From positions 47,346-111,345 of the IMG/VR virus record IMGVR_UViG_3300042891_001512: DNA of 64,000 bases; one strand, 5' to 3'. The notes below the pieces were generated by a model. The model saw only the letters and a list, made by a program, of their open reading frames with translations, had not been told where the DNA came from and did no database searches. Below are positions 1 through 64,000 of this stretch, piece by piece. Position numbers and translations under genes: made by a program. Positions within the stretch are counted from its first letter, which is position 1; each line of letters begins with the position of its first letter. This DNA is from a virus.

Positions 1-1
1 A

Positions 2-1870
2 TCAGCATCAAATGCCGGCACCGGTTCGAGTGCTCTTGTTACAAGAAGTTATGTAGATAGCTTATTCGCTGGTTTGCATTGGCATGCTCCTGTGGCCCTT
101 GCTACAGTAGCGGCATTACCAACCTCTACCTACAATAACGGAACATCTGGTGTGGGAGCAACTTTAACAGCTTCAGCCAATGGTGCATTGTCTGTAGATG
201 GAGGATCTACAGAAGTTGGAGATTCTGTCCTTGTTAAGAATCAAGCAGACGCAAAACAAAATGGCATATACACAGTAACTGCTACTGGTGGAGCTTCAGC
301 AGTCTGGGTTCTAACAAGAAGAACAGACTCAGATAATAACCCAGCAGGAGAAGTCAAAAAGGGTGACGCTACATTTGTTATTGGTGGATCTGTTAATATA
401 AATCGTGGATTTATTCTTACTAGCACTCCAAGTGGAGAAGACGATGCCATTGTTATTGGCACAGATGACATAACATTTTCGCAATTTACTGGTACTGGAT
501 CATTTACAGCTGGCAATGGTTTAACAATATCAGAAAATGCAGTTAACGTAGTAAGTGCTGACGGTGGAAGAATAGTAGTAAACGCTGACAGCATTGACTT
601 AGCTAATGTTACGGTTACACCTACCACCGGAAATGCTACAACAACATTTCTCACGAACGTTTCAGTAGATGCTTACGGTAGAGTAACTGGAAAAGAAACT
701 AGCGATGTTAACTTTTCTGCTTATTTAACAACAAGCAATGCTGCTAGTACATATGCGCCGCTAGTTAGCCCGAGTTTAAGTGGAACACCTGTTGCCCCAA
801 CAGCAAACGCTGGAGATAACAGCACAAAAATAGCGACAACTAACTATGCAGATCGCTCCGCTGATGCAGTAAACACATATATACAAAATTATTACTTAAC
901 ATCCAGCACAGCAGCTAACACATATTTAGCTGCAGCTAATGCATCGAACACCTATATAGCTCAAGCAATAGTAGACGCTAAAGGTGATCTGATTGTTGCC
1001 TCGGCAAATAATACTGTTGGTCGCTTAGCTGTTGGAACAGATGGAAACTTTTTAAGAGCAAACTCGTCGGCTACATCAGGTCTTGAATGGGGTTCAATCC
1101 CAACTATCAATGACATTGATGACGTTGGCGGAGTGACAATTACTTCAGTTGCAAGTGGTCAGTTTCTTAAGTATAACGGTTCAGCTTGGGTTAACGCTAG
1201 CCTCACTGAGACGTTAGGTATTACAGATCTTTCTGATGTTACAATTACCACAGCAGCAACAAATCAACTTCTTGCATACAACGGTTCTGCTTGGGTTAAT
1301 ACTTCTAATCCAACAGTAGCTGGAAACTTAACTGTTTCTGGCAACTTAACAGTTTCAGGAACTACCACAAGTATCAACACAGAGACTTTAACAATCGATG
1401 ACAACATTATTATATTAAACAATAATGAAGCAGGTACTCCATCGCAAAACGCTGGCATTGAGGTTGAGCGTGGTACTTCAACAAACGTGGCTCTTCGTTG
1501 GAATGAAACAACAGACTGTTGGGAATTCACTAATGATGGAACAAACTATCAGAGAATTTTTACCGACACAGTCACTAACGCTCAGACAGCTAGCTATACC
1601 CTAGTGTTAGCAGATAATGGCAAGATGGTTGAAATGGGCGTGGCTTCAGGAAATACTTTAACAGTGCCACCTAACTCTTCAGTGGCCTTCCCTATTGGAG
1701 CTACTATTACAGTTCTTCAAACGGGAGCTGGTCAGTGCACTTTGACAGCGGGTGCCGGGGTAACGGTCAACGGTACTCCTGGACTCAAGTTGCGTACAAC
1801 TTGGTCATCTGCTACACTTATTAAACGCGCAACTGATACTTGGGTTGCCCTAGGAGATATGGTAGCATAA
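2..1870 (+). CDS. Tail fibre / appendage protein, 3' part (5' end outside window)
   Basis: The frame is open from the first bases of the window, so the true start lies upstream; the internal TTG at 74 is not needed. The protein is rich in Thr, Ser, Ala, Asn and Gly, as in trimeric beta-structured fibres. Near the N-terminal end of the visible part is a segment ending NQADAKQNGIYTVT, a motif common in phage tail-fibre modules. Around 1160-1310 two copies of a K/AYNGSAWVN unit are separated by LSDVTI, another recurrent fibre repeat. The C-terminus (about 1690-1868, with TAGAGVTVNG and SATLIKRATDTWV) matches the beta-rich end domain of many aquatic phage fibres. It probably binds the host surface. 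The gene is followed one base later by the proline-rich repeat gene. Fibre identity is well supported; the exact receptor role is inference. Confidence 0.85.
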   Translation, partial: SASNAGTGSSALVTRSYVDSLFAGLHWHAPVALATVAALPTSTYNNGTSGVGATLTASANGALSVDGGSTEVGDSVLVKNQADAKQNGIYTVTATGGASAVWVLTRRTDSDNNPAGEVKKGDATFVIGGSVNINRGFILTSTPSGEDDAIVIGTDDITFSQFTGTGSFTAGNGLTISENAVNVVSADGGRIVVNADSIDLANVTVTPTTGNATTTFLTNVSVDAYGRVTGKETSDVNFSAYLTTSNAASTYAPLVSPSLSGTPVAPTANAGDNSTKIATTNYADRSADAVNTYIQNYYLTSSTAANTYLAAANASNTYIAQAIVDAKGDLIVASANNTVGRLAVGTDGNFLRANSSATSGLEWGSIPTINDIDDVGGVTITSVASGQFLKYNGSAWVNASLTETLGITDLSDVTITTAATNQLLAYNGSAWVNTSNPTVAGNLTVSGNLTVSGTTTSINTETLTIDDNIIILNNNEAGTPSQNAGIEVERGTSTNVALRWNETTDCWEFTNDGTNYQRIFTDTVTNAQTASYTLVLADNGKMVEMGVASGNTLTVPPNSSVAFPIGATITVLQTGAGQCTLTAGAGVTVNGTPGLKLRTTWSSATLIKRATDTWVALGDMVA

Positions 1871-1871
1871 T

Positions 1872-2310
1872 ATGGCACAGGATGATGGCAAGAAACAAAA
1901 AAGAAAAGCCCCTAAACCTACAATAGCTGCGCGGAGTAGCCGACTCTACTGCTAACACAACCATAACAGCTGCGGGCTTTACCGTTGGAACACCTTCAGA
2001 TACAGCTACCGCTAATCCTGCCATTCTAAACCAGGTTAGAACAGCGGTAACAGACACTGCTGTTACGCCATTGGGCACAAGTATTTCCTATGAAAGACAC
2101 GCCCCGTTCTTCCCACCTTACTTCCCACCATTTTTCCCACCGTTTTTCCCGCCTTACTTTCCACCATATTTCCCACCATATTTCCCACCGTTTTTCCCAC
2201 CGTTTTTCCCACCGTTCTTCCCACCATTTTTCCCACCGTTCTTCCCACCGTTTTTCCCACCGTTTTTCCCACCGTTCTTCCCACCATACTTCCCGCCAGT
2301 ATTTAAATAG
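1872..2310 (+). CDS. Proline-rich [F/Y]FPP-repeat protein, frame-disrupted
   Basis: An ATG at 1872 opens a basic N-terminus (MAQDDGKKQKRKAPKPTIAA), but that frame stops at 1953. The next frame, closed upstream by a stop at 1924, carries GVADSTANTTITAAGF and continues into sixteen units of [F/Y]FPP, ending in VFK at 2310. Joining the two needs a +1 (or -2) change within 1927-1952; losing one GC unit from GCGCGC there would explain it. The composition (Phe, Tyr and Pro only over 64 residues) suggests an extended rod or surface tip. It follows the fibre gene by one base and precedes a bidirectional terminator, so it probably ends the fibre operon. Function is unknown; a virion adhesin is my inference. 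The repeat itself is certain, the full-length reading is not. Confidence 0.6.
1926..1952 (+). other. Frame-change window joining the two parts of the FPP-repeat gene
   Basis: The upstream frame stops at 1953-1955 and the downstream frame has a stop at 1924-1926, so any change must fall between them. Reading GCT G CGC GGA gives A-R-G-V-A-D. Restoring one GC unit gives A-A-R-G-V-A-D. There is no obvious slippery heptamer. A replication slip, assembly error or recoding are all possible. Confidence 0.5.
2107..2298 (+). repeat. Tandem 12-bp repeat, 16 units encoding [F/Y]FPP
   Basis: Sixteen consecutive 12-bp units of the type TTT/TAC-TTC-CCA-CCG/A follow one another without interruption. First-codon changes (TTT, TTC, TAC, TAT) alternate Phe and Tyr, and CCA/CCG/CCT vary silently, so the array is not a recent perfect expansion. 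Unit number could change by slippage without a frameshift, because 12 is a multiple of 3. Confidence 0.95.
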
Positions 2311-2319
2311 ATGGATAAA

Positions 2320-2347
2320 AAAACCCGCCTTATAAAAGGCGGGTTTT
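2320..2347. terminator. Bidirectional Rho-independent terminator
   Basis: A 12-bp inverted repeat (AAAACCCGCCTT, loop ATAA, AAGGCGGGTTTT) has a GC core flanked by A on one side and T on the other, so it can work in both directions. It lies between the + strand fibre-side genes and the - strand oxygenase gene, which converge on it. Confidence 0.9.
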
Positions 2348-2371
2348 ATATCTATAAAAAAATAATGGATA

Positions 2372-2989
2372 TTATAATTTTGTAATAGTATAAAAAGATG
2401 GTGTGGTAAATCTTTCTCCAGACTTAATTACCTTGACACCATGTAGGTAATTAATATCGCCAGGATGAGCAACTGCAAGCCCAGGTTCTGGCTTTACTTC
2501 AATGTCATGTTCAGGGTAATATAATTCGCCGCCCTCAAAATCATCATTATAATATATAAGTGAATTTAGATCATACGTAGGGAATGGATTTGGTGATCCA
2601 TCGTTTAGCTGCTTATCAGCATGTGGACGTTGCTCTATCCCAGGAAACCATCTTATTATAACTGGTGGTCTAACTGACAATTCAACATTAAAAGAATCTT
2701 CTAAAAAATATTTCATTTTTAATATATATTTGTCAACAAGATTATAAATATCTAAATTTATCTTAGATAAGATCTCACCACTACACTGTCTGTTCGACCA
2801 ATAGGAAGCATCGTATGTGCACGTTCCATCTTCTGAATATTGATTTTCACCAGCATCCATCCATTGATTAATTTTTGGTAAAAAATCTTGTATAATTTTA
2901 AGGTCTTCTAAATCTACAAAGTTTTTTATAATTTTTATATTGTCTTTCGAACTGCCAAAATGTCCTGGTTTTACTAAAGATTCTTCCAC
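2372..2989 (-). CDS. 2OG-Fe(II) oxygenase, prolyl 4-hydroxylase type
   Basis: A 205-aa protein of the Fe(II)/2-oxoglutarate dioxygenase fold, which uses O2 and 2OG to hydroxylate a substrate. The double-stranded beta-helix shows H123-x-D125 (PHADK), the strand NDDFEGGEL at about 149-156 typical of the prolyl 4-hydroxylase/Oxy_3 branch, distal H183 (YLHGV) and R193 (GERF) for the 2OG carboxylate. All key residues are present. The start is GTG with AAGGAT six bases upstream. It is the only - strand gene of the island, converges on the terminator shared with the proline-rich repeat gene, and is divergent from the next oxygenase gene. The substrate is unknown; the neighbouring FPP protein is an attractive candidate, by context only. 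Confidence 0.88.
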   Translation of the reverse strand: MEESLVKPGHFGSSKDNIKIIKNFVDLEDLKIIQDFLPKINQWMDAGENQYSEDGTCTYDASYWSNRQCSGEILSKINLDIYNLVDKYILKMKYFLEDSFNVELSVRPPVIIRWFPGIEQRPHADKQLNDGSPNPFPTYDLNSLIYYNDDFEGGELYYPEHDIEVKPEPGLAVAHPGDINYLHGVKVIKSGERFTTPSFYTITKL

Positions 2990-3019
2990 TGGTTATCCTT
3001 TGCAAGCAAAAAGTTTATG

Positions 3020-3028
3020 TGGTATAGT
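3020..3028 (+). promoter_or_regulatory. Extended -10 promoter (TGGTATAGT)
   Basis: TGG-TATAGT lies 32 bp before the ATG at 3061, leaving a leader of about 25 nt with GGAG at 3051. The same TGTGGTATA core recurs before 7795 and 13382, which supports a phage promoter. No clear -35 box is seen. Confidence 0.6.
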
Positions 3029-3034
3029 ATATCA
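3026..3034 (-). promoter_or_regulatory. Extended -10 promoter on the opposite strand (TGATATACT)
   Basis: On the - strand TGA-TATACT overlaps the + strand promoter and would start a short leader into the GTG at 2989. The two -10 elements share three bases, so the two directions may compete for polymerase. Confidence 0.4.
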
Positions 3035-3060
3035 TTATCACTTATCGATTGGAGATTTAA

Positions 3061-3795
3061 ATGGAATTTTTTCATGTTGGCGCGTGTGCAGATAGTAAAG
3101 ACAATGCTAAATTCGGCATCTATTTGTACAGAAATGCTATTCCAAGAGAGTTAAATATCCCAGAAAGATTAGAAGAAGCAATAGGCGACAGCACGCACGA
3201 GTTGTTTAAGTGGTCAGAAGCGATGGTTGGCTATAACGTAAAAATGCCGGACTATAGAGATTGTGTAGACCTCAAAATGAGCCCAAGTCATTGGCAGTAT
3301 TTAACTCCAGAATTTGAAGAAGTAAAAAAATGCTACGAAGATGTAGAGACAAATTTAAAGAAATGCCTAACTCATTACGAATCTTTATATAATTTTAAGA
3401 TGGATTATATGGAAGCTATAAACTTTGTTAGATATAAGCCGGGTCAACATTTTGCGGTGCACGCTGACCACGGTTTTTCATATACGTGTACATTGTCTTC
3501 GGTCATGTATTTGAATGATGATTATGAGGGTGGGGAATTGTGGTTTCCTTATCTCAATATAAACTTTAAACCACAAGCTGGGGATATAGTTTTGTTCCCT
3601 TCAACATATATATATGCGCATTCTTCATTGAAAGTAAAAAGCGGTGTTAAATATTCTGCTGTTACTATGTTTGATTATAACGACAATAACCACAAACATG
3701 GCATTGGCTATGGTGGTGACGGAAGCAAAATAACAGAAAATGTTGGGATATCTAAAGCGGACAATGTTCCTTTAACATACCCAATGCCACAATAG
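3061..3795 (+). CDS. 2OG-Fe(II) oxygenase, prolyl 4-hydroxylase type
   Basis: A 244-aa dioxygenase. Core motifs are H134-A-D136 (VHADH), the strand LNDDYEGGEL at about 151-160 and distal H187 (YAHSS). The usual 2OG-binding Arg is replaced by K197 (SGVKYSA). Collagen prolyl 4-hydroxylases are known to use Lys at this position, so this points towards that branch rather than inactivation. An upstream extended -10 promoter and GGAG at 3051 support the ATG. It is the first gene of the rightward accessory operon; the GPx-like gene follows after 9 bp. The substrate is unknown. Confidence 0.87.
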   Translation: MEFFHVGACADSKDNAKFGIYLYRNAIPRELNIPERLEEAIGDSTHELFKWSEAMVGYNVKMPDYRDCVDLKMSPSHWQYLTPEFEEVKKCYEDVETNLKKCLTHYESLYNFKMDYMEAINFVRYKPGQHFAVHADHGFSYTCTLSSVMYLNDDYEGGELWFPYLNINFKPQAGDIVLFPSTYIYAHSSLKVKSGVKYSAVTMFDYNDNNHKHGIGYGGDGSKITENVGISKADNVPLTYPMPQ

Positions 3796-3804
3796 GAGGG
3801 CATT

Positions 3805-4428
3805 ATGGAGAATCAGCAAATAAACCCGTTGGAAATACCAACAGTTGAATACTATGATGAATCTATATATGATTTAAACCTAGAGTCTTTAGACGGAGAA
3901 GAAAACATCTTTGAAAAGAATAAAGGCAAAGTTACAATGCTCGTTAATGTTACCGGAGAATGTGCTAATTCCCCACAGTATGTAACTATACAAAATTTAT
4001 ATGATAAATATAAAGATTTGGGTTTTGAAGTGGTAGCGGTTCCAAGTACGGATTTTTGTGACCATGCATATGGAGATTTTAAGGACTCAAATGCAAGCCC
4101 AGAACTTATGCGTAGCCATATGAAGGAATTGTATAAAACAGATTTACCATTTGCTAAAATGGCAGCAATCGTAGAAGATTCAGCAACAGGTTTGCCAGTT
4201 CATCCGTTCTATGAAAAAGTTCAAGAAAATAAAGATCCTATTCAAGGTAATTTTGAAAAGTTTATTATTAGCAAAGATGGCAAAAAGGTAGTTAGATACT
4301 GCAACTCGGATCTGCTTGACCTTGCATATAATTCAGGGAATAGAACGATTAATTCCGAAACAGCGTTGAAAAGTATTACTGAAACTATAGAGCATTTTCT
4401 TGGTGAATCAGATATAATAGTTGAATGA
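3805..4428 (+). CDS. Glutathione-peroxidase-like thioredoxin-fold protein, copy 1
   Basis: A 207-aa protein with the GPx layout: NVTGECANSPQY at 48-59, then the helix LYDKYKDLGFEVVAVP, HPFYEK at about 133, and NFEKFIISKDG near 149-159. C53 sits at the peroxidatic Cys position. The Gln-bearing segment (CNQFGxQE in typical members) is changed to STDFCDH, and the Trp before Asn149 is Gly, so the catalytic tetrad is incomplete. GPx enzymes reduce peroxides with a thiol donor; whether this copy does is uncertain. It lies between a 2OG oxygenase and the DUF6065 gene, whose ATG overlaps its stop. A second, differently diverged GPx-like gene lies at 15101. Confidence 0.8.
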   Translation: MENQQINPLEIPTVEYYDESIYDLNLESLDGEENIFEKNKGKVTMLVNVTGECANSPQYVTIQNLYDKYKDLGFEVVAVPSTDFCDHAYGDFKDSNASPELMRSHMKELYKTDLPFAKMAAIVEDSATGLPVHPFYEKVQENKDPIQGNFEKFIISKDGKKVVRYCNSDLLDLAYNSGNRTINSETALKSITETIEHFLGESDIIVE

Positions 4429-5129
4429 CTAAAGTTACCTTAACAAAGACAACTCAAGACGCACCAGAAATACGCCAGTCACGAATAAAGCGTGAGTGGA
4501 TGGACAACACCTATAACAAGCATGCCTACCAGTGTTTGCCTATGACGTATGCAAACGTTTATGGCTGGGAATTGATTCTGCCGCAAGATGTTGTCGCTCA
4601 GTGGGATGGTGGCAATACAGTGCCTAAGATCCTTGAAGGGGCAGAGTACAAGGGTAGACAAATAGCTTACGGTGGAATCATTGGAATGGTTTCCTTTTCT
4701 ACTGGATGGGCATTCGGCACTGAAGACGGTTATGAAACCTCAATTGGAGGTTCTCCAAATTACATGGTAGATGGAGCTTCTCCTTTGTCGGCAATAATAC
4801 CGAGCAGCTGGTGGCCAGATGAATTCCAAATGAATTGGATGATAAATAAAATTGGGGAACCAGTTGTCTTTGAAGCAGGAATGCCCTTTATGTTTTTTAA
4901 TATTTTTGATAGCACAGTTACAAATAACGTAGAATTCAAAGTAGAAAATTTGTGGGACAAACCAGAGCTAATGAACTCTAGGCAAAAATATGGCGATATG
5001 AAAATGAAAAATAATCAAGAAAATCCTTGGACATGGACAAAAGGAATAAGAACTGGAGTTGATGCAGACGGCAATAAAATCGGACCAAGTTTTACCGGTT
5101 TACCAAAGTTAGATGAACCAAGTTTATGA
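4425..5129 (+). CDS. DUF6065-family protein
   Basis: A 234-aa protein whose order of motifs agrees with what I recall of DUF6065: CLPMTYANVYGWEL at about 37-50, W-D-G-G, then GGIIGMVSFSTGWAF, a YETSIGGSPNY segment, DGASPLSAII and a Trp-rich FQMNWMI followed by VVFEAGMPF. It is predicted beta-rich, with no signal peptide or membrane segment. The family has no assigned reaction that I know of. The start overlaps the GPx stop (ATGA) and its own stop overlaps the next ATG, so translation is probably coupled. It sits just before the first copy of the duplicated cassette. Confidence 0.75.
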   Translation: MTKVTLTKTTQDAPEIRQSRIKREWMDNTYNKHAYQCLPMTYANVYGWELILPQDVVAQWDGGNTVPKILEGAEYKGRQIAYGGIIGMVSFSTGWAFGTEDGYETSIGGSPNYMVDGASPLSAIIPSSWWPDEFQMNWMINKIGEPVVFEAGMPFMFFNIFDSTVTNNVEFKVENLWDKPELMNSRQKYGDMKMKNNQENPWTWTKGIRTGVDADGNKIGPSFTGLPKLDEPSL

Positions 5130-5284
5130 ACGCAAAAGATAAAGCAATAATTTATTTAGATAACTCTATTAAGAATTTGTCTGAATTAATAAAAAAATCA
5201 AATTTTGATTCTTTAGTAAAAAACGCAGAACAATCTTTGTTAAACCAAAAAAACGCTTTGAAGGAAATTAAAGATGGAGCCTAG
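5126..5284 (+). CDS. Small helical protein of the duplicated cassette, copy A
   Basis: A 52-aa ORF starting at an ATG that overlaps the DUF6065 stop and ending inside the next gene. It is short, but it is needed to explain an otherwise empty 144 bp, and it resembles the N-terminal half of the protein at 13382: both have AKD-x-A, then a helix with SI-x-x-LS-x-L. Predicted to be one amphipathic helix pair rich in Lys and Asn. Function unknown. Its conserved place before an acidic protein, an RRxW protein and a methyltransferase-like protein suggests a small partner subunit. Confidence 0.6.
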   Translation: MNAKDKAIIYLDNSIKNLSELIKKSNFDSLVKNAEQSLLNQKNALKEIKDGA

Positions 5285-5480
5285 ACAAATCAGTGAAGAA
5301 TTAATACATGAATTTACGGAAACGATGGACGATGCTATCCCTGTTTATTCTGATGAAGATCAAAATATCATAATGCCAAATGGCGGGACAACAAGGGAGT
5401 ATGTTTTGACTGAAGTATTTGCTGAAATGAATAAGTATGTGATACTCCCATTATCTCCATCTGTGGATGATCTAATATGA
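5274..5480 (+). CDS. Small acidic protein, unknown
   Basis: A 68-aa acidic protein (start MEPRQISEELIHEF). It overlaps the preceding small gene by 11 bp and the next by 4 bp. No family is recognised; it reads as a helical N-terminus, an extended middle with MPNGGTTREYV and a helical end. It occupies the same slot as the 64-aa acidic protein at 13594 in cassette B, but I see no convincing similarity between them. Confidence 0.6.
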   Translation: MEPRQISEELIHEFTETMDDAIPVYSDEDQNIIMPNGGTTREYVLTEVFAEMNKYVILPLSPSVDDLI

Positions 5481-5776
5481 AAACCTACAATGCGGAAAAA
5501 GACTTAGAATATATTAATGAGCAATTATATTTATATTTATATATAATTGGTTTAAATCCTAAAAATATTGACGAGTATTCAATAGACCAAATAATAAATT
5601 CTGCAAGAAATATATCAATAGCTCCTATAAGCGAAGTTGAGTCAGGCTCTATGGATCTTTCAAATGATCCTCTTTATTTATTTTTAAAAAACCAAAGAAT
5701 ATCTTTAATTGGAAACATTAGAAGAATTTGGTACATGCGACAGTTAGCAATTGGAGCAATCAAAAATGCAGTATGA
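5477..5776 (+). CDS. RRxW small protein of the duplicated cassette, copy A
   Basis: A 99-aa, mostly helical protein. It aligns with the 93-aa product at 13781: DLE near the N-terminus, a hydrophobic helix followed by G-L/I, then ID-x-x-IN-x-x-RN, and near the C-terminus K-x-Q-x-I-x-L-x(2)-G-x-RR-x-W. No known family is recognised. Both copies lie directly upstream of, and overlap, a methyltransferase-like gene, so the two products probably act together. Start ATG overlaps the previous stop. Confidence 0.75.
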   Translation: MKTYNAEKDLEYINEQLYLYLYIIGLNPKNIDEYSIDQIINSARNISIAPISEVESGSMDLSNDPLYLFLKNQRISLIGNIRRIWYMRQLAIGAIKNAV

Positions 5777-6464
5777 AGTAGATTATTTTGATAATTTAGT
5801 TAAATTAATAAAATACAATGATATCGAATCAGTTGAAGATTCTATATCAAAAAGTAAAATAATAAATGAATACTTAGAGGCTTTTTCTATAGATAAAAGA
5901 AAAATAGCTGCTGGTATGGATTTTATGATTTGGTATTTTGATGTCTTTAGTAAAGAAAGTCATTTTTGGAATGTCAATCCTGCCTACTTCTATGCGGCTA
6001 ATACGCATGAATTTGGTTTTCTAACAGCTAATCCAAAAACTTCACTAATGACACTCCCGGCTTTTAATACTGGTTTAGCGAGATTAATGGAGAAGAAATC
6101 AAAGCTTTCTTTATTAAATAACTATCAGCTACATTTATTTGAGCACTATATAGGTGATGAACCGTGGTCTTACGACACTGTTACAATGCAGGATGTACAA
6201 TCTGGCAATGGTGGCTACTATGATTTCATATGTATGAGCATTCATGACGTTATCCATGATCCAGATTTAGTTATAGATTTTTTTAATTTATTAAACAAAA
6301 ATGGAACAATGATGATGCTATATACTGGCACTGATCAGCTTTATAAAAATGGATCAATATATACTGATTTTTATGAAGTTCACAGAAATTTAATTAATAT
6401 TAAAAATTCATGCGTTTATCATAACCCTACAGGAGCAGCTGTTACTTATGCAGTTAGTTTATAA
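5766..6464 (+). CDS. Diverged methyltransferase-like protein of the duplicated cassette, copy A
   Basis: A 232-aa protein; I chose ATG 5766 (GGAG nine bases upstream) over an upstream TTG. It is a paralogue of the product at 14052: IDKRKIAAG matches VDRRNIATG, YDFICMSIHDVIHDP matches FDMIVGWSQDMENP, NKNGTMMM matches NTGGILVI, and both end in a short strand after NPTGA or PLFYG. The alternating strands and the NxxG late motif resemble class I SAM methyltransferases. The glycine-rich SAM loop is not recognisable in this copy, so it may bind something else or be non-catalytic. Function unknown; the fold is inferred. Confidence 0.65.
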   Translation: MQYEVDYFDNLVKLIKYNDIESVEDSISKSKIINEYLEAFSIDKRKIAAGMDFMIWYFDVFSKESHFWNVNPAYFYAANTHEFGFLTANPKTSLMTLPAFNTGLARLMEKKSKLSLLNNYQLHLFEHYIGDEPWSYDTVTMQDVQSGNGGYYDFICMSIHDVIHDPDLVIDFFNLLNKNGTMMMLYTGTDQLYKNGSIYTDFYEVHRNLINIKNSCVYHNPTGAAVTYAVSL

Positions 6465-6467
6465 AAG

Positions 6468-7145
6468 ATGATTATTATAGATGATTTCATAAAAGATAAA
6501 AATTTATTAGAAGAAATAGAGTTAACTCCAAATTTCTTTCCAGAATCAATGGGCGACGAAGAAAAAATAGCTACAGTTCTAAATGGTTATCACGATGGAC
6601 AATGTGATTGTTTTGCGCCGTATATGTTTTGGGATGGTTGGTTAAAATCTGAGGCAGATACTCCAAGAAAAAGATTAATTAAAAAAATATGGGAGAACAA
6701 TCTTCCATTCCCAGTAGAAGACGTTTGCGGTTTTGAGTATTGGACTAGAACTTTTAAGCCTGGACAATTTCTTGATACTCACGTAGATGAAGATACATTT
6801 CTTTACGCAGATAAAAAAATATTTAGAGGACCAAGAATAGGTTGTGTATATTATCCGCACACCAATGATGTGGTTGGTGGATTTTTAGAGATGCATCCTA
6901 CAGCTATTTCAGAAGATACAGCTAACGCTTTAGAGAAAGAAAATATAGATCATTTAATAGTTCCAGTAGAGTTAAGAGAGAGAATATCTTGTAAGCCAAA
7001 TAGGCTAATAATTTTTGACGCTGGACATGTCATACATAACACGACTCCACCGATTAAAGGTGTTAGAAGAGTTGTGGTGGTAAATGTGTGGCATAAAGAT
7101 AACCCACCATCAGCTTTAAAAACTGGTGAATTTTATTATGAATGA
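6468..7145 (+). CDS. 2OG-Fe(II) oxygenase
   Basis: A 225-aa protein with a jelly-roll dioxygenase core: H105-V-D107 (THVDED) after FKPGQFLD, the strand RIGCVYYPH, VGGFLEMH, then FDAGHVIHNTTP with H190 (or H187) as distal ligand, and R200-R201 (KGVRRVVVVNVW) for 2OG. It belongs to a different branch from the NDDxEGGEL oxygenases around it. A 2-bp gap separates it from the methyltransferase-like gene, and the next gene starts inside its end. Substrate unknown. Confidence 0.82.
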   Translation: MIIIDDFIKDKNLLEEIELTPNFFPESMGDEEKIATVLNGYHDGQCDCFAPYMFWDGWLKSEADTPRKRLIKKIWENNLPFPVEDVCGFEYWTRTFKPGQFLDTHVDEDTFLYADKKIFRGPRIGCVYYPHTNDVVGGFLEMHPTAISEDTANALEKENIDHLIVPVELRERISCKPNRLIIFDAGHVIHNTTPPIKGVRRVVVVNVWHKDNPPSALKTGEFYYE

Positions 7146-7734
7146 AAAAATTGATTTATTTACATTAAGTATATGTAAAACTTTTTTACAAAACATTGAC
7201 AATGATAAGTTGTTGAAGGAAATAGAAAAATTTGACACAACACCAAATGTAAAAGATCCATCACCGGCTCATACTTTTTACGAAGATAAGCTTTATCCTT
7301 TTGGTCAACCAGAATCAATGAAGTTAATTGATGAAATAACTAATTCTGTCAATCATTTTACTAACTTAGATATGGTTATGGATTCTATTTGGACTATAAC
7401 TCTAGAAAAAGGCCAGTCTGTTTTAAGCCACACGCACAAGGTAAACACTCAGCTTTATCCAGAAGAATATTATTCTGTTTCATACTATGTAAGCGCACCA
7501 GAAGATAGCGCAGATTTAATATTTGTTACCACACACTGTAATACAATAGAGAGAGCAACTTCAGTTAAAACAGAGACAGGAATGTTGTTGATATTTAACT
7601 CTTACATTCCTCATATGACAAATAGGCAATATTCCGAAGAAAAAAGAGTTGTCGTAAGTGCAAACTTTAGTCCTAAAACACCGAACACTAACCCTACCGC
7701 AGATTGGTCGGAATATAGGGTGCCAAATAGGTAA
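7138..7734 (+). CDS. Putative 2OG-Fe(II) oxygenase (Oxy_5-like)
   Basis: A 198-aa protein starting at the ATG that overlaps the previous stop. The core reads LEKGQSVLSHTHKVN with H98-x-H100, YYSVSYYVSAPEDSA, ETGMLLIFNSYIPHMTN with H159, and EKRVVVSANF with R170. This order matches the small family sometimes called putative 2OG-Fe(II) oxygenase (Oxy_5-like), in which an HxH pair replaces HxD. It ends the first operon segment; an extended -10 promoter follows 32 bp later. Activity and substrate are not known; a cupin-type non-oxygenase is the main alternative. Confidence 0.7.
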   Translation: MNEKIDLFTLSICKTFLQNIDNDKLLKEIEKFDTTPNVKDPSPAHTFYEDKLYPFGQPESMKLIDEITNSVNHFTNLDMVMDSIWTITLEKGQSVLSHTHKVNTQLYPEEYYSVSYYVSAPEDSADLIFVTTHCNTIERATSVKTETGMLLIFNSYIPHMTNRQYSEEKRVVVSANFSPKTPNTNPTADWSEYRVPNR

Positions 7735-7765
7735 AGAAATAAGTTTTTAAATACTACTATTATTG

Positions 7766-7774
7766 TGGTATAAT
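7766..7774 (+). promoter_or_regulatory. Extended -10 promoter (TGGTATAAT)
   Basis: TATTGTGGTATAAT precedes the di-iron gene by 20 bp, in a 60-bp gap. The -10 hexamer is a perfect TATAAT preceded by TGG. The transcript would have a very short leader containing AGGGAG at about 7783. Confidence 0.7.
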
Positions 7775-7794
7775 TATTATTTAGGGAGATTTTT

Positions 7795-8904
7795 ATGACT
7801 GTAACAAAAGAAACTTACAAAGAATTCATAGGCAATATAAAGATTAATGACATAGAGCCTATCATCAATGCCCCAGAAGTGGATTTTGCTGCGGTTGACC
7901 ATGTTGTTAAAACTAATTTTGATATAATGTTTACTTGGGATTATTCTTTAGCTCGCACACAATTAAGAAAGCTTTACGAAAAAGCTAAAAATAATCAATG
8001 GAATGGAGAAACTGCATTAGACTGGTCTACTCCTGTTGATATAGAAAAGTCTGTAGCTGAGGACTATGCAAATTTTGGATCGACTAGAGAGATGTCAGTC
8101 TATGAGGGTAGCCCTATAGAAAATTGGGGCGATAAAGAATGGCTGCAATTTGGCTTAGAAAGCAGAAGGTGGATGATCTCACAGTTCATACACGGAGAGC
8201 AAGGTGCTCTGATTTGTTCTGCAAAACTAACACAAACATGTCCATGGTACGATGGCAAACTTTTTGCTGCAACACAAGTTGTAGATGAAGCTCGACATGT
8301 TGAAGTTTTTGCAAAGTATACTAATGAAAAATTGGGTGGAACACTTCCTTTTAACTGGCATATCCAAGGCTTGGTTGACGATACTATTGCCGACAATCGT
8401 TGGGATATAACCTATCTAGGAATGCAGATTATGGTTGAGGGGCTCGGCCTTGCATCGATGGCGTATATGCGTGAATTAACAAATGAACCGTTGTTGAAGC
8501 AATTGTTGCGTAATGTTATGGCTGACGAAGCGCGTCATGTTTCATTTGGTATTATCTCACTCAAGGAGATCTATGCGGAAATGACCGATTCAGAGATTAT
8601 GGAGCGTCAGCAGCTTGCCTATGAAGCTAGCATAAAGCTTGGGGAGCGAATGCTGCAACAAGAGGTATACGAAAAGATGGGTGTTAAGACAAAAGACATT
8701 GCCCCGTTCTTATTGAACGATCCAGCACAGGCTTGGATTAGAAAGATGCTTGCGGCTAAGATTGTCCCAAACCTTAGCAAGCTAGGGTTGCTAGATAGAA
8801 ACGGTGCTTGGTTGCGTAGAAAATTTGAAGAAATGGGAACAATAGAATTTGAAAACCTTGGAGATTCTGAAGAGGAGTTTTCAGCTTTTATACATAGTTA
8901 CTAA
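7795..8904 (+). CDS. Ferritin-like di-iron oxygenase-type protein
   Basis: A 369-aa protein of the ferritin/R2 four-helix superfamily. Both halves of the di-iron site are visible: E135 (HGEQGAL), E165-x-x-H168 (DEARH), E215 (MVEGLG) and E245-x-x-H248 (DEARH). This six-ligand set is that of R2-type and monooxygenase-type di-iron proteins, which activate O2. No radical Tyr position or RNR partner gene is apparent, so ribonucleotide reductase is not my first choice; hydroxylation, desaturation or N-oxygenation of a small or carrier-bound substrate is more likely. It has its own promoter and strong RBS (AGGGAG). Its codon use looks slightly more GC-rich than that of its AT-rich neighbours downstream, a possible sign of separate origin. 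Confidence 0.85.
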   Translation: MTVTKETYKEFIGNIKINDIEPIINAPEVDFAAVDHVVKTNFDIMFTWDYSLARTQLRKLYEKAKNNQWNGETALDWSTPVDIEKSVAEDYANFGSTREMSVYEGSPIENWGDKEWLQFGLESRRWMISQFIHGEQGALICSAKLTQTCPWYDGKLFAATQVVDEARHVEVFAKYTNEKLGGTLPFNWHIQGLVDDTIADNRWDITYLGMQIMVEGLGLASMAYMRELTNEPLLKQLLRNVMADEARHVSFGIISLKEIYAEMTDSEIMERQQLAYEASIKLGERMLQQEVYEKMGVKTKDIAPFLLNDPAQAWIRKMLAAKIVPNLSKLGLLDRNGAWLRRKFEEMGTIEFENLGDSEEEFSAFIHSY

Positions 8905-8906
8905 TT

Positions 8907-9572
8907 ATGAAAACACCTAATGATTATAATGTAGATAGAGTTTATTCCTATGAAAGCTCTGAAGATCTAAAGAGATATTATAATGATTGGGCGGATGAAT
9001 ATGATAGTTATGCAAAAGACGTAAACTACATCTTGCCAGAAAAAGTATCCGAAGTATTTTTTAAGTACGTTTCTAATAGTAATTATAGTGAAACAAAAAA
9101 AAATAGCATATTAGACATAGGTTGTGGTACCGGCTTATTGGGTGAGAGCTTGTCTTTTATTGATGATAATCTTTGGATTGAGGGCGTTGATATATCTTCT
9201 TCAATGATAAGGATAGCTTCTTTAAAGAGAAGAAAAAATTTTTTACCTGTATATGATTGGATGATGGTAGACGATCTGACTAGCCCAAAGTTAATGCTAG
9301 AAAGTTATTATGATTACTTTATAAGTTCTGGAACATTTACTCTTGGTCATCTTGGTTCTAGTGATTTAATTAATTTATTAATTTATTTAAAATCACAAGG
9401 TATAGCAGTTATATCAATAAAAGAAGACCATTTTATTCATGATAACTTTAAAGAAATTTTTGTAGAATTAGAAAAAAACAAAACAATACAAGATATAATG
9501 TATTACAAGGTGAACTCTTACGAATCAAATTTTAAAGCAGATTCAATAATTGTAAAGTTTAAAAAAGTTTAA
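8907..9572 (+). CDS. SAM-dependent methyltransferase, class I
   Basis: A 221-aa protein with a clear SAM-binding motif I (ILDIGCGTGLLGE at about 68-80) and motif II (GVDISSSMIRIA at about 93-104). The N-terminus has YYNDWADEYDSY, as in small-molecule methyltransferases. The acceptor strand reads YFISSGTF. It starts two bases after the di-iron gene and is followed by a TauD-like gene, so the three probably act on one substrate. The methyl acceptor is unknown. DNA methylation is unlikely because no NPPY/DPPY motif is present. Confidence 0.85.
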   Translation: MKTPNDYNVDRVYSYESSEDLKRYYNDWADEYDSYAKDVNYILPEKVSEVFFKYVSNSNYSETKKNSILDIGCGTGLLGESLSFIDDNLWIEGVDISSSMIRIASLKRRKNFLPVYDWMMVDDLTSPKLMLESYYDYFISSGTFTLGHLGSSDLINLLIYLKSQGIAVISIKEDHFIHDNFKEIFVELEKNKTIQDIMYYKVNSYESNFKADSIIVKFKKV

Positions 9573-9576
9573 ACTA

Positions 9577-10473
9577 ATGAATAATTTAAATTTTTGTTTT
9601 AAAAATTTATCTTTTAATCAAATATTAGAAAATAAAAAATTTTATCAAAAAAAACTAATTGATAATAAATTAGTTGGTTTTAAAAAAATAGAATTATCAG
9701 ATAGTGAATATGAAAAAATTTGCACTGTTGTTTCGGGGGTTGACCAGTTGTATTGGTTAAAAAAAAAGAATCACTCCACTTTGTATCAGCCAGATAAAGA
9801 AACTCTTACGGAAAAAAGTATAAAAAATTTTAGAGATTGGTGTATGCATTTAGACGTAACTCCAGTAATTGATGGCATGAATAATAACCTTGATAATTAT
9901 GGGCATACATCTTATGTTTCAATGAATATGAAGACATTTAAGTGTAACAAAAAATATGGAAAAACTGTTTTTTTAGATTTAATAAAGTTAAACAATTCTT
10001 GTCCAGATTATTTTAAAGAAAAATTGTTAGAATCTAAATTAGAATATCACATAAGTAAAGCTAAAGATTTTAATATTGATGCACCAAAAAAGCCACCAGT
10101 TAACAGAGCAGACTATAATTCAGATCTAGAGGCAGAAATAGCCAACGCAAAGATTGATCCTCTTTCTGGAATCTTTTATCCATTTAGAACTCATCCTATA
10201 ACAAAAGAAACAATTTTATTTTGGCCTACATATTTAAGCTCTCAATTAGTCGGCGGCTCTAAGCCTTGGTTTGAAGAATTTAAGTTATGGATAAAAAATT
10301 ATCTTGACGAAAAAAACAATTGGGACGAATGGGAGTGGAGTAAAAACGATATTATAATTTTCGACAACAGATGTATGCTTCACTCGTTTACTCCTGGCTG
10401 GAAGCCAAAAGAAAGAATTTTTGATCAAATTATTTTAGGTTCTAGTGTACAAATTTTTGAGGGTTTAAGATAG
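9577..10473 (+). CDS. TauD/TfdA-like Fe(II)/2OG oxygenase with altered facial triad
   Basis: A 298-aa protein. Its C-terminal part resembles TauD/TfdA-type dioxygenases: THPITKETILFWP at about 205-217, then WEWSKNDIIIFDNRCMLH with distal H269, and R280 in KERIFDQ for 2OG binding. The N-terminal HxD that should complete the metal triad appears as H110-T-S112 (YGHTSY), so the carboxylate ligand seems absent. Loss of that carboxylate is the hallmark of Fe/2OG halogenases (HxA or HxG), but a misaligned loop or an inactive enzyme is also possible. It is very AT-rich and Lys/Asn-rich compared with the di-iron gene upstream. Substrate unknown. Confidence 0.7.
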   Translation: MNNLNFCFKNLSFNQILENKKFYQKKLIDNKLVGFKKIELSDSEYEKICTVVSGVDQLYWLKKKNHSTLYQPDKETLTEKSIKNFRDWCMHLDVTPVIDGMNNNLDNYGHTSYVSMNMKTFKCNKKYGKTVFLDLIKLNNSCPDYFKEKLLESKLEYHISKAKDFNIDAPKKPPVNRADYNSDLEAEIANAKIDPLSGIFYPFRTHPITKETILFWPTYLSSQLVGGSKPWFEEFKLWIKNYLDEKNNWDEWEWSKNDIIIFDNRCMLHSFTPGWKPKERIFDQIILGSSVQIFEGLR

Positions 10474-10474
10474 T

Positions 10475-11209
10475 ATGATACCAAAAATAATATGGCAAAC
10501 TCATAGTTTCTTACTTGAGGATCTCCCCCTCTTTGCTAAGGGCCCCATGCTATCTTGGATTGAGCAGAATAAAGATTATACCCATAATTATGTAAACCAT
10601 TTTGAAAGAGAATCTTTTATATATAATATTTTTGGAGAAGATTGGCTTAACTTCTATAAGCAATGTCAGTCGCAAGTTTTTCAAGCTGACATGTGGAGAG
10701 TCTTATGTCTGTACGAACACGGTGGCATATACGCAGACATGGATACGATATGTCTGTCTGGTATAGATTCTTTTTTAGATTTAAATAAAGATTTTATTTG
10801 TGAAGCTGGTTTTCCAAAAACACATGGGTGGATAAATACTTCAATTTTTGCTAGCGAACCTAAAGGAAAGTTTATAACAAAATTAAAAGATCTTTTGTAT
10901 AAAAGATGCAAAGAGAAGGATGGAGAACCAATAACGGTTGAAGATTGTGGACCGTTAGCATTTAGTGAAGCAATGGATAAATATATGGATGACGGATGCG
11001 ACATGTCGGACATTAGTTTATGCGAGTTTAATTATCCAGTTAATAATAAAGAATCTGTTTTACAAATTTTTGGGTCGACTACTTGGAATGATGTTAAATG
11101 GGGTTTTGATTTTTCTTATTTAAATGAAATATATAGTTCAATTATAAAAGATTCAAAAACAGATATTAAAATTTATACCAAAACAGGTCATGGTGGCTGG
11201 AATGTTTGA
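10475..11209 (+). CDS. DXD-type glycosyltransferase (OCH1/capsular sugar-transferase fold)
   Basis: A 244-aa protein beginning MIPKIIWQTH, the signature start of glycosyltransferases with a DXD sugar-binding region. QADMWRVLCLYEHGGIYADMD at about 70-90 holds D72, R75 and the D88-M-D90 metal/nucleotide-sugar motif. Family members move a hexose from a nucleotide sugar, commonly onto a glycan or protein. There is no membrane anchor, so it acts in the cytoplasm. Its position between the TauD-like and radical SAM genes (gap of 1 bp and overlap of 8-20 bp) suggests glycosylation of a product made or modified by the same operon. Confidence 0.85.
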   Translation: MIPKIIWQTHSFLLEDLPLFAKGPMLSWIEQNKDYTHNYVNHFERESFIYNIFGEDWLNFYKQCQSQVFQADMWRVLCLYEHGGIYADMDTICLSGIDSFLDLNKDFICEAGFPKTHGWINTSIFASEPKGKFITKLKDLLYKRCKEKDGEPITVEDCGPLAFSEAMDKYMDDGCDMSDISLCEFNYPVNNKESVLQIFGSTTWNDVKWGFDFSYLNEIYSSIIKDSKTDIKIYTKTGHGGWNV

Positions 11210-12212
11210 TGAAGATATTCTTAAAAAATTAAAAACAAATAAAATAACTAATTTACAGATAGATCCTTTTGGCTATTGTAACGCAAAATGTTGGTTTTGC
11301 CCTGTGGCATATAGAAAAATGCCTGCGCGTACCGCAAAGCATATGAGTCCAGATTTATTTGAAAAAATAATTCAAAACATAGTGCATGAAAAAGAAAAAC
11401 TTAATGGAATTGTTTCTACTAATTTTAATCATTTTTATACAGCACATTATAATGAAATCTTATTGTATAAATATTTAGAAGAAATGTTAAATACAGCTCA
11501 AAAATATAATCTAAAAACATCAATTTTATCTAATGGAACAAATTTTACTGAAAAAAAAATTGAAATATTAAAAAAATATGAAAACACAATAGCTGGCATT
11601 TATTTAAACATACCAGCTTTTGAAGAAAGCCTTTGGAAAGAAAGATCAGGAATAAAAAATAAATCATTTGAAGATTTAAGAAAAAATATTATTAATTTAA
11701 TGAAAGTTTTTCCAGAAATGGTAAAGGAAAAAAAAATATGTGTTGGAGTTAATATACCCAATGAGCAGTCCGTAGACAGTTTATCGCTAGGAAAAAATGC
11801 ACCTAGCATTGACATCTCGCAATATGGTGAATCTTTTAATCAAATAAAAATGGCTAAAAAAATGTTTGATGGTTTAACGGTTTATTCTTCTCCAAATTTA
11901 ACTGATCGTTCTGGATTTTTATCTAAAGAAAAAATAATAGATAATAATAAACTTATACAAATAAATAAATATTCAAAAAAAGAAGTTAAAGATTGTAACC
12001 TAGGAGAAGACGGAAGATTGTACGGTTGGGTGCATGTAAATTCGCTAGGAGAAACATTTATATGTTGTAACGATTATGACTATGAGTATGTTTTTGGTTC
12101 ATTACAAAATAAAGAATTAAGTGAAATTTGGTTTAGCAAAGAACATATTGAAACAATTAAAAGATCATTAGAAACAATGTGTAAAAAATGTTGCAACGCA
12201 GTGTGGGAGTGA
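11202..12212 (+). CDS. Radical SAM protein with SPASM-like C-terminus
   Basis: A 336-aa protein from ATG 11202 (GGTGG five bases upstream; ATG 11190 gives four more residues). The radical SAM [4Fe-4S] motif is CNAKCWFC (C26, C30, C33 from this start), preceded by NLQIDPFGY. The C-terminus carries extra cysteines in GETFICCNDYDYEYVFG and MCKKCCNAVWE, as in SPASM/twitch domains that bind auxiliary clusters. Such proteins modify peptides, sugars or cofactors by radical chemistry. The gene overlaps the glycosyltransferase, so a glycan or glycopeptide substrate is plausible but unproven. It is strongly AT- and Lys-rich. Confidence 0.87.
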   Translation: MFDEDILKKLKTNKITNLQIDPFGYCNAKCWFCPVAYRKMPARTAKHMSPDLFEKIIQNIVHEKEKLNGIVSTNFNHFYTAHYNEILLYKYLEEMLNTAQKYNLKTSILSNGTNFTEKKIEILKKYENTIAGIYLNIPAFEESLWKERSGIKNKSFEDLRKNIINLMKVFPEMVKEKKICVGVNIPNEQSVDSLSLGKNAPSIDISQYGESFNQIKMAKKMFDGLTVYSSPNLTDRSGFLSKEKIIDNNKLIQINKYSKKEVKDCNLGEDGRLYGWVHVNSLGETFICCNDYDYEYVFGSLQNKELSEIWFSKEHIETIKRSLETMCKKCCNAVWE

Positions 12213-12218
12213 AAGTAT

Positions 12219-12587
12219 ATGGCTTATGAGATGATAGGCGAGAGTCCAACATCCGCAGTGGGGCTGTGTGTTAGATTAAATATTTGGAAATGGTATGAGT
12301 TTGTCAGAATGATTAGCTATTTTAATATAATCTCTGATTTAGAAATTTCGTCCTGGATGACAAATGATCAGGTTGAATTGTCCAGTGAGGAAGCAATATT
12401 ATTATCGGAAAATATAAAATCAAATCTTGATAACTTTGATTATTTTATAAATGAACTTTACAAAGAAGACATCCCCTATTCACACATGCCGTGGCACAGA
12501 GAAGTTTGTTGTCCAATTTTAAATGGATCTGACATCAAATATGTGCTATTATTTTTAGAATCATGTGGTGGGTTTAAGGTTAGATGA
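12219..12587 (+). CDS. Hypothetical protein, 122 aa
   Basis: I do not recognise a family. It is a helical protein with an aromatic, amphipathic N-terminal part (LNIWKWYEFVRMISYF at about 20-35), an acidic middle, and Cys-Cys near the end (REVCCPIL). It has no signal peptide. It starts six bases after the radical SAM gene and overlaps the next oxygenase by 4 bp. Its position next to a radical SAM gene makes a carrier or accessory subunit conceivable, but nothing in the sequence proves it. Confidence 0.6.
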   Translation: MAYEMIGESPTSAVGLCVRLNIWKWYEFVRMISYFNIISDLEISSWMTNDQVELSSEEAILLSENIKSNLDNFDYFINELYKEDIPYSHMPWHREVCCPILNGSDIKYVLLFLESCGGFKVR

Positions 12588-13348
12588 AGGTGGAAAGAAT
12601 GTATAAGCCGAGAATAATTGTATTTACCGATTTTCTACCAAAGGAAGATTGGGAAGTTGTAGATAAGTATTGTAGAGATAATAAAGAAAAATTTCCATAT
12701 GTCGGTTACGGTTCTCCGGTTAGATGGAAGATAGAGGAGCATTCTAAAAATCCAGATATTAAATATATTCGTTCTTTTTTAATTTCAGAAGAAGAATACG
12801 ATCTATACATGAAGGGTGAAATACCGGAGCCTTATCCAAACGATACAAAGCATGGCGACAACTATGTAATGTCGGTAGAAGAGATCCAAAAGGTTGAGGA
12901 AGAGCCACCTGTAACTGCACTCATGCACCATTCTAAATGGCCAAATAGCTTACTGCAAAATAAAACATTTGACATTATAAGCGGTTACCTGTCTGGTGTC
13001 GTAAGTATAGTAAAAGAAGTATATGGCGAAGATTGTTTCAGTGAAAGTGGCCCTTGGATAGCGGTAGCTAGAGAAGGTGGCTATATGAATATGCACTGTG
13101 ACGGAACGTTTATACATAACAGGGACGCCATTACACAGTATTCTAGCGTGTATTACATCAATGACGATTATGAGGGCGGCGAATTCAATATGCCGCTGAT
13201 GGGCTTTAAGCTTAAACCTAAAGCAAATTCGCTTCTTATTTTTACCCATTCTTCCCATGAAGATATGGCGCATGAGGTAACACCAGTTTTATCTGGTGAT
13301 CGTTTTGTTTCACAAGGATTTTTTGCCATTACAAAAACCAATAGCTGA
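12584..13348 (+). CDS. 2OG-Fe(II) oxygenase, prolyl 4-hydroxylase type
   Basis: A 254-aa dioxygenase with a complete site: H171-C-D173 (NMHCDGT), INDDYEGGEF at about 192-201, H230 (MAHEV) and R240 (SGDRF). The N-terminal half (PRIIVFTDFLPKEDW) is the usual entry helix of this branch. ATG 12584 overlaps the previous stop; ATG 12599 with AAGGTGG upstream is the alternative. It ends the second operon segment; a promoter follows directly. It stands in front of cassette B, as the oxygenase at 3061 stands upstream of cassette A. Confidence 0.87.
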   Translation: MKVERMYKPRIIVFTDFLPKEDWEVVDKYCRDNKEKFPYVGYGSPVRWKIEEHSKNPDIKYIRSFLISEEEYDLYMKGEIPEPYPNDTKHGDNYVMSVEEIQKVEEEPPVTALMHHSKWPNSLLQNKTFDIISGYLSGVVSIVKEVYGEDCFSESGPWIAVAREGGYMNMHCDGTFIHNRDAITQYSSVYYINDDYEGGEFNMPLMGFKLKPKANSLLIFTHSSHEDMAHEVTPVLSGDRFVSQGFFAITKTNS

Positions 13349-13350
13349 TG

Positions 13351-13359
13351 TGGTATAAT
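13351..13359 (+). promoter_or_regulatory. Extended -10 promoter (TGGTATAAT)
   Basis: GATGTGGTATAAT begins within the last codons of the oxygenase and lies 22 bp before ATG 13382, with AGGAG at 13371. The eleven-base core TGTGGTATAAT is identical to that at 7764-7774. Confidence 0.7.
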
Positions 13360-13381
13360 TAAAAAGACAAAGGAGACAAGT

Positions 13382-13591
13382 ATGCAACTCAATAATTACG
13401 ATTCACAAAAAGCTAAAGATCAAGCTAAATCTTTCTTGGAAAAATCAATACAGACTTTAAGTTTGCTGCTGGATGTAAACTATGAAAATTTAAATAAAGA
13501 TTCAAAAAATCCATTTAGCGAAAGCCTTCCTCAGCACAACGCATTTAATTGTCTTATAGATGAGATAGTTTCTTATAGGAAAATAGTTTAA
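13382..13591 (+). CDS. Small helical protein of the duplicated cassette, copy B
   Basis: A 69-aa protein. Its first half (AKDQAKSFLEKSIQTLSLLL) aligns with the 52-aa product at 5126 (AKDKAIIYLDNSIKNLSELI); the C-terminal part is longer. It has its own promoter and AGGAG ribosome site, so it is a genuine first gene of this operon. It is predicted as helices, with no membrane segment and no recognised family. Its conserved position ahead of the RRxW and methyltransferase-like genes is the main clue to function. Confidence 0.75.
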   Translation: MQLNNYDSQKAKDQAKSFLEKSIQTLSLLLDVNYENLNKDSKNPFSESLPQHNAFNCLIDEIVSYRKIV

Positions 13592-13593
13592 TT

Positions 13594-13788
13594 ATGAGTA
13601 GTATAGGTGAGCCAAATAGTTTTGGAATGGAAACAAGACAAGGGGAATCTATAACTGATACCCCAGACTGGGACAACGAAATTATAGAGTGGGACTCTGC
13701 GACTGGGATATATTATGTTGCCGGCAAACCGGTCAGCATGTGTCAAGGTGTTGCAATGTTTAAGGAAGAAAAAAAAGAAGATGAATAA
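13594..13788 (+). CDS. Small acidic protein, unknown
   Basis: A 64-aa protein starting two bases after the previous stop. It contains WDNEIIEWDSATGIYYVAG, a short beta-hairpin-like region, and a charged tail EEKKEDE. No family is recognised. It fills the same position as the 68-aa product at 5274, but the sequences do not clearly align. The next gene starts inside its last codons. Confidence 0.6.
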   Translation: MSSIGEPNSFGMETRQGESITDTPDWDNEIIEWDSATGIYYVAGKPVSMCQGVAMFKEEKKEDE

Positions 13789-14062
13789 GTATAGGCCGCT
13801 AGAAGATCTGGAGCACCGTTCCCAACACTTGGCATCTTTTTTGTTTATTCTTGGAATTGATGAAGATGATTTTGAATCTACCAAAATAGATGATGTTATA
13901 AATCTTATTAGGAATAGATACGTGTACAAACACAGCCATCCAGATTACAATATAGCGGTTCAAGAATACGTTAAAAAACAAAGTATTGTTTTAAATAGGG
14001 GAGTTAGAAGAGCTTGGTTTGATGTGCAAGTTGCTTCGTACGAGGTGCAAAATGTCGGGTGA
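13781..14062 (+). CDS. RRxW small protein of the duplicated cassette, copy B
   Basis: A 93-aa protein from ATG 13781, which overlaps the previous gene; upstream in-frame starts would lie inside that gene and have no RBS. It aligns with the 99-aa product at 5477: DLEH near the start, a hydrophobic helix ending LGI, IDDVINLIRN, and KKQSIVLNRGVRRAW. The longest shared element is the basic RR-x-W end helix, which could contact nucleic acid or an acidic partner. Family not recognised. Confidence 0.75.
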   Translation: MNKYRPLEDLEHRSQHLASFLFILGIDEDDFESTKIDDVINLIRNRYVYKHSHPDYNIAVQEYVKKQSIVLNRGVRRAWFDVQVASYEVQNVG

Positions 14063-14792
14063 TAAAAAGTATGAACCACAGTTATCTTTTGATTTTACTA
14101 GCTGGGAATATGATTGGCGATCATATGCTAATGAGTCTACGAAAAAAGATGGACCAGAGTCAGTAGCAATTTCTGATTATTTATTTAATACAGTTGGTGT
14201 AGATAGAAGAAATATAGCTACTGGCGGGGCCAGTGATTATGAATTTGTTATACATTACCCAAGACCAAATTTAGCTGACTCATACGGTCAATCTCAGTGG
14301 ATGCCGATACTATTAATTCAGATGCTAATGGATATTAGTAGAGGCAAGAATATACTGGCATTGTCGGGGGGGCTAGATAGATTTAGATTGAAGCCTTTTC
14401 AGGATATCTACGGGTCTAATATATATATGTTGAATAATAAAAAAACAGCAATGTATGAAAAGTTCCAAAAAGAAAATACTCCAATAGAATATGATGTTGT
14501 TAGCCATCAGGATCTAGAAAAAGACAATTGCAATAATTATATGTTTGATATGATTGTGGGATGGTCACAGGACATGGAGAATCCCTTTGTGCCTGTACAT
14601 TTTTATCTTGATAGATTAAATACAGGTGGGATTCTAGTGATCCAAAATTCATCAGATAGCATTTTTCTTTACCAAAATGATACTCAGGCATCTCCTGTTT
14701 GGGAGTATCACAATGAGATAAAGTCAAGAAAAGACTGCAACATGTATCACATACCTTTGTTTTATGGGGTTACAGTTGTCATTAAACAATAA
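14052..14792 (+). CDS. Methyltransferase-like protein of the duplicated cassette, copy B
   Basis: A 246-aa protein; ATG 14052 is preceded by GAGGTG and overlaps the RRxW gene. This copy keeps a plausible nucleotide-binding start (KNILALSGGLDRF at about 109-121), a following IYMLNN strand, DMIVGW in the position of the catalytic-strand motif, and LNTGGILVI late in the fold, the order of a class I SAM methyltransferase. The glycine loop is unusual (SGGLD rather than GxGxG). It is a clear paralogue of the 5766 product. The substrate is unknown, and SAM binding is inferred. Confidence 0.68.
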   Translation: MSGDKKYEPQLSFDFTSWEYDWRSYANESTKKDGPESVAISDYLFNTVGVDRRNIATGGASDYEFVIHYPRPNLADSYGQSQWMPILLIQMLMDISRGKNILALSGGLDRFRLKPFQDIYGSNIYMLNNKKTAMYEKFQKENTPIEYDVVSHQDLEKDNCNNYMFDMIVGWSQDMENPFVPVHFYLDRLNTGGILVIQNSSDSIFLYQNDTQASPVWEYHNEIKSRKDCNMYHIPLFYGVTVVIKQ

Positions 14793-14796
14793 TAGG

Positions 14797-14805
14797 TGAT
14801 ATAAT
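14797..14805 (+). promoter_or_regulatory. Extended -10 promoter (TGATATAAT), probably leaderless
   Basis: TGA-TATAAT ends only six bases before ATG 14812. A transcript starting about 7 nt after the hexamer would begin at or next to the start codon, giving a leaderless mRNA. No Shine-Dalgarno sequence is seen in the gap. Confidence 0.6.
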
Positions 14806-14811
14806 TGTTTT

Positions 14812-15108
14812 ATGATTACTAAATGGAAAGCAACAGTGGTTAATCCACTTGGAACAGAAAAATACAGTGTAAACCTGGACAGTACGGATGACTTAGCCAC
14901 CGCTACGGCGTCAAGCGAAAAGGGTACCGTTCAGTTTGTGCAAACACAAAGCCTAAGTCCTCTATTCGCCGCAAACATAGAAGCTCCAATGAAAACAAGA
15001 TTAGAGCTAGAATTTAGCACCAATGATTTTACCTCAAAAGATATGTCAGCTGTTTTAAGGGTAGGAGATTTTTCTAGTATGAAAGTAGATTTGGTTAGAT
15101 ATGAATAA
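14812..15108 (+). CDS. Hypothetical beta-rich protein, 98 aa
   Basis: I do not recognise this protein. It looks beta-rich with alternating polar and hydrophobic residues, a Thr/Ser/Ala-rich middle and the end DFSSMKVDLVRYE; no Cys, no signal peptide, no membrane segment. Its mRNA is probably leaderless (see the promoter at 14797). Its stop overlaps the start of GPx-like copy 2, so the two are translated together. Confidence 0.6.
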   Translation: MITKWKATVVNPLGTEKYSVNLDSTDDLATATASSEKGTVQFVQTQSLSPLFAANIEAPMKTRLELEFSTNDFTSKDMSAVLRVGDFSSMKVDLVRYE

Positions 15109-15721
15109 TTCAGCATACGATATTGAGCTATTGTCAATCGACGGCTCATATGACATTATGGGGTCAATGAAGGGCAAATTAACTCTTGTAACAAATATAG
15201 CTTCAAAATTAGGCTATGATCCTAAGTGTAGTGTAACTTTTTCTTACGCAAGAACTTGTAAATATTTATGGGAACTTGAATTCATTTATCAAAAATATAA
15301 AGATCAAGGCTTTAGCGTCGTTGGTATACCATGTAATCAATTTGGGAAACAAGAGCCAAAAGAGAATAACGAAATAGAAGCTTTTATCAAAGAAGCTTAT
15401 CCTTTTGTAAGTTTTCCTATTTCTCAAAAAATAGAAGTTAACGGCAAAAATGAACATCCGCTTTATTCTTTTTTAAAGGGACCAGAAAAAAGAGGATATT
15501 CAGACACTACCGCAGACAGCAGCGATGCAGCTATTGAAGGACAGAATTTAGTTGGTCAGGCAATAGCAAGAATTCCACATAGCTACGAAAAATTCTTATT
15601 AAGCCCTCAAGGAATGTTTATTACTAGATTTAATTGGCAAGATGGACCACTAGATGAGGAGCCTAGAGTTATGGGCGCTGGTTGGACCATTATGGAAGCA
15701 ATAGAGGAGATGCTAGGATGA
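15101..15721 (+). CDS. Glutathione-peroxidase-like protein, copy 2
   Basis: A 206-aa GPx-family protein. It keeps GIPCNQFGKQEP at 75-86, the classic GPx signature including the tetrad Gln (Q84), and HPLYSFLK at about 119-126. The peroxidatic segment reads NIASKLGYDP, with L37 where Cys or Sec is expected, followed by an insertion with C43 and C53. The Trp-Asn pair is H160-S161. So the tetrad is incomplete, but in a different way from copy 1 (3805), which keeps Cys and Asn and lost Gln. C43, C53 or C78 might replace the missing Cys. It lies between cassette B and the four tandem oxygenases, and its stop overlaps the next ATG. Confidence 0.85.
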   Translation: MNNSAYDIELLSIDGSYDIMGSMKGKLTLVTNIASKLGYDPKCSVTFSYARTCKYLWELEFIYQKYKDQGFSVVGIPCNQFGKQEPKENNEIEAFIKEAYPFVSFPISQKIEVNGKNEHPLYSFLKGPEKRGYSDTTADSSDAAIEGQNLVGQAIARIPHSYEKFLLSPQGMFITRFNWQDGPLDEEPRVMGAGWTIMEAIEEMLG

Positions 15722-16815
15722 GCTACAATATAGAGTCAGAAAATTCCCAAATTAGAGATGTAGCGTTCCCCTCTAGCCCACCCCTTAATGAGGACACTGT
15801 AAAAGAAATATCCACAATTGAATGCGAAATTCTTGGCCCAGGTGTCGTGGTTTTTAGAAACGCTTTTCAGATAGATCAGGACGCAGTGCTAACGCATATT
15901 GATTCTAATGCAGAAGAAGCGCATAAAACCCGATGGGAATATGTTGAGGTTGATGGCGTAAAAATGGGCATCAATGAAGATGGCTTTAGGTATAGGATGG
16001 AAGACGTACCAGCAGCACCGATAAGATTGCTTGACCCGGTAAACGAATCTACGCCTAAAGAAGTAGAAGAGTTTCTATACACTTTGGAAGACCAAATATA
16101 CAAGTGTCTGATAAAGTACATAGACCACTACCCCCTGATGCTTGGTAGCATATGGTGGAAGACAAGAGGCCATATATTACGCTATGGAGATGGTGGAAGA
16201 CTTGGTTGTCACGCAGATAATGATACTAATTATAAGGTGACAAAAGGCGTTAGGTATATGCCAAAGGGTATGGTCGCATCAAGACAAACATGCGGTGCTT
16301 TAATTTACCTAAATGATTGCGTAGATTCTGAAGAAGAATTAAATGGAAGAAATTTTACAGGCGGACATCTTAGGTTTGTTCATTTGGGAATTTCTTATAA
16401 GCCAAGAAAAGGTGACATAATATTCTTCCCAACAAATTACGTCGCGTCCCACGATGTAGAAACTATGGGTAAGGGTGTTAGATATAGTTATTTAACTTTT
16501 TTTGGTCAAGGCGCAAATGATAAGAGCGCAAATATTATGATAGTTGAACCAGATGAAAGTTTCCAATGGTGTCCTCCTGTTTGGTTGAATAATATATATG
16601 ATGATTATGAAATGTATTGCAAATCTCCATATTCTATTTTTTCTGATCCAGGAAAAAACAATGTAGAAGTTGGTTGGAACCCAGTTTACCAAGGAAGAGA
16701 AGTCGCACAGTACAGCACATCACACGATGCGGTTGAGGTTGAAGAAGCTAAAGCTGATACTGTATCCGAAGATCTACCAGAAGGACCATGCGGTACTGAA
16801 GCTGTAAGAATCTAA
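15718..16815 (+). CDS. 2OG-Fe(II) oxygenase, tandem array member 1
   Basis: A 365-aa protein from ATG 15718, overlapping the GPx stop and preceded by GAGGAG. H165-A-D167 (GCHADND), H245 (ASHDV) and R255 (GVRYSY) form a full 2OG/iron site. It shares with the next three genes the signature IWWKTRGHILRY just before the HxD and an inserted acidic loop (VDSEEELNGRNF) before GGH, where other branches have NDDYEGG. It is the longest of the four, with a ~100-aa C-terminal extension that ends in an acidic tail. The first 40 residues are also extra. Substrate unknown. Confidence 0.85.
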   Translation: MSYNIESENSQIRDVAFPSSPPLNEDTVKEISTIECEILGPGVVVFRNAFQIDQDAVLTHIDSNAEEAHKTRWEYVEVDGVKMGINEDGFRYRMEDVPAAPIRLLDPVNESTPKEVEEFLYTLEDQIYKCLIKYIDHYPLMLGSIWWKTRGHILRYGDGGRLGCHADNDTNYKVTKGVRYMPKGMVASRQTCGALIYLNDCVDSEEELNGRNFTGGHLRFVHLGISYKPRKGDIIFFPTNYVASHDVETMGKGVRYSYLTFFGQGANDKSANIMIVEPDESFQWCPPVWLNNIYDDYEMYCKSPYSIFSDPGKNNVEVGWNPVYQGREVAQYSTSHDAVEVEEAKADTVSEDLPEGPCGTEAVRI

Positions 16816-16819
16816 TATT

Positions 16820-17734
16820 ATGAAAATAGAAAAATTAGGAACTGGAATTGTCCTATTCCAAAATGTTATCAACATGGAAGAATACCCTGAGATAATACCT
16901 TTCATAAAATCATTAAAGCAAAAGGCAGTAGAAGAAGATTATACGATAATTAAAAATGAACGCAATGAAAGTGTATATGCCATAAATAGAAGTGGGCATA
17001 GATATGCAATAGAGGATATAGAAAAAAGCTCTAGCCACATTATGAATTTTTTAGATAATAATGATTCTGATAAAATAGAATTGTTTTTTATTGAATGCGA
17101 AAGAGCTTTTAGGCAGTGCCTTCTTCAATACCTTGAGATATATCCGATGGCTCTTCCAAGTATATGGTGGAGAACTCAGGGGCATATATTAGCATATGGC
17201 CCAGGGAGCGACATGGGTCTCCATAGCGACAATGATGTTAACTACCAGCCTGGATTTGAACCAGATCTTCAAGTGGCGACTAGAAGTGTTTTGGGGTCTA
17301 TCTTGTATTTTAATACATCTGTAGATTCAAAAGAAGAGATTATAAAAGATGAATATCTTGGCGGACATATAGTGTTCCCGTATTGTGATGTTGATTATTC
17401 TCCAAAAGCAGGAGATTTACTAATGTTTCCATCTAACTTCATTGCCTCACACGAGGTTAAGGAATGTTATGAAGGTGGAAGATATGCCTATATTGGTTAT
17501 TATTCTCATGGTTCGGAGCATATAGAAAGAGGCATACAATTAATTAATGGGGATCTACCTGTTGGAAAACAGGGTCAAATATGGATGCCAGAGATAGTTG
17601 AAGAATATAAAGAATATATATACAATAAATACCCTGATAAGCCTGAAGATTTTTATGGCGATTTGCTCCAGGCAACCAAAAGAATGTATAATAGCGCTAA
17701 TACACTAAAGGAAGTAAACCATGAAATTCAATGA
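16820..17734 (+). CDS. 2OG-Fe(II) oxygenase, tandem array member 2
   Basis: A 304-aa paralogue of the preceding gene: IWWRTQGHILAY at about 115-126, H135-S-D137 (GLHSDND), the VDSKEEIIKDEYLGGH loop, H211 (ASHEV) and R221 (GGRYAY). All iron and 2OG ligands are present. It starts four bases after the stop of member 1 and overlaps member 3 by 14 bp. The C-terminus (VEEYKEYIYNKY) corresponds to part of member 1's extension. A distinct substrate for each copy, or successive steps on one substrate, are both possible. Confidence 0.85.
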   Translation: MKIEKLGTGIVLFQNVINMEEYPEIIPFIKSLKQKAVEEDYTIIKNERNESVYAINRSGHRYAIEDIEKSSSHIMNFLDNNDSDKIELFFIECERAFRQCLLQYLEIYPMALPSIWWRTQGHILAYGPGSDMGLHSDNDVNYQPGFEPDLQVATRSVLGSILYFNTSVDSKEEIIKDEYLGGHIVFPYCDVDYSPKAGDLLMFPSNFIASHEVKECYEGGRYAYIGYYSHGSEHIERGIQLINGDLPVGKQGQIWMPEIVEEYKEYIYNKYPDKPEDFYGDLLQATKRMYNSANTLKEVNHEIQ

Positions 17735-18602
17735 CGTTGATGCAAAGCATCTGGGTGGCGGTGTAGTTTTATTTGAATCAGCAATCGATATTGATTGGGA
17801 TTACATTAGAGGGTTTAGTAGAGACGCTATTAATAAAGAAAAAGAAGAAATGTATGTCCCCGCTGTAGATCCAGAAACCGGCGATGAAATCTACCTTAAT
17901 AAAAGTGGGTACTTTTTTGGCAAAGATAGTATTGACCAAATGCCAGGAAGAGGATCAGCGATACATAGATATAGTGACGAAAAGATAAAAGAAATATTTG
18001 ATTTTGTAGAAGAATCAAAAGATAAGTATTTGCTCAAGTATTTTGAACTGTTCCCTTTGGCATTTAAATGCGTATGGTGGAAGGTTAAAGGACACATAGT
18101 TCAGTACAAGAAGGATGTTTATTTGGGCAGCCATTCCGATGTTAGTGCAGATTACATATATGACGTTTGGACACCTAAAGACCAACTCGCGACTAGAAAT
18201 ACAATAAGCAATGTATTCTACTTAACCTCTTGCGTTGACACTGTAGAGGAGTTAGATGGCACAAATTTTGTTGGAGGCCATCATTATTTTAATTATTTAG
18301 ATATAAATGTAAAACCAAAAAAAGGTGATCTATTGATGTTCCCTTCTAATTTTATGGCAGCACATGAAGTCAAGCCAGTAGAGGATGGAGAAAGATACTC
18401 TTATCTTGGCTGGTACAGCCATGGAACCCCAAATAGTGAGGTTGGGGAATCAGTTGTTGACCCAGGAAAAGAGCTAGAACTAGCAAAAAATGCCACCAAC
18501 CTCTACATGCCTACCCTGGTTTCTGACTATAGAAGCTACCTTTTATCAAAGGGTTATGATGAATCGTCCGAGCAGTTTATGTTAACAAGATCGAATTATT
18601 AA
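17721..18602 (+). CDS. 2OG-Fe(II) oxygenase, tandem array member 3
   Basis: A 293-aa paralogue with VWWKVKGHIVQY at about 118-129, H138-S-D140 (GSHSDV), the VDTVEELDGTNFVGGH loop, H215 (AAHEV) and R225 (GERYSY). The site is complete. The residue pattern after HxD (VSAD instead of NDxNY) differs from members 1 and 2, which may alter substrate choice. ATG 17721 overlaps the end of member 2 (AAGGAAG upstream). Next gene follows after 1 bp. Confidence 0.85.
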   Translation: MKFNDVDAKHLGGGVVLFESAIDIDWDYIRGFSRDAINKEKEEMYVPAVDPETGDEIYLNKSGYFFGKDSIDQMPGRGSAIHRYSDEKIKEIFDFVEESKDKYLLKYFELFPLAFKCVWWKVKGHIVQYKKDVYLGSHSDVSADYIYDVWTPKDQLATRNTISNVFYLTSCVDTVEELDGTNFVGGHHYFNYLDINVKPKKGDLLMFPSNFMAAHEVKPVEDGERYSYLGWYSHGTPNSEVGESVVDPGKELELAKNATNLYMPTLVSDYRSYLLSKGYDESSEQFMLTRSNY

Positions 18603-18603
18603 T

Positions 18604-19401
18604 ATGTTAAAAAAAGATTTTAAAATAGAAGATAAAGGTTCCGGGCTATGTGTAATGACAAACGCATTTGATATTGATCAAGACATGCTTTTTGAATATA
18701 TAAACTGGCTTAAGCAGGAAGAGGAAGACACCTTTACTTATTTGGAAGAAAATGGCAAAAAGTACGCTATTAACAGAACTGGTTTTAAGTTTGATTTATC
18801 AGAAGTAAGAGAGGCGCCAGAAAGATTCGTTGATCCGCTATGCAGAATGTCGAGCAGAAAGCCAACCGCCGAACAATGCAAATTAATATATGATTTAGAG
18901 GATTTAATTTACGAGGCTTTGGTTGAATATGTAAAGATATATGACGTAGCTGCAACAGTTTGTTGGTGGAGAAGCCCTGGTCACATAGCTACTTATTCGG
19001 ACGGTCAAAAAATTGGTCCTCATTGTGATGATCAAATTCCATGGGAATATGGTGTAGCTCCAAGAAATGAGTATCCAAAGCACAGTAAGGTAAGTATAAA
19101 CATATACTTAAATGATGGCGTGGATTCTGAGGAAGAATTAAATGGAAGAAATTTCTTGGGCGGAGACATAATATTTAAATACGCGAAGTATAGACATAAG
19201 CCAAAAACTGGTAGTATAACTATATATCCAACTAACTATGTTGGCACACACGAGGTTGAATCAGTTACCGCTGGGAAAAGAATAGCCTACCTTGGAGCAC
19301 TTCTTTATGGGACTCCGGCTAATGCTAGCCCCGTTCCAGAGGTTGGAGAAGAGAGAATATGGCTACAAAATCTAAGAAAAGATGCTGGGCTAATGCATTA
19401 A
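18604..19401 (+). CDS. 2OG-Fe(II) oxygenase, tandem array member 4
   Basis: A 265-aa paralogue, the shortest of the array. It has CWWRSPGHIATY at about 120-131, H140-C-D142 (GPHCDDQ), VDSEEELNGRNFLGGD, H216 (GTHEV) and R226 (GKRIAY). The HxD is followed by D143 and the C-terminal extension of members 1-3 is missing. It ends the accessory island; a 45-bp gap precedes the first structural-type gene. Substrate unknown. Confidence 0.85.
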   Translation: MLKKDFKIEDKGSGLCVMTNAFDIDQDMLFEYINWLKQEEEDTFTYLEENGKKYAINRTGFKFDLSEVREAPERFVDPLCRMSSRKPTAEQCKLIYDLEDLIYEALVEYVKIYDVAATVCWWRSPGHIATYSDGQKIGPHCDDQIPWEYGVAPRNEYPKHSKVSINIYLNDGVDSEEELNGRNFLGGDIIFKYAKYRHKPKTGSITIYPTNYVGTHEVESVTAGKRIAYLGALLYGTPANASPVPEVGEERIWLQNLRKDAGLMH

Positions 19402-19446
19402 TCATTATTACTATTGTCCTATAGGATACTTAAGTATTGGGATAAT

Positions 19447-19734
19447 ATGATTTATAATGAGGCAATAACCTACGATAGCCCTAATGTGTCTTATAACGGC
19501 ACGTTAATAATTTATGCAAATAGCTTAATAAATCCAATTGTATTAAACAATATAACTATATTTTATGCATCAAACGAAGATTATTCAAATTTAACAACAA
19601 TTGGCGTTATAAGCATGGATATAAGTCCTCAGGGAATTGTTTCTGTAGAAGTTTTAGATAAAGACGTATCCGCCATATTGTCAGCTCAGGTAATATCGGT
19701 TGGTACACCAGGAGAAATATCTATAGTTAGTTAA
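19447..19734 (+). CDS. Small beta-rich protein, unknown
   Basis: A 95-aa protein from ATG 19447; an upstream in-frame TTG at 19414 would add 11 residues, and neither has a strong RBS. The sequence (TYDSPNVSYNGTLIIYANS, then alternating strands and a VSVEVLDKDVSAIL segment) looks like a small beta sandwich. It stands between the oxygenase array and the head-tail connector and has a promoter-like box just after it, so it might be a small virion protein. No family is recognised; start and role are uncertain. Confidence 0.55.
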   Translation: MIYNEAITYDSPNVSYNGTLIIYANSLINPIVLNNITIFYASNEDYSNLTTIGVISMDISPQGIVSVEVLDKDVSAILSAQVISVGTPGEISIVS

Positions 19735-19744
19735 ACTAGGCTAC

Positions 19745-19750
19745 TATAAT
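19745..19750 (+). promoter_or_regulatory. -10 box (TATAAT) before the neck genes
   Basis: CTACTATAAT lies 29 bp before ATG 19780, with GGAG at 19771. No TGn extension or good -35 is seen, so this is weaker evidence than for the other promoters, but it falls exactly at the border between the accessory island and the tail module. Confidence 0.5.
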
Positions 19751-19779
19751 TAAAAAATGCAAGGTTTATTGGAGAAAAA

Positions 19780-20679
19780 ATGACTACCAGCAGTGTACTT
19801 GTTAATGATACTGTAAGAATAAAGGTAAAATTTGTTGACGTCAACAATGTTACTGGAGCACAAATATTGGTTACCCCTACCTCTGTTTTGGTTACGATCT
19901 ACAAGTCAGACAATACACAAATTATTTCAACGACAGCAACAGCTCTTACTAGCTCAGAATACTATTATGATTTTACCCCCACAATTGCTGACACGTATAA
20001 AATAGTTTTTGTAGGCAATATACCTGGTGGAAGTTCCATAACTGTTAACCAACAGCTTTATGTCAGCACATCTACAGACACATATAAGCCTGTTATAACA
20101 TTAAAGGCAGATGAAATAATTACCTTTGCAGCAGATGTTGACCCAATTTATTTAAACCCAGAAGAAATGCAAGCATACTTTCCGGAAGCATCTCTGCTTG
20201 AAATAGGAGAAATAATTCATTACCATTCAATGGAGGTAAGAGATATCTATGGATTTAATGATTCAAATCCAGCATCTGGGATAAACTATACTAGCTTAGA
20301 ATACATAAAGGCAGCAACAGCTTGCGACCTCAGCAGAACTTATAGTTATGGCGGAGATGACGACGTTTCTGTGCAGTTGGGCGACCTAACCGTTACGGCA
20401 AGAAACCTGCCAAGGACAAATATAAGCAGAGGCAATGCAGTCACCTGGTGCCAAATTGCAGCGGCGTTAAGAAAAGAAATGTTGGCTGGCACAACGGGGG
20501 CAAGAGGCTTCCAGCCAAAAGGTCTACCTACAATGCCAGTTGTAAATTCTGGAAACTATATAGATCCAGATACTGGAAGAGTAACTTACTTGACAGAAAG
20601 AGATCTTTACGGGGCAAGTAGAAAGAGAGAACTATCCTACGACCCAATGCCTAAGAGAGGCTTGCGTAATTATGATTAA
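19780..20679 (+). CDS. Head-tail connector (neck) protein with N-terminal Ig-like domain
   Basis: A 299-aa protein. Residues 1 to about 95 form a beta-rich Ig-like unit (VNDTVRIKVKFVD ... NQQLYVS). The rest is helical, with EYIKAATACDLSRTYS followed by QLGDLTVTARNLP, an arrangement seen in gp6-type head-tail connectors where a helix pair is followed by a small beta motif. The C-terminus is Arg/Tyr/Pro rich. It is followed by an 8-bp overlap with another probable neck gene and then the sheath genes, which supports the assignment. A promoter box and GGAG precede it. Confidence 0.6.
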   Translation: MTTSSVLVNDTVRIKVKFVDVNNVTGAQILVTPTSVLVTIYKSDNTQIISTTATALTSSEYYYDFTPTIADTYKIVFVGNIPGGSSITVNQQLYVSTSTDTYKPVITLKADEIITFAADVDPIYLNPEEMQAYFPEASLLEIGEIIHYHSMEVRDIYGFNDSNPASGINYTSLEYIKAATACDLSRTYSYGGDDDVSVQLGDLTVTARNLPRTNISRGNAVTWCQIAAALRKEMLAGTTGARGFQPKGLPTMPVVNSGNYIDPDTGRVTYLTERDLYGASRKRELSYDPMPKRGLRNYD

Positions 20680-21046
20680 TCTTGAAAAATCATTTATAAA
20701 CATTTTAAAAAAATGGGGTTATGATGTTTTTATACAAAGAAAAAAAGCTAATGGCAATTACGAAGATAACCTCCAGCAAGTAACCACGAGAAGCGTTTTC
20801 CCAAAAGGAAGATTTGAAGCCAAATCAGCTAGCGAAGAAGACGAGGGGATAGTCGTTAATTCTGATGTAGTTTATTACTTTGAAGGCTCCGTTAATCCAG
20901 GGGAGGGTGATAGAATCTACGAGATGATCCCCAATGTTGCGAACAAGCACACTATATATGTGATAGATACAAGTGCCCCGATAAGAGGCAAGGGCGGAAA
21001 AATAGTTTACTGGACAGTTGGAGCAACTAGAGAAAAACAGGTTTAA
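20672..21046 (+). CDS. Probable neck / head-completion protein
   Basis: A 124-aa protein beginning with an amphipathic helix (NLEKSFINILKKWGYDV) and continuing as a small beta barrel (SDVVYYFEGSVNPGEGDRIYEM). This size and layout match head-closure or head-tail stopper proteins, which seal the portal channel. It overlaps the connector gene by 8 bp, and the sheath-like gene begins just after its stop. The family assignment rests on context and shape, not on a signature motif. Confidence 0.5.
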   Translation: MINLEKSFINILKKWGYDVFIQRKKANGNYEDNLQQVTTRSVFPKGRFEAKSASEEDEGIVVNSDVVYYFEGSVNPGEGDRIYEMIPNVANKHTIYVIDTSAPIRGKGGKIVYWTVGATREKQV

Positions 21047-21047
21047 A

Positions 21048-22922
21048 GTGTTAATAGTAAAAAAAAATCAACGATTAAAATTTAGATTTACATTTGTCGG
21101 TGATGCTAGGTCGACTTCAACTACATCAACTAATTCTAAAAATATTTCATTTAAACAAATATTAAACAACAAAGCAACAATAACTACAGTTGTTAATCAC
21201 GATTTTCAAGTTGGACAAGCAGTTACAATTGCTGGAGTAGATTCAAAATTTAATGGATTACATACAATAGAGGAAGTAACTAACAATACATTTAGTTATA
21301 GAACAGTGGAATCAAATGTTAGCGTCGTTGTTTCTCCCGGCACAGCTTCTGTTACCTCTGCCCTATTGAACGGCGGTTTATCCTATGATCCAATAGCAAA
21401 TGGCTCAGACGTTACGGTCAGTGTGTATAGGGGTCTTGACCAATCAGGTGCAATTATAGGAGTTCCTATATCTTATAGATATACAAACTCCACTACAAGC
21501 CCTGATGCCTACATAGAGCGAAATGGAACAACTGAGTTTGTTTTTAATTATAGAATTCCAGAAAATATAGAAGCAAAAAATTCTTTATTCAGCGGCACTT
21601 ACACCATTGTAGCTAGAACCTACATCGACGGAAACTTATTGAGTTCAACAGTTCAATTCGAATTAAAAGATAGTTTATATGATTTAGTATCAGGTGTTGG
21701 TCAAGGAAATAAATCTGCAACAATAACTTATAAACCGTCTTATGATGACCTGAATCAAACTAATATGCAGTCAATATTATTAATAGGCCACGCAGATGGA
21801 CTAGAATTAAATAATCCAGTAAAGATAAATTCAGTACAAAACGCAATAGATCTTTTATCTGGAAACAAAAATAGCCCTCTACTTAGGGGTGTATTAGATG
21901 CATATGGCGCAGGCGCAAGAAACATATTTATATGCGCGGCAGCCCCGATGTCGGAATATGTTTTAAGCGTAGAAGATAGAAACAAAGCTTATGCGGTTTT
22001 TAATGGACAAACTCTTAAAACTTTCTATGAAAAATATTATGAAAGATTGATTGAAACATATGGTATTATAAAACAATTAGACTATATAGATATAATTGTT
22101 CCACTAGAAGCTTCTATAATAAAAACTGGTGGAGTAGATTTCTTGTCACAACTCGTGCACTATTGCAATGATTTCCACAATGAAACTGGGTATGTGCAAA
22201 TTGGCGTTATAGGCAGTAGGGGGAATGGAATAAGTTCATCCGATATTGAGTTGATTCAAAATAGCAAATATCTTAGATACAAATATACTACATTTATTAA
22301 CACTACCTCTAGCACGCAAATTGCTTCTGACATAGGAAGATACGTTGTGCCAGTATATGGGGAGGCTGTGTTCTCTCACCTGCAAATAGACAACACCTAC
22401 ACCGCTTCAGTTGCAGCAGCTGTTGCTGGGATGATAGCCCAGTCTCAATTAAATATGGGCTTAACAAGAAAAAGAATTCCAGGGGCTTTATCTTTGTACG
22501 GTGTAGACTTAAATTCTACTCAATTAAATACACTTGACTCAATGGGCATAAACACAATATATAGAGGGACTAAAGCACGTAGGGGTAATGTATACGAAGT
22601 ATACCTGACTAGTGATTACACCCTTTCAAATGTTAATTCTGTGTTTTCGAAACTTCCGCAAATGAGGTTAACTTCATATGTAGCTAGCCAAGTCAAAGCG
22701 TACGGCTATGATTACATAGGAAAATTTGGGCATGACAAGGTTGTAACTAGTGTTACTAATATGTTGTCAACATTAAAGAAAAATGGTTCAATTGTTGACT
22801 ATGAATTTAAGGCAGAACAATCTGAACAGGAACAAGGTTTATTAATATTAAATATTAATTTAACTTCTTCTTTAGGTTTGAAGAAAATTAACCTTTCTTT
22901 ATCAGCAGGACCGGCGGCTTAA
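21048..22922 (+). CDS. Tail sheath-like protein, long form
   Basis: A 624-aa protein starting at GTG 21048 (AGG five bases upstream; an upstream TTG at 21018 lies inside the previous gene). Residues ~35-95 carry a separate beta domain with DFQVGQAVTIAGVDSKFNG and TIEEVTNNTFSY, an element widespread in phage virion proteins. The central part (ILLIGHADGLELN, AYGAGARNIFICAAAP) and the C-terminal part (RLTSYVASQVKAY, LKKNGSIVDYEF) follow the order of contractile-tail sheath proteins. A second sheath gene lies at 23797, so this one may be a variant, an end cap or a sheath initiator. Confidence 0.72.
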   Translation: MLIVKKNQRLKFRFTFVGDARSTSTTSTNSKNISFKQILNNKATITTVVNHDFQVGQAVTIAGVDSKFNGLHTIEEVTNNTFSYRTVESNVSVVVSPGTASVTSALLNGGLSYDPIANGSDVTVSVYRGLDQSGAIIGVPISYRYTNSTTSPDAYIERNGTTEFVFNYRIPENIEAKNSLFSGTYTIVARTYIDGNLLSSTVQFELKDSLYDLVSGVGQGNKSATITYKPSYDDLNQTNMQSILLIGHADGLELNNPVKINSVQNAIDLLSGNKNSPLLRGVLDAYGAGARNIFICAAAPMSEYVLSVEDRNKAYAVFNGQTLKTFYEKYYERLIETYGIIKQLDYIDIIVPLEASIIKTGGVDFLSQLVHYCNDFHNETGYVQIGVIGSRGNGISSSDIELIQNSKYLRYKYTTFINTTSSTQIASDIGRYVVPVYGEAVFSHLQIDNTYTASVAAAVAGMIAQSQLNMGLTRKRIPGALSLYGVDLNSTQLNTLDSMGINTIYRGTKARRGNVYEVYLTSDYTLSNVNSVFSKLPQMRLTSYVASQVKAYGYDYIGKFGHDKVVTSVTNMLSTLKKNGSIVDYEFKAEQSEQEQGLLILNINLTSSLGLKKINLSLSAGPAA

Positions 22923-22923
22923 G

Positions 22924-23694
22924 ATGGCACAATTACCGATCAGCATGCCAAAGCTTGGCTTGGCAGATGCGATGGATAAATCGCGTTTTGCAAACATACT
23001 CCAGTCTGATGGGAATTTAAGTTACCTAGAATTTATATCAGCTGTAAAATCTTTATGGGAAGAAAGCTTTCCGAACTATCCGATCAAGGCAACGTCAAAT
23101 GGGGATAATTCTTTTACCTGGTTTAACCCAGCAACTCAAGAATACGATACCACAGATGCAATAATAGTGTATTCTTTAGAATTAAGAAAAGCTCATTCGG
23201 TTGAACCTAAACCTAGAATGAGACAAATAACAAATAATAATGTTTACGTTTATGGGCAAAGGTTCCAGAACGTTGTTGCATTTACGGCTATGTCTCCGGT
23301 CGGAAAAAGATCAGGGTCAGATTCAAATTCTGTTTCTGATGATCAAGACAATTCTTATTTGGTTGAATCTTTAATAGAATCTTTTGAAGACTTTATGTTG
23401 GAGTATACCCCAATCTTTAAAAAAATAGGTGCTTCAGAATTAGTGTACTCAAGAAGACTTTCAGATTCAGAAGTAAATAGAGATTCTAAAGACGTTCACA
23501 AGAGAACGGTCACCTACATGCTCACCACAGAAAAGGTCTTTGCAGCACAAGCTAATACGATAGAAAAGATAGCTATAGATGTAAGACAGTTTATGGCCTA
23601 TGAGCCAGAATTCTTAGCCGCAGCAACTCCAAATTATGAAGATATAAACATTAACCTTATAGACTTAGAGAATACTGCTACTCCACGTCATTAA
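22924..23694 (+). CDS. Probable tail terminator / completion protein
   Basis: A 256-aa protein placed between the two sheath-like genes. It starts one base after the sheath stop. It has a helical N-terminus (LSYLEFISAVKSLWEESF), a beta core with VEPKPRMRQ and YVYGQRFQNVVAFTAM, and then a helix (YLVESLIESFEDFMLEY). These features and the size resemble tail-terminator or sheath-stabilising proteins of large myoviruses, but I see no diagnostic motif. A ~100-bp gap with a promoter-like box follows it. Confidence 0.45.
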   Translation: MAQLPISMPKLGLADAMDKSRFANILQSDGNLSYLEFISAVKSLWEESFPNYPIKATSNGDNSFTWFNPATQEYDTTDAIIVYSLELRKAHSVEPKPRMRQITNNNVYVYGQRFQNVVAFTAMSPVGKRSGSDSNSVSDDQDNSYLVESLIESFEDFMLEYTPIFKKIGASELVYSRRLSDSEVNRDSKDVHKRTVTYMLTTEKVFAAQANTIEKIAIDVRQFMAYEPEFLAAATPNYEDININLIDLENTATPRH

Positions 23695-23750
23695 AACCTG
23701 TATTAAAATTCCCATAGTTAATATATTGATAGTTATTTTTATGACTTAGT

Positions 23751-23759
23751 TGTTACTAT
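23751..23759 (+). promoter_or_regulatory. Possible extended -10 promoter (TGTTACTAT) before the main sheath gene
   Basis: TGT-TACTAT lies in the 102-bp gap before the sheath gene, about 38 bp upstream of ATG 23797, with GGAGG at 23780. The hexamer differs from TATAAT at two positions. The long AT-rich gap suggests a separate unit for the abundant sheath and tube proteins. Confidence 0.4.
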
Positions 23760-23796
23760 ATCACAAGACTTATTCTGTCGGAGGTTCAAAGATAAC

Positions 23797-25110
23797 ATGG
23801 CTACACCGGGTGTAACAACATTAATTAGAGATCGCTTCTACAGCGTCTCAAGGCAAGATGTCCCAGCGGGACCAAGAATTGTGGCGATAGCCAAAAGAAA
23901 CAAAAATGAGTTCAATCCTTCTACGGAAACAACTGCCTATAATGCTATGAACAAGGTTGCTGACCTTGACGTAGTGCAAGCTACTACAGAGAAAGATGTT
24001 ATTGACGCTTTTGGTGTTGGTTCAGATCTCCATAAAGCATTTTTGGAATTGATTACTGCAGGCGCAGAAAGAATTCACCTTGTTCCACTTCCTTATGACA
24101 CGCAGTTTGACCACACAAATGGACAACTAAAAAGCGCTAGCGCAGGATTTGCTAGTTATGGCGAAGATATTTTTAACGCAGCTTTTGCAGCAGCAGAAGC
24201 TGCAATCCCAGATGTTATCATACCTTGGGGTAGAGGTGGCAATTCATCAGACTGGGATGCCACAACAGGAGCGACACCAAACGCAGAAGATTATCTTTTC
24301 CACGCAAACAACTCCAATACAACAGCAAATAACTGGGCATATAAGGTAGCAAGTAAAGTAAAAGATATTTCGGAAAATACAAACCCATGCATTGCAGTGA
24401 TGGGTATAGCGCCATACGTAGCAAGTTCAAGAGAAACTTTAACACCAGCGCAAGTTTCATCACATATGTCTTCTTCTTTGGCACTCTTGCCAGACAGGAA
24501 TAATGCGCTTATGAAGGCTGTTGGTTCGTATGTTTCAATTATAGCTACAGAAGTAAAACCAGTAGGATACGCTACAACAACTTCTGGTGGAACTACAGAT
24601 TACGGTTATTCAAACGGAGCAGCATCGCTTGCGGCGACTATGAGTAGAACACCATCGTACACGGGCCTAACAAACAAAGCTCTTTACAATGTTCAAGCTC
24701 TTCGTTACGCACCCACAAGAGTGCAGCAAGTAACCCTGAATGCCGCAGCAGTAAACGCTGTTATATTGAACTTTAATAAGATTGCAGTATTCGGTGGAGC
24801 AGTAACTTACTCGGCAGCAAATTCAGACTATCTAAGACTCTCAACTAAGAGAATCGTAGATGAGGCTTCACAACTAGTTCGTCAAGTATGTCAAAAGTTC
24901 ATTGGCGAACCATCAACAATACAAGTAAGAAATTCAATGGAAACAGCAATTTCTTCAGGCTTACGTGGTATGCAAGTCAAAGGTGCCTTGCTGGAGAGTG
25001 ACTTCAATGTTACATATGTTCCTTCAGATAACATGGCGATTGTAGACCTCGTATTAACACCTGCGTTCGAACTTAATTCGATCCAGGTTCAAATATCCAT
25101 TAACATATAA
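23797..25110 (+). CDS. Tail sheath protein (main form)
   Basis: A 437-aa contractile-tail sheath protein. It opens MATPGVTTLIRDRF, the usual N-terminal arm that links neighbouring subunits, followed by DVIDAFGVGSDLHKAFLELITAGAERIHLVPLP. The C-terminal part (RLSTKRIVDEASQLVRQ, FIGEPSTIQVRNSM, LVLTPAFELNSIQV) matches the conserved sheath C-domain with its final beta arm. Strong GGAGG and a separate promoter fit high expression. It is immediately upstream of the tube genes, the normal sheath-tube order. Confidence 0.85.
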   Translation: MATPGVTTLIRDRFYSVSRQDVPAGPRIVAIAKRNKNEFNPSTETTAYNAMNKVADLDVVQATTEKDVIDAFGVGSDLHKAFLELITAGAERIHLVPLPYDTQFDHTNGQLKSASAGFASYGEDIFNAAFAAAEAAIPDVIIPWGRGGNSSDWDATTGATPNAEDYLFHANNSNTTANNWAYKVASKVKDISENTNPCIAVMGIAPYVASSRETLTPAQVSSHMSSSLALLPDRNNALMKAVGSYVSIIATEVKPVGYATTTSGGTTDYGYSNGAASLAATMSRTPSYTGLTNKALYNVQALRYAPTRVQQVTLNAAAVNAVILNFNKIAVFGGAVTYSAANSDYLRLSTKRIVDEASQLVRQVCQKFIGEPSTIQVRNSMETAISSGLRGMQVKGALLESDFNVTYVPSDNMAIVDLVLTPAFELNSIQVQISINI

Positions 25111-25132
25111 TATACCGGTTGGAGGGTAGCAA

Positions 25133-25834
25133 ATGGCAGCAGAATCATATAACCCAGTAAATAAATATCTTAACACTTATACTACATTTTCAGGTGCAGA
25201 CATAGTTGCAACTTTTGGTGGAGTAGAGATTGGCGCACTTTCAGGAATTACATTTTCTGTAACAAGAGAAAAAGCACCTATTTACACAATGGGTTCACCA
25301 AACCCAAGATCTTTCTCAAGAGGAAAGCGTGGCATCGCTGGATCATTAATTTTTACAGTTTTTGATCGCCCAGCACTTTACACAATGTTGGACAAGAATT
25401 ATGAATCACAAGATTCAAAGCAAATGTTCTACACCAGAGCACATAACACACTCCCAGGTGATACTCAGTCAGTAGGTAGAGGTATAGCTGGTTTAGGAAC
25501 TGCTGGTAATTTTAGCAAGGACGTTGTTAAAAAGGTTCCTTATTACGCTGACCAAATTCCACCATTTGACATTACAGTAACTTTTGTTAATGAATATGGA
25601 CAAGCAGCAGTTCGCTCAATCTACGGAGTTGAACTCTTGAACGAAGGTTCGGGAGCTTCGATGGACGATATCGTTATCGAAGAAACAATGACTTATGTAG
25701 CTAGAGAGCTCGGCCCTATGTACGCCATCAAGGTGGACAAAGAAGCTGATCAAAGTTCTCTTAAGCTTAATGACATTTTGAGCCAAGGCGCAGTAACGAA
25801 CTCGGGACTTAATTCAAATATTATTCGTCCGTAA
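25133..25834 (+). CDS. Tail tube protein (main form)
   Basis: A 233-aa tube protein of the large-myovirus type: FSGADIVATFGGVEIG, GITFSVTREKAPIYTMG, PRSFSRGKRGIAGSLIFTVFDRPAL, then PPFDITVTFVNEYG and IEETMTYVARELGPM. The two beta halves fit the tube fold that stacks in hexameric rings inside the sheath. It has a very strong GGAGGG eight bases before ATG and is followed by a terminator, as expected for an abundant protein. Two further tube-type paralogues follow. Confidence 0.88.
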   Translation: MAAESYNPVNKYLNTYTTFSGADIVATFGGVEIGALSGITFSVTREKAPIYTMGSPNPRSFSRGKRGIAGSLIFTVFDRPALYTMLDKNYESQDSKQMFYTRAHNTLPGDTQSVGRGIAGLGTAGNFSKDVVKKVPYYADQIPPFDITVTFVNEYGQAAVRSIYGVELLNEGSGASMDDIVIEETMTYVARELGPMYAIKVDKEADQSSLKLNDILSQGAVTNSGLNSNIIRP

Positions 25835-25859
25835 TTTTAAACAATTACAAGTTATGAGT

Positions 25860-25885
25860 AATGCATGGGGTAACACCCATGCATT
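25860..25885 (+). terminator. Hairpin terminator or attenuator after the tail tube gene
   Basis: A 10-bp perfect inverted repeat (AATGCATGGG, loop of six, CCCATGCATT) is followed by an A/T-rich tract. The T run is broken (ATTTATTT), so partial termination is likely. It sits in the 79-bp gap between the main tube gene and the next paralogue. Confidence 0.7.
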
Positions 25886-25913
25886 ATTTATTTAAAAGAC
25901 TGGTTAGGTAAAA

Positions 25914-26645
25914 ATGCAAGAAGTGAATCAAACTTCAAATATTTCTAGTTTTTCTGAAGTAAGACCAGAATACGACCCAGCAACTGATTTTAAATCAATA
26001 CTTTCCAACATGTCATTTTCGGGAGCCGATACGGTTGCCACTATGATAATTCCTCAAATAGGTCCAGATGGTAGAATCACCAGTGCTGGTGACGTTATAG
26101 ATATAGGTGAACTGCAAACAATATCCTATTCAATACACAGGGAAAATAGTCCAGTTAGAACGTTAGGTCATTCTAATGTTAGAGGCTTTATTAAGGGTGG
26201 CAGAACTATAGCTGGCTCACTAATATTCACAGTGTTTAACGAGTATGCTTTTTATAGAATAAAGCAATACAAAGAATACCTTGCTAGAAGCAATGGTTTT
26301 TTCGCTCCATTAGCAGATATGCTTCCACCTTTTGATATTGTATTAACATTCTTTAATGAGTATGGAAATGCAGCTAAGATGAAAATATTTGGCGTGACCA
26401 TAGTAGATGAAGGCCAGACTATGTCTGTAGACGACCTTATCACAGAGCAAACGTACACCTTCATGGCTAGGGGCATACAGCCGATGGTCAATATGTCATA
26501 TGAAAAAGAAAAGTATGGTAATATGACTGATGCGCAAACAAATAATATTTTGAATATTAATAGAAATATTTTTGGGGATACAGTCAACGGTGAGACCGTA
26601 ACCGCCATGTATTCTAATTTAATAACAGATGAAGTAATTTCTTAA
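25914..26645 (+). CDS. Tail tube-like protein, paralogue 2
   Basis: A 243-aa paralogue of the tube protein: MSFSGADTVATMIIPQIG, ISYSIHRENSPVRTLGH, RGFIKGGRTIAGSLIFTVFNEYAF, PPFDIVLTFFNEYGNAAKM and ITEQTYTFMARGIQPM. It has an N-terminal extension of about 35 residues and a C-terminal extension. It may form a tube end, initiator ring or baseplate-proximal segment. It is separated from the main tube gene by a hairpin that would lower its expression. Confidence 0.75.
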   Translation: MQEVNQTSNISSFSEVRPEYDPATDFKSILSNMSFSGADTVATMIIPQIGPDGRITSAGDVIDIGELQTISYSIHRENSPVRTLGHSNVRGFIKGGRTIAGSLIFTVFNEYAFYRIKQYKEYLARSNGFFAPLADMLPPFDIVLTFFNEYGNAAKMKIFGVTIVDEGQTMSVDDLITEQTYTFMARGIQPMVNMSYEKEKYGNMTDAQTNNILNINRNIFGDTVNGETVTAMYSNLITDEVIS

Positions 26646-26654
26646 GGAAAAAAA

Positions 26655-27584
26655 GTGTCAAATAGTTATTATCAAGAAAATTTTAATCCTTTATCCAATT
26701 TAGATTCAGTTTGGTCTGGTGGATCAACTGGAGATAATAAAGACAAAAGATTTAGTAATTATTATGATTACTACTTTGGTGGGGAAGACATCAAGGTGTA
26801 TGTTGATGGACTTTTTGAACCAGAAAACGAATTAGATATATCATCTTTCAGTTATTCGATTAAACAGGAAAAGCAACCGCTATATGGTTTCTGGTCTTAT
26901 AATTACGATACAGTTTTATATGGCACAAGAATCGTTAGCGGTGAATTTACAATATACACTCGTTATCCTAGAAGGATGACGGACCTGATAGAGCAAGCAG
27001 CTTCGGCAAGAGTTAAAAATCCTACACCGCAAGAGAGTATGGGTGGAGTTGTTTCTTCTTTAAGGTCAAAATTAGAGTCAGCTGATGACCAAAAAAACAT
27101 AGAAAAATATTGGGCCTATAGTCAGCTTGACAGAATAACAGCAGATCCTTTGTCAAAAATCGCTAAAGATTCTGGTCATAATATTTTTAGTGCTCATCCA
27201 CCGTTTAATTTTGTCATTCTCTATGGTGCTCAAGAAGCCTCTATGAGTCCGCTTGATTATAGCGGCACCACAGGGGGAGTTATAACAGACAATCTAGATA
27301 GAATGATTGTGTCAGATATAAATGAAAGATTAATAAGAACTGACAACAATGCTAACCCAATGAAAATAGTTCTGCAAGAAGTACAGCTTCTTGGTATGGC
27401 GACTTCTTACGGCACAGGTGGACAACCAGTTGCTGAGAGCTATCAGTTCATAGCCAGAGATCTTTATTTTAGTGAAGTAAATCTTGGTTTTATCAAGTCT
27501 GGAACTACTCAAAATACTTCCGATACTAATCAAGGAAGAAATGGACAATCCGCAACGGATCAGTCTTCAAATAATTTAAATTAA
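26655..27584 (+). CDS. Tail tube-like protein, paralogue 3 (diverged)
   Basis: A 309-aa protein starting at GTG 26655 with AAGGAA upstream. It keeps the tube landmarks in diverged form: ISSFSYSIKQEKQPLYGFWS, YGTRIVSGEFTIYTRYP, AHPPFNFVILYG, and LQEVQLLGMATSYG ... AESYQFIARDLYF. A ~80-residue insertion separates the halves. The Ser/Asn/Gln-rich C-terminus is disordered. I infer a third ring protein, perhaps at the tail tip or tube-baseplate junction. It ends the tube cluster; a well-formed promoter follows. Confidence 0.65.
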   Translation: MSNSYYQENFNPLSNLDSVWSGGSTGDNKDKRFSNYYDYYFGGEDIKVYVDGLFEPENELDISSFSYSIKQEKQPLYGFWSYNYDTVLYGTRIVSGEFTIYTRYPRRMTDLIEQAASARVKNPTPQESMGGVVSSLRSKLESADDQKNIEKYWAYSQLDRITADPLSKIAKDSGHNIFSAHPPFNFVILYGAQEASMSPLDYSGTTGGVITDNLDRMIVSDINERLIRTDNNANPMKIVLQEVQLLGMATSYGTGGQPVAESYQFIARDLYFSEVNLGFIKSGTTQNTSDTNQGRNGQSATDQSSNNLN

Positions 27585-27589
27585 ATATA

Positions 27590-27618
27590 TTGAATATATT
27601 GCATATATAATGTATAAT
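27590..27618 (+). promoter_or_regulatory. Sigma70-like promoter TTGAAT-17-TATAAT
   Basis: TTGAAT at 27590-27595 and TATAAT at 27613-27618 are 17 bp apart; an overlapping TATAAT lies at 27606-27611. The leader of about 30 nt contains AAGGAG before ATG 27655. This is the only place in the window where I see both a -35 and a -10 with ideal spacing. Confidence 0.7.
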
Positions 27619-27654
27619 GATAAGTGAACTAGTGTTTTAATACAAGGAGATATT

Positions 27655-28158
27655 ATGGCTACGCAGAGAAAAGTTTCCATTTCCACAAACCCTGAAATGG
27701 CAAAAGAAGTCAACGTTGATGAAGTTATAGAGATAACCGCAGAGCCTGTTGAAGTGGCACAGGTTGACGATGAATCAAAATCTGTCGAAGATTTAGATGA
27801 CGAACAGGAGATATGGGAAGGTGGGCCAACCGCCGGGATCATCAAGCATTGGAAAGAAGTGTATGGAGATATTTATGTAACTTCTTTATCTTTTGATAAG
27901 CACATTGTTTGGAGAGTTCTATCTAGATTAGAATACAAGAATCTTGTTAAGAAGATGGAGCAATTAGTTCAAGCCGGCCAACTATCTTCTGCAGAAGCTA
28001 ACATGTGGAATGAAGAAGCCATATCAGAACTCTGCATGCTGTATCCTGAGTACGATAAAAATAATACTGGTGGTATTATGGCTGGAGTTCCATCTTTGAT
28101 TTCGCAAGAAGTTTTAGAGGCATCGGGATTCGTCGCCTTAGAGGTAAGACAATTATAA
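27655..28158 (+). CDS. Tail assembly chaperone-like protein 1
   Basis: A 167-aa acidic protein located where tail assembly chaperones lie, directly before the giant tail genes. A disordered acidic N-terminus (to about 65) is followed by WRVLSRLEYKNLVKKMEQL, EEAISELCMLYPEYDK and GVPSLISQEVLEASGF. The same sequence of elements recurs in the next gene, so the two are paralogues. Chaperones of this kind coat the tape measure during tail assembly. It has its own promoter and AAGGAG. Confidence 0.7.
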   Translation: MATQRKVSISTNPEMAKEVNVDEVIEITAEPVEVAQVDDESKSVEDLDDEQEIWEGGPTAGIIKHWKEVYGDIYVTSLSFDKHIVWRVLSRLEYKNLVKKMEQLVQAGQLSSAEANMWNEEAISELCMLYPEYDKNNTGGIMAGVPSLISQEVLEASGFVALEVRQL

Positions 28159-28165
28159 TTTAATT

Positions 28166-28792
28166 ATGGATCCAGAAAAACTCTATGAGTTAAAAAAAAG
28201 ATATGGTTCTATCTTTAGCACTTTAGTTAAAAAACAAGAAGTGTTTTTCAGAGAATTAACATTTGAAGAATACGACAAAATCATAGAGTATAAAAACTCG
28301 GATGCCCACTCTTCCGTAGATATAGAAGATATCATCATCGGTGCCGCGGTCATTTATCCTGAAGATTTTAATATTAATTCTTTGCCTCCTGGCTTAATAT
28401 CTTCCTTGTCGCAGCAGATAGTTGACGTATCTGGTTTCTATTCCGCCAAAATAGCCAAAAAAATACTAGAGGATAAAAGAGAGAAAGCTAACGAAGTTAG
28501 AAGTTTAATGAAAGCTTTTGTTCTCGCTACTATACATACGTACAACCCTAAAGATTTAGATGGGATGACCTTTTCTCAGTTAGCAGAAAACGTTGCACTA
28601 TCTGAAAAAATTATTGAAATACAACAAAGCATAAATGGCGTTGAGCCAACAAATATCAATCTTCAACTAATTGATCCAGAAGAAGAAATAGAGAAGAAAA
28701 AAACCAGTGAAGCTAGACATAATCTTTCTAAGAAAGAAGGAGAAGCTAGTTATTCAGACCCTATTGCTCAAAAATTATGGGGATTAAAGTAA
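28166..28792 (+). CDS. Tail assembly chaperone-like protein 2
   Basis: A 208-aa protein that parallels the previous one: FRELTFEEYDKIIEYKNS, IEDIIIGAAVIYPEDFN and LPPGLISSLSQQIVDVSGF. It then adds a long helical C-terminus ending DPIAQKLWGLK. In many phages two chaperone products come from one gene by a -1 frameshift; here they are two complete genes 7 bp apart. It is followed after 12 bp by the first giant gene. Confidence 0.7.
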   Translation: MDPEKLYELKKRYGSIFSTLVKKQEVFFRELTFEEYDKIIEYKNSDAHSSVDIEDIIIGAAVIYPEDFNINSLPPGLISSLSQQIVDVSGFYSAKIAKKILEDKREKANEVRSLMKAFVLATIHTYNPKDLDGMTFSQLAENVALSEKIIEIQQSINGVEPTNINLQLIDPEEEIEKKKTSEARHNLSKKEGEASYSDPIAQKLWGLK

Positions 28793-28804
28793 CAGGAGAA
28801 AGTC

Positions 28805-31800
28805 TTGATTAGAGATCGTGGTCCATTACATAACTTGGGTAATGGTGTAACGTCTCGTGACATACCTCTCAATGAGGGTGAAACAGAAGGCATTTCCCAA
28901 GATAGCGGTGCGGTTTCAAAAGCCTTAGGTGGCCATCCTGTTATGCGCTTCTTTGCGCACGCAGGAACAACGATGCTTGTTGCTGGCGTTGGTTCAGCAA
29001 TGCTCAGGAAGGGTGGCCTTAAGTTAGCCCAAAAAATACAAGAGTCTGGTCAAACGTCTTTAATTAAAGACATGATAGATGTTAGAAGACATCTTGATAA
29101 TTTACAGGGTGTTAAAAGGGCAATCGATGGCGTAAACGATCCATATGAAAAATTAGTCTTTCAAGCTGGTGATGAATTAACAACTGGTTACCTTGGGTCT
29201 AGACACGGAGCTTTTGAAAATTTTGGTTATTCATTTTCAAAGAATGAATTAGATCAAGCTGGTAGAGGGTTAACTTCAGAGCCAGCTGCAATTTGGGGTC
29301 TGAAAGAAGACCTCCAACAAAGGATGATTAGAGTCGGCAGAAGAATGCCGTACGAACTTCCAGCCCTATGGGGCGCACAAAGAATGGTCACAGATCCACT
29401 CTTTGGAAAAGACGATAACAGAAAAAAAATAAACTGGTACAATCCTGTTGATGTTGTAAGCGACTTTGTAAAAACATCAATGACAACAATGGCAACAATG
29501 ATCTTGCCATTCGAAGGTGGTGGAGCAGCTCTTAATGCATCTAAGAGCTCGATGAATACTTTCAAATATTCTATGGCCAGCATATCGGATTTAAGTCCGA
29601 TAAAAGAAAAGGCAGCAAAAGGGTTTGTAAACTTAACTGAAGTTCTTGGAGAAGTCGGCCATGATATGGCCACCGCTGGGAATGCATTCTTAAAAAAGTC
29701 AGCTCAATCCTCAGGGGCATTTAACGCTGCTACAACAGCTATGGGAGCCAACGAGCAACCTAGATTCGTAGATGCCCTGCACAAGGCTAGGAAGGGCGCC
29801 AGAGCCGCCTACGAGGCCTCTAGAGGGGCTAGAGACCCGGGGATGAAGAGAGCTACCAATTATGCTAAAGCCCTCGCATTTGGCGTTAAAACCTCTGAGG
29901 GAGATATTGCTCCTGGAATAATAGATACCATACCAGCGTTTAGGGGTTTAAACGCAGGAATAAGGGCAGGGACACAACAGTTTAGGGTCTATGGAAAGGC
30001 TTACGACGCCTTACAAAATTCGATAGAGCATTCAAGAGCGTTATCTTCTTCTAGTCCAAGGTCGGCAGATGTAGTTACTGCGATGCAAAAGATACAGGCA
30101 CAGTATTCTAGCAGGCTATCTAAAATGGCCAATCAGATATCAATCTGGGGTGCAGGTGGTCCTGGGGATTCAAGTTTTACTAGGTCTGAATTTTATCTGG
30201 GTCAACAACAAACTGAATACAAAAAACTTTTAAGCCAAAGACTTTCGTCTAAAGGTTTAGACCCAAAAGAAACTGATAATTTTGTTAATCAACTTAAAGT
30301 TATAAGTCCAGGAGCCAAAACACATCCGACCAATATGATTTCAATTGGAAAGATGAAAATCCATGCAGATGAAGAGAGCTACTTTGACATACTGCTTGAG
30401 AGACTTAAGGGCGTTAAAGGTGGAAAAGATTATGAAACAGCTTTAGCAAATGTTGCAGGGGCAGGAAAAACATCAGATCAATTCTTAAAAGAAGTTATAG
30501 AAGAAACTAATACATATTTTACTAGCAAAGAATTCCAGCATGGTGTAAAACTAAAAATTAAAAACCAATGGACTTCAATGTCCAGAAACGATTTAGTTGA
30601 CCGCGCTTCTTCTATTCTAAAACCAGAAAAAGCTGTGTATCAAGATTTTGTTGGTCCGTTAAACAGCGCAAAAAAACAATTCCTACAAAGAAAAACAGCT
30701 CAAGTATTAGGGATACCATTAAAAGATTTAGAAGGAAGGATGGTATCCGAAGATATAGTCAGAAGTGGTTTGGCTAATAGGGGATTTGATCCAAACGATT
30801 TTACAAATTTAAAATCTTTTTTAATTAGAAACAAAAAAATAACGTCAGGAATATTTGAAGGAAACTTTAATCTCTTTGGCATGAAGCCGCTTTTGATAAG
30901 CGAAGCGGTAGACAAGGGCAAGTTTGCACACCTGCCTGATAGAGAACAATCTATAATAAAAAATCTAGCTGGAAGAATGGCTATAGATGACCCAGTATCT
31001 AAGTCTATAGGTTTCAATAAACTAGAAGGAGTTTATCAAACAAGGTCTGGACAAACGTTAGATTTTAGCTCAATCAAAACAACATTTAAAAACGTTGCGA
31101 ATTTCTTCGCCTCAGACCTACACATACCTATCATTAAACTTAACCCAGCAGATTTGTTTGGTCGCAGGTCATTTGCCGAAATGGCACAAAAAGGACCTCT
31201 ACAGTATTCACCTGGATCAACAGTTCAACCATTTGGCGATCTTCCTGGTAGCAGAGCAGACTTTCACATCTGGCATGCTACCAAGGGAACTAAAGGTAAA
31301 ATAACTTCTTATTCAACAAATGAATTTTCTGGAGAAACTTTTGGAGAAACCCTAAGGGGAACTTACCGACCATTGCCAACTAGAAGTACTGAAATGCTCA
31401 CCAAGCATGCACGCTTTGCTGCTGGCATGCCTGGGACACCCGCTTATGATATAGATGGACAATCTGGTTCAAAGTTTTTAGATTTTGTCTTAGGTAATTC
31501 TGAAAGGTCAAGACGATTTAAAAATGCAATGGACATTGATGCTGATCAACCAAACTCATTGTTTGGCTTGCTCTCAAGATTCCGCAATAGATCTCAAGAT
31601 ATAAATAACCCTCAAGTTATGTCTCGCCTTTTAAGAGGCGAAGAAGTAATAATGAAAGAGGGTGGAACTAGAAAAGCATTTAAATTAGATAGAACTGGCG
31701 ACAGATATAATTTAATAGATTCAACTGGAAAAGTTAGCAGCACATATAGTGAATCTGAAATACTAAAAGGCGCTGATATATTCAGAAAAAGAACTTTTGG

Positions 31801-34800
31801 TTACGGCTACACAGATGATATAATGAAGGAGCTTGAGGAAGCAGCCCCTCAAACCTTTACAAGACCTGGTTTAGGTAGAGTATCAGAAGTCAGAACCGCT
31901 CAGCAAGCAAGAGATGTGGTTGCTCGACTAGAAGAAATGAAGCCGTTGCTCTCTGCGCAAGCTAGAGAAAGAGGAATTGATACAAGGTTCTTAGAAGAAT
32001 CTTATTCAAGAATAAGAAACATAGTTAAAGATTCTGACTTAGCTGCCGCCTCATTGTCTTCAAGTAAATCATCAACAATCACAACTAGACTTGATGAATT
32101 AAAAAACGAAATATTTAGATATGTTTCGCAAACAAACGCAGTCCTGGGGCAGGGTGGATCTAGCACCGAGAGCATGTTCATTAGTATACAAAATGTATTA
32201 ACAAACTTAAAAAAATCTATGCCAGCCTCAAAGTACGCAGAAGCACAAGCGGCAGCACTTTCAACGCTATTTAATATCAGTGCGTACAGAACTTTTAATC
32301 AATCTATTTCTTCTGAACAAAATGCAAGAAATGCAGTTGAAGCTTTATTAAGTCTCACCACATCTAGTTCTTCCGGCGGAGCAGCAGCTAGGTCATTGTT
32401 TGACCCATTTACGCGTGGAACAGAGTCTTTAATAGCTAGCAATCTAAGAAGGCCGTTCAATGCACTGTCACCTTTGGGCAGAAGAAAATTTGGAACAGCG
32501 GCATTTAAGCCAAGTGAATTTAGCATAGACCCATTGGGTTCTGGCCAATCTATTACTTTTGTACCAACGTTTGGAACTGTTTTTGATAAAAATCCATTTG
32601 GAGCAATCAAAAGTGCATTAGGAGTTGGCACTTATAAAAATCCGCAAGATTATTCTGTAGCCGGGACTGCAGTTTCTCAAGGCGTTGAGCGTTTGAATAG
32701 ATATTTCGGCACGCTAGGAATGCAACTAGATACATCTAGGTTTAATGGCCCTCTTGATTTGTATATGCGTGGTATGGTTGGCAAAAGAGTTCTTCCTATT
32801 TTTGCGGCTGGAACAACAGCGATGACAGTGGACAGGACAATAGGTGGGTATAGTCAGCCAAAAGATAAAGATGGAGAAAGAGTTTATTCACCGTTTTTCA
32901 CAACTAAAGCAGCTCGTGGAGTAGTTGAAGCAAGGTCAATTCTTTCTGGTATTACACCTGGTGGTGATACTTATGAAGATAAAAAAGAACAACTAACAGA
33001 AGGACTTGTCCCTATAAGGCAGGGTCGTTTTTGGCCGCTTGGCAACACACCATTTGCTGGAGGAAAAGTTCAGTATTACAGACCGTCCTGGTATAGGAAA
33101 TTGCAAGGTGGAGCAATGTTTACTTCGGACACTTATGGAAGTCCGATGGAAAAATTCTTGTACTACAATGATATTTCTCCACTAAGACCGATAGACCCTT
33201 ATAGGTTTGAAAGAAAACACTTTGAGGATAGACCATATCCTGTAACTGGAGAATATTTTTCTGGTCCGTTTGGTCCGGCTGTACCACTATTAAATGCGAC
33301 TCTTGGAAGAATTCTAAAACCACAAGTATTAATGCATGAACAGGAATTAACACAAGGTTTGCAAAACTATGTTCAAGCAGGTCAAGCAGGCGCCTATAAT
33401 GCAACACCGTATTTAACTTCTCCTGGTAGTGGAATTGGTGGTCGTGGCGGCGGCAGTGGTGGAACCGGAGCTGGGCCTGGAATGATATCAGCTTCTAATG
33501 CAAGCTATGGATCAGCTGGTGGCACTCCGTTATACACAGCTGGAAGATTAACAAAAGGAACAATAGCTGGGTTGAACGAACCATTAATGCAAATGGCATA
33601 CGGTCCGACAAAACAACGCGGGGTAATGCCAGCACAAATAGTTCCTACTGGATCACCTTTGTCACCCGGTGCATTGCAAATGCAAATGGGTAATCTAGGA
33701 TACACAACTCAAGAAATGGCTGGTATTTACGGTTTCGGTTTTTCTTCTCTTAGAGAAAAATTTGGCTTTGGTCAAGGCGACTACCAACCAGATAGGGCAA
33801 CTTTGCAGTCTGCCTCAAAAGCATATGGAGTAACAAGAGCATTTTGGGATCTCAATCTTGGTGGTGCTGGCGACCTTCCTCTTCCAGCACAAGGTGCCTT
33901 GGGTAACTTAGAATTTTCGGAAATAGTAAGAAGATTTATTCCTAAAGAAAGATCAGGAGTAGATTATCTAAATCCAATAAAAAACACTATGGGAGAGCAA
34001 TACCCGTTCTTGCCAGGCGCAGAATATTTTACCGACTTCACAAGAGGTGACCCTTTTACGCGAATTGCAGAAGGTGAACTAAGGTTGCCTGGCAAAGGTT
34101 ATGAAAGATTTAATACATTAAATTCTGATGAAACAGGTAGATATGGTTTGGTTGATCAGCTAAGTATATTGGCTGATGTTGCCCCGTACTCAAATCAATT
34201 CAAGCAATTAAATGCTTCTATAGATTCAAAAAATCTTTCTCCGGATCAAAGGATAAAAGTTCAAGAGATAAGAAATAGAGTAGAGCAAACAACTAAAAAA
34301 TATAATTTTAGTAGATATGAATACAAAGACAAAACAGCTTCTGAATTAGGTATATCAGATAGAAGATATAAATTTGAAAGAACAAAAGAATATTTAGCGC
34401 ATAGAGACACAATTTTTAATACTAAATTTTGGCAAGATAGGACAGCTCAAGAAGATTGGGAAAGAAGAAATGTTTATGGTTCTACTTTTCCTGAATGGCA
34501 GAGGCCTTTCGAAAGCTTTATTAAACCAATGGCATACAAAGCTACACAGAGAGACCCACTAACTGCTTCTGCAACTTTGCTGGCTGTTGGCACAGCCTTT
34601 GGTAGGACTGCTAGAGGAAGAGCTTTTGGTGGTTTTGTTGGGGCAGCAACTGGCTTGTTTGCGTCTACATATGACAATGCTAGAGAGGCAATAACTGGAG
34701 AAAGATTTATTCCTAAGGTAAGAAAAAAAGAATTAGCGCTTGAAGAATATACTGACATGTTAAACTATGTTAAATATTCTAGGTTGGCTTCTATGGCGCA

Positions 34801-35374
34801 ACAATCTGGTAGTGGGTTTGAAGCAAATCAATATAGACAAGCCGCAAAAAGAACTATGTATGGAGCTGATATATATGGTGCTCCAGTAGAAACTCTTTCT
34901 TTGGCAATACCAAAAAGAAAAAGAGAACACTTCGCAGAGATGATTAATGCTCCAGAATCTGAACGCAAAGCTATATTGTCTACTTCTGGCAGATTAGAAA
35001 GAAGAATGTATCAAGCAGCATGGGGGATGCCAGTCGAAGATAAGCCTGATTTGGCAGAGTACTTTAGTAGGCACGAATTGCCAGATTTGAATTGGGAAGG
35101 TTGGCATCCGAATACTAATCTAGACCATGTAAAAGTTAAGATAGGTCAAAACATGGGTCTGGAAATGTCGCAGATGGGTTACTATCCACAACAGATAAAA
35201 GAAGCAAATTTAGCAAATCCAGCTTTCCCTCAATTTAATAGGCAAGAAAACAAAGATGATATACTTGGAAAGTTAAGAAGACTTCTTAGTGGCTCCGGTG
35301 TATCTGGGACAATTACTCCAGTAGCAAATACTTTTGGATCAAGCAGTATTGATATTTCAGCAGGTGTTAGGTAA
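28805..35374 (+). CDS. Giant virion protein, probable tape measure (2189 aa)
   Basis: A 2189-aa protein starting at TTG 28805 with AGGAGAA upstream. Position directly after the chaperone pair is that of the tape-measure protein, which sets tail length and can be ejected. Hydrophobic segments are seen at about 44-65 (FFAHAGTTMLVAGVGSAML), near 215-235 and at about 1918-1955 (TLLAVGTAFGRTARG followed by a Gly/Ala zipper). A Gly-rich linker lies near 1538-1560 (GGRGGGSGGTGAGPG). Long charged helices fill much of the rest. No lytic enzyme motif is recognised. The next gene starts on its last base. Alternative: one of two large interior tail proteins, with the 1635-aa product sharing the ruler role. 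Confidence 0.6.
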   Translation: MIRDRGPLHNLGNGVTSRDIPLNEGETEGISQDSGAVSKALGGHPVMRFFAHAGTTMLVAGVGSAMLRKGGLKLAQKIQESGQTSLIKDMIDVRRHLDNLQGVKRAIDGVNDPYEKLVFQAGDELTTGYLGSRHGAFENFGYSFSKNELDQAGRGLTSEPAAIWGLKEDLQQRMIRVGRRMPYELPALWGAQRMVTDPLFGKDDNRKKINWYNPVDVVSDFVKTSMTTMATMILPFEGGGAALNASKSSMNTFKYSMASISDLSPIKEKAAKGFVNLTEVLGEVGHDMATAGNAFLKKSAQSSGAFNAATTAMGANEQPRFVDALHKARKGARAAYEASRGARDPGMKRATNYAKALAFGVKTSEGDIAPGIIDTIPAFRGLNAGIRAGTQQFRVYGKAYDALQNSIEHSRALSSSSPRSADVVTAMQKIQAQYSSRLSKMANQISIWGAGGPGDSSFTRSEFYLGQQQTEYKKLLSQRLSSKGLDPKETDNFVNQLKVISPGAKTHPTNMISIGKMKIHADEESYFDILLERLKGVKGGKDYETALANVAGAGKTSDQFLKEVIEETNTYFTSKEFQHGVKLKIKNQWTSMSRNDLVDRASSILKPEKAVYQDFVGPLNSAKKQFLQRKTAQVLGIPLKDLEGRMVSEDIVRSGLANRGFDPNDFTNLKSFLIRNKKITSGIFEGNFNLFGMKPLLISEAVDKGKFAHLPDREQSIIKNLAGRMAIDDPVSKSIGFNKLEGVYQTRSGQTLDFSSIKTTFKNVANFFASDLHIPIIKLNPADLFGRRSFAEMAQKGPLQYSPGSTVQPFGDLPGSRADFHIWHATKGTKGKITSYSTNEFSGETFGETLRGTYRPLPTRSTEMLTKHARFAAGMPGTPAYDIDGQSGSKFLDFVLGNSERSRRFKNAMDIDADQPNSLFGLLSRFRNRSQDINNPQVMSRLLRGEEVIMKEGGTRKAFKLDRTGDRYNLIDSTGKVSSTYSESEILKGADIFRKRTFGYGYTDDIMKELEEAAPQTFTRPGLGRVSEVRTAQQARDVVARLEEMKPLLSAQARERGIDTRFLEESYSRIRNIVKDSDLAAASLSSSKSSTITTRLDELKNEIFRYVSQTNAVLGQGGSSTESMFISIQNVLTNLKKSMPASKYAEAQAAALSTLFNISAYRTFNQSISSEQNARNAVEALLSLTTSSSSGGAAARSLFDPFTRGTESLIASNLRRPFNALSPLGRRKFGTAAFKPSEFSIDPLGSGQSITFVPTFGTVFDKNPFGAIKSALGVGTYKNPQDYSVAGTAVSQGVERLNRYFGTLGMQLDTSRFNGPLDLYMRGMVGKRVLPIFAAGTTAMTVDRTIGGYSQPKDKDGERVYSPFFTTKAARGVVEARSILSGITPGGDTYEDKKEQLTEGLVPIRQGRFWPLGNTPFAGGKVQYYRPSWYRKLQGGAMFTSDTYGSPMEKFLYYNDISPLRPIDPYRFERKHFEDRPYPVTGEYFSGPFGPAVPLLNATLGRILKPQVLMHEQELTQGLQNYVQAGQAGAYNATPYLTSPGSGIGGRGGGSGGTGAGPGMISASNASYGSAGGTPLYTAGRLTKGTIAGLNEPLMQMAYGPTKQRGVMPAQIVPTGSPLSPGALQMQMGNLGYTTQEMAGIYGFGFSSLREKFGFGQGDYQPDRATLQSASKAYGVTRAFWDLNLGGAGDLPLPAQGALGNLEFSEIVRRFIPKERSGVDYLNPIKNTMGEQYPFLPGAEYFTDFTRGDPFTRIAEGELRLPGKGYERFNTLNSDETGRYGLVDQLSILADVAPYSNQFKQLNASIDSKNLSPDQRIKVQEIRNRVEQTTKKYNFSRYEYKDKTASELGISDRRYKFERTKEYLAHRDTIFNTKFWQDRTAQEDWERRNVYGSTFPEWQRPFESFIKPMAYKATQRDPLTASATLLAVGTAFGRTARGRAFGGFVGAATGLFASTYDNAREAITGERFIPKVRKKELALEEYTDMLNYVKYSRLASMAQQSGSGFEANQYRQAAKRTMYGADIYGAPVETLSLAIPKRKREHFAEMINAPESERKAILSTSGRLERRMYQAAWGMPVEDKPDLAEYFSRHELPDLNWEGWHPNTNLDHVKVKIGQNMGLEMSQMGYYPQQIKEANLANPAFPQFNRQENKDDILGKLRRLLSGSGVSGTITPVANTFGSSSIDISAGVR

Positions 35375-38300
35375 TGATACCAATAAACGAACTATTTACT
35401 AATCCTAGAAAAGCTGAGTATGCTGCTAAAGCCGGCATGGCTAGAACTGAGCTTGGCAGAACAGGCGCAGCAAGAGTTGAAAAAGACGAAACTACTGGAA
35501 GATTTAGTTATGTATCATCAGTTAGTGGAAAAAAATTTGACACTCCTGGTGAAGCTTTCTTGGAATCTAAAAAATTTTTATTAACAGATTATACAGAACT
35601 AAGATATGGGGCATCAAAACTTGGTTCTGAATTTTATGATACTAGATTTTCTCAAGCGGGTTCTGTATTAGAAAATCTTCAAACAAGATTAACTTCTGCA
35701 ACCGATCTTCAAAGATCACAATTGGCAAGAATTGGCCTTGGAGATATTGACCCGAGTACATTGATGATGCAAATTCTAACTAGCAAAAGCGAAAAAGGCA
35801 AAGGTGCAACTTTAGCGGCAAAAGAGTTAGAGAAACTTAGCATAGGCTTTATTCCTATTGTTGATGGAGAGGGTGGAGCTTTTCTTACCATGCAGGCTTT
35901 AGTTGGTGGAGAACAAAGGGCCCTATCATCTGCTCAGATGCACATGATGAGCACAATATTGGGGTCTGGTTTATTGAACCAAGAAAGATTACAATCAGCA
36001 TTGGGTGAAGCAGCAATGCCTGGCTTTGTTAACAAGCTACCAAAACGTTTAAGGGCATTCTTTTCTGAAAGAGATATTTCAATACTACAAGAAGATATAA
36101 CAAGGGCTATAGGTAGCATTGATGTCGGCACCACAATTGAGGACAGGGCACTAAGAGTTGATTCTGGTATTGATTACCTTAGAAGATATATGGGGTTTGC
36201 TGGTAGATCTACAGATCTAGTTTATGATGCTGACGGTAAGGTTATTTCTGGTCTTGGACAAAATTTTATAGTGAAAGAGGGTGGCGTTGAATACAATTTA
36301 ATAGATGAACTTTTAGACACAAATTTAGTAAAAGCTACCATAGATAATTTGTCAACAGAAAGTTTAGACAAAGGAATTCTTTCAACTGAAAAAATTAAGG
36401 GCTTAGTTGGACGATCAAACAGCTCAAAAGAATTATTGGGTAATGTTGAAAAAACTTTTGGCAAAAATAGCGAAGAATATAAGTCAATAGAAAGAATAAT
36501 GAAAGGCGTAAAAAGAGAGTTTGATGGTATATCCGTAGTTAATGATAGGCTAAGAACTTATAAGATGGATGAATTGCAAGGGCGTATAGGCACCATGCAA
36601 GACCAGATAAAAGAAATACACGCAGATTTAAGAGCAGGCATACCAGGTAGGAGTAGGCAAGAAGCAGAAGCTTTAGAGCAGCAATTATATGAGATACAAA
36701 GGCAATACGACATAGTTTCAAAGGCAAACAATTTGTATCAAGTAACTCTTCGAGGAGGTACCAACGAAGATCAAATAAAGTCTGCTGCTAATTTTGCAGA
36801 TTTTGATTTGATAGGAAGTAAAAGGGGTTTATTTTCTGGTTTTGCAGCTATCTTAGATGAAGAAGCGATTAAGAACGAGTTAGGTTTTAATTTTAAAGGA
36901 TTTGTTTTTAGCGGTTTAGGAAGTAGTAGCGACAAAGTATATGCTGACCCAGTTTCTACCTCATTCCTTGGTGAACTTTTTGCTTCAGATTATGATATAG
37001 AAAATATGAAAAGATACTCTGGAGAAATAATGCAAGAATTTAATACTGCTATTGATCAAAATATTTTGCCACCAAGAATAAAAGAAATGCTGCAAAGAAC
37101 AGTTTTTAATGATGAGCTGGATTATTTGCCAGAGTACATGACTGAAACAAGAAGACGAAATAAAGCTTTTGCAAAACAGCTACTCGAAATGCATCAATCT
37201 GGAATATCTCCAAAAGATTCTCCAAGAATGATGAACATGCTAGCCAGCCTTCACGCTTCGGAAATGTATAGAATACAAACAAAGGGTAACGTTGCAACTT
37301 ACCTACCAGCTTTGCCTGACGTTAGAAGATTTGCATTGAGCACTGAGAACGCAGCGTTCCAGAGTGGTACGGCACCAAGTGAAAATCTTTCTGGCATGAC
37401 TAGTGCAAGAATCAAAGGAGTCGATGGCGAAATAGCGACACAGCTTTTAGAGTTTAGAGTAGATGACAATAGAGTTTTATTCGGTCCTGGGATGACAAAT
37501 AGGTTCTATGAATCTTTGGGCGGTTTCGACTTGGACGACAAAGTCTTAACTAAGATGATGACATATAAAGATAATGGTAATAAGAAAAGACTTTTGTTTG
37601 GCATGTACAGACAACCTTCTGGCCCAGAAGAATCAATATATGCAAAAGCAAATTTAGACGAAGGAACACTAAGGTCATATTTCCAGAATGAAAGATTTAG
37701 AGGGCTGTTAGAAGATTATAGATCATCGGCTGGCGGCGTAAGGGCTTCATCATTGGACGATCTCTACTCTGTTCTTTGGAATGATAAAAAATATAAAACT
37801 ATAAATGCAGATGAAGCAGAACAACTTGTTATAAGCATTTTTGATTTTGCTGAGTCCAGAGGTAAAGCTGGACTAAGAATGCTTGATGGTTCCATGGAAG
37901 GTGTAGCTGGCGCTCACAATAGAAGAATACTTAGGGCAATAGAAAGACAGGGTTCTTCATCGCTAGCAAATAGTCAACAATATACAAGGCCTGGAATTTT
38001 TAAAATATTTGAAGAAGAGAATCAAAAGTATAATTCGCAACAAGGTTATTTGATAAAAGACCAAATTAAAGAACTTCTTGAAAATGATTCATACAAAAAC
38101 GCTTTGGACTCTTCAGTTTACAATCAATTAAAAACAGCTTTAGAATCATCTCAATTCGATGAAGTGAACAGAGTATTCGAAAAAAATCTAGATAATCCAA
38201 TTTTAAGTGCGTTAAAAGAACAATCTGTATTTAATAAAATGTTTAGTGTTGCTACTTCAGAAGAATCAGCAGTACTTGGAACGTATGTTAATAGGACAAT

Positions 38301-40281
38301 GTTAGTTGGGTCTAAGTTGAATCAAACGCAAGATTTAATAGAGCATTTAATAAACATGGGCGGGCAAGACGGAAGAATTAGAAAAATCCTTGAACATCAA
38401 ATAGGTTTAGTTTCTCAGGAACTTGCAATTGACTTTTCCAAGAGTGCTTCTGGAGTTATGCCATCTTTACTTAGTGACATGGATGTATTGAGGGAAAGTT
38501 TAACCAGTGTCACTATGGCCATAGATAATTCAAAAGATGTAAACGCAGCCTTAAGAGCTGTGGAAAGAGTACGTAAAGCTGGTGGATCGATAGATGATAT
38601 TGGTGCACAAGCGATAGAAAACCTTGGCAAACGCGTGGGCACAGAGTACGCACAAGTAATGGAGTTGGCAACTGAGATGGCAGTTAGAGACGCTGTAGCC
38701 GCTGAAAAATTTAAAGAAAGATTTTTGCCAAAAATTGATCAACAATTATTAAAGGGAAGAGCTCAGTTAGTTGACCTTGAATCTATGATCAGAGGTATAT
38801 CTAGTGGGATACAAACAGGTGCTTCTGACGTTGGTATGTTTAAAGATATAATAGGACAATTGTCCGAAGAACAAATGCCGATAAGTTCAGAAGCAAGAAG
38901 AGATGCGCTTATAAGACTTTTTGGTGCGAATGAGCAACACGTTTATGCTACTGTTTCCAAGTTGCATGGCGCAGGCACAGTTGCCGCTGCAAATTTAGAA
39001 GCAATGAATAATATCAGGTACAGGAGCAGGACAATAAATCCTGCTTTAGCTTCGTTCGAATACACAGAAGAAGCCAGAAGAGCAGCAGACTTTCTTTTAG
39101 AAAAACATACAGAAGAAGCTTCTAGAATATTAAATTTTAGAACAGATATGGCTGAGCTAAACAATGAAGCAACAAAAGAATTATATTTAAGAAAACTTAA
39201 AATGGGCGATACGGTGACAGATGATATAAGAGAAGCAGCTCGTAGATCTGGTGTATCTGTAGAAGAAATGATAAATACTTTAAGGAAAAGAAGTGATCAA
39301 ATTGGTAAAGAATTTATTTATGATGATTTAAATTATTTTCCAAAATCAGTGCTAGAAGACGTAGCTGGATCTGGTGGAACAATTTCTAGTAATTTAAGAG
39401 AATTATTTTCAGCAGCAGAAATAAAAAGAAACTATGCATATTCAAAAAGTGTAATAGACAGCGATGATGTAGCTAAAGCTTTAAGAATTTTAGGATCAAC
39501 AACAAGCGAGAATCTCCCTTCAAGGGCAGGGCAAACAGCAAAGGAAATCTTAGAAGCTTCAGCATATGGCGTACTGCATGATCCTTCATCAGCTCAATTA
39601 GACATACTGGCTCTATTGTCTGATAATAAAGAAATACAAAACCAAGTATTTAATAACAGAAACATGAATGAAGTTAGAACGACAATGTCCAATAGGCTTG
39701 ATGCAGTTATGGCTGACATTAGGTACTCAGAATTGGCAGATGAATTTAAAACAGATTTAGATTTTATTGGAAGACCAACAACTGCAGCTCCTGCGCCAAC
39801 TACTACGGTTGGAAAAGATTTGGAAAGAGTAATATCGGGCGAAGAAGTATCTATAGCTAAAGCACAATTTAAACGAATTGGTGAATTTATAAAAGACGGA
39901 AGTTTAAAAAACTTATTCCAAGAAAATAAACTATTTAAAAATTCAGTTGTAGCAATAGGAGCTTTGGTCGTTGGCAGCTTTGCTTATCAAGCCGTAAAGG
40001 ATAGAAGCCAAGAAGACATACAAGGTCCACCACTCCTGCCTGGTGGATCAGCTTACGAAGACAATTACCCCAAGAGGATGTCTGAAATCCCGCAAATAGG
40101 AAACGCAGTTTACAACCCAGGTGTAGATTATAAAGTTAACTTATACGGGAATACAAAAGACGTTTCCAACTTTAGGCAAGAAGCTATGGGGTTAGGAAAA
40201 TTCAATATGAACACTACTATGTATCGTAGAGCTCCTCAGGCTGGGAATAACCCGTACAATGAAGTAGCTAGCTCTTTCTAA
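35374..40281 (+). CDS. Large helical virion protein (1635 aa), possible second tape-measure component
   Basis: A 1635-aa mostly helical, charged protein. A coiled coil is evident around 390-460 (RIGTMQDQIKEIHADL, AEALEQQLYEIQRQYD). Near the C-terminus, at about 1528-1545, one membrane-type helix (SVVAIGALVVGSFAYQAV) is followed by a polar tail rich in Asn, Pro and Tyr. The ATG overlaps the previous TAA, implying coupled translation. I do not recognise a named family. Length, helicity and the terminal hydrophobic helix fit a tape measure or an internal tail protein that inserts into the host membrane at ejection. Confidence 0.55.
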   Translation: MIPINELFTNPRKAEYAAKAGMARTELGRTGAARVEKDETTGRFSYVSSVSGKKFDTPGEAFLESKKFLLTDYTELRYGASKLGSEFYDTRFSQAGSVLENLQTRLTSATDLQRSQLARIGLGDIDPSTLMMQILTSKSEKGKGATLAAKELEKLSIGFIPIVDGEGGAFLTMQALVGGEQRALSSAQMHMMSTILGSGLLNQERLQSALGEAAMPGFVNKLPKRLRAFFSERDISILQEDITRAIGSIDVGTTIEDRALRVDSGIDYLRRYMGFAGRSTDLVYDADGKVISGLGQNFIVKEGGVEYNLIDELLDTNLVKATIDNLSTESLDKGILSTEKIKGLVGRSNSSKELLGNVEKTFGKNSEEYKSIERIMKGVKREFDGISVVNDRLRTYKMDELQGRIGTMQDQIKEIHADLRAGIPGRSRQEAEALEQQLYEIQRQYDIVSKANNLYQVTLRGGTNEDQIKSAANFADFDLIGSKRGLFSGFAAILDEEAIKNELGFNFKGFVFSGLGSSSDKVYADPVSTSFLGELFASDYDIENMKRYSGEIMQEFNTAIDQNILPPRIKEMLQRTVFNDELDYLPEYMTETRRRNKAFAKQLLEMHQSGISPKDSPRMMNMLASLHASEMYRIQTKGNVATYLPALPDVRRFALSTENAAFQSGTAPSENLSGMTSARIKGVDGEIATQLLEFRVDDNRVLFGPGMTNRFYESLGGFDLDDKVLTKMMTYKDNGNKKRLLFGMYRQPSGPEESIYAKANLDEGTLRSYFQNERFRGLLEDYRSSAGGVRASSLDDLYSVLWNDKKYKTINADEAEQLVISIFDFAESRGKAGLRMLDGSMEGVAGAHNRRILRAIERQGSSSLANSQQYTRPGIFKIFEEENQKYNSQQGYLIKDQIKELLENDSYKNALDSSVYNQLKTALESSQFDEVNRVFEKNLDNPILSALKEQSVFNKMFSVATSEESAVLGTYVNRTMLVGSKLNQTQDLIEHLINMGGQDGRIRKILEHQIGLVSQELAIDFSKSASGVMPSLLSDMDVLRESLTSVTMAIDNSKDVNAALRAVERVRKAGGSIDDIGAQAIENLGKRVGTEYAQVMELATEMAVRDAVAAEKFKERFLPKIDQQLLKGRAQLVDLESMIRGISSGIQTGASDVGMFKDIIGQLSEEQMPISSEARRDALIRLFGANEQHVYATVSKLHGAGTVAAANLEAMNNIRYRSRTINPALASFEYTEEARRAADFLLEKHTEEASRILNFRTDMAELNNEATKELYLRKLKMGDTVTDDIREAARRSGVSVEEMINTLRKRSDQIGKEFIYDDLNYFPKSVLEDVAGSGGTISSNLRELFSAAEIKRNYAYSKSVIDSDDVAKALRILGSTTSENLPSRAGQTAKEILEASAYGVLHDPSSAQLDILALLSDNKEIQNQVFNNRNMNEVRTTMSNRLDAVMADIRYSELADEFKTDLDFIGRPTTAAPAPTTTVGKDLERVISGEEVSIAKAQFKRIGEFIKDGSLKNLFQENKLFKNSVVAIGALVVGSFAYQAVKDRSQEDIQGPPLLPGGSAYEDNYPKRMSEIPQIGNAVYNPGVDYKVNLYGNTKDVSNFRQEAMGLGKFNMNTTMYRRAPQAGNNPYNEVASSF

Positions 40282-40290
40282 AGGTGACTT

Positions 40291-40743
40291 ATGATTTTTG
40301 GTGCTGACAAACAAAACAAAAACTTAAAAGACGCTGCTGCTAAAACTAAAGATACATCGGTTAGGACCGAAACATCTAACGCATACGCTGCAAAAATAGC
40401 TTCCGATAAAGGCAATAAATCTGCGTCAAACGCTGCTAACTCTAAAGATACAGTTTATAAATCTAAAAAGAATTTAAAAACTTCGGACACAATCAGAGGT
40501 TCGAAGGAAGGTTTGATGGATGGTAAATCAACATACCTCCAGATGAACAACTCTGGATATATGAATCAAAGACTCCAGCAGGCTAGATATACAAAGAATT
40601 TTGAAACACACAAAAGCCCGTTCATGCAAAGAAACTTTACAAATGTACAACAAACTGGTATAATTAATAATTATAGTGGGGTTACCCAAGATGGATCTTC
40701 ATCCAGTAGGATTAATGCTATGTCTAAATTGAATATAATTTGA
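40291..40743 (+). CDS. Small Ser/Asn/Lys-rich protein, unknown
   Basis: A 150-aa basic, low-complexity protein rich in Lys, Ser, Asn and Thr and lacking Cys, with a Gln/Asn/Tyr-rich C-terminal half (NSGYMNQRLQQARYTKNF). It looks largely disordered. RBS AGGTGA lies just upstream. It lies between giant virion genes, so it is probably a minor tail component or assembly factor. No family recognised. Confidence 0.6.
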   Translation: MIFGADKQNKNLKDAAAKTKDTSVRTETSNAYAAKIASDKGNKSASNAANSKDTVYKSKKNLKTSDTIRGSKEGLMDGKSTYLQMNNSGYMNQRLQQARYTKNFETHKSPFMQRNFTNVQQTGIINNYSGVTQDGSSSSRINAMSKLNII

Positions 40744-40752
40744 TGGTAAAAC

Positions 40753-41229
40753 ATGGCTAATCCAAGGATTAATATCTTCTTAGAAGATCATGAGATAGAT
40801 TCTAAGGCTTATGATTATTTAAAATATCTTGTTGGTTTATCTTATGTAGATAAATTAATTGATTTTCTTAACCCAGATAATGTTGGCAAAACAGTAAGTT
40901 ACGCACAGCTAAACGATTTTTTTAATAGCCAAACTTTACCTTCTGGCGTAACAACAGATTCATTAAAGTACACTCCAAAAGATTCTTTAAATTTATCAGA
41001 AAAAGATAAGTTCAGCGTATTTGCGGCAAACGTAGGAATAAGATATTGGTTGACTGGAACAAGACAACCTATATTGGAATTAACTAGCGAACTGTTAGCT
41101 AGGTACCGACCAGGAATAAGTGCAGAAAAAGCAAGAGACGATTTCTTCTATTACAAAGCTTTTCAGCGGAAACCCTTATCTTACAGAGTACGCAACCGTT
41201 ATACCTGCAGCAGAGTCTTTATACAATAG
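40753..41229 (+). CDS. 5' part of the giant hub gene (N-terminal ~137 aa plus out-of-frame tail)
   Basis: ATG 40753 starts a protein (MANPRINIFLEDHEIDS) that reads sensibly to DDFFYYKAF at 41163 and then becomes Arg-rich nonsense (QRKPLSYRVRNRYTCS) before stopping at 41229. From 41165 the next frame continues smoothly as SGNPYLTEYATVIP for another 3,680 residues. The sensible product is therefore one protein, about 3,820 aa, crossing frames at TTT-C. The N-terminal part is helical and mentions no known motif. Alone, the 158-aa product is unlikely to be functional unless it is a regulated early-termination product. Confidence 0.6.
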   Translation: MANPRINIFLEDHEIDSKAYDYLKYLVGLSYVDKLIDFLNPDNVGKTVSYAQLNDFFNSQTLPSGVTTDSLKYTPKDSLNLSEKDKFSVFAANVGIRYWLTGTRQPILELTSELLARYRPGISAEKARDDFFYYKAFQRKPLSYRVRNRYTCSRVFIQ

Positions 41230-44200
41230 ATTAAAAATTTGGAAAAAAACATATAATCCATCAAGAGACAAAAGCGAAAACATAAAAGCTTTAGTTTCAC
41301 AGGAGTCAACTTGGTTAACTGATCAATTGACTATTGGGTCAAATGATCCCACTGGAGATTCTGTTGAGGCTTTAAACTATTTGGAAGAAGTTTTTGAAAA
41401 AGTTTATGAATCTAATTGGCAAACAAAATTAAAAGATTTAAAACTCTATGCTTCTCCAAATCAAGACCCATCGACAGTTGACTGGACCGGTTTCTATAGA
41501 GTATTCAAACCTCTTAGAGATGACAATGTTCTTGACCCACTAAAAGGTGCAGTAGATGCAGACCAATTAAATAGAATTTTCGTAAAGATACAAAATTCAG
41601 GGCTATTAAATTTAGCTGGGTATGCTAGCGACATAGCAGCTTTTGGCAAAAAAAGATTATCTAATTCTGCTACTGTAAAAAGATCTGCATTTGATTTTGT
41701 AAACCCAACAGAAGATCAAGCATGGTTGGACCAGTTAATATTCACCGTTAAAAACGTATCCAGAGATCCATTAACACTGTCCACTATCAATATGTATTTC
41801 CCATCTTTAGTTACATTCTTTTTTGATGCGTTAGCAGTGACGGCAGATTATTCAGCTGGCGGCACAGGCGGTGGAGAAGATGACACTGTAAATAATTTAA
41901 AAGATTTTTTAAAGTCTTTACAAACAGCACTAGGCGCAAAAGAAGGTCAAGATGTATTCACTCTTGTTTTTAGTGGACCTAATGATCCAAATAACTTTAA
42001 AAACACAGCAGAACGAATTAAGGAAGTTTTAAAAAAATCTCCTTACAGAGCAAACATTTCTCCTCAGTCACCGGACATCTTTCATCTCAGACTAGGTGCT
42101 GCAAACTTCTACGTACCACCGTTATCAATCAATATAAATACCGCATTTAAGACTGGAAGCTTAACAGGTGGTGCTCTTAGGCAAAAGAATACTCCAAAAT
42201 TTAATTCTGGTTATAAAGAAACTTCTATAACAATGAGATTGTTCTTCCCTAACTACGAAGAAATTTGGGGCATATCAGTTGAAGACGCATCTAGAATACA
42301 ACTAAAAGATAATTTTGTAATTGATTTTTCCTCTACTGGAGATTCTGATAAAAAAATAGATAAGTTTCTTTCTTCACTAAGAGGTATTGTGGCGGCATTT
42401 AAATACTCGCCATTCCTTCCTATAAAGAGCGCCTACTTGAATAGTGTCCATGGCATAACTGCAGTTGCTCTTTCTAATATCCAAATACAGACCATACCTA
42501 ATTTCCCATTCGCCTTAGCGGTTGATATAGAGTTATTAAACTTTAATCATAAACCACTTATGCCGATGATAACTGATTTTAACCAAGCGATACATTGGGG
42601 TAAGTATAGACAGTATATGGGTAAGGCAGCTGTATCTTTAAACAAATATGTTAATGGAGAATTTCTTCAAAAGCAAAGTGATGTTAAAGCTTCAGATAGG
42701 ACAGAAAGCCCTATCACAATGCAGCCAAATGTTACCGATGCATTGGACAGAAGGTACGGCGCAGATTCAATAGAAAAATCTTACGGCATATCTGCGGTCA
42801 ATCTATCGGAAAGCGAATTGGTTACAAACGTAGTCAATGAATGGACAAATGGGAATAATATATCTTTTTATATTCCTATAGAATCTCAAACAAAAATATT
42901 CTTGCCAGACATGAGTTCTTTCAGGGCTAATAATGAAGAATTATTATCAGACCAAAACGAAGATTTTTGGTCAAGAATATTAAACTATTTTGGAATTAAT
43001 GTAAATAATTCATCTGACTATGGCGTTAAGTTAGCCAACGCATATGATTTGTCAATGAGCGGACAATACAATAGGAACATCAGAACTATACTTAAAGATT
43101 CTTTAGACGTTTTAACGGCTGGTTCTTCAGACGGAGAAGTAAAAGAAAAAGTATACGCCTATCTGGTTAAGGTATTCAAAATACAAAACAAGAGTTTATC
43201 TCAAAATGAAAAAAAATATATAGAAGATATTAATAGCGATAATGTTCCTGCCGGCATTGGCAACGGAAGCTATATAGTAAATGGTGAAACACTTTCCAAT
43301 GTAAGCATTGTTGCAGCAAAAGAGTACATGAAAAAAATAGCTTTAAGCTCAAAAGCTTATCTTGATCAGACAACAAATACTTTGGTCAACAAGAAGGCTA
43401 AAGAGCAACTTATATCAATACCAGCAGATGGAGAATTGGGAAGTGAAGCCTATCAAAATCTACAAAAGGAAACTAAGTCTCAAGTAAGTGACGCATTTAG
43501 CGTTCTTGTTTATGAAAGATTTTATTCAAGTGGACCAATCCAAGCTTTGATGGAGGCGGTCAGAGCAAGGTCTGGCTCGTTCCAATTTAGGGAATGGGAA
43601 GTACCGATGCTCAAGGTGGACCTAGATCCAACCGCAGTTACAGTTACTGGGGTAAGTGTTTCTATGGGAAATAATTTAGCTAAGCTTCAACTTCAAATGC
43701 AAGATGAACCAACTTACCAACACATTGGTGGTAAAGATTCGTTCATAAATATATCTATGACAGTAGTTGGGGAGAAAGAATTAGCTAAAATAAAAAGAAT
43801 TTTTGATCATGTAAACGCTTTGGCAAGACTAGAACATGCAAGTGGTGTTCTTGGGTTTATGGGAATAAAGAATATAATTACTGCATTGTGTGGTATTAAA
43901 TATGTTATGCCATCAAATTACACAGTGTCTACAGTCCCAGATTACCCCCATGTTTACCAAGTTAACTTAAGCTTAATGGACTTTGATGTTTTCCAACAGA
44001 CTAGAGAAAAATTAAGTTCTGTACAGCAAAAAGATTTTATAGATAATTTTTCTTCAAAAAGAAATCCATTCTTAAGAATCAAACAACTTTGGGGATCTTT
44101 TAATGCCTACCCCGATTTACCTCTTGAGGTAAAAGACACTAACAACGAAACAGTTGGAACTCTTGATCCAGATTTCTATTTTAGATCTTTTGATATGTTT

Positions 44201-47200
44201 GATAAAGATATTATATACAATATAACGCAACAAACTAAACCAATTACTTTCGGCCCAACCGACAAAGATGCTATTGAATCTCAACAGATTTATAAAGCAT
44301 ACCAATATCTTCCTACGTTTGTTAGAGAATATTCTAGTCTATTAAAAAGTGAAGATAAAAAAGCAAAATTAAAAGATTTAAGTACTTGGTTAAGAAGTAA
44401 TAATATAGATTTTAATATTTTCTTAAGAGCATTTGAAAGCTGGAATAAGAACCCTTACGACGCTGCGGGTGGATCTCCAATACCATCAAATTCAGGCGTT
44501 GTTGTTTTAACAGATTATATAGAATTTATTGAAGAACAAGATCCAGAAATTATTAATAAAATATCTTCCGCACCTTACCAAGTTGGAGATATATCATCTT
44601 CAAGTCTAGAAGCATATAAAGAAATAGAATTGGCTTTAGCTGGAGAGTTTAGTCTGCCAGATGAAAGTGAAATAAGTTTCTTGCCAGAAGAGTTAAATGC
44701 GCACGTTAATATATATATGATGCCGATCAAGGATCCAAGCGATCCAGGTAAGGTCCCAGCTATGGTGGTTTCAGCATTTGGGCAGAACTTTGGTTATATA
44801 GATACAGAAAAAGGTTCAAGATTTTATCTTACAATAGATGGGGTAAAAGTTCAAAAGGGTTCAAAAGTTTTTGAGTTAGCACCAATACCTATAGAAGAAT
44901 ATTCAAACCCAGCTCTTGGCACTAAGAATTCCGCAGTTGCAGGACTAACGCCTCTTTCTGATTATGGAAGTCCAATTTCTCATGGAGATGGTCAAGTTCC
45001 AGAATGGTCTACTGGCAAGGGACAACCACCTGTATCAGTGAACATGCACTGGGAAAAAATGTTAGTTGACACTCAATACCGAGATGTATCAGGCAGAATG
45101 ATAAGAGCATTCCCGACCTACATGCTTTGGTTGATAGATGAGGGCGGCTACTTTGCCGGAGTAAAACTGTTTGATAATTTTTATGGCCTACAATCTATTG
45201 TTGATTTTTCTGTGGTTTCATCAGAAGACCTTTTGGGTGACACTTTAATATTTAGGGTATCTAATCTATATTCCAAATTAACAAAAGCAGCATCGTCAGA
45301 TATATTTAGCGCAGACTCCCCGCTTGGTGGAATGGCTTCTTCTGGAATAGGTTCTATATTAGATAATACTTTAAATAAAGCTAGGAATATTTTATCTCAT
45401 ATGAAAAATGATTATGTTGTCAACGTAGAGAACATAATTTTAAAACCAGGAGTAAGAGTTCACCTAAGAGGTGGATACGGTTCAAATCCAAACAGCTTGC
45501 AAACTTTATTTAATGGAACTATAACCCAAGTTGAGTACGGGGAAATTGTTACTGTTACAGCTCAGTCAGACGCTATAGAACTTGGCGCAGTTGTTAACTC
45601 TACAAATAAAAAAGGTGACAGCGGAAAAATAGATGGAGGAATAAATACTGGGCTTTGGATGTCAGAGCCTAGAGACTTAATGGTCAGACTATTATCTATG
45701 GGTACTTCTAGGTTTAGAGAAGGAATAGCTAACGCAAATAGAGGATTAGTATTTTCTGAAAATAAATTTGGCATTAGACATTTTGGCGCAATGATATACG
45801 CACCAATGAGTGAAGCAGAAGCATCAAGGCAATACGCTCTAGTTGATGCAGTGGCAGATTCTCACAGAGCTGCTAATGAATTAAGCGGTTCTGCAATAGG
45901 TAAGTCCGCGTTAAATATGGTTGGCATAGGTGTGCAAGAATTTAGATACCCAGTAGCTTCTTTGATGGGTCAACTTTGGTCAAATTTCTCAGCTCAAAGA
46001 GATATGGAAATATTCAAAAGAAATATATATCCAGGAAACGGAACTGGAATAGCACAATTTTTAGGCGGAGATTTAGGAGATGGCTGGACAAGCGTAGCTT
46101 CTATAACGCCAGAAGATCAACCTAATCCAAGATTAGAATATTTATCAAAGTTATCAGACAGATCTTGGAATAGTTTAATGTCCAAGTATGATTCGGCTGA
46201 CCCAAACGCAACCGCAGTAATTGATTCAACAACACAAGACGGGCAGATAAGAGATAGCCAAGGAAGTGCAAATCTATTTAGAAGTCTTTCCTTGGGTGGA
46301 ATTGGCGGAACATTGGCATTGGCCGGTGGTCCAGTAACCGCCACTATTGGTGTTGGCATAGGTCTTCTTGGAGTTTTAAGTGGAAGAGGCGGAAACAATA
46401 TCTTCAGAACACTTGGTTTAATTAGCGCAAACAGCGATGACGACATGCCTGGGTTTGATGAAGTTTCTTTTAGAGCTCAAACATATATGAGAACTGTTTG
46501 GGATCTTTTCCAAACATGCGCTAGATTACTTCCTAATTACATAGTTGCGGTGAGACCATTCGAAGATAGATCAACTGTTTTCTACGGCAAACCACACTGG
46601 CTTTACACTTCAGGCGTAGTGCCAATCACAACTGGATATCCTGGCGATGAAAAAGCAGCCGAACTAGGAATAATACCTCCGCAAATAAATGATCCAGATT
46701 TTGATTTGATGACAATCATAACGGACATAAACAAAAACATAAATCCATACGCAGATGCCGAAGCCTTCTTAAGGGGTACTGAACCATTGGAAGCATTAAA
46801 CGGTCTTGCAACATCACAAAAAAATGCAGAAGGAATTTTTAATGCGGCGGGTTATTTGAGGGAACAAGGAATATTAATTAATTTTAATGATAAAGATTTT
46901 CAAGAGATAGCAGACGCAAAAGGAAATATAATTGCAAAACTTCCTACATCAAAAGGAAAAGTAACAATAGGATTTCACTTACCTGTGGGCAATAATGTCG
47001 AGATCGTAACTGATTTAACTGGTTCCTCACACGCGCAGATTCAACAGCTTCCAAGTAGATTCAGGTATCCATTTTTTACCGCAAGAAACAATGACGATAA
47101 AACTCTAGATACCTATGCTTTTCAGTACAACATTGCTAAGACCGGAGCAGGCAATACAAACACTGGGCAGAATACTTCTGGTAGTGATTCATTTATTCTG

Positions 47201-50200
47201 AATAGGGTTGATAATATATATGGACAAGAATTTAAAGATTTTTTAATATATGACATAGACTATCAAACAGAAAAGGGTCTTTCTGGTTCTCAGATTGTAG
47301 AGTTATTAAATAATCCTATTGATTTTTCTTTGAATGGTTTTATCCCGGAAACAATTGCAAACCAACAATCACTATCAATAACGATGCCTTTCCCTGAGCC
47401 AGCTTTAAACAGTCAAAATTCATCAGATATATTAGAACTTAGTCCAGAGTTAAATGGAAGTAGGCCGTTCTCCTATAGCGAGTGGCAACCACCAAAAACA
47501 AATCTAGAAGAGCAATTTTATATAGCCATGAGATGGCCTTACAACGTTGCAGTGTCAGATGAAAATTTGGTTAAGAAATTTAAAAAATGGTATTTTGATA
47601 ATGACAGCGCATCTTTGTATGGTGAAGCTAAAGACTATCAGAATATGCACGTACTTGTGTATAATCCTTCCGCTAATAATGGACAAGGTGCAGCCGTAGT
47701 TTGTAAGCCAGCCTACTTTCTTTGGGGCAAAAATGAAACAGTAGATATTAAACTCGCAAATGCTAATGGAAGCGATGCAATTAATCTAGAGCAAACAGAA
47801 ATAGATGCCGTAGTTTCTCCAGACGCAGCTTATTACTTAGACGTTTTAACTGTTAATAAACTTTCTGTTAAAAGAGACGAACCAGGCAAAGACGCATGGA
47901 GATATGAAGATAAGGGGTACGCACCGGTACCGGATATAGAAGAATGTTATTTTGCATTTGTTCCAAATACAGTTCCACTTGGTGTGGCCTTTAGTTCTGT
48001 AGTGCCAATTAAAAATTTCAAAATTAAAAAATCTACTAATAATGGACCTGCGCTTGAACCATTTAATCCTGGTGCAACTGAGGCTCCTACAGAAGATTCA
48101 GTTGTAATTGGGTTTGGTCCTTGGACAGCGGGGACAGATGGTGGAGACTTGTACGCTATCTTAAAAAACCCAAACCTAGAAGCAATTAGACAGTATGTTC
48201 CAGAAAATGCAGCCGATACAGGTGACGCTAATTATGCACGCGGTGGAAATTTTAAAAGCTATTATGATCTGATAAGAAAACCAGTTGATGATGCAAGTAG
48301 AGGAAATTTAAATGATTTACTGTATGGAATAAATATTCTTAAAAGCGAAAAATCAGATAAGGATTATAGTTCTTCTGGAAGAATAGAGTTCCCATCAGTT
48401 TATTCTCTTCAAGATAGTACTTCAATTGAGTCAAGAAAATTCTACGATGAAGATTATGATTTGAACACAACAGTTATAGCTGGAAATGGAAGAACTTTAG
48501 CTCAAGCTCAGCAAATATGGGACCAGTTCCGCTATGGTTATCATACATACGAATCAGTTAAAGACATTTTTGAAGAAACATATTTAATGAATTGGGATGA
48601 TACGACTCCATTCACTGGCGAAATACAAAAGATTTTTAGTGGCAAGCAACTGCCAGATGATTTTGGAACCTATAATAAATTTAATGTTACGGGCAGCAGC
48701 GCTTTAGATGAATTTAGTTTATTGTTTGGAGATAAGCCGACTTCATCACAGGCAGATGCAATAGAGTTTGCAAGAAAAAATTTCATAGATGCACCTATAG
48801 CTGATGGTGGTTTAATAGAATATTTTAATGCACTTAGCATAGAAAAAATAGCACTTTTAAAATCAAACTTATTTGATCCAGTCCAAATGGGCAATATATA
48901 TGGCGAAACGTTAACTGAAGCAGACCTAGGTTCTGTAATAAGAAACCCTCAAGATTTATTCTATTATCTTGTTGGTCTATTCAGACAGGCTATGTGGAAC
49001 GACGCCTACGCAAGAGCTTGGTTGGTTCTTAAGCCAGATAGAAGAATAAATTATGGCAATTCTCCTACAGATGAAACCTGGTCATTCAAACCTGTTGATA
49101 AAATATTCCAAGCTTTTATTTTCCCAGGGAACACGTACGCTAAAGATAAAACTAAATTCCTTCAACTTCTTTTTAAGAACAAGAGTGAGGGAAATAGTAC
49201 AACTAACTTAGCCAGTAGAACTTTAAGTAGTTTAGGCGATTTTTATGATAAGAGTATTGGTCAGATATTTAATGCTGTCACCGACAGCTTATCTGCGTTG
49301 TTCAACGTGTTCAGACTCAACATGCTTCAAACTGGGTATGGGCTTTCTCAGAGTACAGTGCTTGCAAGACAGGCAAATATTCTGAATAAAGCTTTAAACG
49401 ATTCTATATATTATCAGTTGGGAAGACCAGGTTCTTTGTTAAGGGCTGTAGATAATCCGTTTACAAGAGAATACGCAGAACCGGTAGTAGAAATTAGAGA
49501 GCCATTCCAAAGAATACATTATCTAAGTTCTTTCTCTCATATATTATCAAATCAAATCCAAGAAAATTCTGGAGTTGCCACGACAATAACAGCGGTATCC
49601 GATGGCAAGTACCCAGTAACTGTATCTTTAGATAAGGGTGCGCCAGCTGATAGGCAAGTTGAGAATACTGTAGAGACTGGTATCTACTTTGACAACGTAG
49701 TCGGCAGTGGATTTTTTGGGTTCTTACACCCGTTGCTACATCCTTTTGAAACTGGAAGAGGAATATCTAAAAACGTAACTGGAGCACCAGATGAGTTAAG
49801 TGCGAAAAGAGTTGCGCTCAGTCACCTAAGAGAATCCGTAAAAGATATATACAGCGGAGAAATAATTATATTAGGTAACGCAGACATAAGGCCTCATGAC
49901 TTAGTTTACCTTGCTGATATATATGAAAGAATGTACGGTATGTTTGAAGTAGAACAAGTCGTACATCACTTTACTTCAGAGCTTGGTTTCGTAACTTCGA
50001 TAACCCCAAACGCCCTAGTAACTGTTAATGACCCAGCAAGATGGTTTATGACTTCCTGGTTGCATTCTTGGATGAATGTCCAAACAGTAAGAAATGATAC
50101 TAGAATATATCTAGATTCATTAAGAGCTGGCAATACTGGTATAACTATGGGCGGAGAAATATCTTTAGACGCTCTAGGCAATTCGTTAACTCCACAATTA

Positions 50201-52207
50201 ATAGGCGGCATGCAATTTACTGGTGGATCTTCAGCTTTGATAAAAGACGTTGTGGCGAATGTTACTGCTTCTGGTTTTACAAATTCTGGTTTATCAGAAT
50301 CAATAAAAGCACAAGCCGCTAAGAATGGAAACAATGGTCAAGTAGATGGTGCAGCTATTGCTGGAGTAATATCTGGAACAGCTGGCTTGGCAGTAGCTGT
50401 CGGTTCAGCTGGTTATGGCGTTGCAGCTGGCGCAGCAGCAGTGTCGGCTGGAACAATTGCTGGAGTTGGTGCAGCCCCTATCATAGCTACAGCTGGCATG
50501 TTGTTGGGCCCTTTAGCCTGGAAGGCTTGGAAGTGGGTTAGAAACAATTTGTTAGATCAGCACGGATGCTATGTACAGTATCTAACAAGAAACGGCCAAC
50601 CAATGGAAGCTGGCCTTTCTTATAACCAGGGCATGGTCGTGGGAAGGTATCACTCTATAAGCTTACTGCCAGGAATACTTGGTGTAAGAACAAAAACTCG
50701 TTCAGCAGATGGTTACGAATATATTAGAACCAACGATTTGATGAAGAGTCTTGGTTGGAGTGAAATAGAAACAGCAAATTTTGTTAGATACGCTAGCTAT
50801 GAAAATGCACTAGTCCACGCACAAGTCCTGGGCTTAGCTGGTCTTGGTCCAGATAAAACTGGTTTTGAACCATTCTTTAAGGTTTTGTGCACCTTGGATA
50901 AGGGAACTGGATTGGGTGGTTCGGGTGTAACTGACGGCGACACAATACATGTTAAAGATGTATTGAATCCTAATGTTAAATTTACACTTCGTTTAGATGG
51001 AATAAACGTTTCCGAAAAAGTCCAAGTAGGATTCACAGAAACCTCTAAGAATGGTTATGTAATAGGAAAAAATATAAGATTAATAAATGGCAAATATTAC
51101 GCTACATTAGTCACTGGTGGTTACGACTACGATACCCAAGATGAAATAGTAAAAGATGCTTTTGGATACCCTATTCCTAAGCCAATAGAAAATAATTTAA
51201 TTCCAGCTAGAATGATTAATAATCAAGTTGCTTTTGGGGATAATATAACAGTAAGGAATTTAGGCTATCCATTCGATGGAACATTTAATGTCTTATCGTC
51301 TGTTGTAGTTGATCCAAATTTCAATTCAAATATAGTTAATTACGTAACATATGAGTTAAATCCAAATCAATCATCGATAGATTTATATGGCCCAGTACAA
51401 AATTATTATGATAGCAATTTACAAAATACTATAACTCCAATAGACAACAAGTTAATATTTGATTTGAATAACGAAAAACAAATAAAATATAGTTCTGAAC
51501 CTATTGAAAATGATTTAGTAATTCAAGACTTTGGTAGTCCGGGAATGGTCGCAACAGAATTTGTAAAAACTGTCTTGGAGAATAAAACATTTGTTGTCAG
51601 GATTAAACAGTCAAGAACTGCTCCAAATAAATTTGAAAATGAAAACGATTTTGAACCAAATGGTAATGACAATAGAATTAAGTTCTTAAAAGAAAGATAC
51701 CAAAGAACTCTGGGAACAGTCTTCTACAGCGTGCCATCTGGAGCTATGGAGAAATACAAAAATACTGTATTTACTTTTATGAAAAATTACGACTTTAACT
51801 CTGACCTAATTAGGGCTAAATTTAAAGATGAATTTTTTGATTCAAAAGAACCATTCTATATTAATTTCCCATACATATTTAGCACTGCATATGAATTGAA
51901 CAATAGATTTGACTGGAACAATAACGACTATACAGAAATGTTATCTGAGGGTCAGCCAAGGGGCGAAGAAAGAGTGAGAACATTCTACGCTTTGATAGAG
52001 GTTCTTAAGCTCTATGAGCTTTACGGCAACGCATCAAAGTGGCCAATTATGTTGTGGGATGAGTACTATGAAGATGGAACTCCAGTAACTCTTAACTGGG
52101 AATTAATTACTAGAAATTACGGAACAACAGTTTATACAAAAGATTTATTAACTGAGTCAGAATCAGTTATAACTAGTTCTGAACAAATGATAACAAAGGG
52201 TAAATAA
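41120..52207 (+). CDS. Giant baseplate hub / tail protein with split SNase-like C-terminal domain
   Basis: An open frame of 3695 codons; GTG 41120 is only the first possible start, and the real N-terminus probably comes from 40753 by a frame change. Recognisable regions: a hub-like beta module at about 42080-42590 (MRLFFPNYEEIWG, PNFPFALAVDIELLNF), a related one at about 43600-44010 (LDPTAVTVTGVSVSM, PDYPHVYQVNLSLMDF), GVRVHLRGGYGSN at about 45440-45590, and GNADIRPHDLVYLADIYERM at about 49877, as in tail hub proteins. Two Gly/Ala hydrophobic stretches (46290-46400; 50340-50530) could be membrane-active. From 50933 a staphylococcal-nuclease-like domain appears in two halves (50933-51016; 51545-51730). 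Confidence 0.65.
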   Translation: MQKKQETISSITKLFSGNPYLTEYATVIPAAESLYNRLKIWKKTYNPSRDKSENIKALVSQESTWLTDQLTIGSNDPTGDSVEALNYLEEVFEKVYESNWQTKLKDLKLYASPNQDPSTVDWTGFYRVFKPLRDDNVLDPLKGAVDADQLNRIFVKIQNSGLLNLAGYASDIAAFGKKRLSNSATVKRSAFDFVNPTEDQAWLDQLIFTVKNVSRDPLTLSTINMYFPSLVTFFFDALAVTADYSAGGTGGGEDDTVNNLKDFLKSLQTALGAKEGQDVFTLVFSGPNDPNNFKNTAERIKEVLKKSPYRANISPQSPDIFHLRLGAANFYVPPLSININTAFKTGSLTGGALRQKNTPKFNSGYKETSITMRLFFPNYEEIWGISVEDASRIQLKDNFVIDFSSTGDSDKKIDKFLSSLRGIVAAFKYSPFLPIKSAYLNSVHGITAVALSNIQIQTIPNFPFALAVDIELLNFNHKPLMPMITDFNQAIHWGKYRQYMGKAAVSLNKYVNGEFLQKQSDVKASDRTESPITMQPNVTDALDRRYGADSIEKSYGISAVNLSESELVTNVVNEWTNGNNISFYIPIESQTKIFLPDMSSFRANNEELLSDQNEDFWSRILNYFGINVNNSSDYGVKLANAYDLSMSGQYNRNIRTILKDSLDVLTAGSSDGEVKEKVYAYLVKVFKIQNKSLSQNEKKYIEDINSDNVPAGIGNGSYIVNGETLSNVSIVAAKEYMKKIALSSKAYLDQTTNTLVNKKAKEQLISIPADGELGSEAYQNLQKETKSQVSDAFSVLVYERFYSSGPIQALMEAVRARSGSFQFREWEVPMLKVDLDPTAVTVTGVSVSMGNNLAKLQLQMQDEPTYQHIGGKDSFINISMTVVGEKELAKIKRIFDHVNALARLEHASGVLGFMGIKNIITALCGIKYVMPSNYTVSTVPDYPHVYQVNLSLMDFDVFQQTREKLSSVQQKDFIDNFSSKRNPFLRIKQLWGSFNAYPDLPLEVKDTNNETVGTLDPDFYFRSFDMFDKDIIYNITQQTKPITFGPTDKDAIESQQIYKAYQYLPTFVREYSSLLKSEDKKAKLKDLSTWLRSNNIDFNIFLRAFESWNKNPYDAAGGSPIPSNSGVVVLTDYIEFIEEQDPEIINKISSAPYQVGDISSSSLEAYKEIELALAGEFSLPDESEISFLPEELNAHVNIYMMPIKDPSDPGKVPAMVVSAFGQNFGYIDTEKGSRFYLTIDGVKVQKGSKVFELAPIPIEEYSNPALGTKNSAVAGLTPLSDYGSPISHGDGQVPEWSTGKGQPPVSVNMHWEKMLVDTQYRDVSGRMIRAFPTYMLWLIDEGGYFAGVKLFDNFYGLQSIVDFSVVSSEDLLGDTLIFRVSNLYSKLTKAASSDIFSADSPLGGMASSGIGSILDNTLNKARNILSHMKNDYVVNVENIILKPGVRVHLRGGYGSNPNSLQTLFNGTITQVEYGEIVTVTAQSDAIELGAVVNSTNKKGDSGKIDGGINTGLWMSEPRDLMVRLLSMGTSRFREGIANANRGLVFSENKFGIRHFGAMIYAPMSEAEASRQYALVDAVADSHRAANELSGSAIGKSALNMVGIGVQEFRYPVASLMGQLWSNFSAQRDMEIFKRNIYPGNGTGIAQFLGGDLGDGWTSVASITPEDQPNPRLEYLSKLSDRSWNSLMSKYDSADPNATAVIDSTTQDGQIRDSQGSANLFRSLSLGGIGGTLALAGGPVTATIGVGIGLLGVLSGRGGNNIFRTLGLISANSDDDMPGFDEVSFRAQTYMRTVWDLFQTCARLLPNYIVAVRPFEDRSTVFYGKPHWLYTSGVVPITTGYPGDEKAAELGIIPPQINDPDFDLMTIITDINKNINPYADAEAFLRGTEPLEALNGLATSQKNAEGIFNAAGYLREQGILINFNDKDFQEIADAKGNIIAKLPTSKGKVTIGFHLPVGNNVEIVTDLTGSSHAQIQQLPSRFRYPFFTARNNDDKTLDTYAFQYNIAKTGAGNTNTGQNTSGSDSFILNRVDNIYGQEFKDFLIYDIDYQTEKGLSGSQIVELLNNPIDFSLNGFIPETIANQQSLSITMPFPEPALNSQNSSDILELSPELNGSRPFSYSEWQPPKTNLEEQFYIAMRWPYNVAVSDENLVKKFKKWYFDNDSASLYGEAKDYQNMHVLVYNPSANNGQGAAVVCKPAYFLWGKNETVDIKLANANGSDAINLEQTEIDAVVSPDAAYYLDVLTVNKLSVKRDEPGKDAWRYEDKGYAPVPDIEECYFAFVPNTVPLGVAFSSVVPIKNFKIKKSTNNGPALEPFNPGATEAPTEDSVVIGFGPWTAGTDGGDLYAILKNPNLEAIRQYVPENAADTGDANYARGGNFKSYYDLIRKPVDDASRGNLNDLLYGINILKSEKSDKDYSSSGRIEFPSVYSLQDSTSIESRKFYDEDYDLNTTVIAGNGRTLAQAQQIWDQFRYGYHTYESVKDIFEETYLMNWDDTTPFTGEIQKIFSGKQLPDDFGTYNKFNVTGSSALDEFSLLFGDKPTSSQADAIEFARKNFIDAPIADGGLIEYFNALSIEKIALLKSNLFDPVQMGNIYGETLTEADLGSVIRNPQDLFYYLVGLFRQAMWNDAYARAWLVLKPDRRINYGNSPTDETWSFKPVDKIFQAFIFPGNTYAKDKTKFLQLLFKNKSEGNSTTNLASRTLSSLGDFYDKSIGQIFNAVTDSLSALFNVFRLNMLQTGYGLSQSTVLARQANILNKALNDSIYYQLGRPGSLLRAVDNPFTREYAEPVVEIREPFQRIHYLSSFSHILSNQIQENSGVATTITAVSDGKYPVTVSLDKGAPADRQVENTVETGIYFDNVVGSGFFGFLHPLLHPFETGRGISKNVTGAPDELSAKRVALSHLRESVKDIYSGEIIILGNADIRPHDLVYLADIYERMYGMFEVEQVVHHFTSELGFVTSITPNALVTVNDPARWFMTSWLHSWMNVQTVRNDTRIYLDSLRAGNTGITMGGEISLDALGNSLTPQLIGGMQFTGGSSALIKDVVANVTASGFTNSGLSESIKAQAAKNGNNGQVDGAAIAGVISGTAGLAVAVGSAGYGVAAGAAAVSAGTIAGVGAAPIIATAGMLLGPLAWKAWKWVRNNLLDQHGCYVQYLTRNGQPMEAGLSYNQGMVVGRYHSISLLPGILGVRTKTRSADGYEYIRTNDLMKSLGWSEIETANFVRYASYENALVHAQVLGLAGLGPDKTGFEPFFKVLCTLDKGTGLGGSGVTDGDTIHVKDVLNPNVKFTLRLDGINVSEKVQVGFTETSKNGYVIGKNIRLINGKYYATLVTGGYDYDTQDEIVKDAFGYPIPKPIENNLIPARMINNQVAFGDNITVRNLGYPFDGTFNVLSSVVVDPNFNSNIVNYVTYELNPNQSSIDLYGPVQNYYDSNLQNTITPIDNKLIFDLNNEKQIKYSSEPIENDLVIQDFGSPGMVATEFVKTVLENKTFVVRIKQSRTAPNKFENENDFEPNGNDNRIKFLKERYQRTLGTVFYSVPSGAMEKYKNTVFTFMKNYDFNSDLIRAKFKDEFFDSKEPFYINFPYIFSTAYELNNRFDWNNNDYTEMLSEGQPRGEERVRTFYALIEVLKLYELYGNASKWPIMLWDEYYEDGTPVTLNWELITRNYGTTVYTKDLLTESESVITSSEQMITKGK
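41155..41170 (+). other. Putative +1 frameshift site (AAA GCT TTT C AGC)
   Basis: In the 5' frame the codons are AAA GCT TTT CAG; in the giant frame they are TTC AGC GGA AAC. A tRNA-Phe shifting from UUU to UUC at 41161-41164 gives K-A-F-S-G-N-P, a continuous chain. A one-base insertion in a T tract would look the same. Confidence 0.55.
50933..51730 (+). other. Split staphylococcal-nuclease-like domain inside the giant hub protein
   Basis: First half: DGDTIHVKD, then R at 50990 in LRLDGINVSE with E at 51014, matching SNase strands carrying the DGD, catalytic Arg and Glu. Second half: ATEFVKTVLENKTFVVRI (51551-51605) and ERYQRTLGTVFYS (51690-51730), matching the SNase helix and the second catalytic Arg. 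About 180 residues of unrelated beta sequence separate them. The calcium-ligand Asp after the first Arg is Asn. Confidence 0.5.
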
Positions 52208-52208
52208 A

Positions 52209-54368
52209 ATGTCTTATTTTGATATATCTATTGACAGTTTGCAAAATTCAGAAACTTTTGCAAATGCAATAGCTGATAACATAGTCCCCAAAAATGGCAA
52301 AAACATAATAGGAACAACTACAGCCCAAAGAGGTTATTCTGGTCAAACTTTAAGTTCAACTGATTTAGTTTCAGCGGCAAGCGGTAAAGATCTTTTGGCC
52401 AGCGGGGTTTATGCAAATATGTATAGATTAAATATGACTAGAGAAAGTCTTTCAAGTTTAAGTAGTTCTATATTAGGTTCTGAAGATTCTGACTTACAGA
52501 TACCATCTGCAAATCAAGTCGACGCTGATGGAAACCCAATTATAAAAAAGGGATCAGAAGCAGCACTGAGTATAATCGCTTCAAGTAGTTTAGGCAGAAG
52601 TTACAATGCAGGTATTATCCCAGATTTCCAAAATTTGCTAGAAAGCAAGTACAGGCAAAATGATTCTGAGGGTGGTCATTCTGGGGAGAACGGACCACCA
52701 ACAACAGAGGCAGTTAGCGCAGGCTACATGCCCATAGCATTAGCGTCAAATCTGACAGAACAAGAAATCAAATACTATATTTCAAGAGGAAGTATATTAA
52801 AATCTTCAGCTAGCATAAATGATTCCGGAGTATTAACTCAGGGTTTTCAATTTGATATAACAGATAGTCTTGTTGACATAACTTATAACTCAACAACAAT
52901 ATTTCCTGGCATAGAAGGATCTGGCAAGATTCAAACAGTGCCAGAAGATATAATAAAAGCAAAACCTCAAAAAGCTTTTATTTCAGCAGCTTTGACCGAA
53001 TGTTTGTTGTATTTAGCAAGCGATACTGGTGGAGAATCTTTGAAAATAATTGGTGGGTTTGGAGCGTTTAGAGCTTCAGGTTCATCTGACCAGGGAGCAA
53101 ACTTAACTGAATTAGTTTCAGGAAACAGTATAACCGATCACGCATTTGGTAGAGCTTTTGATTTTAGTTCTATAACAACATCTGGTCAAACAGTCAGGCC
53201 GTTAGCTTCTGGAGTTGAAGCCTATAAGGTCCATTTTGAAAACTTGCTACTTAAGTTGAGCACTGCCCCGCAGCACATACTGCCAGACTTTATAATGGTG
53301 AACAGTTGGGTCGGGCAAGACTATGCTAATGGGAAAACAAATGGAACTATAAGTAAATTATCTCAAAGATATCCAAATTTAAAATTTGTAAAAATAATAC
53401 TTGACTCCAACTCCCACGCAGATCATATACACATGAGTTTTTCTCCACAAAGAGGTGGAATATATGTTGGTGAGAATGGCGCACTATCTTCGGTTTACAG
53501 TAAAGCCGATTCTAACGCATCGGCTGGGTCATCTTCTTCAACAAGGCCCGATAGTGCACCAGTGGTAGTAAACACCTCAGCTTTAACCAAGGTTTATACT
53601 GACCAAAGTAAAATGACAGATTTAGAAGTTTTTACTGTTCTAAAAGAATATGGAAACTTTTCTGCAGAAATGGCAGCTGTTTTTACAGCGATAGCATTTA
53701 GAGAATCAAGCTGGAGGCCAAGGGTGGTTAACAGCGATTCTTTTGTTGGTCTTTTTCAAATAGGCACTAAGGAATCATGGAGTAGAGATTTAGTGATAGA
53801 TCTACAGCTACCATTTAAATCTACAGTTAAAATGTGGCAGTTGGCTTTGGCAGATAAATCTGAATCAACAAATTTAAGCGGCGATGAAATACAAGCGTTA
53901 ATAAATTCTAGGTCTAGATCAGAAAGAAGCGCAGAGTTCTATGCCGGTGCATCAGATCAATTATGGATACCAGTAAACCAGGTTAGAATGCTAAGGTCTA
54001 AGTTAGGTCAAAGGAATTATGCAAATGAAGTCACCTCTGGACCAAAAAGAGACAGTTGTGTATTCTTTGCCTGGGGTGAATTTTTCTTAAGAAACAGTTG
54101 GATGACAAGTGTTGATTTCCAGAAGGCTAAAATTGTTTACATAAAAGCTGGCGGAGATGTTGAAACTTTAAAAGCTTGGATTTTAAAAACAGTGCCAAAA
54201 GATTCCACAGCCTGGTATAATTTTGATGACGCAGAGCATTCTGATAAAACTAAAATAGAAGCTTGGGTAAACGAAGAGGTTTATTTGGGCGAGCAGTACG
54301 GTAATTGGAAAAATGGAGTATTCACTCCAACGCGAGACGCAACGTCTTCTGACAAATGGTTAAAGTGA
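52209..54368 (+). CDS. Two-domain cell-wall hydrolase: M15-type peptidase plus transglycosylase
   Basis: A 719-aa protein. A zinc peptidase domain of the M15/VanY type shows H311-x(6)-D318 (DHAFGRAFDF) and H406-x-H408 (HADHIHMSF). After a Ser-rich linker (435-460) comes a lysozyme-like transglycosylase domain with catalytic E499 (FRESSW) and the supporting GLFQIG at about 514-519. The ~270 residues before them are Ser-rich and probably anchor it to the tail. Together the domains would cut peptide crosslinks and glycan strands of peptidoglycan during infection. Its place between the hub and spike genes supports a virion-bound role rather than lysis. Confidence 0.82.
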   Translation: MSYFDISIDSLQNSETFANAIADNIVPKNGKNIIGTTTAQRGYSGQTLSSTDLVSAASGKDLLASGVYANMYRLNMTRESLSSLSSSILGSEDSDLQIPSANQVDADGNPIIKKGSEAALSIIASSSLGRSYNAGIIPDFQNLLESKYRQNDSEGGHSGENGPPTTEAVSAGYMPIALASNLTEQEIKYYISRGSILKSSASINDSGVLTQGFQFDITDSLVDITYNSTTIFPGIEGSGKIQTVPEDIIKAKPQKAFISAALTECLLYLASDTGGESLKIIGGFGAFRASGSSDQGANLTELVSGNSITDHAFGRAFDFSSITTSGQTVRPLASGVEAYKVHFENLLLKLSTAPQHILPDFIMVNSWVGQDYANGKTNGTISKLSQRYPNLKFVKIILDSNSHADHIHMSFSPQRGGIYVGENGALSSVYSKADSNASAGSSSSTRPDSAPVVVNTSALTKVYTDQSKMTDLEVFTVLKEYGNFSAEMAAVFTAIAFRESSWRPRVVNSDSFVGLFQIGTKESWSRDLVIDLQLPFKSTVKMWQLALADKSESTNLSGDEIQALINSRSRSERSAEFYAGASDQLWIPVNQVRMLRSKLGQRNYANEVTSGPKRDSCVFFAWGEFFLRNSWMTSVDFQKAKIVYIKAGGDVETLKAWILKTVPKDSTAWYNFDDAEHSDKTKIEAWVNEEVYLGEQYGNWKNGVFTPTRDATSSDKWLK

Positions 54369-54377
54369 GGAATTTTT

Positions 54378-54746
54378 ATGGCAACTAATTATCCAAAATT
54401 TGACAATAAAATACAAAATCAAATTGACCTATCAAGAATGCGTCAAGCCAAGACAAGGCCTGGTGTCATCATGCAATTTGATAAAAAAAGCAATCTGGCG
54501 ACAATCATATTGGATGACGCGTATTCTGGCCAGGTTGGAAACATTATAAGTTCAGTCCCCTGCCCTGCTATAATGGGTGTTCAAAATGTTGCACCAGAAC
54601 CAGGAACACGTTGTTTAGTAGGCTTTAGGGACGACAATGAGAACAAGGCTTATGTTATAAGCTATTTTGAAGAAAGCAATTTAGGGTCTAACTACTCTAG
54701 TAATTATACGGTTAATACTGGAATACCAAAGTTTATGGCAAGATAA
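54378..54746 (+). CDS. Baseplate spike OB-fold protein
   Basis: A 122-aa protein with KTRPGVIMQFDKKSNLATIILDD, CPAIMGVQNVAPEPGTRCLVGF and ENKAYVISYFEE, the small OB-like barrel found at the base of phage central spikes. It has GAGGAA seven bases upstream of ATG. The next gene, two bases downstream, supplies a needle-like segment, so together they may make the membrane-puncturing spike. Confidence 0.65.
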   Translation: MATNYPKFDNKIQNQIDLSRMRQAKTRPGVIMQFDKKSNLATIILDDAYSGQVGNIISSVPCPAIMGVQNVAPEPGTRCLVGFRDDNENKAYVISYFEESNLGSNYSSNYTVNTGIPKFMAR

Positions 54747-54747
54747 G

Positions 54748-55392
54748 ATGGACAACACAGCAAAACAAAATGCAAGTCAACCGAATGCGAATTTCCCTGT
54801 AGGGGCTGAACTCAGTAGAAGAAACCAGTTCTCTCAAAGAGAAGTTGGGCTAAATCACCCTGACACAAATTCATTCTTAAGATTGAATGATGAAGGAGAT
54901 GTAGAGATATTTGCTGCTCCAGGGGTTGGCATAGTTATAAGCGCATCCAGCAGAACTATATCGTTCTTTGCGGAGAAGGTAAGATTTTTTTGTGCCGAAG
55001 ACGGTTTGAGGTGGAATGAGTTTAATTTTAATTATTCAGCATCTGACTACTCCCAGCCAACCCTGGTAAAGGTAGACCCTAAAAGCATACATATGGCACA
55101 GAATAGCGCGTATCATTACCTCGCTAAACTTAAAGATATAGATCAGAAAGAAGCCCAAAAGCCTATTACTATTAACGAAGAGTACGGTTTTAGTCAACAA
55201 CAACCTGAAACTGGGCAGAAGTATACCTCCGCATTTTCAATGGAAGGTTTAAACCCTGACCAGATTGTTTTCTTGGACAATATTCTAAAAAATCATTCTA
55301 CTGAATATGTAGAGTACGTAGTAGAATTAATAAAGAATGGTTATTCTAATCAACAGGCTAAAGAAAAGGCTGATAAAGATAAAAATGTCTGA
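54748..55392 (+). CDS. Baseplate spike-associated protein
   Basis: A 214-aa protein. Its first half contains NHPDTNSFLRLNDEGDVEIF and APGVGIVISASSRTISFFAE, short beta strands like those of spike or fibre shafts that follow an OB domain. The second half is helical with a Lys-rich C-terminus. It overlaps the gp25-like gene by 8 bp. Role in the spike or in contacting the wedge is inferred from place. Confidence 0.55.
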   Translation: MDNTAKQNASQPNANFPVGAELSRRNQFSQREVGLNHPDTNSFLRLNDEGDVEIFAAPGVGIVISASSRTISFFAEKVRFFCAEDGLRWNEFNFNYSASDYSQPTLVKVDPKSIHMAQNSAYHYLAKLKDIDQKEAQKPITINEEYGFSQQQPETGQKYTSAFSMEGLNPDQIVFLDNILKNHSTEYVEYVVELIKNGYSNQQAKEKADKDKNV

Positions 55393-55759
55393 TTTATTTT
55401 TAACGATGTCTGGTGATTTATTAATTAATGGCAATAAGGATTTATCGTTAGTTAATTCTGGAGCTCAAAACGATGTCCAGCAAATTTATATTAGATTGAT
55501 GACAGAGCCTGGTGACTTTTTTGTGTATCCAAATTTGGGGACTGACCTTTCTATTCTCTACGGGATGCCACAGAGTAAAGAAACAGGAGATTTAGGGCAA
55601 AGATTAATTAGGGCAGCTCTTGAAAAGGAGAATATTTTTCAAGGTAGGAATATAGAAATAACTTCTGTCCCCACCAGTGCAGACTCAATTAGATTTGACG
55701 TGCACATAACCACTGATAGCAATGAACCAATTGTGTTATCTGTAACACAAAATTTGTGA
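55385..55759 (+). CDS. gp25-like baseplate wedge protein
   Basis: A 124-aa protein from ATG 55385; longer in-frame starts lie within the previous gene. It has the GPW/gp25 pattern: DLSLVNSGAQNDVQQIYIRLMTEPGDFFVYPNLGTDL at the N-terminus, LGQRLIRAALEKENIF in the middle, and the beta end IRFDVHITT. gp25 nucleates sheath assembly and joins the wedge with gp6/J proteins. The baseplate-J gene follows 7 bp later, the standard pair. Confidence 0.82.
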   Translation: MSDLFLTMSGDLLINGNKDLSLVNSGAQNDVQQIYIRLMTEPGDFFVYPNLGTDLSILYGMPQSKETGDLGQRLIRAALEKENIFQGRNIEITSVPTSADSIRFDVHITTDSNEPIVLSVTQNL

Positions 55760-55766
55760 GGATAAA

Positions 55767-56933
55767 ATGATATACGGTACAAAAGATAAATCACAAATAG
55801 TTAATTCTATTTTAGATTCATTACAACAAAATGCCGGTATTGCTGCCATACAACCTGGTTCGGTAGCCAGAGCATTCGCTGAAGCCATGGGATCTGAAAT
55901 AGCAGATCTTTATTCTTCGCTTTCTTTTACCCTTAGACAAGGGGGTCTATCTACTGCTTCTGGTCGTAACTTAGACCTGATTGGCGATCTATATAATATT
56001 AGAAGAAAAGACATTACAGACAATGCCGCAGCGGAAAGACAATCTTATAACATAGAGTTCTATATACAGACTCCATATAGCGTAGATATTGTGATCCCAA
56101 AGGGAACGATCATATACACTAACGTAGATAATTTTAGCACAAAGCAATATAAGTTTAAACTCAACGGTGCCGTGAGCATAGGGGCAAGTACAACGAGAGC
56201 CTATGGTTTGGTTATACCAGATTTCACAGACAATACATACACTGCTCCAGTAGGTTCTTTAACTAGACACAATTTCATTAGCCCTCCTGGCGTTGTGGTA
56301 TATTGCAATAACCCAAAAGAAGTTTATGCTATTATCAACTCAGAATCTGACGACAACTATAGAACCAGAATAATAGGCGCATTAAAGACTCGTACGGCTG
56401 GCACGGTTGAGGCAGTGCGTTTTGCAGCCCTATCCATAAAGGGTGTCAAAGACGTTAGGTTGAGAGAGTCTTCGTATGGCCTGGGCTCCTGTGATGTTAT
56501 TATTGTTCCTGAATCAACAGCAGAAATAAAGATGATGCCAGAGATGGTTTATAACACAATAATTAACGTTAAGCCAGTTGGGGTTAGGTTTAATGTTAGA
56601 GTGGCAGAAAAGATTTCTGTCAACGTTATGGCTACAATAATGGTCTCATCAACTGCGTCAGAAAGTCTTGCTGCCGGCATCAGAAACCAAGCTGTGTTAT
56701 TTGTGAGAAGATACTTGAATTCATCTACGGTTGGAACCACTATATCTATAGCTGAAATAGAAAGACAAATTAAGTTGTCTTCAGATTACATAAGGTCTGT
56801 AACGATAAACTCGTTTAATGCAGATGGAAAAGAAATACCGCTAAAAGATTTTACCCCATCTAGCGATAAAATATATCCTGTAGCTGGAAGTGTTTCTATT
56901 AATTCTGTTATAATGGGCATTAACAATTATTAA
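55767..56933 (+). CDS. Baseplate J-like / gp6-like wedge protein
   Basis: A 388-aa protein with the baseplate-J pattern: GSVARAFAEAMGSEIADLY and LSTASGRNLDLIG at the N-terminus, IPKGTIIYT, then DDNYRTRIIGALKTRTAGTVEAVR and VKDVRLRESSYGLGSCDVIIVP. It forms the inner iris of the baseplate with the gp25-like protein. RBS GAGG is nine bases from ATG. All expected elements are present, so it should be functional. Confidence 0.87.
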   Translation: MIYGTKDKSQIVNSILDSLQQNAGIAAIQPGSVARAFAEAMGSEIADLYSSLSFTLRQGGLSTASGRNLDLIGDLYNIRRKDITDNAAAERQSYNIEFYIQTPYSVDIVIPKGTIIYTNVDNFSTKQYKFKLNGAVSIGASTTRAYGLVIPDFTDNTYTAPVGSLTRHNFISPPGVVVYCNNPKEVYAIINSESDDNYRTRIIGALKTRTAGTVEAVRFAALSIKGVKDVRLRESSYGLGSCDVIIVPESTAEIKMMPEMVYNTIINVKPVGVRFNVRVAEKISVNVMATIMVSSTASESLAAGIRNQAVLFVRRYLNSSTVGTTISIAEIERQIKLSSDYIRSVTINSFNADGKEIPLKDFTPSSDKIYPVAGSVSINSVIMGINNY

Positions 56934-56951
56934 CCCTAGAATAGGTTAGGT

Positions 56952-58202
56952 ATGAAAAAGACTTTTGTTGTTACAAACAAGCATATAGTTCGCGCCCCAA
57001 ATATAGCTCAAGCTAAAAATGTGGTTTTTACTGGCGAAGGCCATGGCGACGTCTTGGGGGAGTCTTCTTCTGTAGAAGAAATCTCGCAAGAAGAAGTTAT
57101 TGATTATATTAATGAAAAAGATTCAATGTACGTACAGTCAGCCGCTGTAGAAATAAGAGACGAAGAAGAAGAGGAAGAGTCAGAAGATCTTTTGTCAGAA
57201 ATATCTGATTCAAGAAATGACTTCCTAAGATCAGAAAATAGAAGATTGGCCAAGAGAGTAGAGACTCTTAAAAACGTACAAGACGAGGTTGTAAGAGCAG
57301 CCTATGCCGCAGCCTACGATGCCTTTGCCGGCTTTGAGTTCCCAGAAATTAAAGCTCCTTCTTTAAAAAAGAATAAAGAAAAAGTTCCAGAAACTGCAGT
57401 AGTAGTCTTTGCAGACTGGCAAATGGGTAAGGTAACACCTGATTATAATACTAATGTATTAGAAGAAAGAATAGAAAGATACACAGAAAAGCTGTTAGAA
57501 ATAACAGAGATTCAAAGAATGGATCATGAAGTAAATGATCTTCATATCTGGTTGTTGGGCGATATAGTCGAAGGTGAAGAGATTTTCCCTGGGCAAAGCC
57601 ACCTTATAGACTCTGGTCTGTACAGACAAGTTGCTGTTAATGGTCCAAGAATACTTGGGAACTTTGTTAAGACCGCATTGGAAAATTTCAATCACGTACA
57701 CATCACTGGCGTGATAGGAAACCATGGAGCAGTAGGCGGAAGAGCACGCAAGCAGCACGATCCAGAAACCAACATGGATAGAATGCTCTATAAGATTATA
57801 GAGTTGATTGTTGGGGACGACGAAAGAGTAACCTTTAATATTCCAGATGGCGTAGGAGAAAGAAACTGGTATGCCGTTGACACAATCGGCAACTACAGCA
57901 GCTTGTTAATTCATGGCGATCAAATGCCTGCACCAAACGCTTTCCATGGTTACTATAAAAAAATAATGGGATGGAAAGATGGAGCAATTCCTGAACATTT
58001 TGATGATGTTTTCATGGGCCATTATCATCAGCAATTTAAGATGACGATAGGAAGTTCCATGTTAAGAATCTCTGGTTCTCCAGAAAGCTATAACACTTAT
58101 GCCCAAGAATATTTCTCGTCTATGAGCAGACCTTGTCAGCATTTAATGTTTGTGCACCCAGAAAATGGAGTAACTTCAGAGTATTCTATTTGGCTAGACT
58201 AA
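56952..58202 (+). CDS. Calcineurin-like metallophosphoesterase
   Basis: A 416-aa protein. An acidic, helical N-terminal region (to about 145, with a run of Glu near 71-78) precedes a metallophosphoesterase domain: D155-W-Q157 in place of DxH, G203-D204 (LLGDIVEGE), N258-H259 (GNHG), H321 (HGD) and H357-x-H359 (GHYHQ). All metal ligands are visible, with Gln at the second position as in other phage members of the family. Possible activities are nuclease, phosphatase or phosphodiesterase. It is unusual in being placed among baseplate genes; it may be a carried passenger gene or act in DNA or host-nucleotide processing. Confidence 0.85.
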   Translation: MKKTFVVTNKHIVRAPNIAQAKNVVFTGEGHGDVLGESSSVEEISQEEVIDYINEKDSMYVQSAAVEIRDEEEEEESEDLLSEISDSRNDFLRSENRRLAKRVETLKNVQDEVVRAAYAAAYDAFAGFEFPEIKAPSLKKNKEKVPETAVVVFADWQMGKVTPDYNTNVLEERIERYTEKLLEITEIQRMDHEVNDLHIWLLGDIVEGEEIFPGQSHLIDSGLYRQVAVNGPRILGNFVKTALENFNHVHITGVIGNHGAVGGRARKQHDPETNMDRMLYKIIELIVGDDERVTFNIPDGVGERNWYAVDTIGNYSSLLIHGDQMPAPNAFHGYYKKIMGWKDGAIPEHFDDVFMGHYHQQFKMTIGSSMLRISGSPESYNTYAQEYFSSMSRPCQHLMFVHPENGVTSEYSIWLD

Positions 58203-58218
58203 GTTAAAGGAATCAGGA

Positions 58219-58458
58219 ATGAAAAGTTACCTGTTAGGTTTCCAAACTGGAGACTTTAATAAAAATGGGAACATTTGGACAACTGGTTCTATCAACCTGT
58301 ACAGCAATAAGTTTTATAAAAATTATTCATATTATAGATCAAAAACTGGATTAAACTTAATACGGAGATTACACCTTTGTTGGAACAGAGGTGTCTTCTC
58401 CGTCTTATTCAGCTGGCCATTCAACGCCAATAGATCCGCTAGCTTCCTACGTAACTAA
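58219..58458 (+). CDS. 5' part of the large TP-rich appendage gene (out of frame from about 58360)
   Basis: ATG 58219, with AAAGGA and AGGA upstream, starts MKSYLLGFQTGDFNKNGN and reads sensibly to KTGLNL (58359). It then turns into RRLHLCWNRGVFS and stops at 58458. The next frame from 58361 gives YGDYTFVGTEVSSPSYSAG, a smooth continuation into the long ORF. As at 41161, the join needs a +1 change. The alternative start of the long ORF (GTG 58391) has no convincing RBS. Confidence 0.6.
   Translation: MKSYLLGFQTGDFNKNGNIWTTGSINLYSNKFYKNYSYYRSKTGLNLIRRLHLCWNRGVFSVLFSWPFNANRSASFLRN
58354..58364 (+). other. Second +1 frame-change site (AAC TTA A TAC GGA)
   Basis: The codons run AAC TTA ATA in the first frame and TAC GGA GAT in the second; the second frame has a stop at 58358, which confines the change to just before 58361. 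TTA-A is not a good slippage site, so an extra A (sequencing, mutation) is at least as likely as recoding. Confidence 0.45.
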
Positions 58459-61400
58459 CTATGGAGAAGTAGTTAGGGACGAGGCAAGCCCTTCACTGCT
58501 CAGATTTGTTGACACTAGTTCTAGAGTTGACATAATATCATTCAAGCATAAATTCACGAGTGTTCCTGGCGATCAACAGCCAACATTTACATTCCAAATA
58601 TATGAGTCAGACAAAGTCAACGGACCTTGGCTTAAGTCAATATTAAATATCGATTCAAATTCAATATTTTTAAGCAATTCTAAACCATATATTAAAATAG
58701 AATTAACAATATTTTCTGACGTAGAAGACTTGTCAGCACTTGGTTTATTATTGTATGTTAACGTAGCGATACATGATACTACAACCCCAGTAATATCTGA
58801 TTCTGCTAGAAATATTTTAAGAAAATTTCCTACATGGATGGACATCTATGATGACTCAATTGAGCACGCCACACCAGAACTAGCTACTCCAGTAACTGTT
58901 GGTGGTAAATTTGTTAACTCTTTAGTTAGTCATTACTTAGATGATTTTAATACTCAATTAGATGTTTCAAATATAAACAATTTTATTAGCACAGCAGATA
59001 TTGACATTCCAGCCTGGGGCTATGTATCCTACAACATACCAGCAGCTTCTTTAAATTTTGTTGGCGATCTAATTAAATTAGCTAGAGCGTCTTCATTAGA
59101 AAATTTCAATTCTTCAAGGTCTACTGACTATATCTATTATCACAATCTATTAGATAGTCAAATAATGACATTGAGAAAATTTGATTCGTTAACTATAGAT
59201 GGATCAATTTATTCACAAGAACCAATCATGCTGTTCAACATATTTGATGAATTTGGCGCAAGGGTTGGGCTAAAAAGATTGTACCTAGAGGAAAATCTTT
59301 CTTTCAAAAAAAGAATACTTGATGCGTATATAAACCCTCCGTCGGTAAGCTTAGATGGTTTTAAGAAAACTCTAAGAAGAGAATTAAATATTTGGGCAGC
59401 TTATGGCGCTACTCCAGATTCAAATTACCAGGGCGCAACACCAGATGTTTTAGAGATTAGAGACATAGAATCTTCCACTCCATACATTGCCGATAATGGT
59501 GTGCCGGAAAACCGCTTTTATGATTTTGTTAAATACATAAATGAACAATATCCATTCAACTTGGGCTATGCGAACTGGGATGAAAGCATATGGGATTATG
59601 CTGGCTTAGACAATGAAGGCGTAGATTACATACCAAACACATATGACAATGCGACTCCGTTGTCTGATTATTTCCAACCAGGTGTTGGCGATTTTAAAGA
59701 TCTTAGTATTGAAATATCAAAAGCAGATTCAGCTACGATATCATTTGAGGGCTACTTCGCCGCAGAAGGGTTCAGAACAGAATCGCTCACCGACTACTAT
59801 ATGCCAATTGAAATTGGGTATACATATAAGGCGCAGTATACGGAAGTATTACCAGATCCTAATGCAATCAACCTTACAGAACGTACATCTGAACATTTAA
59901 TCACATACGCAGATGGTTTTCTTGAAAATTATGGCCCAGATGCCGCAAGCCAATTAAATGGAGCAGTTGCCCTAGTCTACGAAGTCGCGATGCCTGCGCA
60001 CAACCAGTATGCAACCCCGTCTGTATTTTACGCGAACTTAAACTACTTTAATAGAAATGATTTTTTTGTTCGCAATTATTTTGGGCAGAATGATCAAGCT
60101 AGTCCAGAATACAACTATATATCCATTGTTGATTCAAATGGTTTAACAAATCAAAATGTAATTTTTAAAGAAAAAACTTACAATTATGAATATGAAAATT
60201 CTTTAGCAACACCTAGAACTTCATCTATAGATATAAAGAAAGCAAGTTCAGTAAAGATAGTCAATAAAGCTATATGGTTACCACAGGCCCAAACGTATGC
60301 ATCTGGTTATGGCGGCGAGTATAGAGTCACATTTAATGAATCAAATGTTTCAGCAGTAAACCCAGCAATAACTTCAAACATAGCGTTGGCTACTCCAAAT
60401 ATTAATTACATAAATGCAAACTTCAAAATAGGTTCAACAGTTTATGGTTCAACCCCAACAATAAAATACTCTAACGTTATTGAAGATTCGATCATAATAA
60501 ACAAAGATAATGATCCAGAGTTAACACAAGATGAAACAATATTTGTATCTGAACTAACAAAAAATTTATTGATTCCAACTAGTGGAACCCCTAATAGACT
60601 AATCATAGAAAATGTTAAGATAGATTCTAAGCCAATTTTCACAGTTGAAGAAATCTATAGAGAGCCAGGGCAACCTGTTACTACGCTTGATTTCTCTCCA
60701 AAATACGGTGGAAAATCTTACTTCCCTATGTTGGACACTAAATATTTTGTTCCTTCTTCGCCAAATATAATCTTGAATTCATATTTGCAAACAGAACTTA
60801 CGACACCTGTCTATTCTAATTATTTTGAATCAGCGACATTTAACTATAGCTCATTGCCATATGTTTTGGGTATAACAAATAATCTTCAATCAACACCAAA
60901 CTATCCATTTAAGAGCCCAGTTTGGATACCTACTGAGGAAGACGAACTAAAAACAACCCCAATGATCAGGGGTTATGTTGACTATCTTGGTAATATTTAC
61001 AAGAGAGAAGAAGTGGCCCAAGAGAGCAACAGCCCATTTGATAGGAATAAAAGAGATACATTCTTAGATACTTATTCTTTAACTAGAAAAGATTTTGGTT
61101 TAACTAAAGATTCAAATAATCAATACTATATAACGGAAATAAAGCCAATATCATTAAATGATAAAGTTATTCTTGAAGCTTCACAAGAAACGGTTCTTAG
61201 AGAAGACAGTGCTTTGTTCCAGTATAAGCAAGATTCTTCTAAGGTCATCAAGGAAATATACGATGCCTCGAATAAAGAATTTTACTTTTCTCCAATTGAT
61301 ATAAATGTTAATTTAGATAAAGGTTATAAGAACACTTTTTCAAATTCGATAAGTTCAAATCCAATTTCCATGAATACAGGCTGGTTAAATTTAGCTGATG

Positions 61401-63142
61401 AACAGAACTATGTTTATGCTAAACCTATAGTTGACTTGTATCAGGGTAGCTTCTTTAATGTTGATTTGTCTAAGACGCCAACGCAGGGAGCCCCAGTTCT
61501 TATCTCAGTTAAAGATGGAGATATGGATTTTACTCTTGAGGAGATGGCATTCTCCGATACAGCAACTCCTGGTAAGGTTGTGTTTAACAACCAAGAAACA
61601 TTGGTTTGCTCAGAGCACGGCGCACTATACATCTCTCATTTAAATGTAAAAGATATTATAATAAAAGACAACTATACAGGAAAAGTTTTAACACAATCTC
61701 CATTAAATCCAGAATTTTATATTTGGTCAATAGGCACAGACTATTCAACTCCTGGGATAATACCTCTTTACCTTGATGGAGAATTCTACATTTCCACTTC
61801 AGACTATTTAATGAGTGGTGAAGACAAGTATTCCTATAAGGTTAACAAAATAGAAGTGTATGACAATGTCGCTACAAGCGGCAGCATCCTCGTACCCGGC
61901 AGAGAATATACTATTAGTTATTCTTTGGCTCAAGCTTTTTATGTAGATAGAAATGTTTACTCTGAAACAAAAGACGAGTATTATTCAAAAGTTTATTTTT
62001 CTGCCACACCAAGTGCAGCTACCGGATCTTATGAAATAATATATGAATCAGCGATACAGGAAACATCTACACCACTTGGCCTATTCTTAAGCGGCGCAGA
62101 AGTTCCAGTCGAAGAAGGTTATATTTATCTAAGTAAAGATGAATACGATTTTAGCACTGCAGTTGTAGAGATATCACCGCAACAAATATCAAAAAACATA
62201 GATGACATTATTTATCTGACAATAACATCTTACGATTCAGCTGGCAACTTTAAACCTTACCAAACATTCCAGCTGTCAAGTGATCTTCTTGACTTGCAAG
62301 ATGAATACCTCACAACCAATAAGTATGGGCTTGCTAAAACAAAGATAAGGTTTACTGGCGTTCCAACAGCAGCCTTGTATGCGTCTATTCTTGTAACTGG
62401 AATTTCCTATCCTCAAGCGAATGCCCACAGCAATAGTGAATCTGGGGCATTCATAACTGGAGCAAATATAGAATTTATAGATAACTATAATTCAGAATAT
62501 GATTTTAAGGCCTCCAGTTCTAAGCTGATAATAGAGTCTGATGGAATAAGCGAGAATTATATTTATGGATATATTAAATCTAATAACAATCCACCTTCTT
62601 CTACGCCAATAATATACTGGAGAAAAGCTAGAACATTGTACGATGTTTTGAATACTGTAGACTACAGCACTTCTTCGGTATCACCAGGAAGAAACTATAT
62701 ATCTGGCTACACACATGCCTCTCCAGACGGCAAATTTTCTGTGGGGCCCTTCTATTCGCAACCAAAAAATAACCCAGGCTATTGGTTTGTTTCGGTGGAA
62801 ACAGATATGGCTGGGGTAGCTTCGGCAACACCGAACACGCTGTACGGGGATGTGGCTTATTGGTATGAAAGATTTGATAATATCCAATATTTGGATGAAC
62901 AAACTGTACTACCTTCGTACTATATTAATACAAGTGACGATGAAGATATAATAGCTACTCCAAACTTTACATTTAATTTAATTAAGCAAGACTTTGGTGC
63001 AACACCAAGCGCAGAGCTAAATTGGCTGCCACCTAGATGGTTGCCAGTTGATTATTACGATCAGTACCAGATGGGTCTATTTGGTTCTACGCCGAATGTT
63101 ATAGCTACACCGAATTATATAGTCGGTTATGAGGAAAGTTAA
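58391..63142 (+). CDS. Large baseplate/tail appendage protein rich in [A/S/T]TP
   Basis: A 1583-codon open frame that very likely continues the frame from 58219 (total about 1,640 aa). I recognise no named family, but the beta-rich, Tyr/Asn/Ser-rich composition is that of a baseplate-wedge or appendage protein; FKKRILDAYINPPSVSLDGFKKTLRREL at about 300-330 resembles helical parts of wedge proteins. A bacterial-Ig-like unit is likely around 62120-62450 (IDDIIYLTITSYDSAGNF, TTNKYGLAKTKIRF). The tripeptide [A/S/T]TP or close variants appear about thirty times along the chain. The next gene starts on its last base. Confidence 0.62.
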   Translation: MSSPSYSAGHSTPIDPLASYVTNYGEVVRDEASPSLLRFVDTSSRVDIISFKHKFTSVPGDQQPTFTFQIYESDKVNGPWLKSILNIDSNSIFLSNSKPYIKIELTIFSDVEDLSALGLLLYVNVAIHDTTTPVISDSARNILRKFPTWMDIYDDSIEHATPELATPVTVGGKFVNSLVSHYLDDFNTQLDVSNINNFISTADIDIPAWGYVSYNIPAASLNFVGDLIKLARASSLENFNSSRSTDYIYYHNLLDSQIMTLRKFDSLTIDGSIYSQEPIMLFNIFDEFGARVGLKRLYLEENLSFKKRILDAYINPPSVSLDGFKKTLRRELNIWAAYGATPDSNYQGATPDVLEIRDIESSTPYIADNGVPENRFYDFVKYINEQYPFNLGYANWDESIWDYAGLDNEGVDYIPNTYDNATPLSDYFQPGVGDFKDLSIEISKADSATISFEGYFAAEGFRTESLTDYYMPIEIGYTYKAQYTEVLPDPNAINLTERTSEHLITYADGFLENYGPDAASQLNGAVALVYEVAMPAHNQYATPSVFYANLNYFNRNDFFVRNYFGQNDQASPEYNYISIVDSNGLTNQNVIFKEKTYNYEYENSLATPRTSSIDIKKASSVKIVNKAIWLPQAQTYASGYGGEYRVTFNESNVSAVNPAITSNIALATPNINYINANFKIGSTVYGSTPTIKYSNVIEDSIIINKDNDPELTQDETIFVSELTKNLLIPTSGTPNRLIIENVKIDSKPIFTVEEIYREPGQPVTTLDFSPKYGGKSYFPMLDTKYFVPSSPNIILNSYLQTELTTPVYSNYFESATFNYSSLPYVLGITNNLQSTPNYPFKSPVWIPTEEDELKTTPMIRGYVDYLGNIYKREEVAQESNSPFDRNKRDTFLDTYSLTRKDFGLTKDSNNQYYITEIKPISLNDKVILEASQETVLREDSALFQYKQDSSKVIKEIYDASNKEFYFSPIDINVNLDKGYKNTFSNSISSNPISMNTGWLNLADEQNYVYAKPIVDLYQGSFFNVDLSKTPTQGAPVLISVKDGDMDFTLEEMAFSDTATPGKVVFNNQETLVCSEHGALYISHLNVKDIIIKDNYTGKVLTQSPLNPEFYIWSIGTDYSTPGIIPLYLDGEFYISTSDYLMSGEDKYSYKVNKIEVYDNVATSGSILVPGREYTISYSLAQAFYVDRNVYSETKDEYYSKVYFSATPSAATGSYEIIYESAIQETSTPLGLFLSGAEVPVEEGYIYLSKDEYDFSTAVVEISPQQISKNIDDIIYLTITSYDSAGNFKPYQTFQLSSDLLDLQDEYLTTNKYGLAKTKIRFTGVPTAALYASILVTGISYPQANAHSNSESGAFITGANIEFIDNYNSEYDFKASSSKLIIESDGISENYIYGYIKSNNNPPSSTPIIYWRKARTLYDVLNTVDYSTSSVSPGRNYISGYTHASPDGKFSVGPFYSQPKNNPGYWFVSVETDMAGVASATPNTLYGDVAYWYERFDNIQYLDEQTVLPSYYINTSDDEDIIATPNFTFNLIKQDFGATPSAELNWLPPRWLPVDYYDQYQMGLFGSTPNVIATPNYIVGYEES

Positions 63143-64000
63143 TGGAAAAATTTAATAATAAGACAACCATAGGGAACGAAGATGCAGTTAAGATTGGCAA
63201 CTTTATTCCAGCCAATGGAGCGGGATTAGCTTATTTCTCTAACCAACCTTTAAATCCGGTAGAAAATTTAAAGATTATAGATATATCTGACACAATAGCA
63301 GAAAATAAAATAGTTTCACAAGATGAAACTAAAATATTTTTCGCCAATGAGTTAGGAATTCTGCAGGATAAAGATGGGAATACAGATTTCCATACTTCTG
63401 ATTTAACTATCAGCGACACTTTTCTGTCTAAAGATTTTACTACAGAAAGAATATATTCTGATTCAATAAATGAAAATGATTTCCTGCACCACTATTACAT
63501 TAGCAGATATTTTATTTCAGCACCATCTGGTTATGCGATTAATGATTTAGATGATTACCATGATATTTCTTATTATAAGAATATAAATATTAAAGTTCTA
63601 GATTCACAAAACCAAGAATATGTAGACAAAAATACTGGAAGAAGAAAGTATAAAATACTCTTAGACCCTTATCTGACTGAGTCAAATTTTGATGGAACAG
63701 AAGTACCATATAGAATCTTTGTTGGCTTAGATTCTTCTGACCCAGTAAATTTAAAATTGGTTTACGATAAAATTGTTTTAGATGATAATGGAGAAGTTGT
63801 ATCTCAAACATTAAGGTATGTTGAAACAATTAATGCAGTCTCATACTATTCTGAAGTTGCAGAAGAAGCTTCCGTTATATCGAAGCATAGCAAAAAGATT
63901 TATTCTATAAAAAAGTTTAATAAAAAATATTCTGAAATATTTTCTCACAACTTAGACTATAACAGCTATCAAGTTTTTGCTCCTAGAAAAGCTTTATTCG
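63142..64000 (+). CDS. Baseplate/tail appendage protein, 5' part (runs off the window)
   Basis: ATG 63142 overlaps the previous TAA (GAGGAAAG upstream) and the frame stays open to the last base, giving 286 residues. The start (MEKFNNKTTIGNEDAVKIGN) and the following Asp/Ser/Tyr-rich, beta-strand-like sequence (RRKYKILLDPYLTES, YRIFVGLDSSDPVNLKLVYD) resemble the preceding appendage protein in style, but the TP tripeptides are missing. It is probably another wedge or fibre-attachment protein. The 3' end and any receptor-binding domain lie outside. Confidence 0.65.
   Translation, partial: MEKFNNKTTIGNEDAVKIGNFIPANGAGLAYFSNQPLNPVENLKIIDISDTIAENKIVSQDETKIFFANELGILQDKDGNTDFHTSDLTISDTFLSKDFTTERIYSDSINENDFLHHYYISRYFISAPSGYAINDLDDYHDISYYKNINIKVLDSQNQEYVDKNTGRRKYKILLDPYLTESNFDGTEVPYRIFVGLDSSDPVNLKLVYDKIVLDDNGEVVSQTLRYVETINAVSYYSEVAEEASVISKHSKKIYSIKKFNKKYSEIFSHNLDYNSYQVFAPRKALF

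Follow-up and report, generated by a model that had tools for sequence, protein, structure and literature searches.

A phage accessory island joins an aromatic-Pro-Pro-repeat gene to a series of 2OG-Fe(II) oxygenase genes

Gene content and the repeat gene

We analysed a stretch of 64,000 nucleotides (the window; positions 47,346 to 111,345 of IMG/VR record IMGVR_UViG_3300042891_001512), in which an accessory island lies between a tail-fibre gene and a tail sheath gene (Table 1). The initial annotation had listed nine 2OG-Fe(II)-oxygenase-type genes and a TauD-like gene together with two GPx, one di-iron, one radical SAM/SPASM, one glycosyltransferase (GT), one methyltransferase (MT) and two MT-like genes, and ORF calls and Pfam searches recovered this whole inventory. 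2OG-FeII_Oxy_3 or _5 matches were above the Pfam cut-off in P4H2, OG4, OG5, OGa, OGb, OGc and OGd and below it in P4H1 (21.2 of 27 bits) and OG3 (22.6 of 27 bits). The two MT-like ORFs gave no Pfam match at E 0.1, and none of ten island proteins searched against NCBIfam scored above cut-off.

On the right, where 'neck' genes had been reported, PHROGs confirmed the sheath gene; the ORFs at 19780, 20672 and 21018 had no PHROG match, so that 'neck' is the earlier reader's label. The genes placed at 2372-19401 are present, but the left border has to be moved to 1872, since the Pro-Pro-repeat gene had been overlooked. Neither this gene nor the DUF6065 gene was on the earlier list. The source record comprises 111,345 bases, and in its part upstream of the window lies a further repeat gene, the second of this phage, as well as one more 2OG gene.

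Table 1. Features of the island and its flanks in the window
Feature	Position	Strand	Evidence
Tail-fibre gene	74..1870	+	PHROG tail fiber match 3.5e-31; true start possibly elsewhere
Pro-Pro-repeat gene: basic N-terminus, PASTA-like domain, 16 (F/Y)FPP units, end FPPVFK	1872..2310	+	Sequence, translation, homologues
Putative +1 frameshift site GCT GCG CGG A: C at 1932 skipped, then GGA	1926..1935	+	Conserved CGG
Array coding 16 (F/Y)FPP units	2107..2298	+	TRF 2104-2285, 12-base unit
P4H1, 2OG oxygenase HxD...H...R	2372..2989	-	PF13640 21.2 bits, below cut-off; H123, D125 in 175/175
P4H2, prolyl-4-hydroxylase-like 2OG oxygenase HxD...H...K	3061..3795	+	PF13640 48 bits; PDB P4H by profile and fold
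GPx1, glutathione-peroxidase-like	3805..4428	+	PF00255 49.7 bits; Cys53 in 40/40
DUF6065 protein, predicted dUTPase-like fold	4425..5129	+	PF19541 144.9 bits; model pLDDT 88, best Z 11.0
Small ORF and MT-like ORF (MTl1; 5751-6464)	5477..6464	+	ORF calls; paralogous to 13715-14792
OG3, 2OG oxygenase-like	6468..7145	+	PF13640 22.6 bits, below cut-off
OG4, 2OG oxygenase HxH...H...R	7126..7734	+	PF13759 36.8 bits
AurF/R2-like di-iron protein, two DEARH motifs	7795..8904	+	PF11583 30.6 bits
Methyltransferase	8907..9572	+	PF13847, PF13649
TauD-like protein, HTS at the HxD/E place of a gapped alignment	9577..10473	+	PF02668 31.4 bits
DXD glycosyltransferase (Gly_transf_sug)	10475..11209	+	PF04488 48.3 bits
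Radical SAM/SPASM enzyme (rSAM)	11190..12212	+	PF04055, PF13186
OG5, 2OG oxygenase	12584..13348	+	PF13640 42.3 bits
Small ORF and MT-like ORF (MTl2; 14019-14792)	13715..14792	+	ORF calls
GPx2, GPx-like, Cys at other place	15101..15721	+	PF00255 95.6 bits
OGa, 2OG oxygenase	15718..16815	+	PF13640
OGb, 2OG oxygenase	16820..17734	+	PF13640
OGc, 2OG oxygenase	17721..18602	+	PF13640
OGd, 2OG oxygenase	18604..19401	+	PF13640
Tail sheath gene, landmark on right	23797..25110	+	PHROG tail sheath 6.6e-22

The Pro-Pro-repeat gene lies directly behind the fibre gene and is split by a +1 frameshift. Across diverged homologues, CGG stood in the 0 frame at all 38 distinct sites, the breaks being selected by a written rule (two further breaks, in L275 and L281, have CGG followed by G). 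CGG was used in 0 of the 18,669 codons of 38 window genes. That a sequencing error produced the split was rejected because the break recurs at 38 distinct sites; the sequence suggests a putative programmed +1 ribosomal frameshift.

Among homologues the repeat varies (FFPP or FFxPPx), as does the domain that carries it (PASTA-like or FN3; the PASTA match was below cut-off in L271), while the 2OG partners stay. An S74 tail-fibre chaperone domain follows right behind FPPxFK in L019, L024 and L034, and other homologues end there, which speaks for the interpretation given below. Against it stand the counts from 115 repeat ORFs that differ from one another within their last 80 residues: 6 had the S74-type junction, 45 ended in xFK and 64 had other ends. 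In L237 and L262 the repeat is followed by intein/Hint-like tails that score below the Pfam cut-off; the tail of L196 gave no such match in Pfam. With the repeat gene as query, blastn returned no match in 50,697 phage records, a weak result because BLAST masks simple repeats.

Linkage of the repeat to oxygenase genes

A scan for the (F/Y)FPP repeat that was blind to neighbouring genes yielded at least 120 viral stretches. Among the matches listed, a 2OG ORF was present in 81 of 120 stretches and, where 3 kb were available, a 2OG gene lay within 3 kb downstream of the repeat in 55/67 cases and upstream in 1/49 (Fisher 6e-20, a p-value that overstates independence, the records being interrelated). 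The 2OG ORFs in these locus counts were found by phmmer with the window's own proteins (1e-5), which misses distant ones. No 2OG gene was detected at 5 of the 41 listed repeat loci with 5 kb downstream, nor was one found beside the second repeat gene of the same phage; both observations count against the interpretation given below. A control scan for a Gly-Pro-X pattern, with similar total length, gave a 2OG ORF at 3 of 120 loci among the matches listed; its frame is not fixed because the pattern reads identically on both strands, and some matches may not code Gly-Pro-X. With this proviso, we rejected the idea that any proline-rich repeat draws 2OG genes.

A Pro-Pro repeat occurred in 17 of 18 records with five or more 2OG matches and in 0/12 with zero to two, among 30 large records that were hand-picked and mostly longer contigs (17 reached via the sheath gene, for which there were 66 loci; the window's own; and the rest via 2OG or AurF genes). 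In the eighteenth, G021, the record breaks off at the cluster. Near-duplicate pairs are apparently included (G001/G002, G013/G014 and G017/G018), the 2OG numbers are undercounts (6 in the window's record, more by Pfam on single proteins), and a later repeat search covered the 18 records without an FFPP match. Within the subset reached via the sheath gene, the repeat was found in 6/6 records with at least five 2OG matches versus 0/11 with zero to two.

The reverse test gave 2OG genes at 72/72 DUF6065 loci, taken from the 80 nearest the query of 580 after eight with earlier locus identifiers had been left out. From the same best 80 of 580, the repeat lay upstream of DUF6065 in 28 of the 30 loci with 6 kb upstream; one of the two others, L324, lies in G015, where a separate record search finds the repeat. 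GPx, P4H1 and P4H2 also adjoin the repeat in two contigs that are recorded as bacterial MAGs but may be phage, in L317 together with DUF6065. A pairing confined to one phage lineage was rejected, as the carriers are PASTA-like or FN3 and the genome settings differ.

Sheath-linked loci keep the order Pro-Pro-repeat gene, P4H1, P4H2 and DUF6065, often with OG3, GPx2 and OGa-OGb-OGc-OGd, while the AurF, MT, TauD, GT, rSAM and MTl genes are present or absent from relative to relative. G001, a relative whose sheath protein is identical, carries P4H1, P4H2, DUF6065, OGc, unknown ORFs plus a further 2OG gene before its fibre gene. The 'dedicated modification pathway' proposed initially is partly supported: the core keeps its order, but the full mix is not a fixed pathway. 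Random subsets in unrelated positions, named as evidence against that proposal, were not what the related contigs contained. We conclude that the gene set is not due to chance, because the same genes recur in similar order.

Active sites and predicted folds

In the relatives gathered, the metal-binding HxD/H and the distal H were invariant, gaps aside, in all nine 2OG families. The 2OG-binding R/K was invariant or nearly so in eight; the exception was OG3 (R in 26/55). P4H1 did not reach the 2OG-FeII_Oxy_3 cut-off, yet its active-site residues are conserved. P4H2 has this domain with HxD...H...K, and its alignment showed H134, D136 and H187 in 148/149 sequences (one gap each), K197 in 137/149 and R in 9. 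The TauD-like protein has HTS where 9 of 13 aligned sequences, the window's copy included and the alignment gapped there, have HxD/E.

In a profile search of P4H2 against solved structures, prolyl 4-hydroxylases ranked first (top three 1.4e-7 to 1.6e-7). Structure prediction covered two proteins, P4H2 and DUF6065. The P4H2 model matched a Pseudomonas P4H (Z 18.9, 2.6 A, 175 residues) and an algal P4H co-crystallised with (Ser-Pro)5 peptide (Z 18.1), and its best Foldseek match was an EF-Tu-bound bacterial P4H. A resemblance to PKHD-type PiuC (E 1e-3; Z 15.9 at 25% identity) counts against the interpretation given below, and PolD appeared at rank 50 of the structure matches. We conclude that, in sequence as in modelled fold, the proteins closest to P4H2 are peptidyl prolyl 4-hydroxylases. 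P4H2-like genes were found in 129 of 50,697 phage records. No aromatic-Pro-Pro repeat was found near them in five stretches (three isolates, two single-cell viruses), so P4H2-like enzymes can have other targets.

The DUF6065 model resembled dUTPase folds (Z 11.0 at 5.1 A over 122 residues; 10.6 at 2.9 A over 119), and a dUTPase-like fold is predicted. Its sequence matched no dUTPase family, Pfam listing PF19541 alone at E up to 0.1; the best solved relative by sequence had E 0.09, the 50,697 phage records gave no match at 1e-5, and a literature search for DUF6065 found no paper. In GPx2, the usual place of the peroxidatic Cys, which we take to be that of the NVASxCG motif, holds A, F, L or Y in 43/49 sequences, and an invariant Cys stands six residues on (49/49).

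A candidate substrate and related systems

2OG oxygenases occur commonly in phages, and for most of them no target is known. Structure-based annotation found many that resemble human prolyl hydroxylase EGLN3, with no substrate named in the available part of that study (PMC12774648). The initial annotation left the target open between virion protein, glycan and small molecule; our data favour the Pro-Pro-repeat protein encoded next to the enzymes. Since repeat and enzymes tend to occur together in related phages, the enzymes probably act on the host-contact tip. We consider it likely that the island serves virion maturation, as a cassette whose products hydroxylate a fibre tip of Pro-Pro repeats and then decorate it further. 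The core substrate would be the small repeat protein, probably capping the fibre tip, and P4H1 and P4H2 would hydroxylate prolines of its (F/Y)FPP repeat. OG3, GPx2 and OGa-OGd may carry out or regulate additional oxidation elsewhere than at these prolines, DUF6065 could be a non-catalytic partner, for example holding the repeat, and the variable AurF, MT, TauD, GT, rSAM and MTl genes may provide lineage-specific decorations. As the benefit to the phage, we infer that such decorations would let the host-facing chemical surface change with the fibre unchanged. One repeat type alone does not explain ten different oxidases, which counts against this scheme.

AurF, TauD, rSAM/SPASM, GT and MT enzyme types are found in metabolite pathways, and the enzymes might instead make or modify a small molecule or surface glycan, the repeat protein merely sharing the host-range module. 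Capsule decoration or a secondary metabolite is proposed for a cyanophage cluster with 2OGFeDO genes in a jumbo-phage review (PMC7824862). This explanation is unlikely: P4H1, P4H2 and DUF6065 stay beside the repeat whereas the metabolite-type genes vary, and P4H2 is nearest to peptidyl hydroxylases, though PolD is among its matches. It is quite improbable that the 2OG enzymes modify host proteins or deplete 2OG, steering host nitrogen signalling. The EF-Tu complex found by Foldseek would fit a host protein as target, and modulation of 2OG levels is proposed for marine cyanophages (PMC3037559), but host steering leaves unexplained both the one-sided repeat linkage and the absence of the repeat where 2OG genes are few. 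A hotspot beside fibre genes that gathers unrelated cargo would account for a variable insert that differs even among phages with identical sheath proteins. Scattered cargo was unlikely already, and we regard it as highly improbable, since the core order is kept in many contigs and different genome settings and since DUF6065, 2OG genes and repeat associate reciprocally.

Within the virion-maturation reading, the repeat protein is a concrete, testable substrate candidate for phage 2OG oxygenases, and the island supplies a genomic setting for DUF6065. If the reading is true, phages alter host contact via chemistry as well as sequence, and the cassette is an enzyme source for modifying proline, perhaps aromatic residues, in simple repeats. 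More tentatively, this may be a kind of virion maturation system not described before. Its aromatic-Pro-Pro host-contact tip, made by a +1 frameshift at a nearly unused codon, would be turned into an adhesin of non-standard chemistry by a dedicated set of about ten partly interchangeable oxidases, together with tailoring enzymes and a dUTPase-fold partner, and host contact would then evolve through chemical as well as sequence change.

Peptidyl prolyl 4-hydroxylases (algal P4H-1, PBCV-1 vCPH, bacterial P4H) act on proline-rich or collagen-like proteins. P4H2 shares their fold in its predicted model and the HxD...H...K site, and a proline-rich repeat protein is encoded alongside; unlike in those systems, the repeat is aromatic-Pro-Pro rather than Gly-Pro-X or Ser-Pro, and there are about ten oxidases per cassette, a dUTPase-fold partner and a phage fibre setting. 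T4-type gp37/gp38 form a pair of fibre and tip adhesin, in which the gene right behind that of the fibre likewise codes for a small, repeat-rich protein. The likeness drawn is one of gene position and protein type; here the repeat is proline-aromatic instead of glycine-rich, and oxygenases adjoin. The 2OG-Fe(II) oxygenases of marine T4-like phages belong to the same superfamily and in some cases lie close to tail genes, as in S-SCSM1, where six surround two tail fibre genes, whereas the five stretches examined above lack the repeat and DUF6065 was unmatched in the phage records. RiPP biosynthetic clusters place a precursor beside rSAM/SPASM, 2OG, MT and GT genes, as the precursor-like repeat protein is placed here, but the product here would be a structural fibre protein. 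Glass sponges use +1 frameshifting at CGG_(A), a codon that is exceedingly rare there, and the additional base stands 5' of GGA (PMC5009743); our site likewise combines a very rare CGG with an extra base before GGA, but in a phage gene and presumably on bacterial ribosomes.

Gene content and order of the oxygenase island

The window (bases 47,346-111,345 of the 111,345-base IMG/VR record) holds an island of 2OG-oxygenase-type genes flanked by a fibre gene and a tail sheath gene. ORF calling and Pfam searches bore out the gene list of the initial annotation, namely nine 2OG-oxygenase-type genes and one TauD-like gene, together with two GPx-like genes, one AurF-like di-iron gene, one radical SAM/SPASM gene, one DXD glycosyltransferase, one methyltransferase and two methyltransferase (MT)-like ORFs; a DUF6065 gene was also found in the island. 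Two of the nine 2OG genes fell under the Pfam cut-off. Metal-binding residues were conserved in all nine families among the relatives gathered. Genes OGa to OGd are evidently paralogous to one another (phmmer 2e-31 to 2e-51); the two GPx genes and the two small-ORF/MT-like pairs are likewise related, each to its counterpart (4e-8 to 2e-6). The ORFs directly 5' of the sheath gene had no PHROG match, so that 'neck' stays a label of the initial annotation. Elsewhere in the record, one more gene for a 2OG oxygenase (PF13640, 33 bits) lies among head-type genes, and an unusually large single ORF of 3695 codons lies among the tail genes.

Coordinates of the features (L-numbers denote related loci; L189 is the upstream part of the window's own record)
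Feature	Position	Remark
Fibre gene	window 74-1870	
Pro-Pro-repeat gene	window 1872-2310	starts one base past the fibre stop; missed by the initial annotation
Frameshift site	window 1926-1935	break kept in homologues
GC-rich hairpin	window about 2314-2349	
P4H1	window 2372-2989	
P4H2	window 3061-3795	
DUF6065 gene	window 4425-5129	
Tail sheath gene	window 23,797-25,110	
3695-codon ORF	window 41120-52207	
Further 2OG oxygenase gene	L189:3822-4406	
Second Pro-Pro-repeat gene	L189 about 13,807-14,236	record about 41,150-41,580
Repeat proteins with intein/Hint-like ends	L237:8063-9304, L262:7693-8331	
Variable part of record G001	L312:5880-7867	

In long loci the gene order is largely kept: repeat gene, P4H1 (often reversed), P4H2, (GPx1), DUF6065, then OG3, GPx2, OGa, OGb, OGc, OGd and sheath. 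The AurF, MT, TauD, glycosyltransferase, radical SAM and paired small-ORF/MT-like genes vary between loci. Record G001 has a sheath protein identical to that of the window and a shorter gene set; in its variable part, DUF6065 and OGc are separated by other ORFs, of which one is weakly MT-like. Four loci with no sheath gene nearby (L053, L069, L076 and L078) contain the repeat and core genes in a different arrangement. When related contigs were checked for the same gene set, random subsets in unrelated positions were not seen. The proposal that the island is a dedicated pathway is partly supported: the order of a core is largely kept across related loci, but the complete set of genes does not form a fixed pathway.

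Linkage of the Pro-Pro repeat and the oxygenase core

A scan of viral contigs for five (F/Y)(F/Y)PP units in a row, blind to neighbouring genes, gave at least 120 stretches, many with short flanks; 81 of the 120 listed contained a 2OG ORF. Among the matches listed, a 2OG ORF lay within 3 kb downstream of the repeat in 55 of the 67 stretches with that flank and within 3 kb upstream in one of 49. A Gly-Pro-X pattern scan, run as a comparison, had a 2OG ORF in 3/120 of the matches listed. Among 30 picked records, the repeat (FFPP or FFxPPx) was present in 17 of the 18 that had at least five 2OG-FeII_Oxy_3 hits, compared with 0 of the 12 that had 0-2; the lone 2OG-rich record without it (G021) is a contig that ends at its 2OG cluster. 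Within the subset reached through the sheath gene (17 records), the repeat occurred in 6/6 2OG-rich versus 0/11 2OG-poor records. Record G006, which is related through its sheath and lacks 2OG hits of this type, shows no repeat gene among its fibre genes.

The linkage is reciprocal. From the best 80 of 580 DUF6065 matches, 2OG genes were found at 72/72 loci, and a scripted search placed the repeat upstream at 28 of the 30 loci with 6 kb of upstream sequence. One of the two scored without a repeat (L324) belongs to record G015, in which a separate scan finds it. Among 84,980 genomes of bacteria and archaea, the repeat pattern occurred in four stretches: GPx, P4H1 and P4H2 adjoin it in L317 and L319 (L317 also has DUF6065), the repeat gene lies at the stretch end in L320, and no 2OG match was found in the L318 stretch.

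Reading frame and product of the repeat gene

The repeat gene is encoded in two frames: MAQDDGKKQKRKAPKPTIAA is followed by CGG at 1932, after which the +1 frame gives GVADSTANTT. The same break recurs in related loci, at 38 sites that differ in sequence, all with a 0-frame CGG followed by A and preceded by codons for Ala, Ser or Gly; two additional broken sites have G after CGG instead of A. L016, L019, L020, L021, L040 and more relatives read through unbroken, with no extra base. The 38 window genes counted contain no CGG in 18,669 codons; when window ORFs are taken more loosely, with the longest starts, CGG occurs once in 6,054 codons (17.5 expected from base composition). The 26 loci that have the break contain 3 CGG in 67,968 codons; the count was 18 in 33,965 for 13 loci whose PASTA-like gene is unbroken, and 80 in 36,047 for 14 FN3-type loci. 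Frameshifting at a very rare CGG_(A) beside GGA in glass sponges, and at a slow A-site codon after GCG in Ty3, is described in an excerpt of PMC5009743. We take the +1 shift in the repeat gene as a putative programmed one.

The product comprises a basic N-terminus, a PASTA-like domain, 16 (F/Y)FPP units and a C-terminal FPPVFK; in relatives, PASTA-like or fibronectin-III domains carry the repeat. Some relatives have an S74 intramolecular chaperone domain C-terminal to the repeat. Its start, SDxRDK, abuts FPPxFK, the terminal residues of other versions. The self-cleaving Ser-Lys pair of S74-type domains is five residues apart (S911/K916 in endoNF; excerpt of PMC8326128), which is also the spacing in SDVRDK. 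Should such cleavage take place in these proteins, the S74 and plain forms would yield the same mature end. Among 115 repeat ORFs, no two alike over the final 80 residues, the C-terminus was an S74 junction in 6, xFK in 45 and other in 64. This pattern of junctions and ends, together with the place of the gene behind the fibre gene, points to a likely fibre-tip protein. Its position would be comparable to that of T4-type gp38.

The repeat proteins of L237 and L262 have intein/Hint-like C-terminal domains under the Pfam cut-off, perhaps another self-cleaving end replacing the S74 domain. The repeat gene and P4H1 converge, and the GC-rich hairpin between them, with flanking A and T runs, looks like a two-way terminator. 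The window's record has another Pro-Pro-repeat gene, interrupted by a frame break like that described above; it lies directly 3' of a different large fibre gene, with no adjoining 2OG gene. In 8/17 repeat-bearing records there are two repeat sites, separated by about 8-16 kb.

Core proteins and known phage 2OG enzymes

A profile of 20 P4H2 proteins had prolyl 4-hydroxylases as its best solved-structure matches, with PBCV-1 P4H, PKHD-type PiuC and prolyl 3-hydroxylase 1 at weaker E-values. The predicted P4H2 model (pLDDT 82) has a prolyl-hydroxylase fold, aligning best with Pseudomonas P4H (Z 18.9) and also closely with HIF prolyl hydroxylases and an algal P4H whose crystals contained a proline-rich peptide. 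The DUF6065 model (pLDDT 88) has a predicted dUTPase-like fold (best Z 11.0), and Pfam gave no dUTPase family match; we read the protein as a probable partner, not an enzyme. The GPx1 Cys is kept in 40/40 sequences. GPx2 is without Cys at the place usual for the GPx motif; an invariant Cys lies six residues further along (49/49). We propose that the enzymes hydroxylate the repeat and that further steps follow in some order; the repeat protein would sit at the fibre tip, where its modification may give the phage an advantage.

Literature searches returned nothing under FFPPFFPP or DUF6065, and those combining prolyl hydroxylase, hydroxyproline or 2OG with phage or tail returned no Pro-Pro repeat in phages among the matches listed; the excerpt of PMC8968730 has no phage content. 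A P4H2-like match was found in 129/50,697 phage records, with no aromatic-Pro-Pro repeat in five stretches examined from these, and the window's DUF6065 protein had no match at 1e-5 in 50,697 phage records. Within the range of these searches, the system seems to be limited to uncultured phages. In the cultured cyanophage Synechococcus phage S-SCSM1, six genes annotated as 2OG oxygenases lie around a pair of tail fibre genes, in a stretch without an aromatic-Pro-Pro repeat. In the excerpts available, phage 2OG enzymes have been proposed to act in 2OG/nitrogen control (PMC3037559) and found to be EGLN3-like (PMC12774648), one phage 2OG cluster has been suggested to serve capsule decoration or a secondary metabolite (PMC7824862), and an asparaginyl hydroxylase is core to pelagimyophages (PMC7029224).
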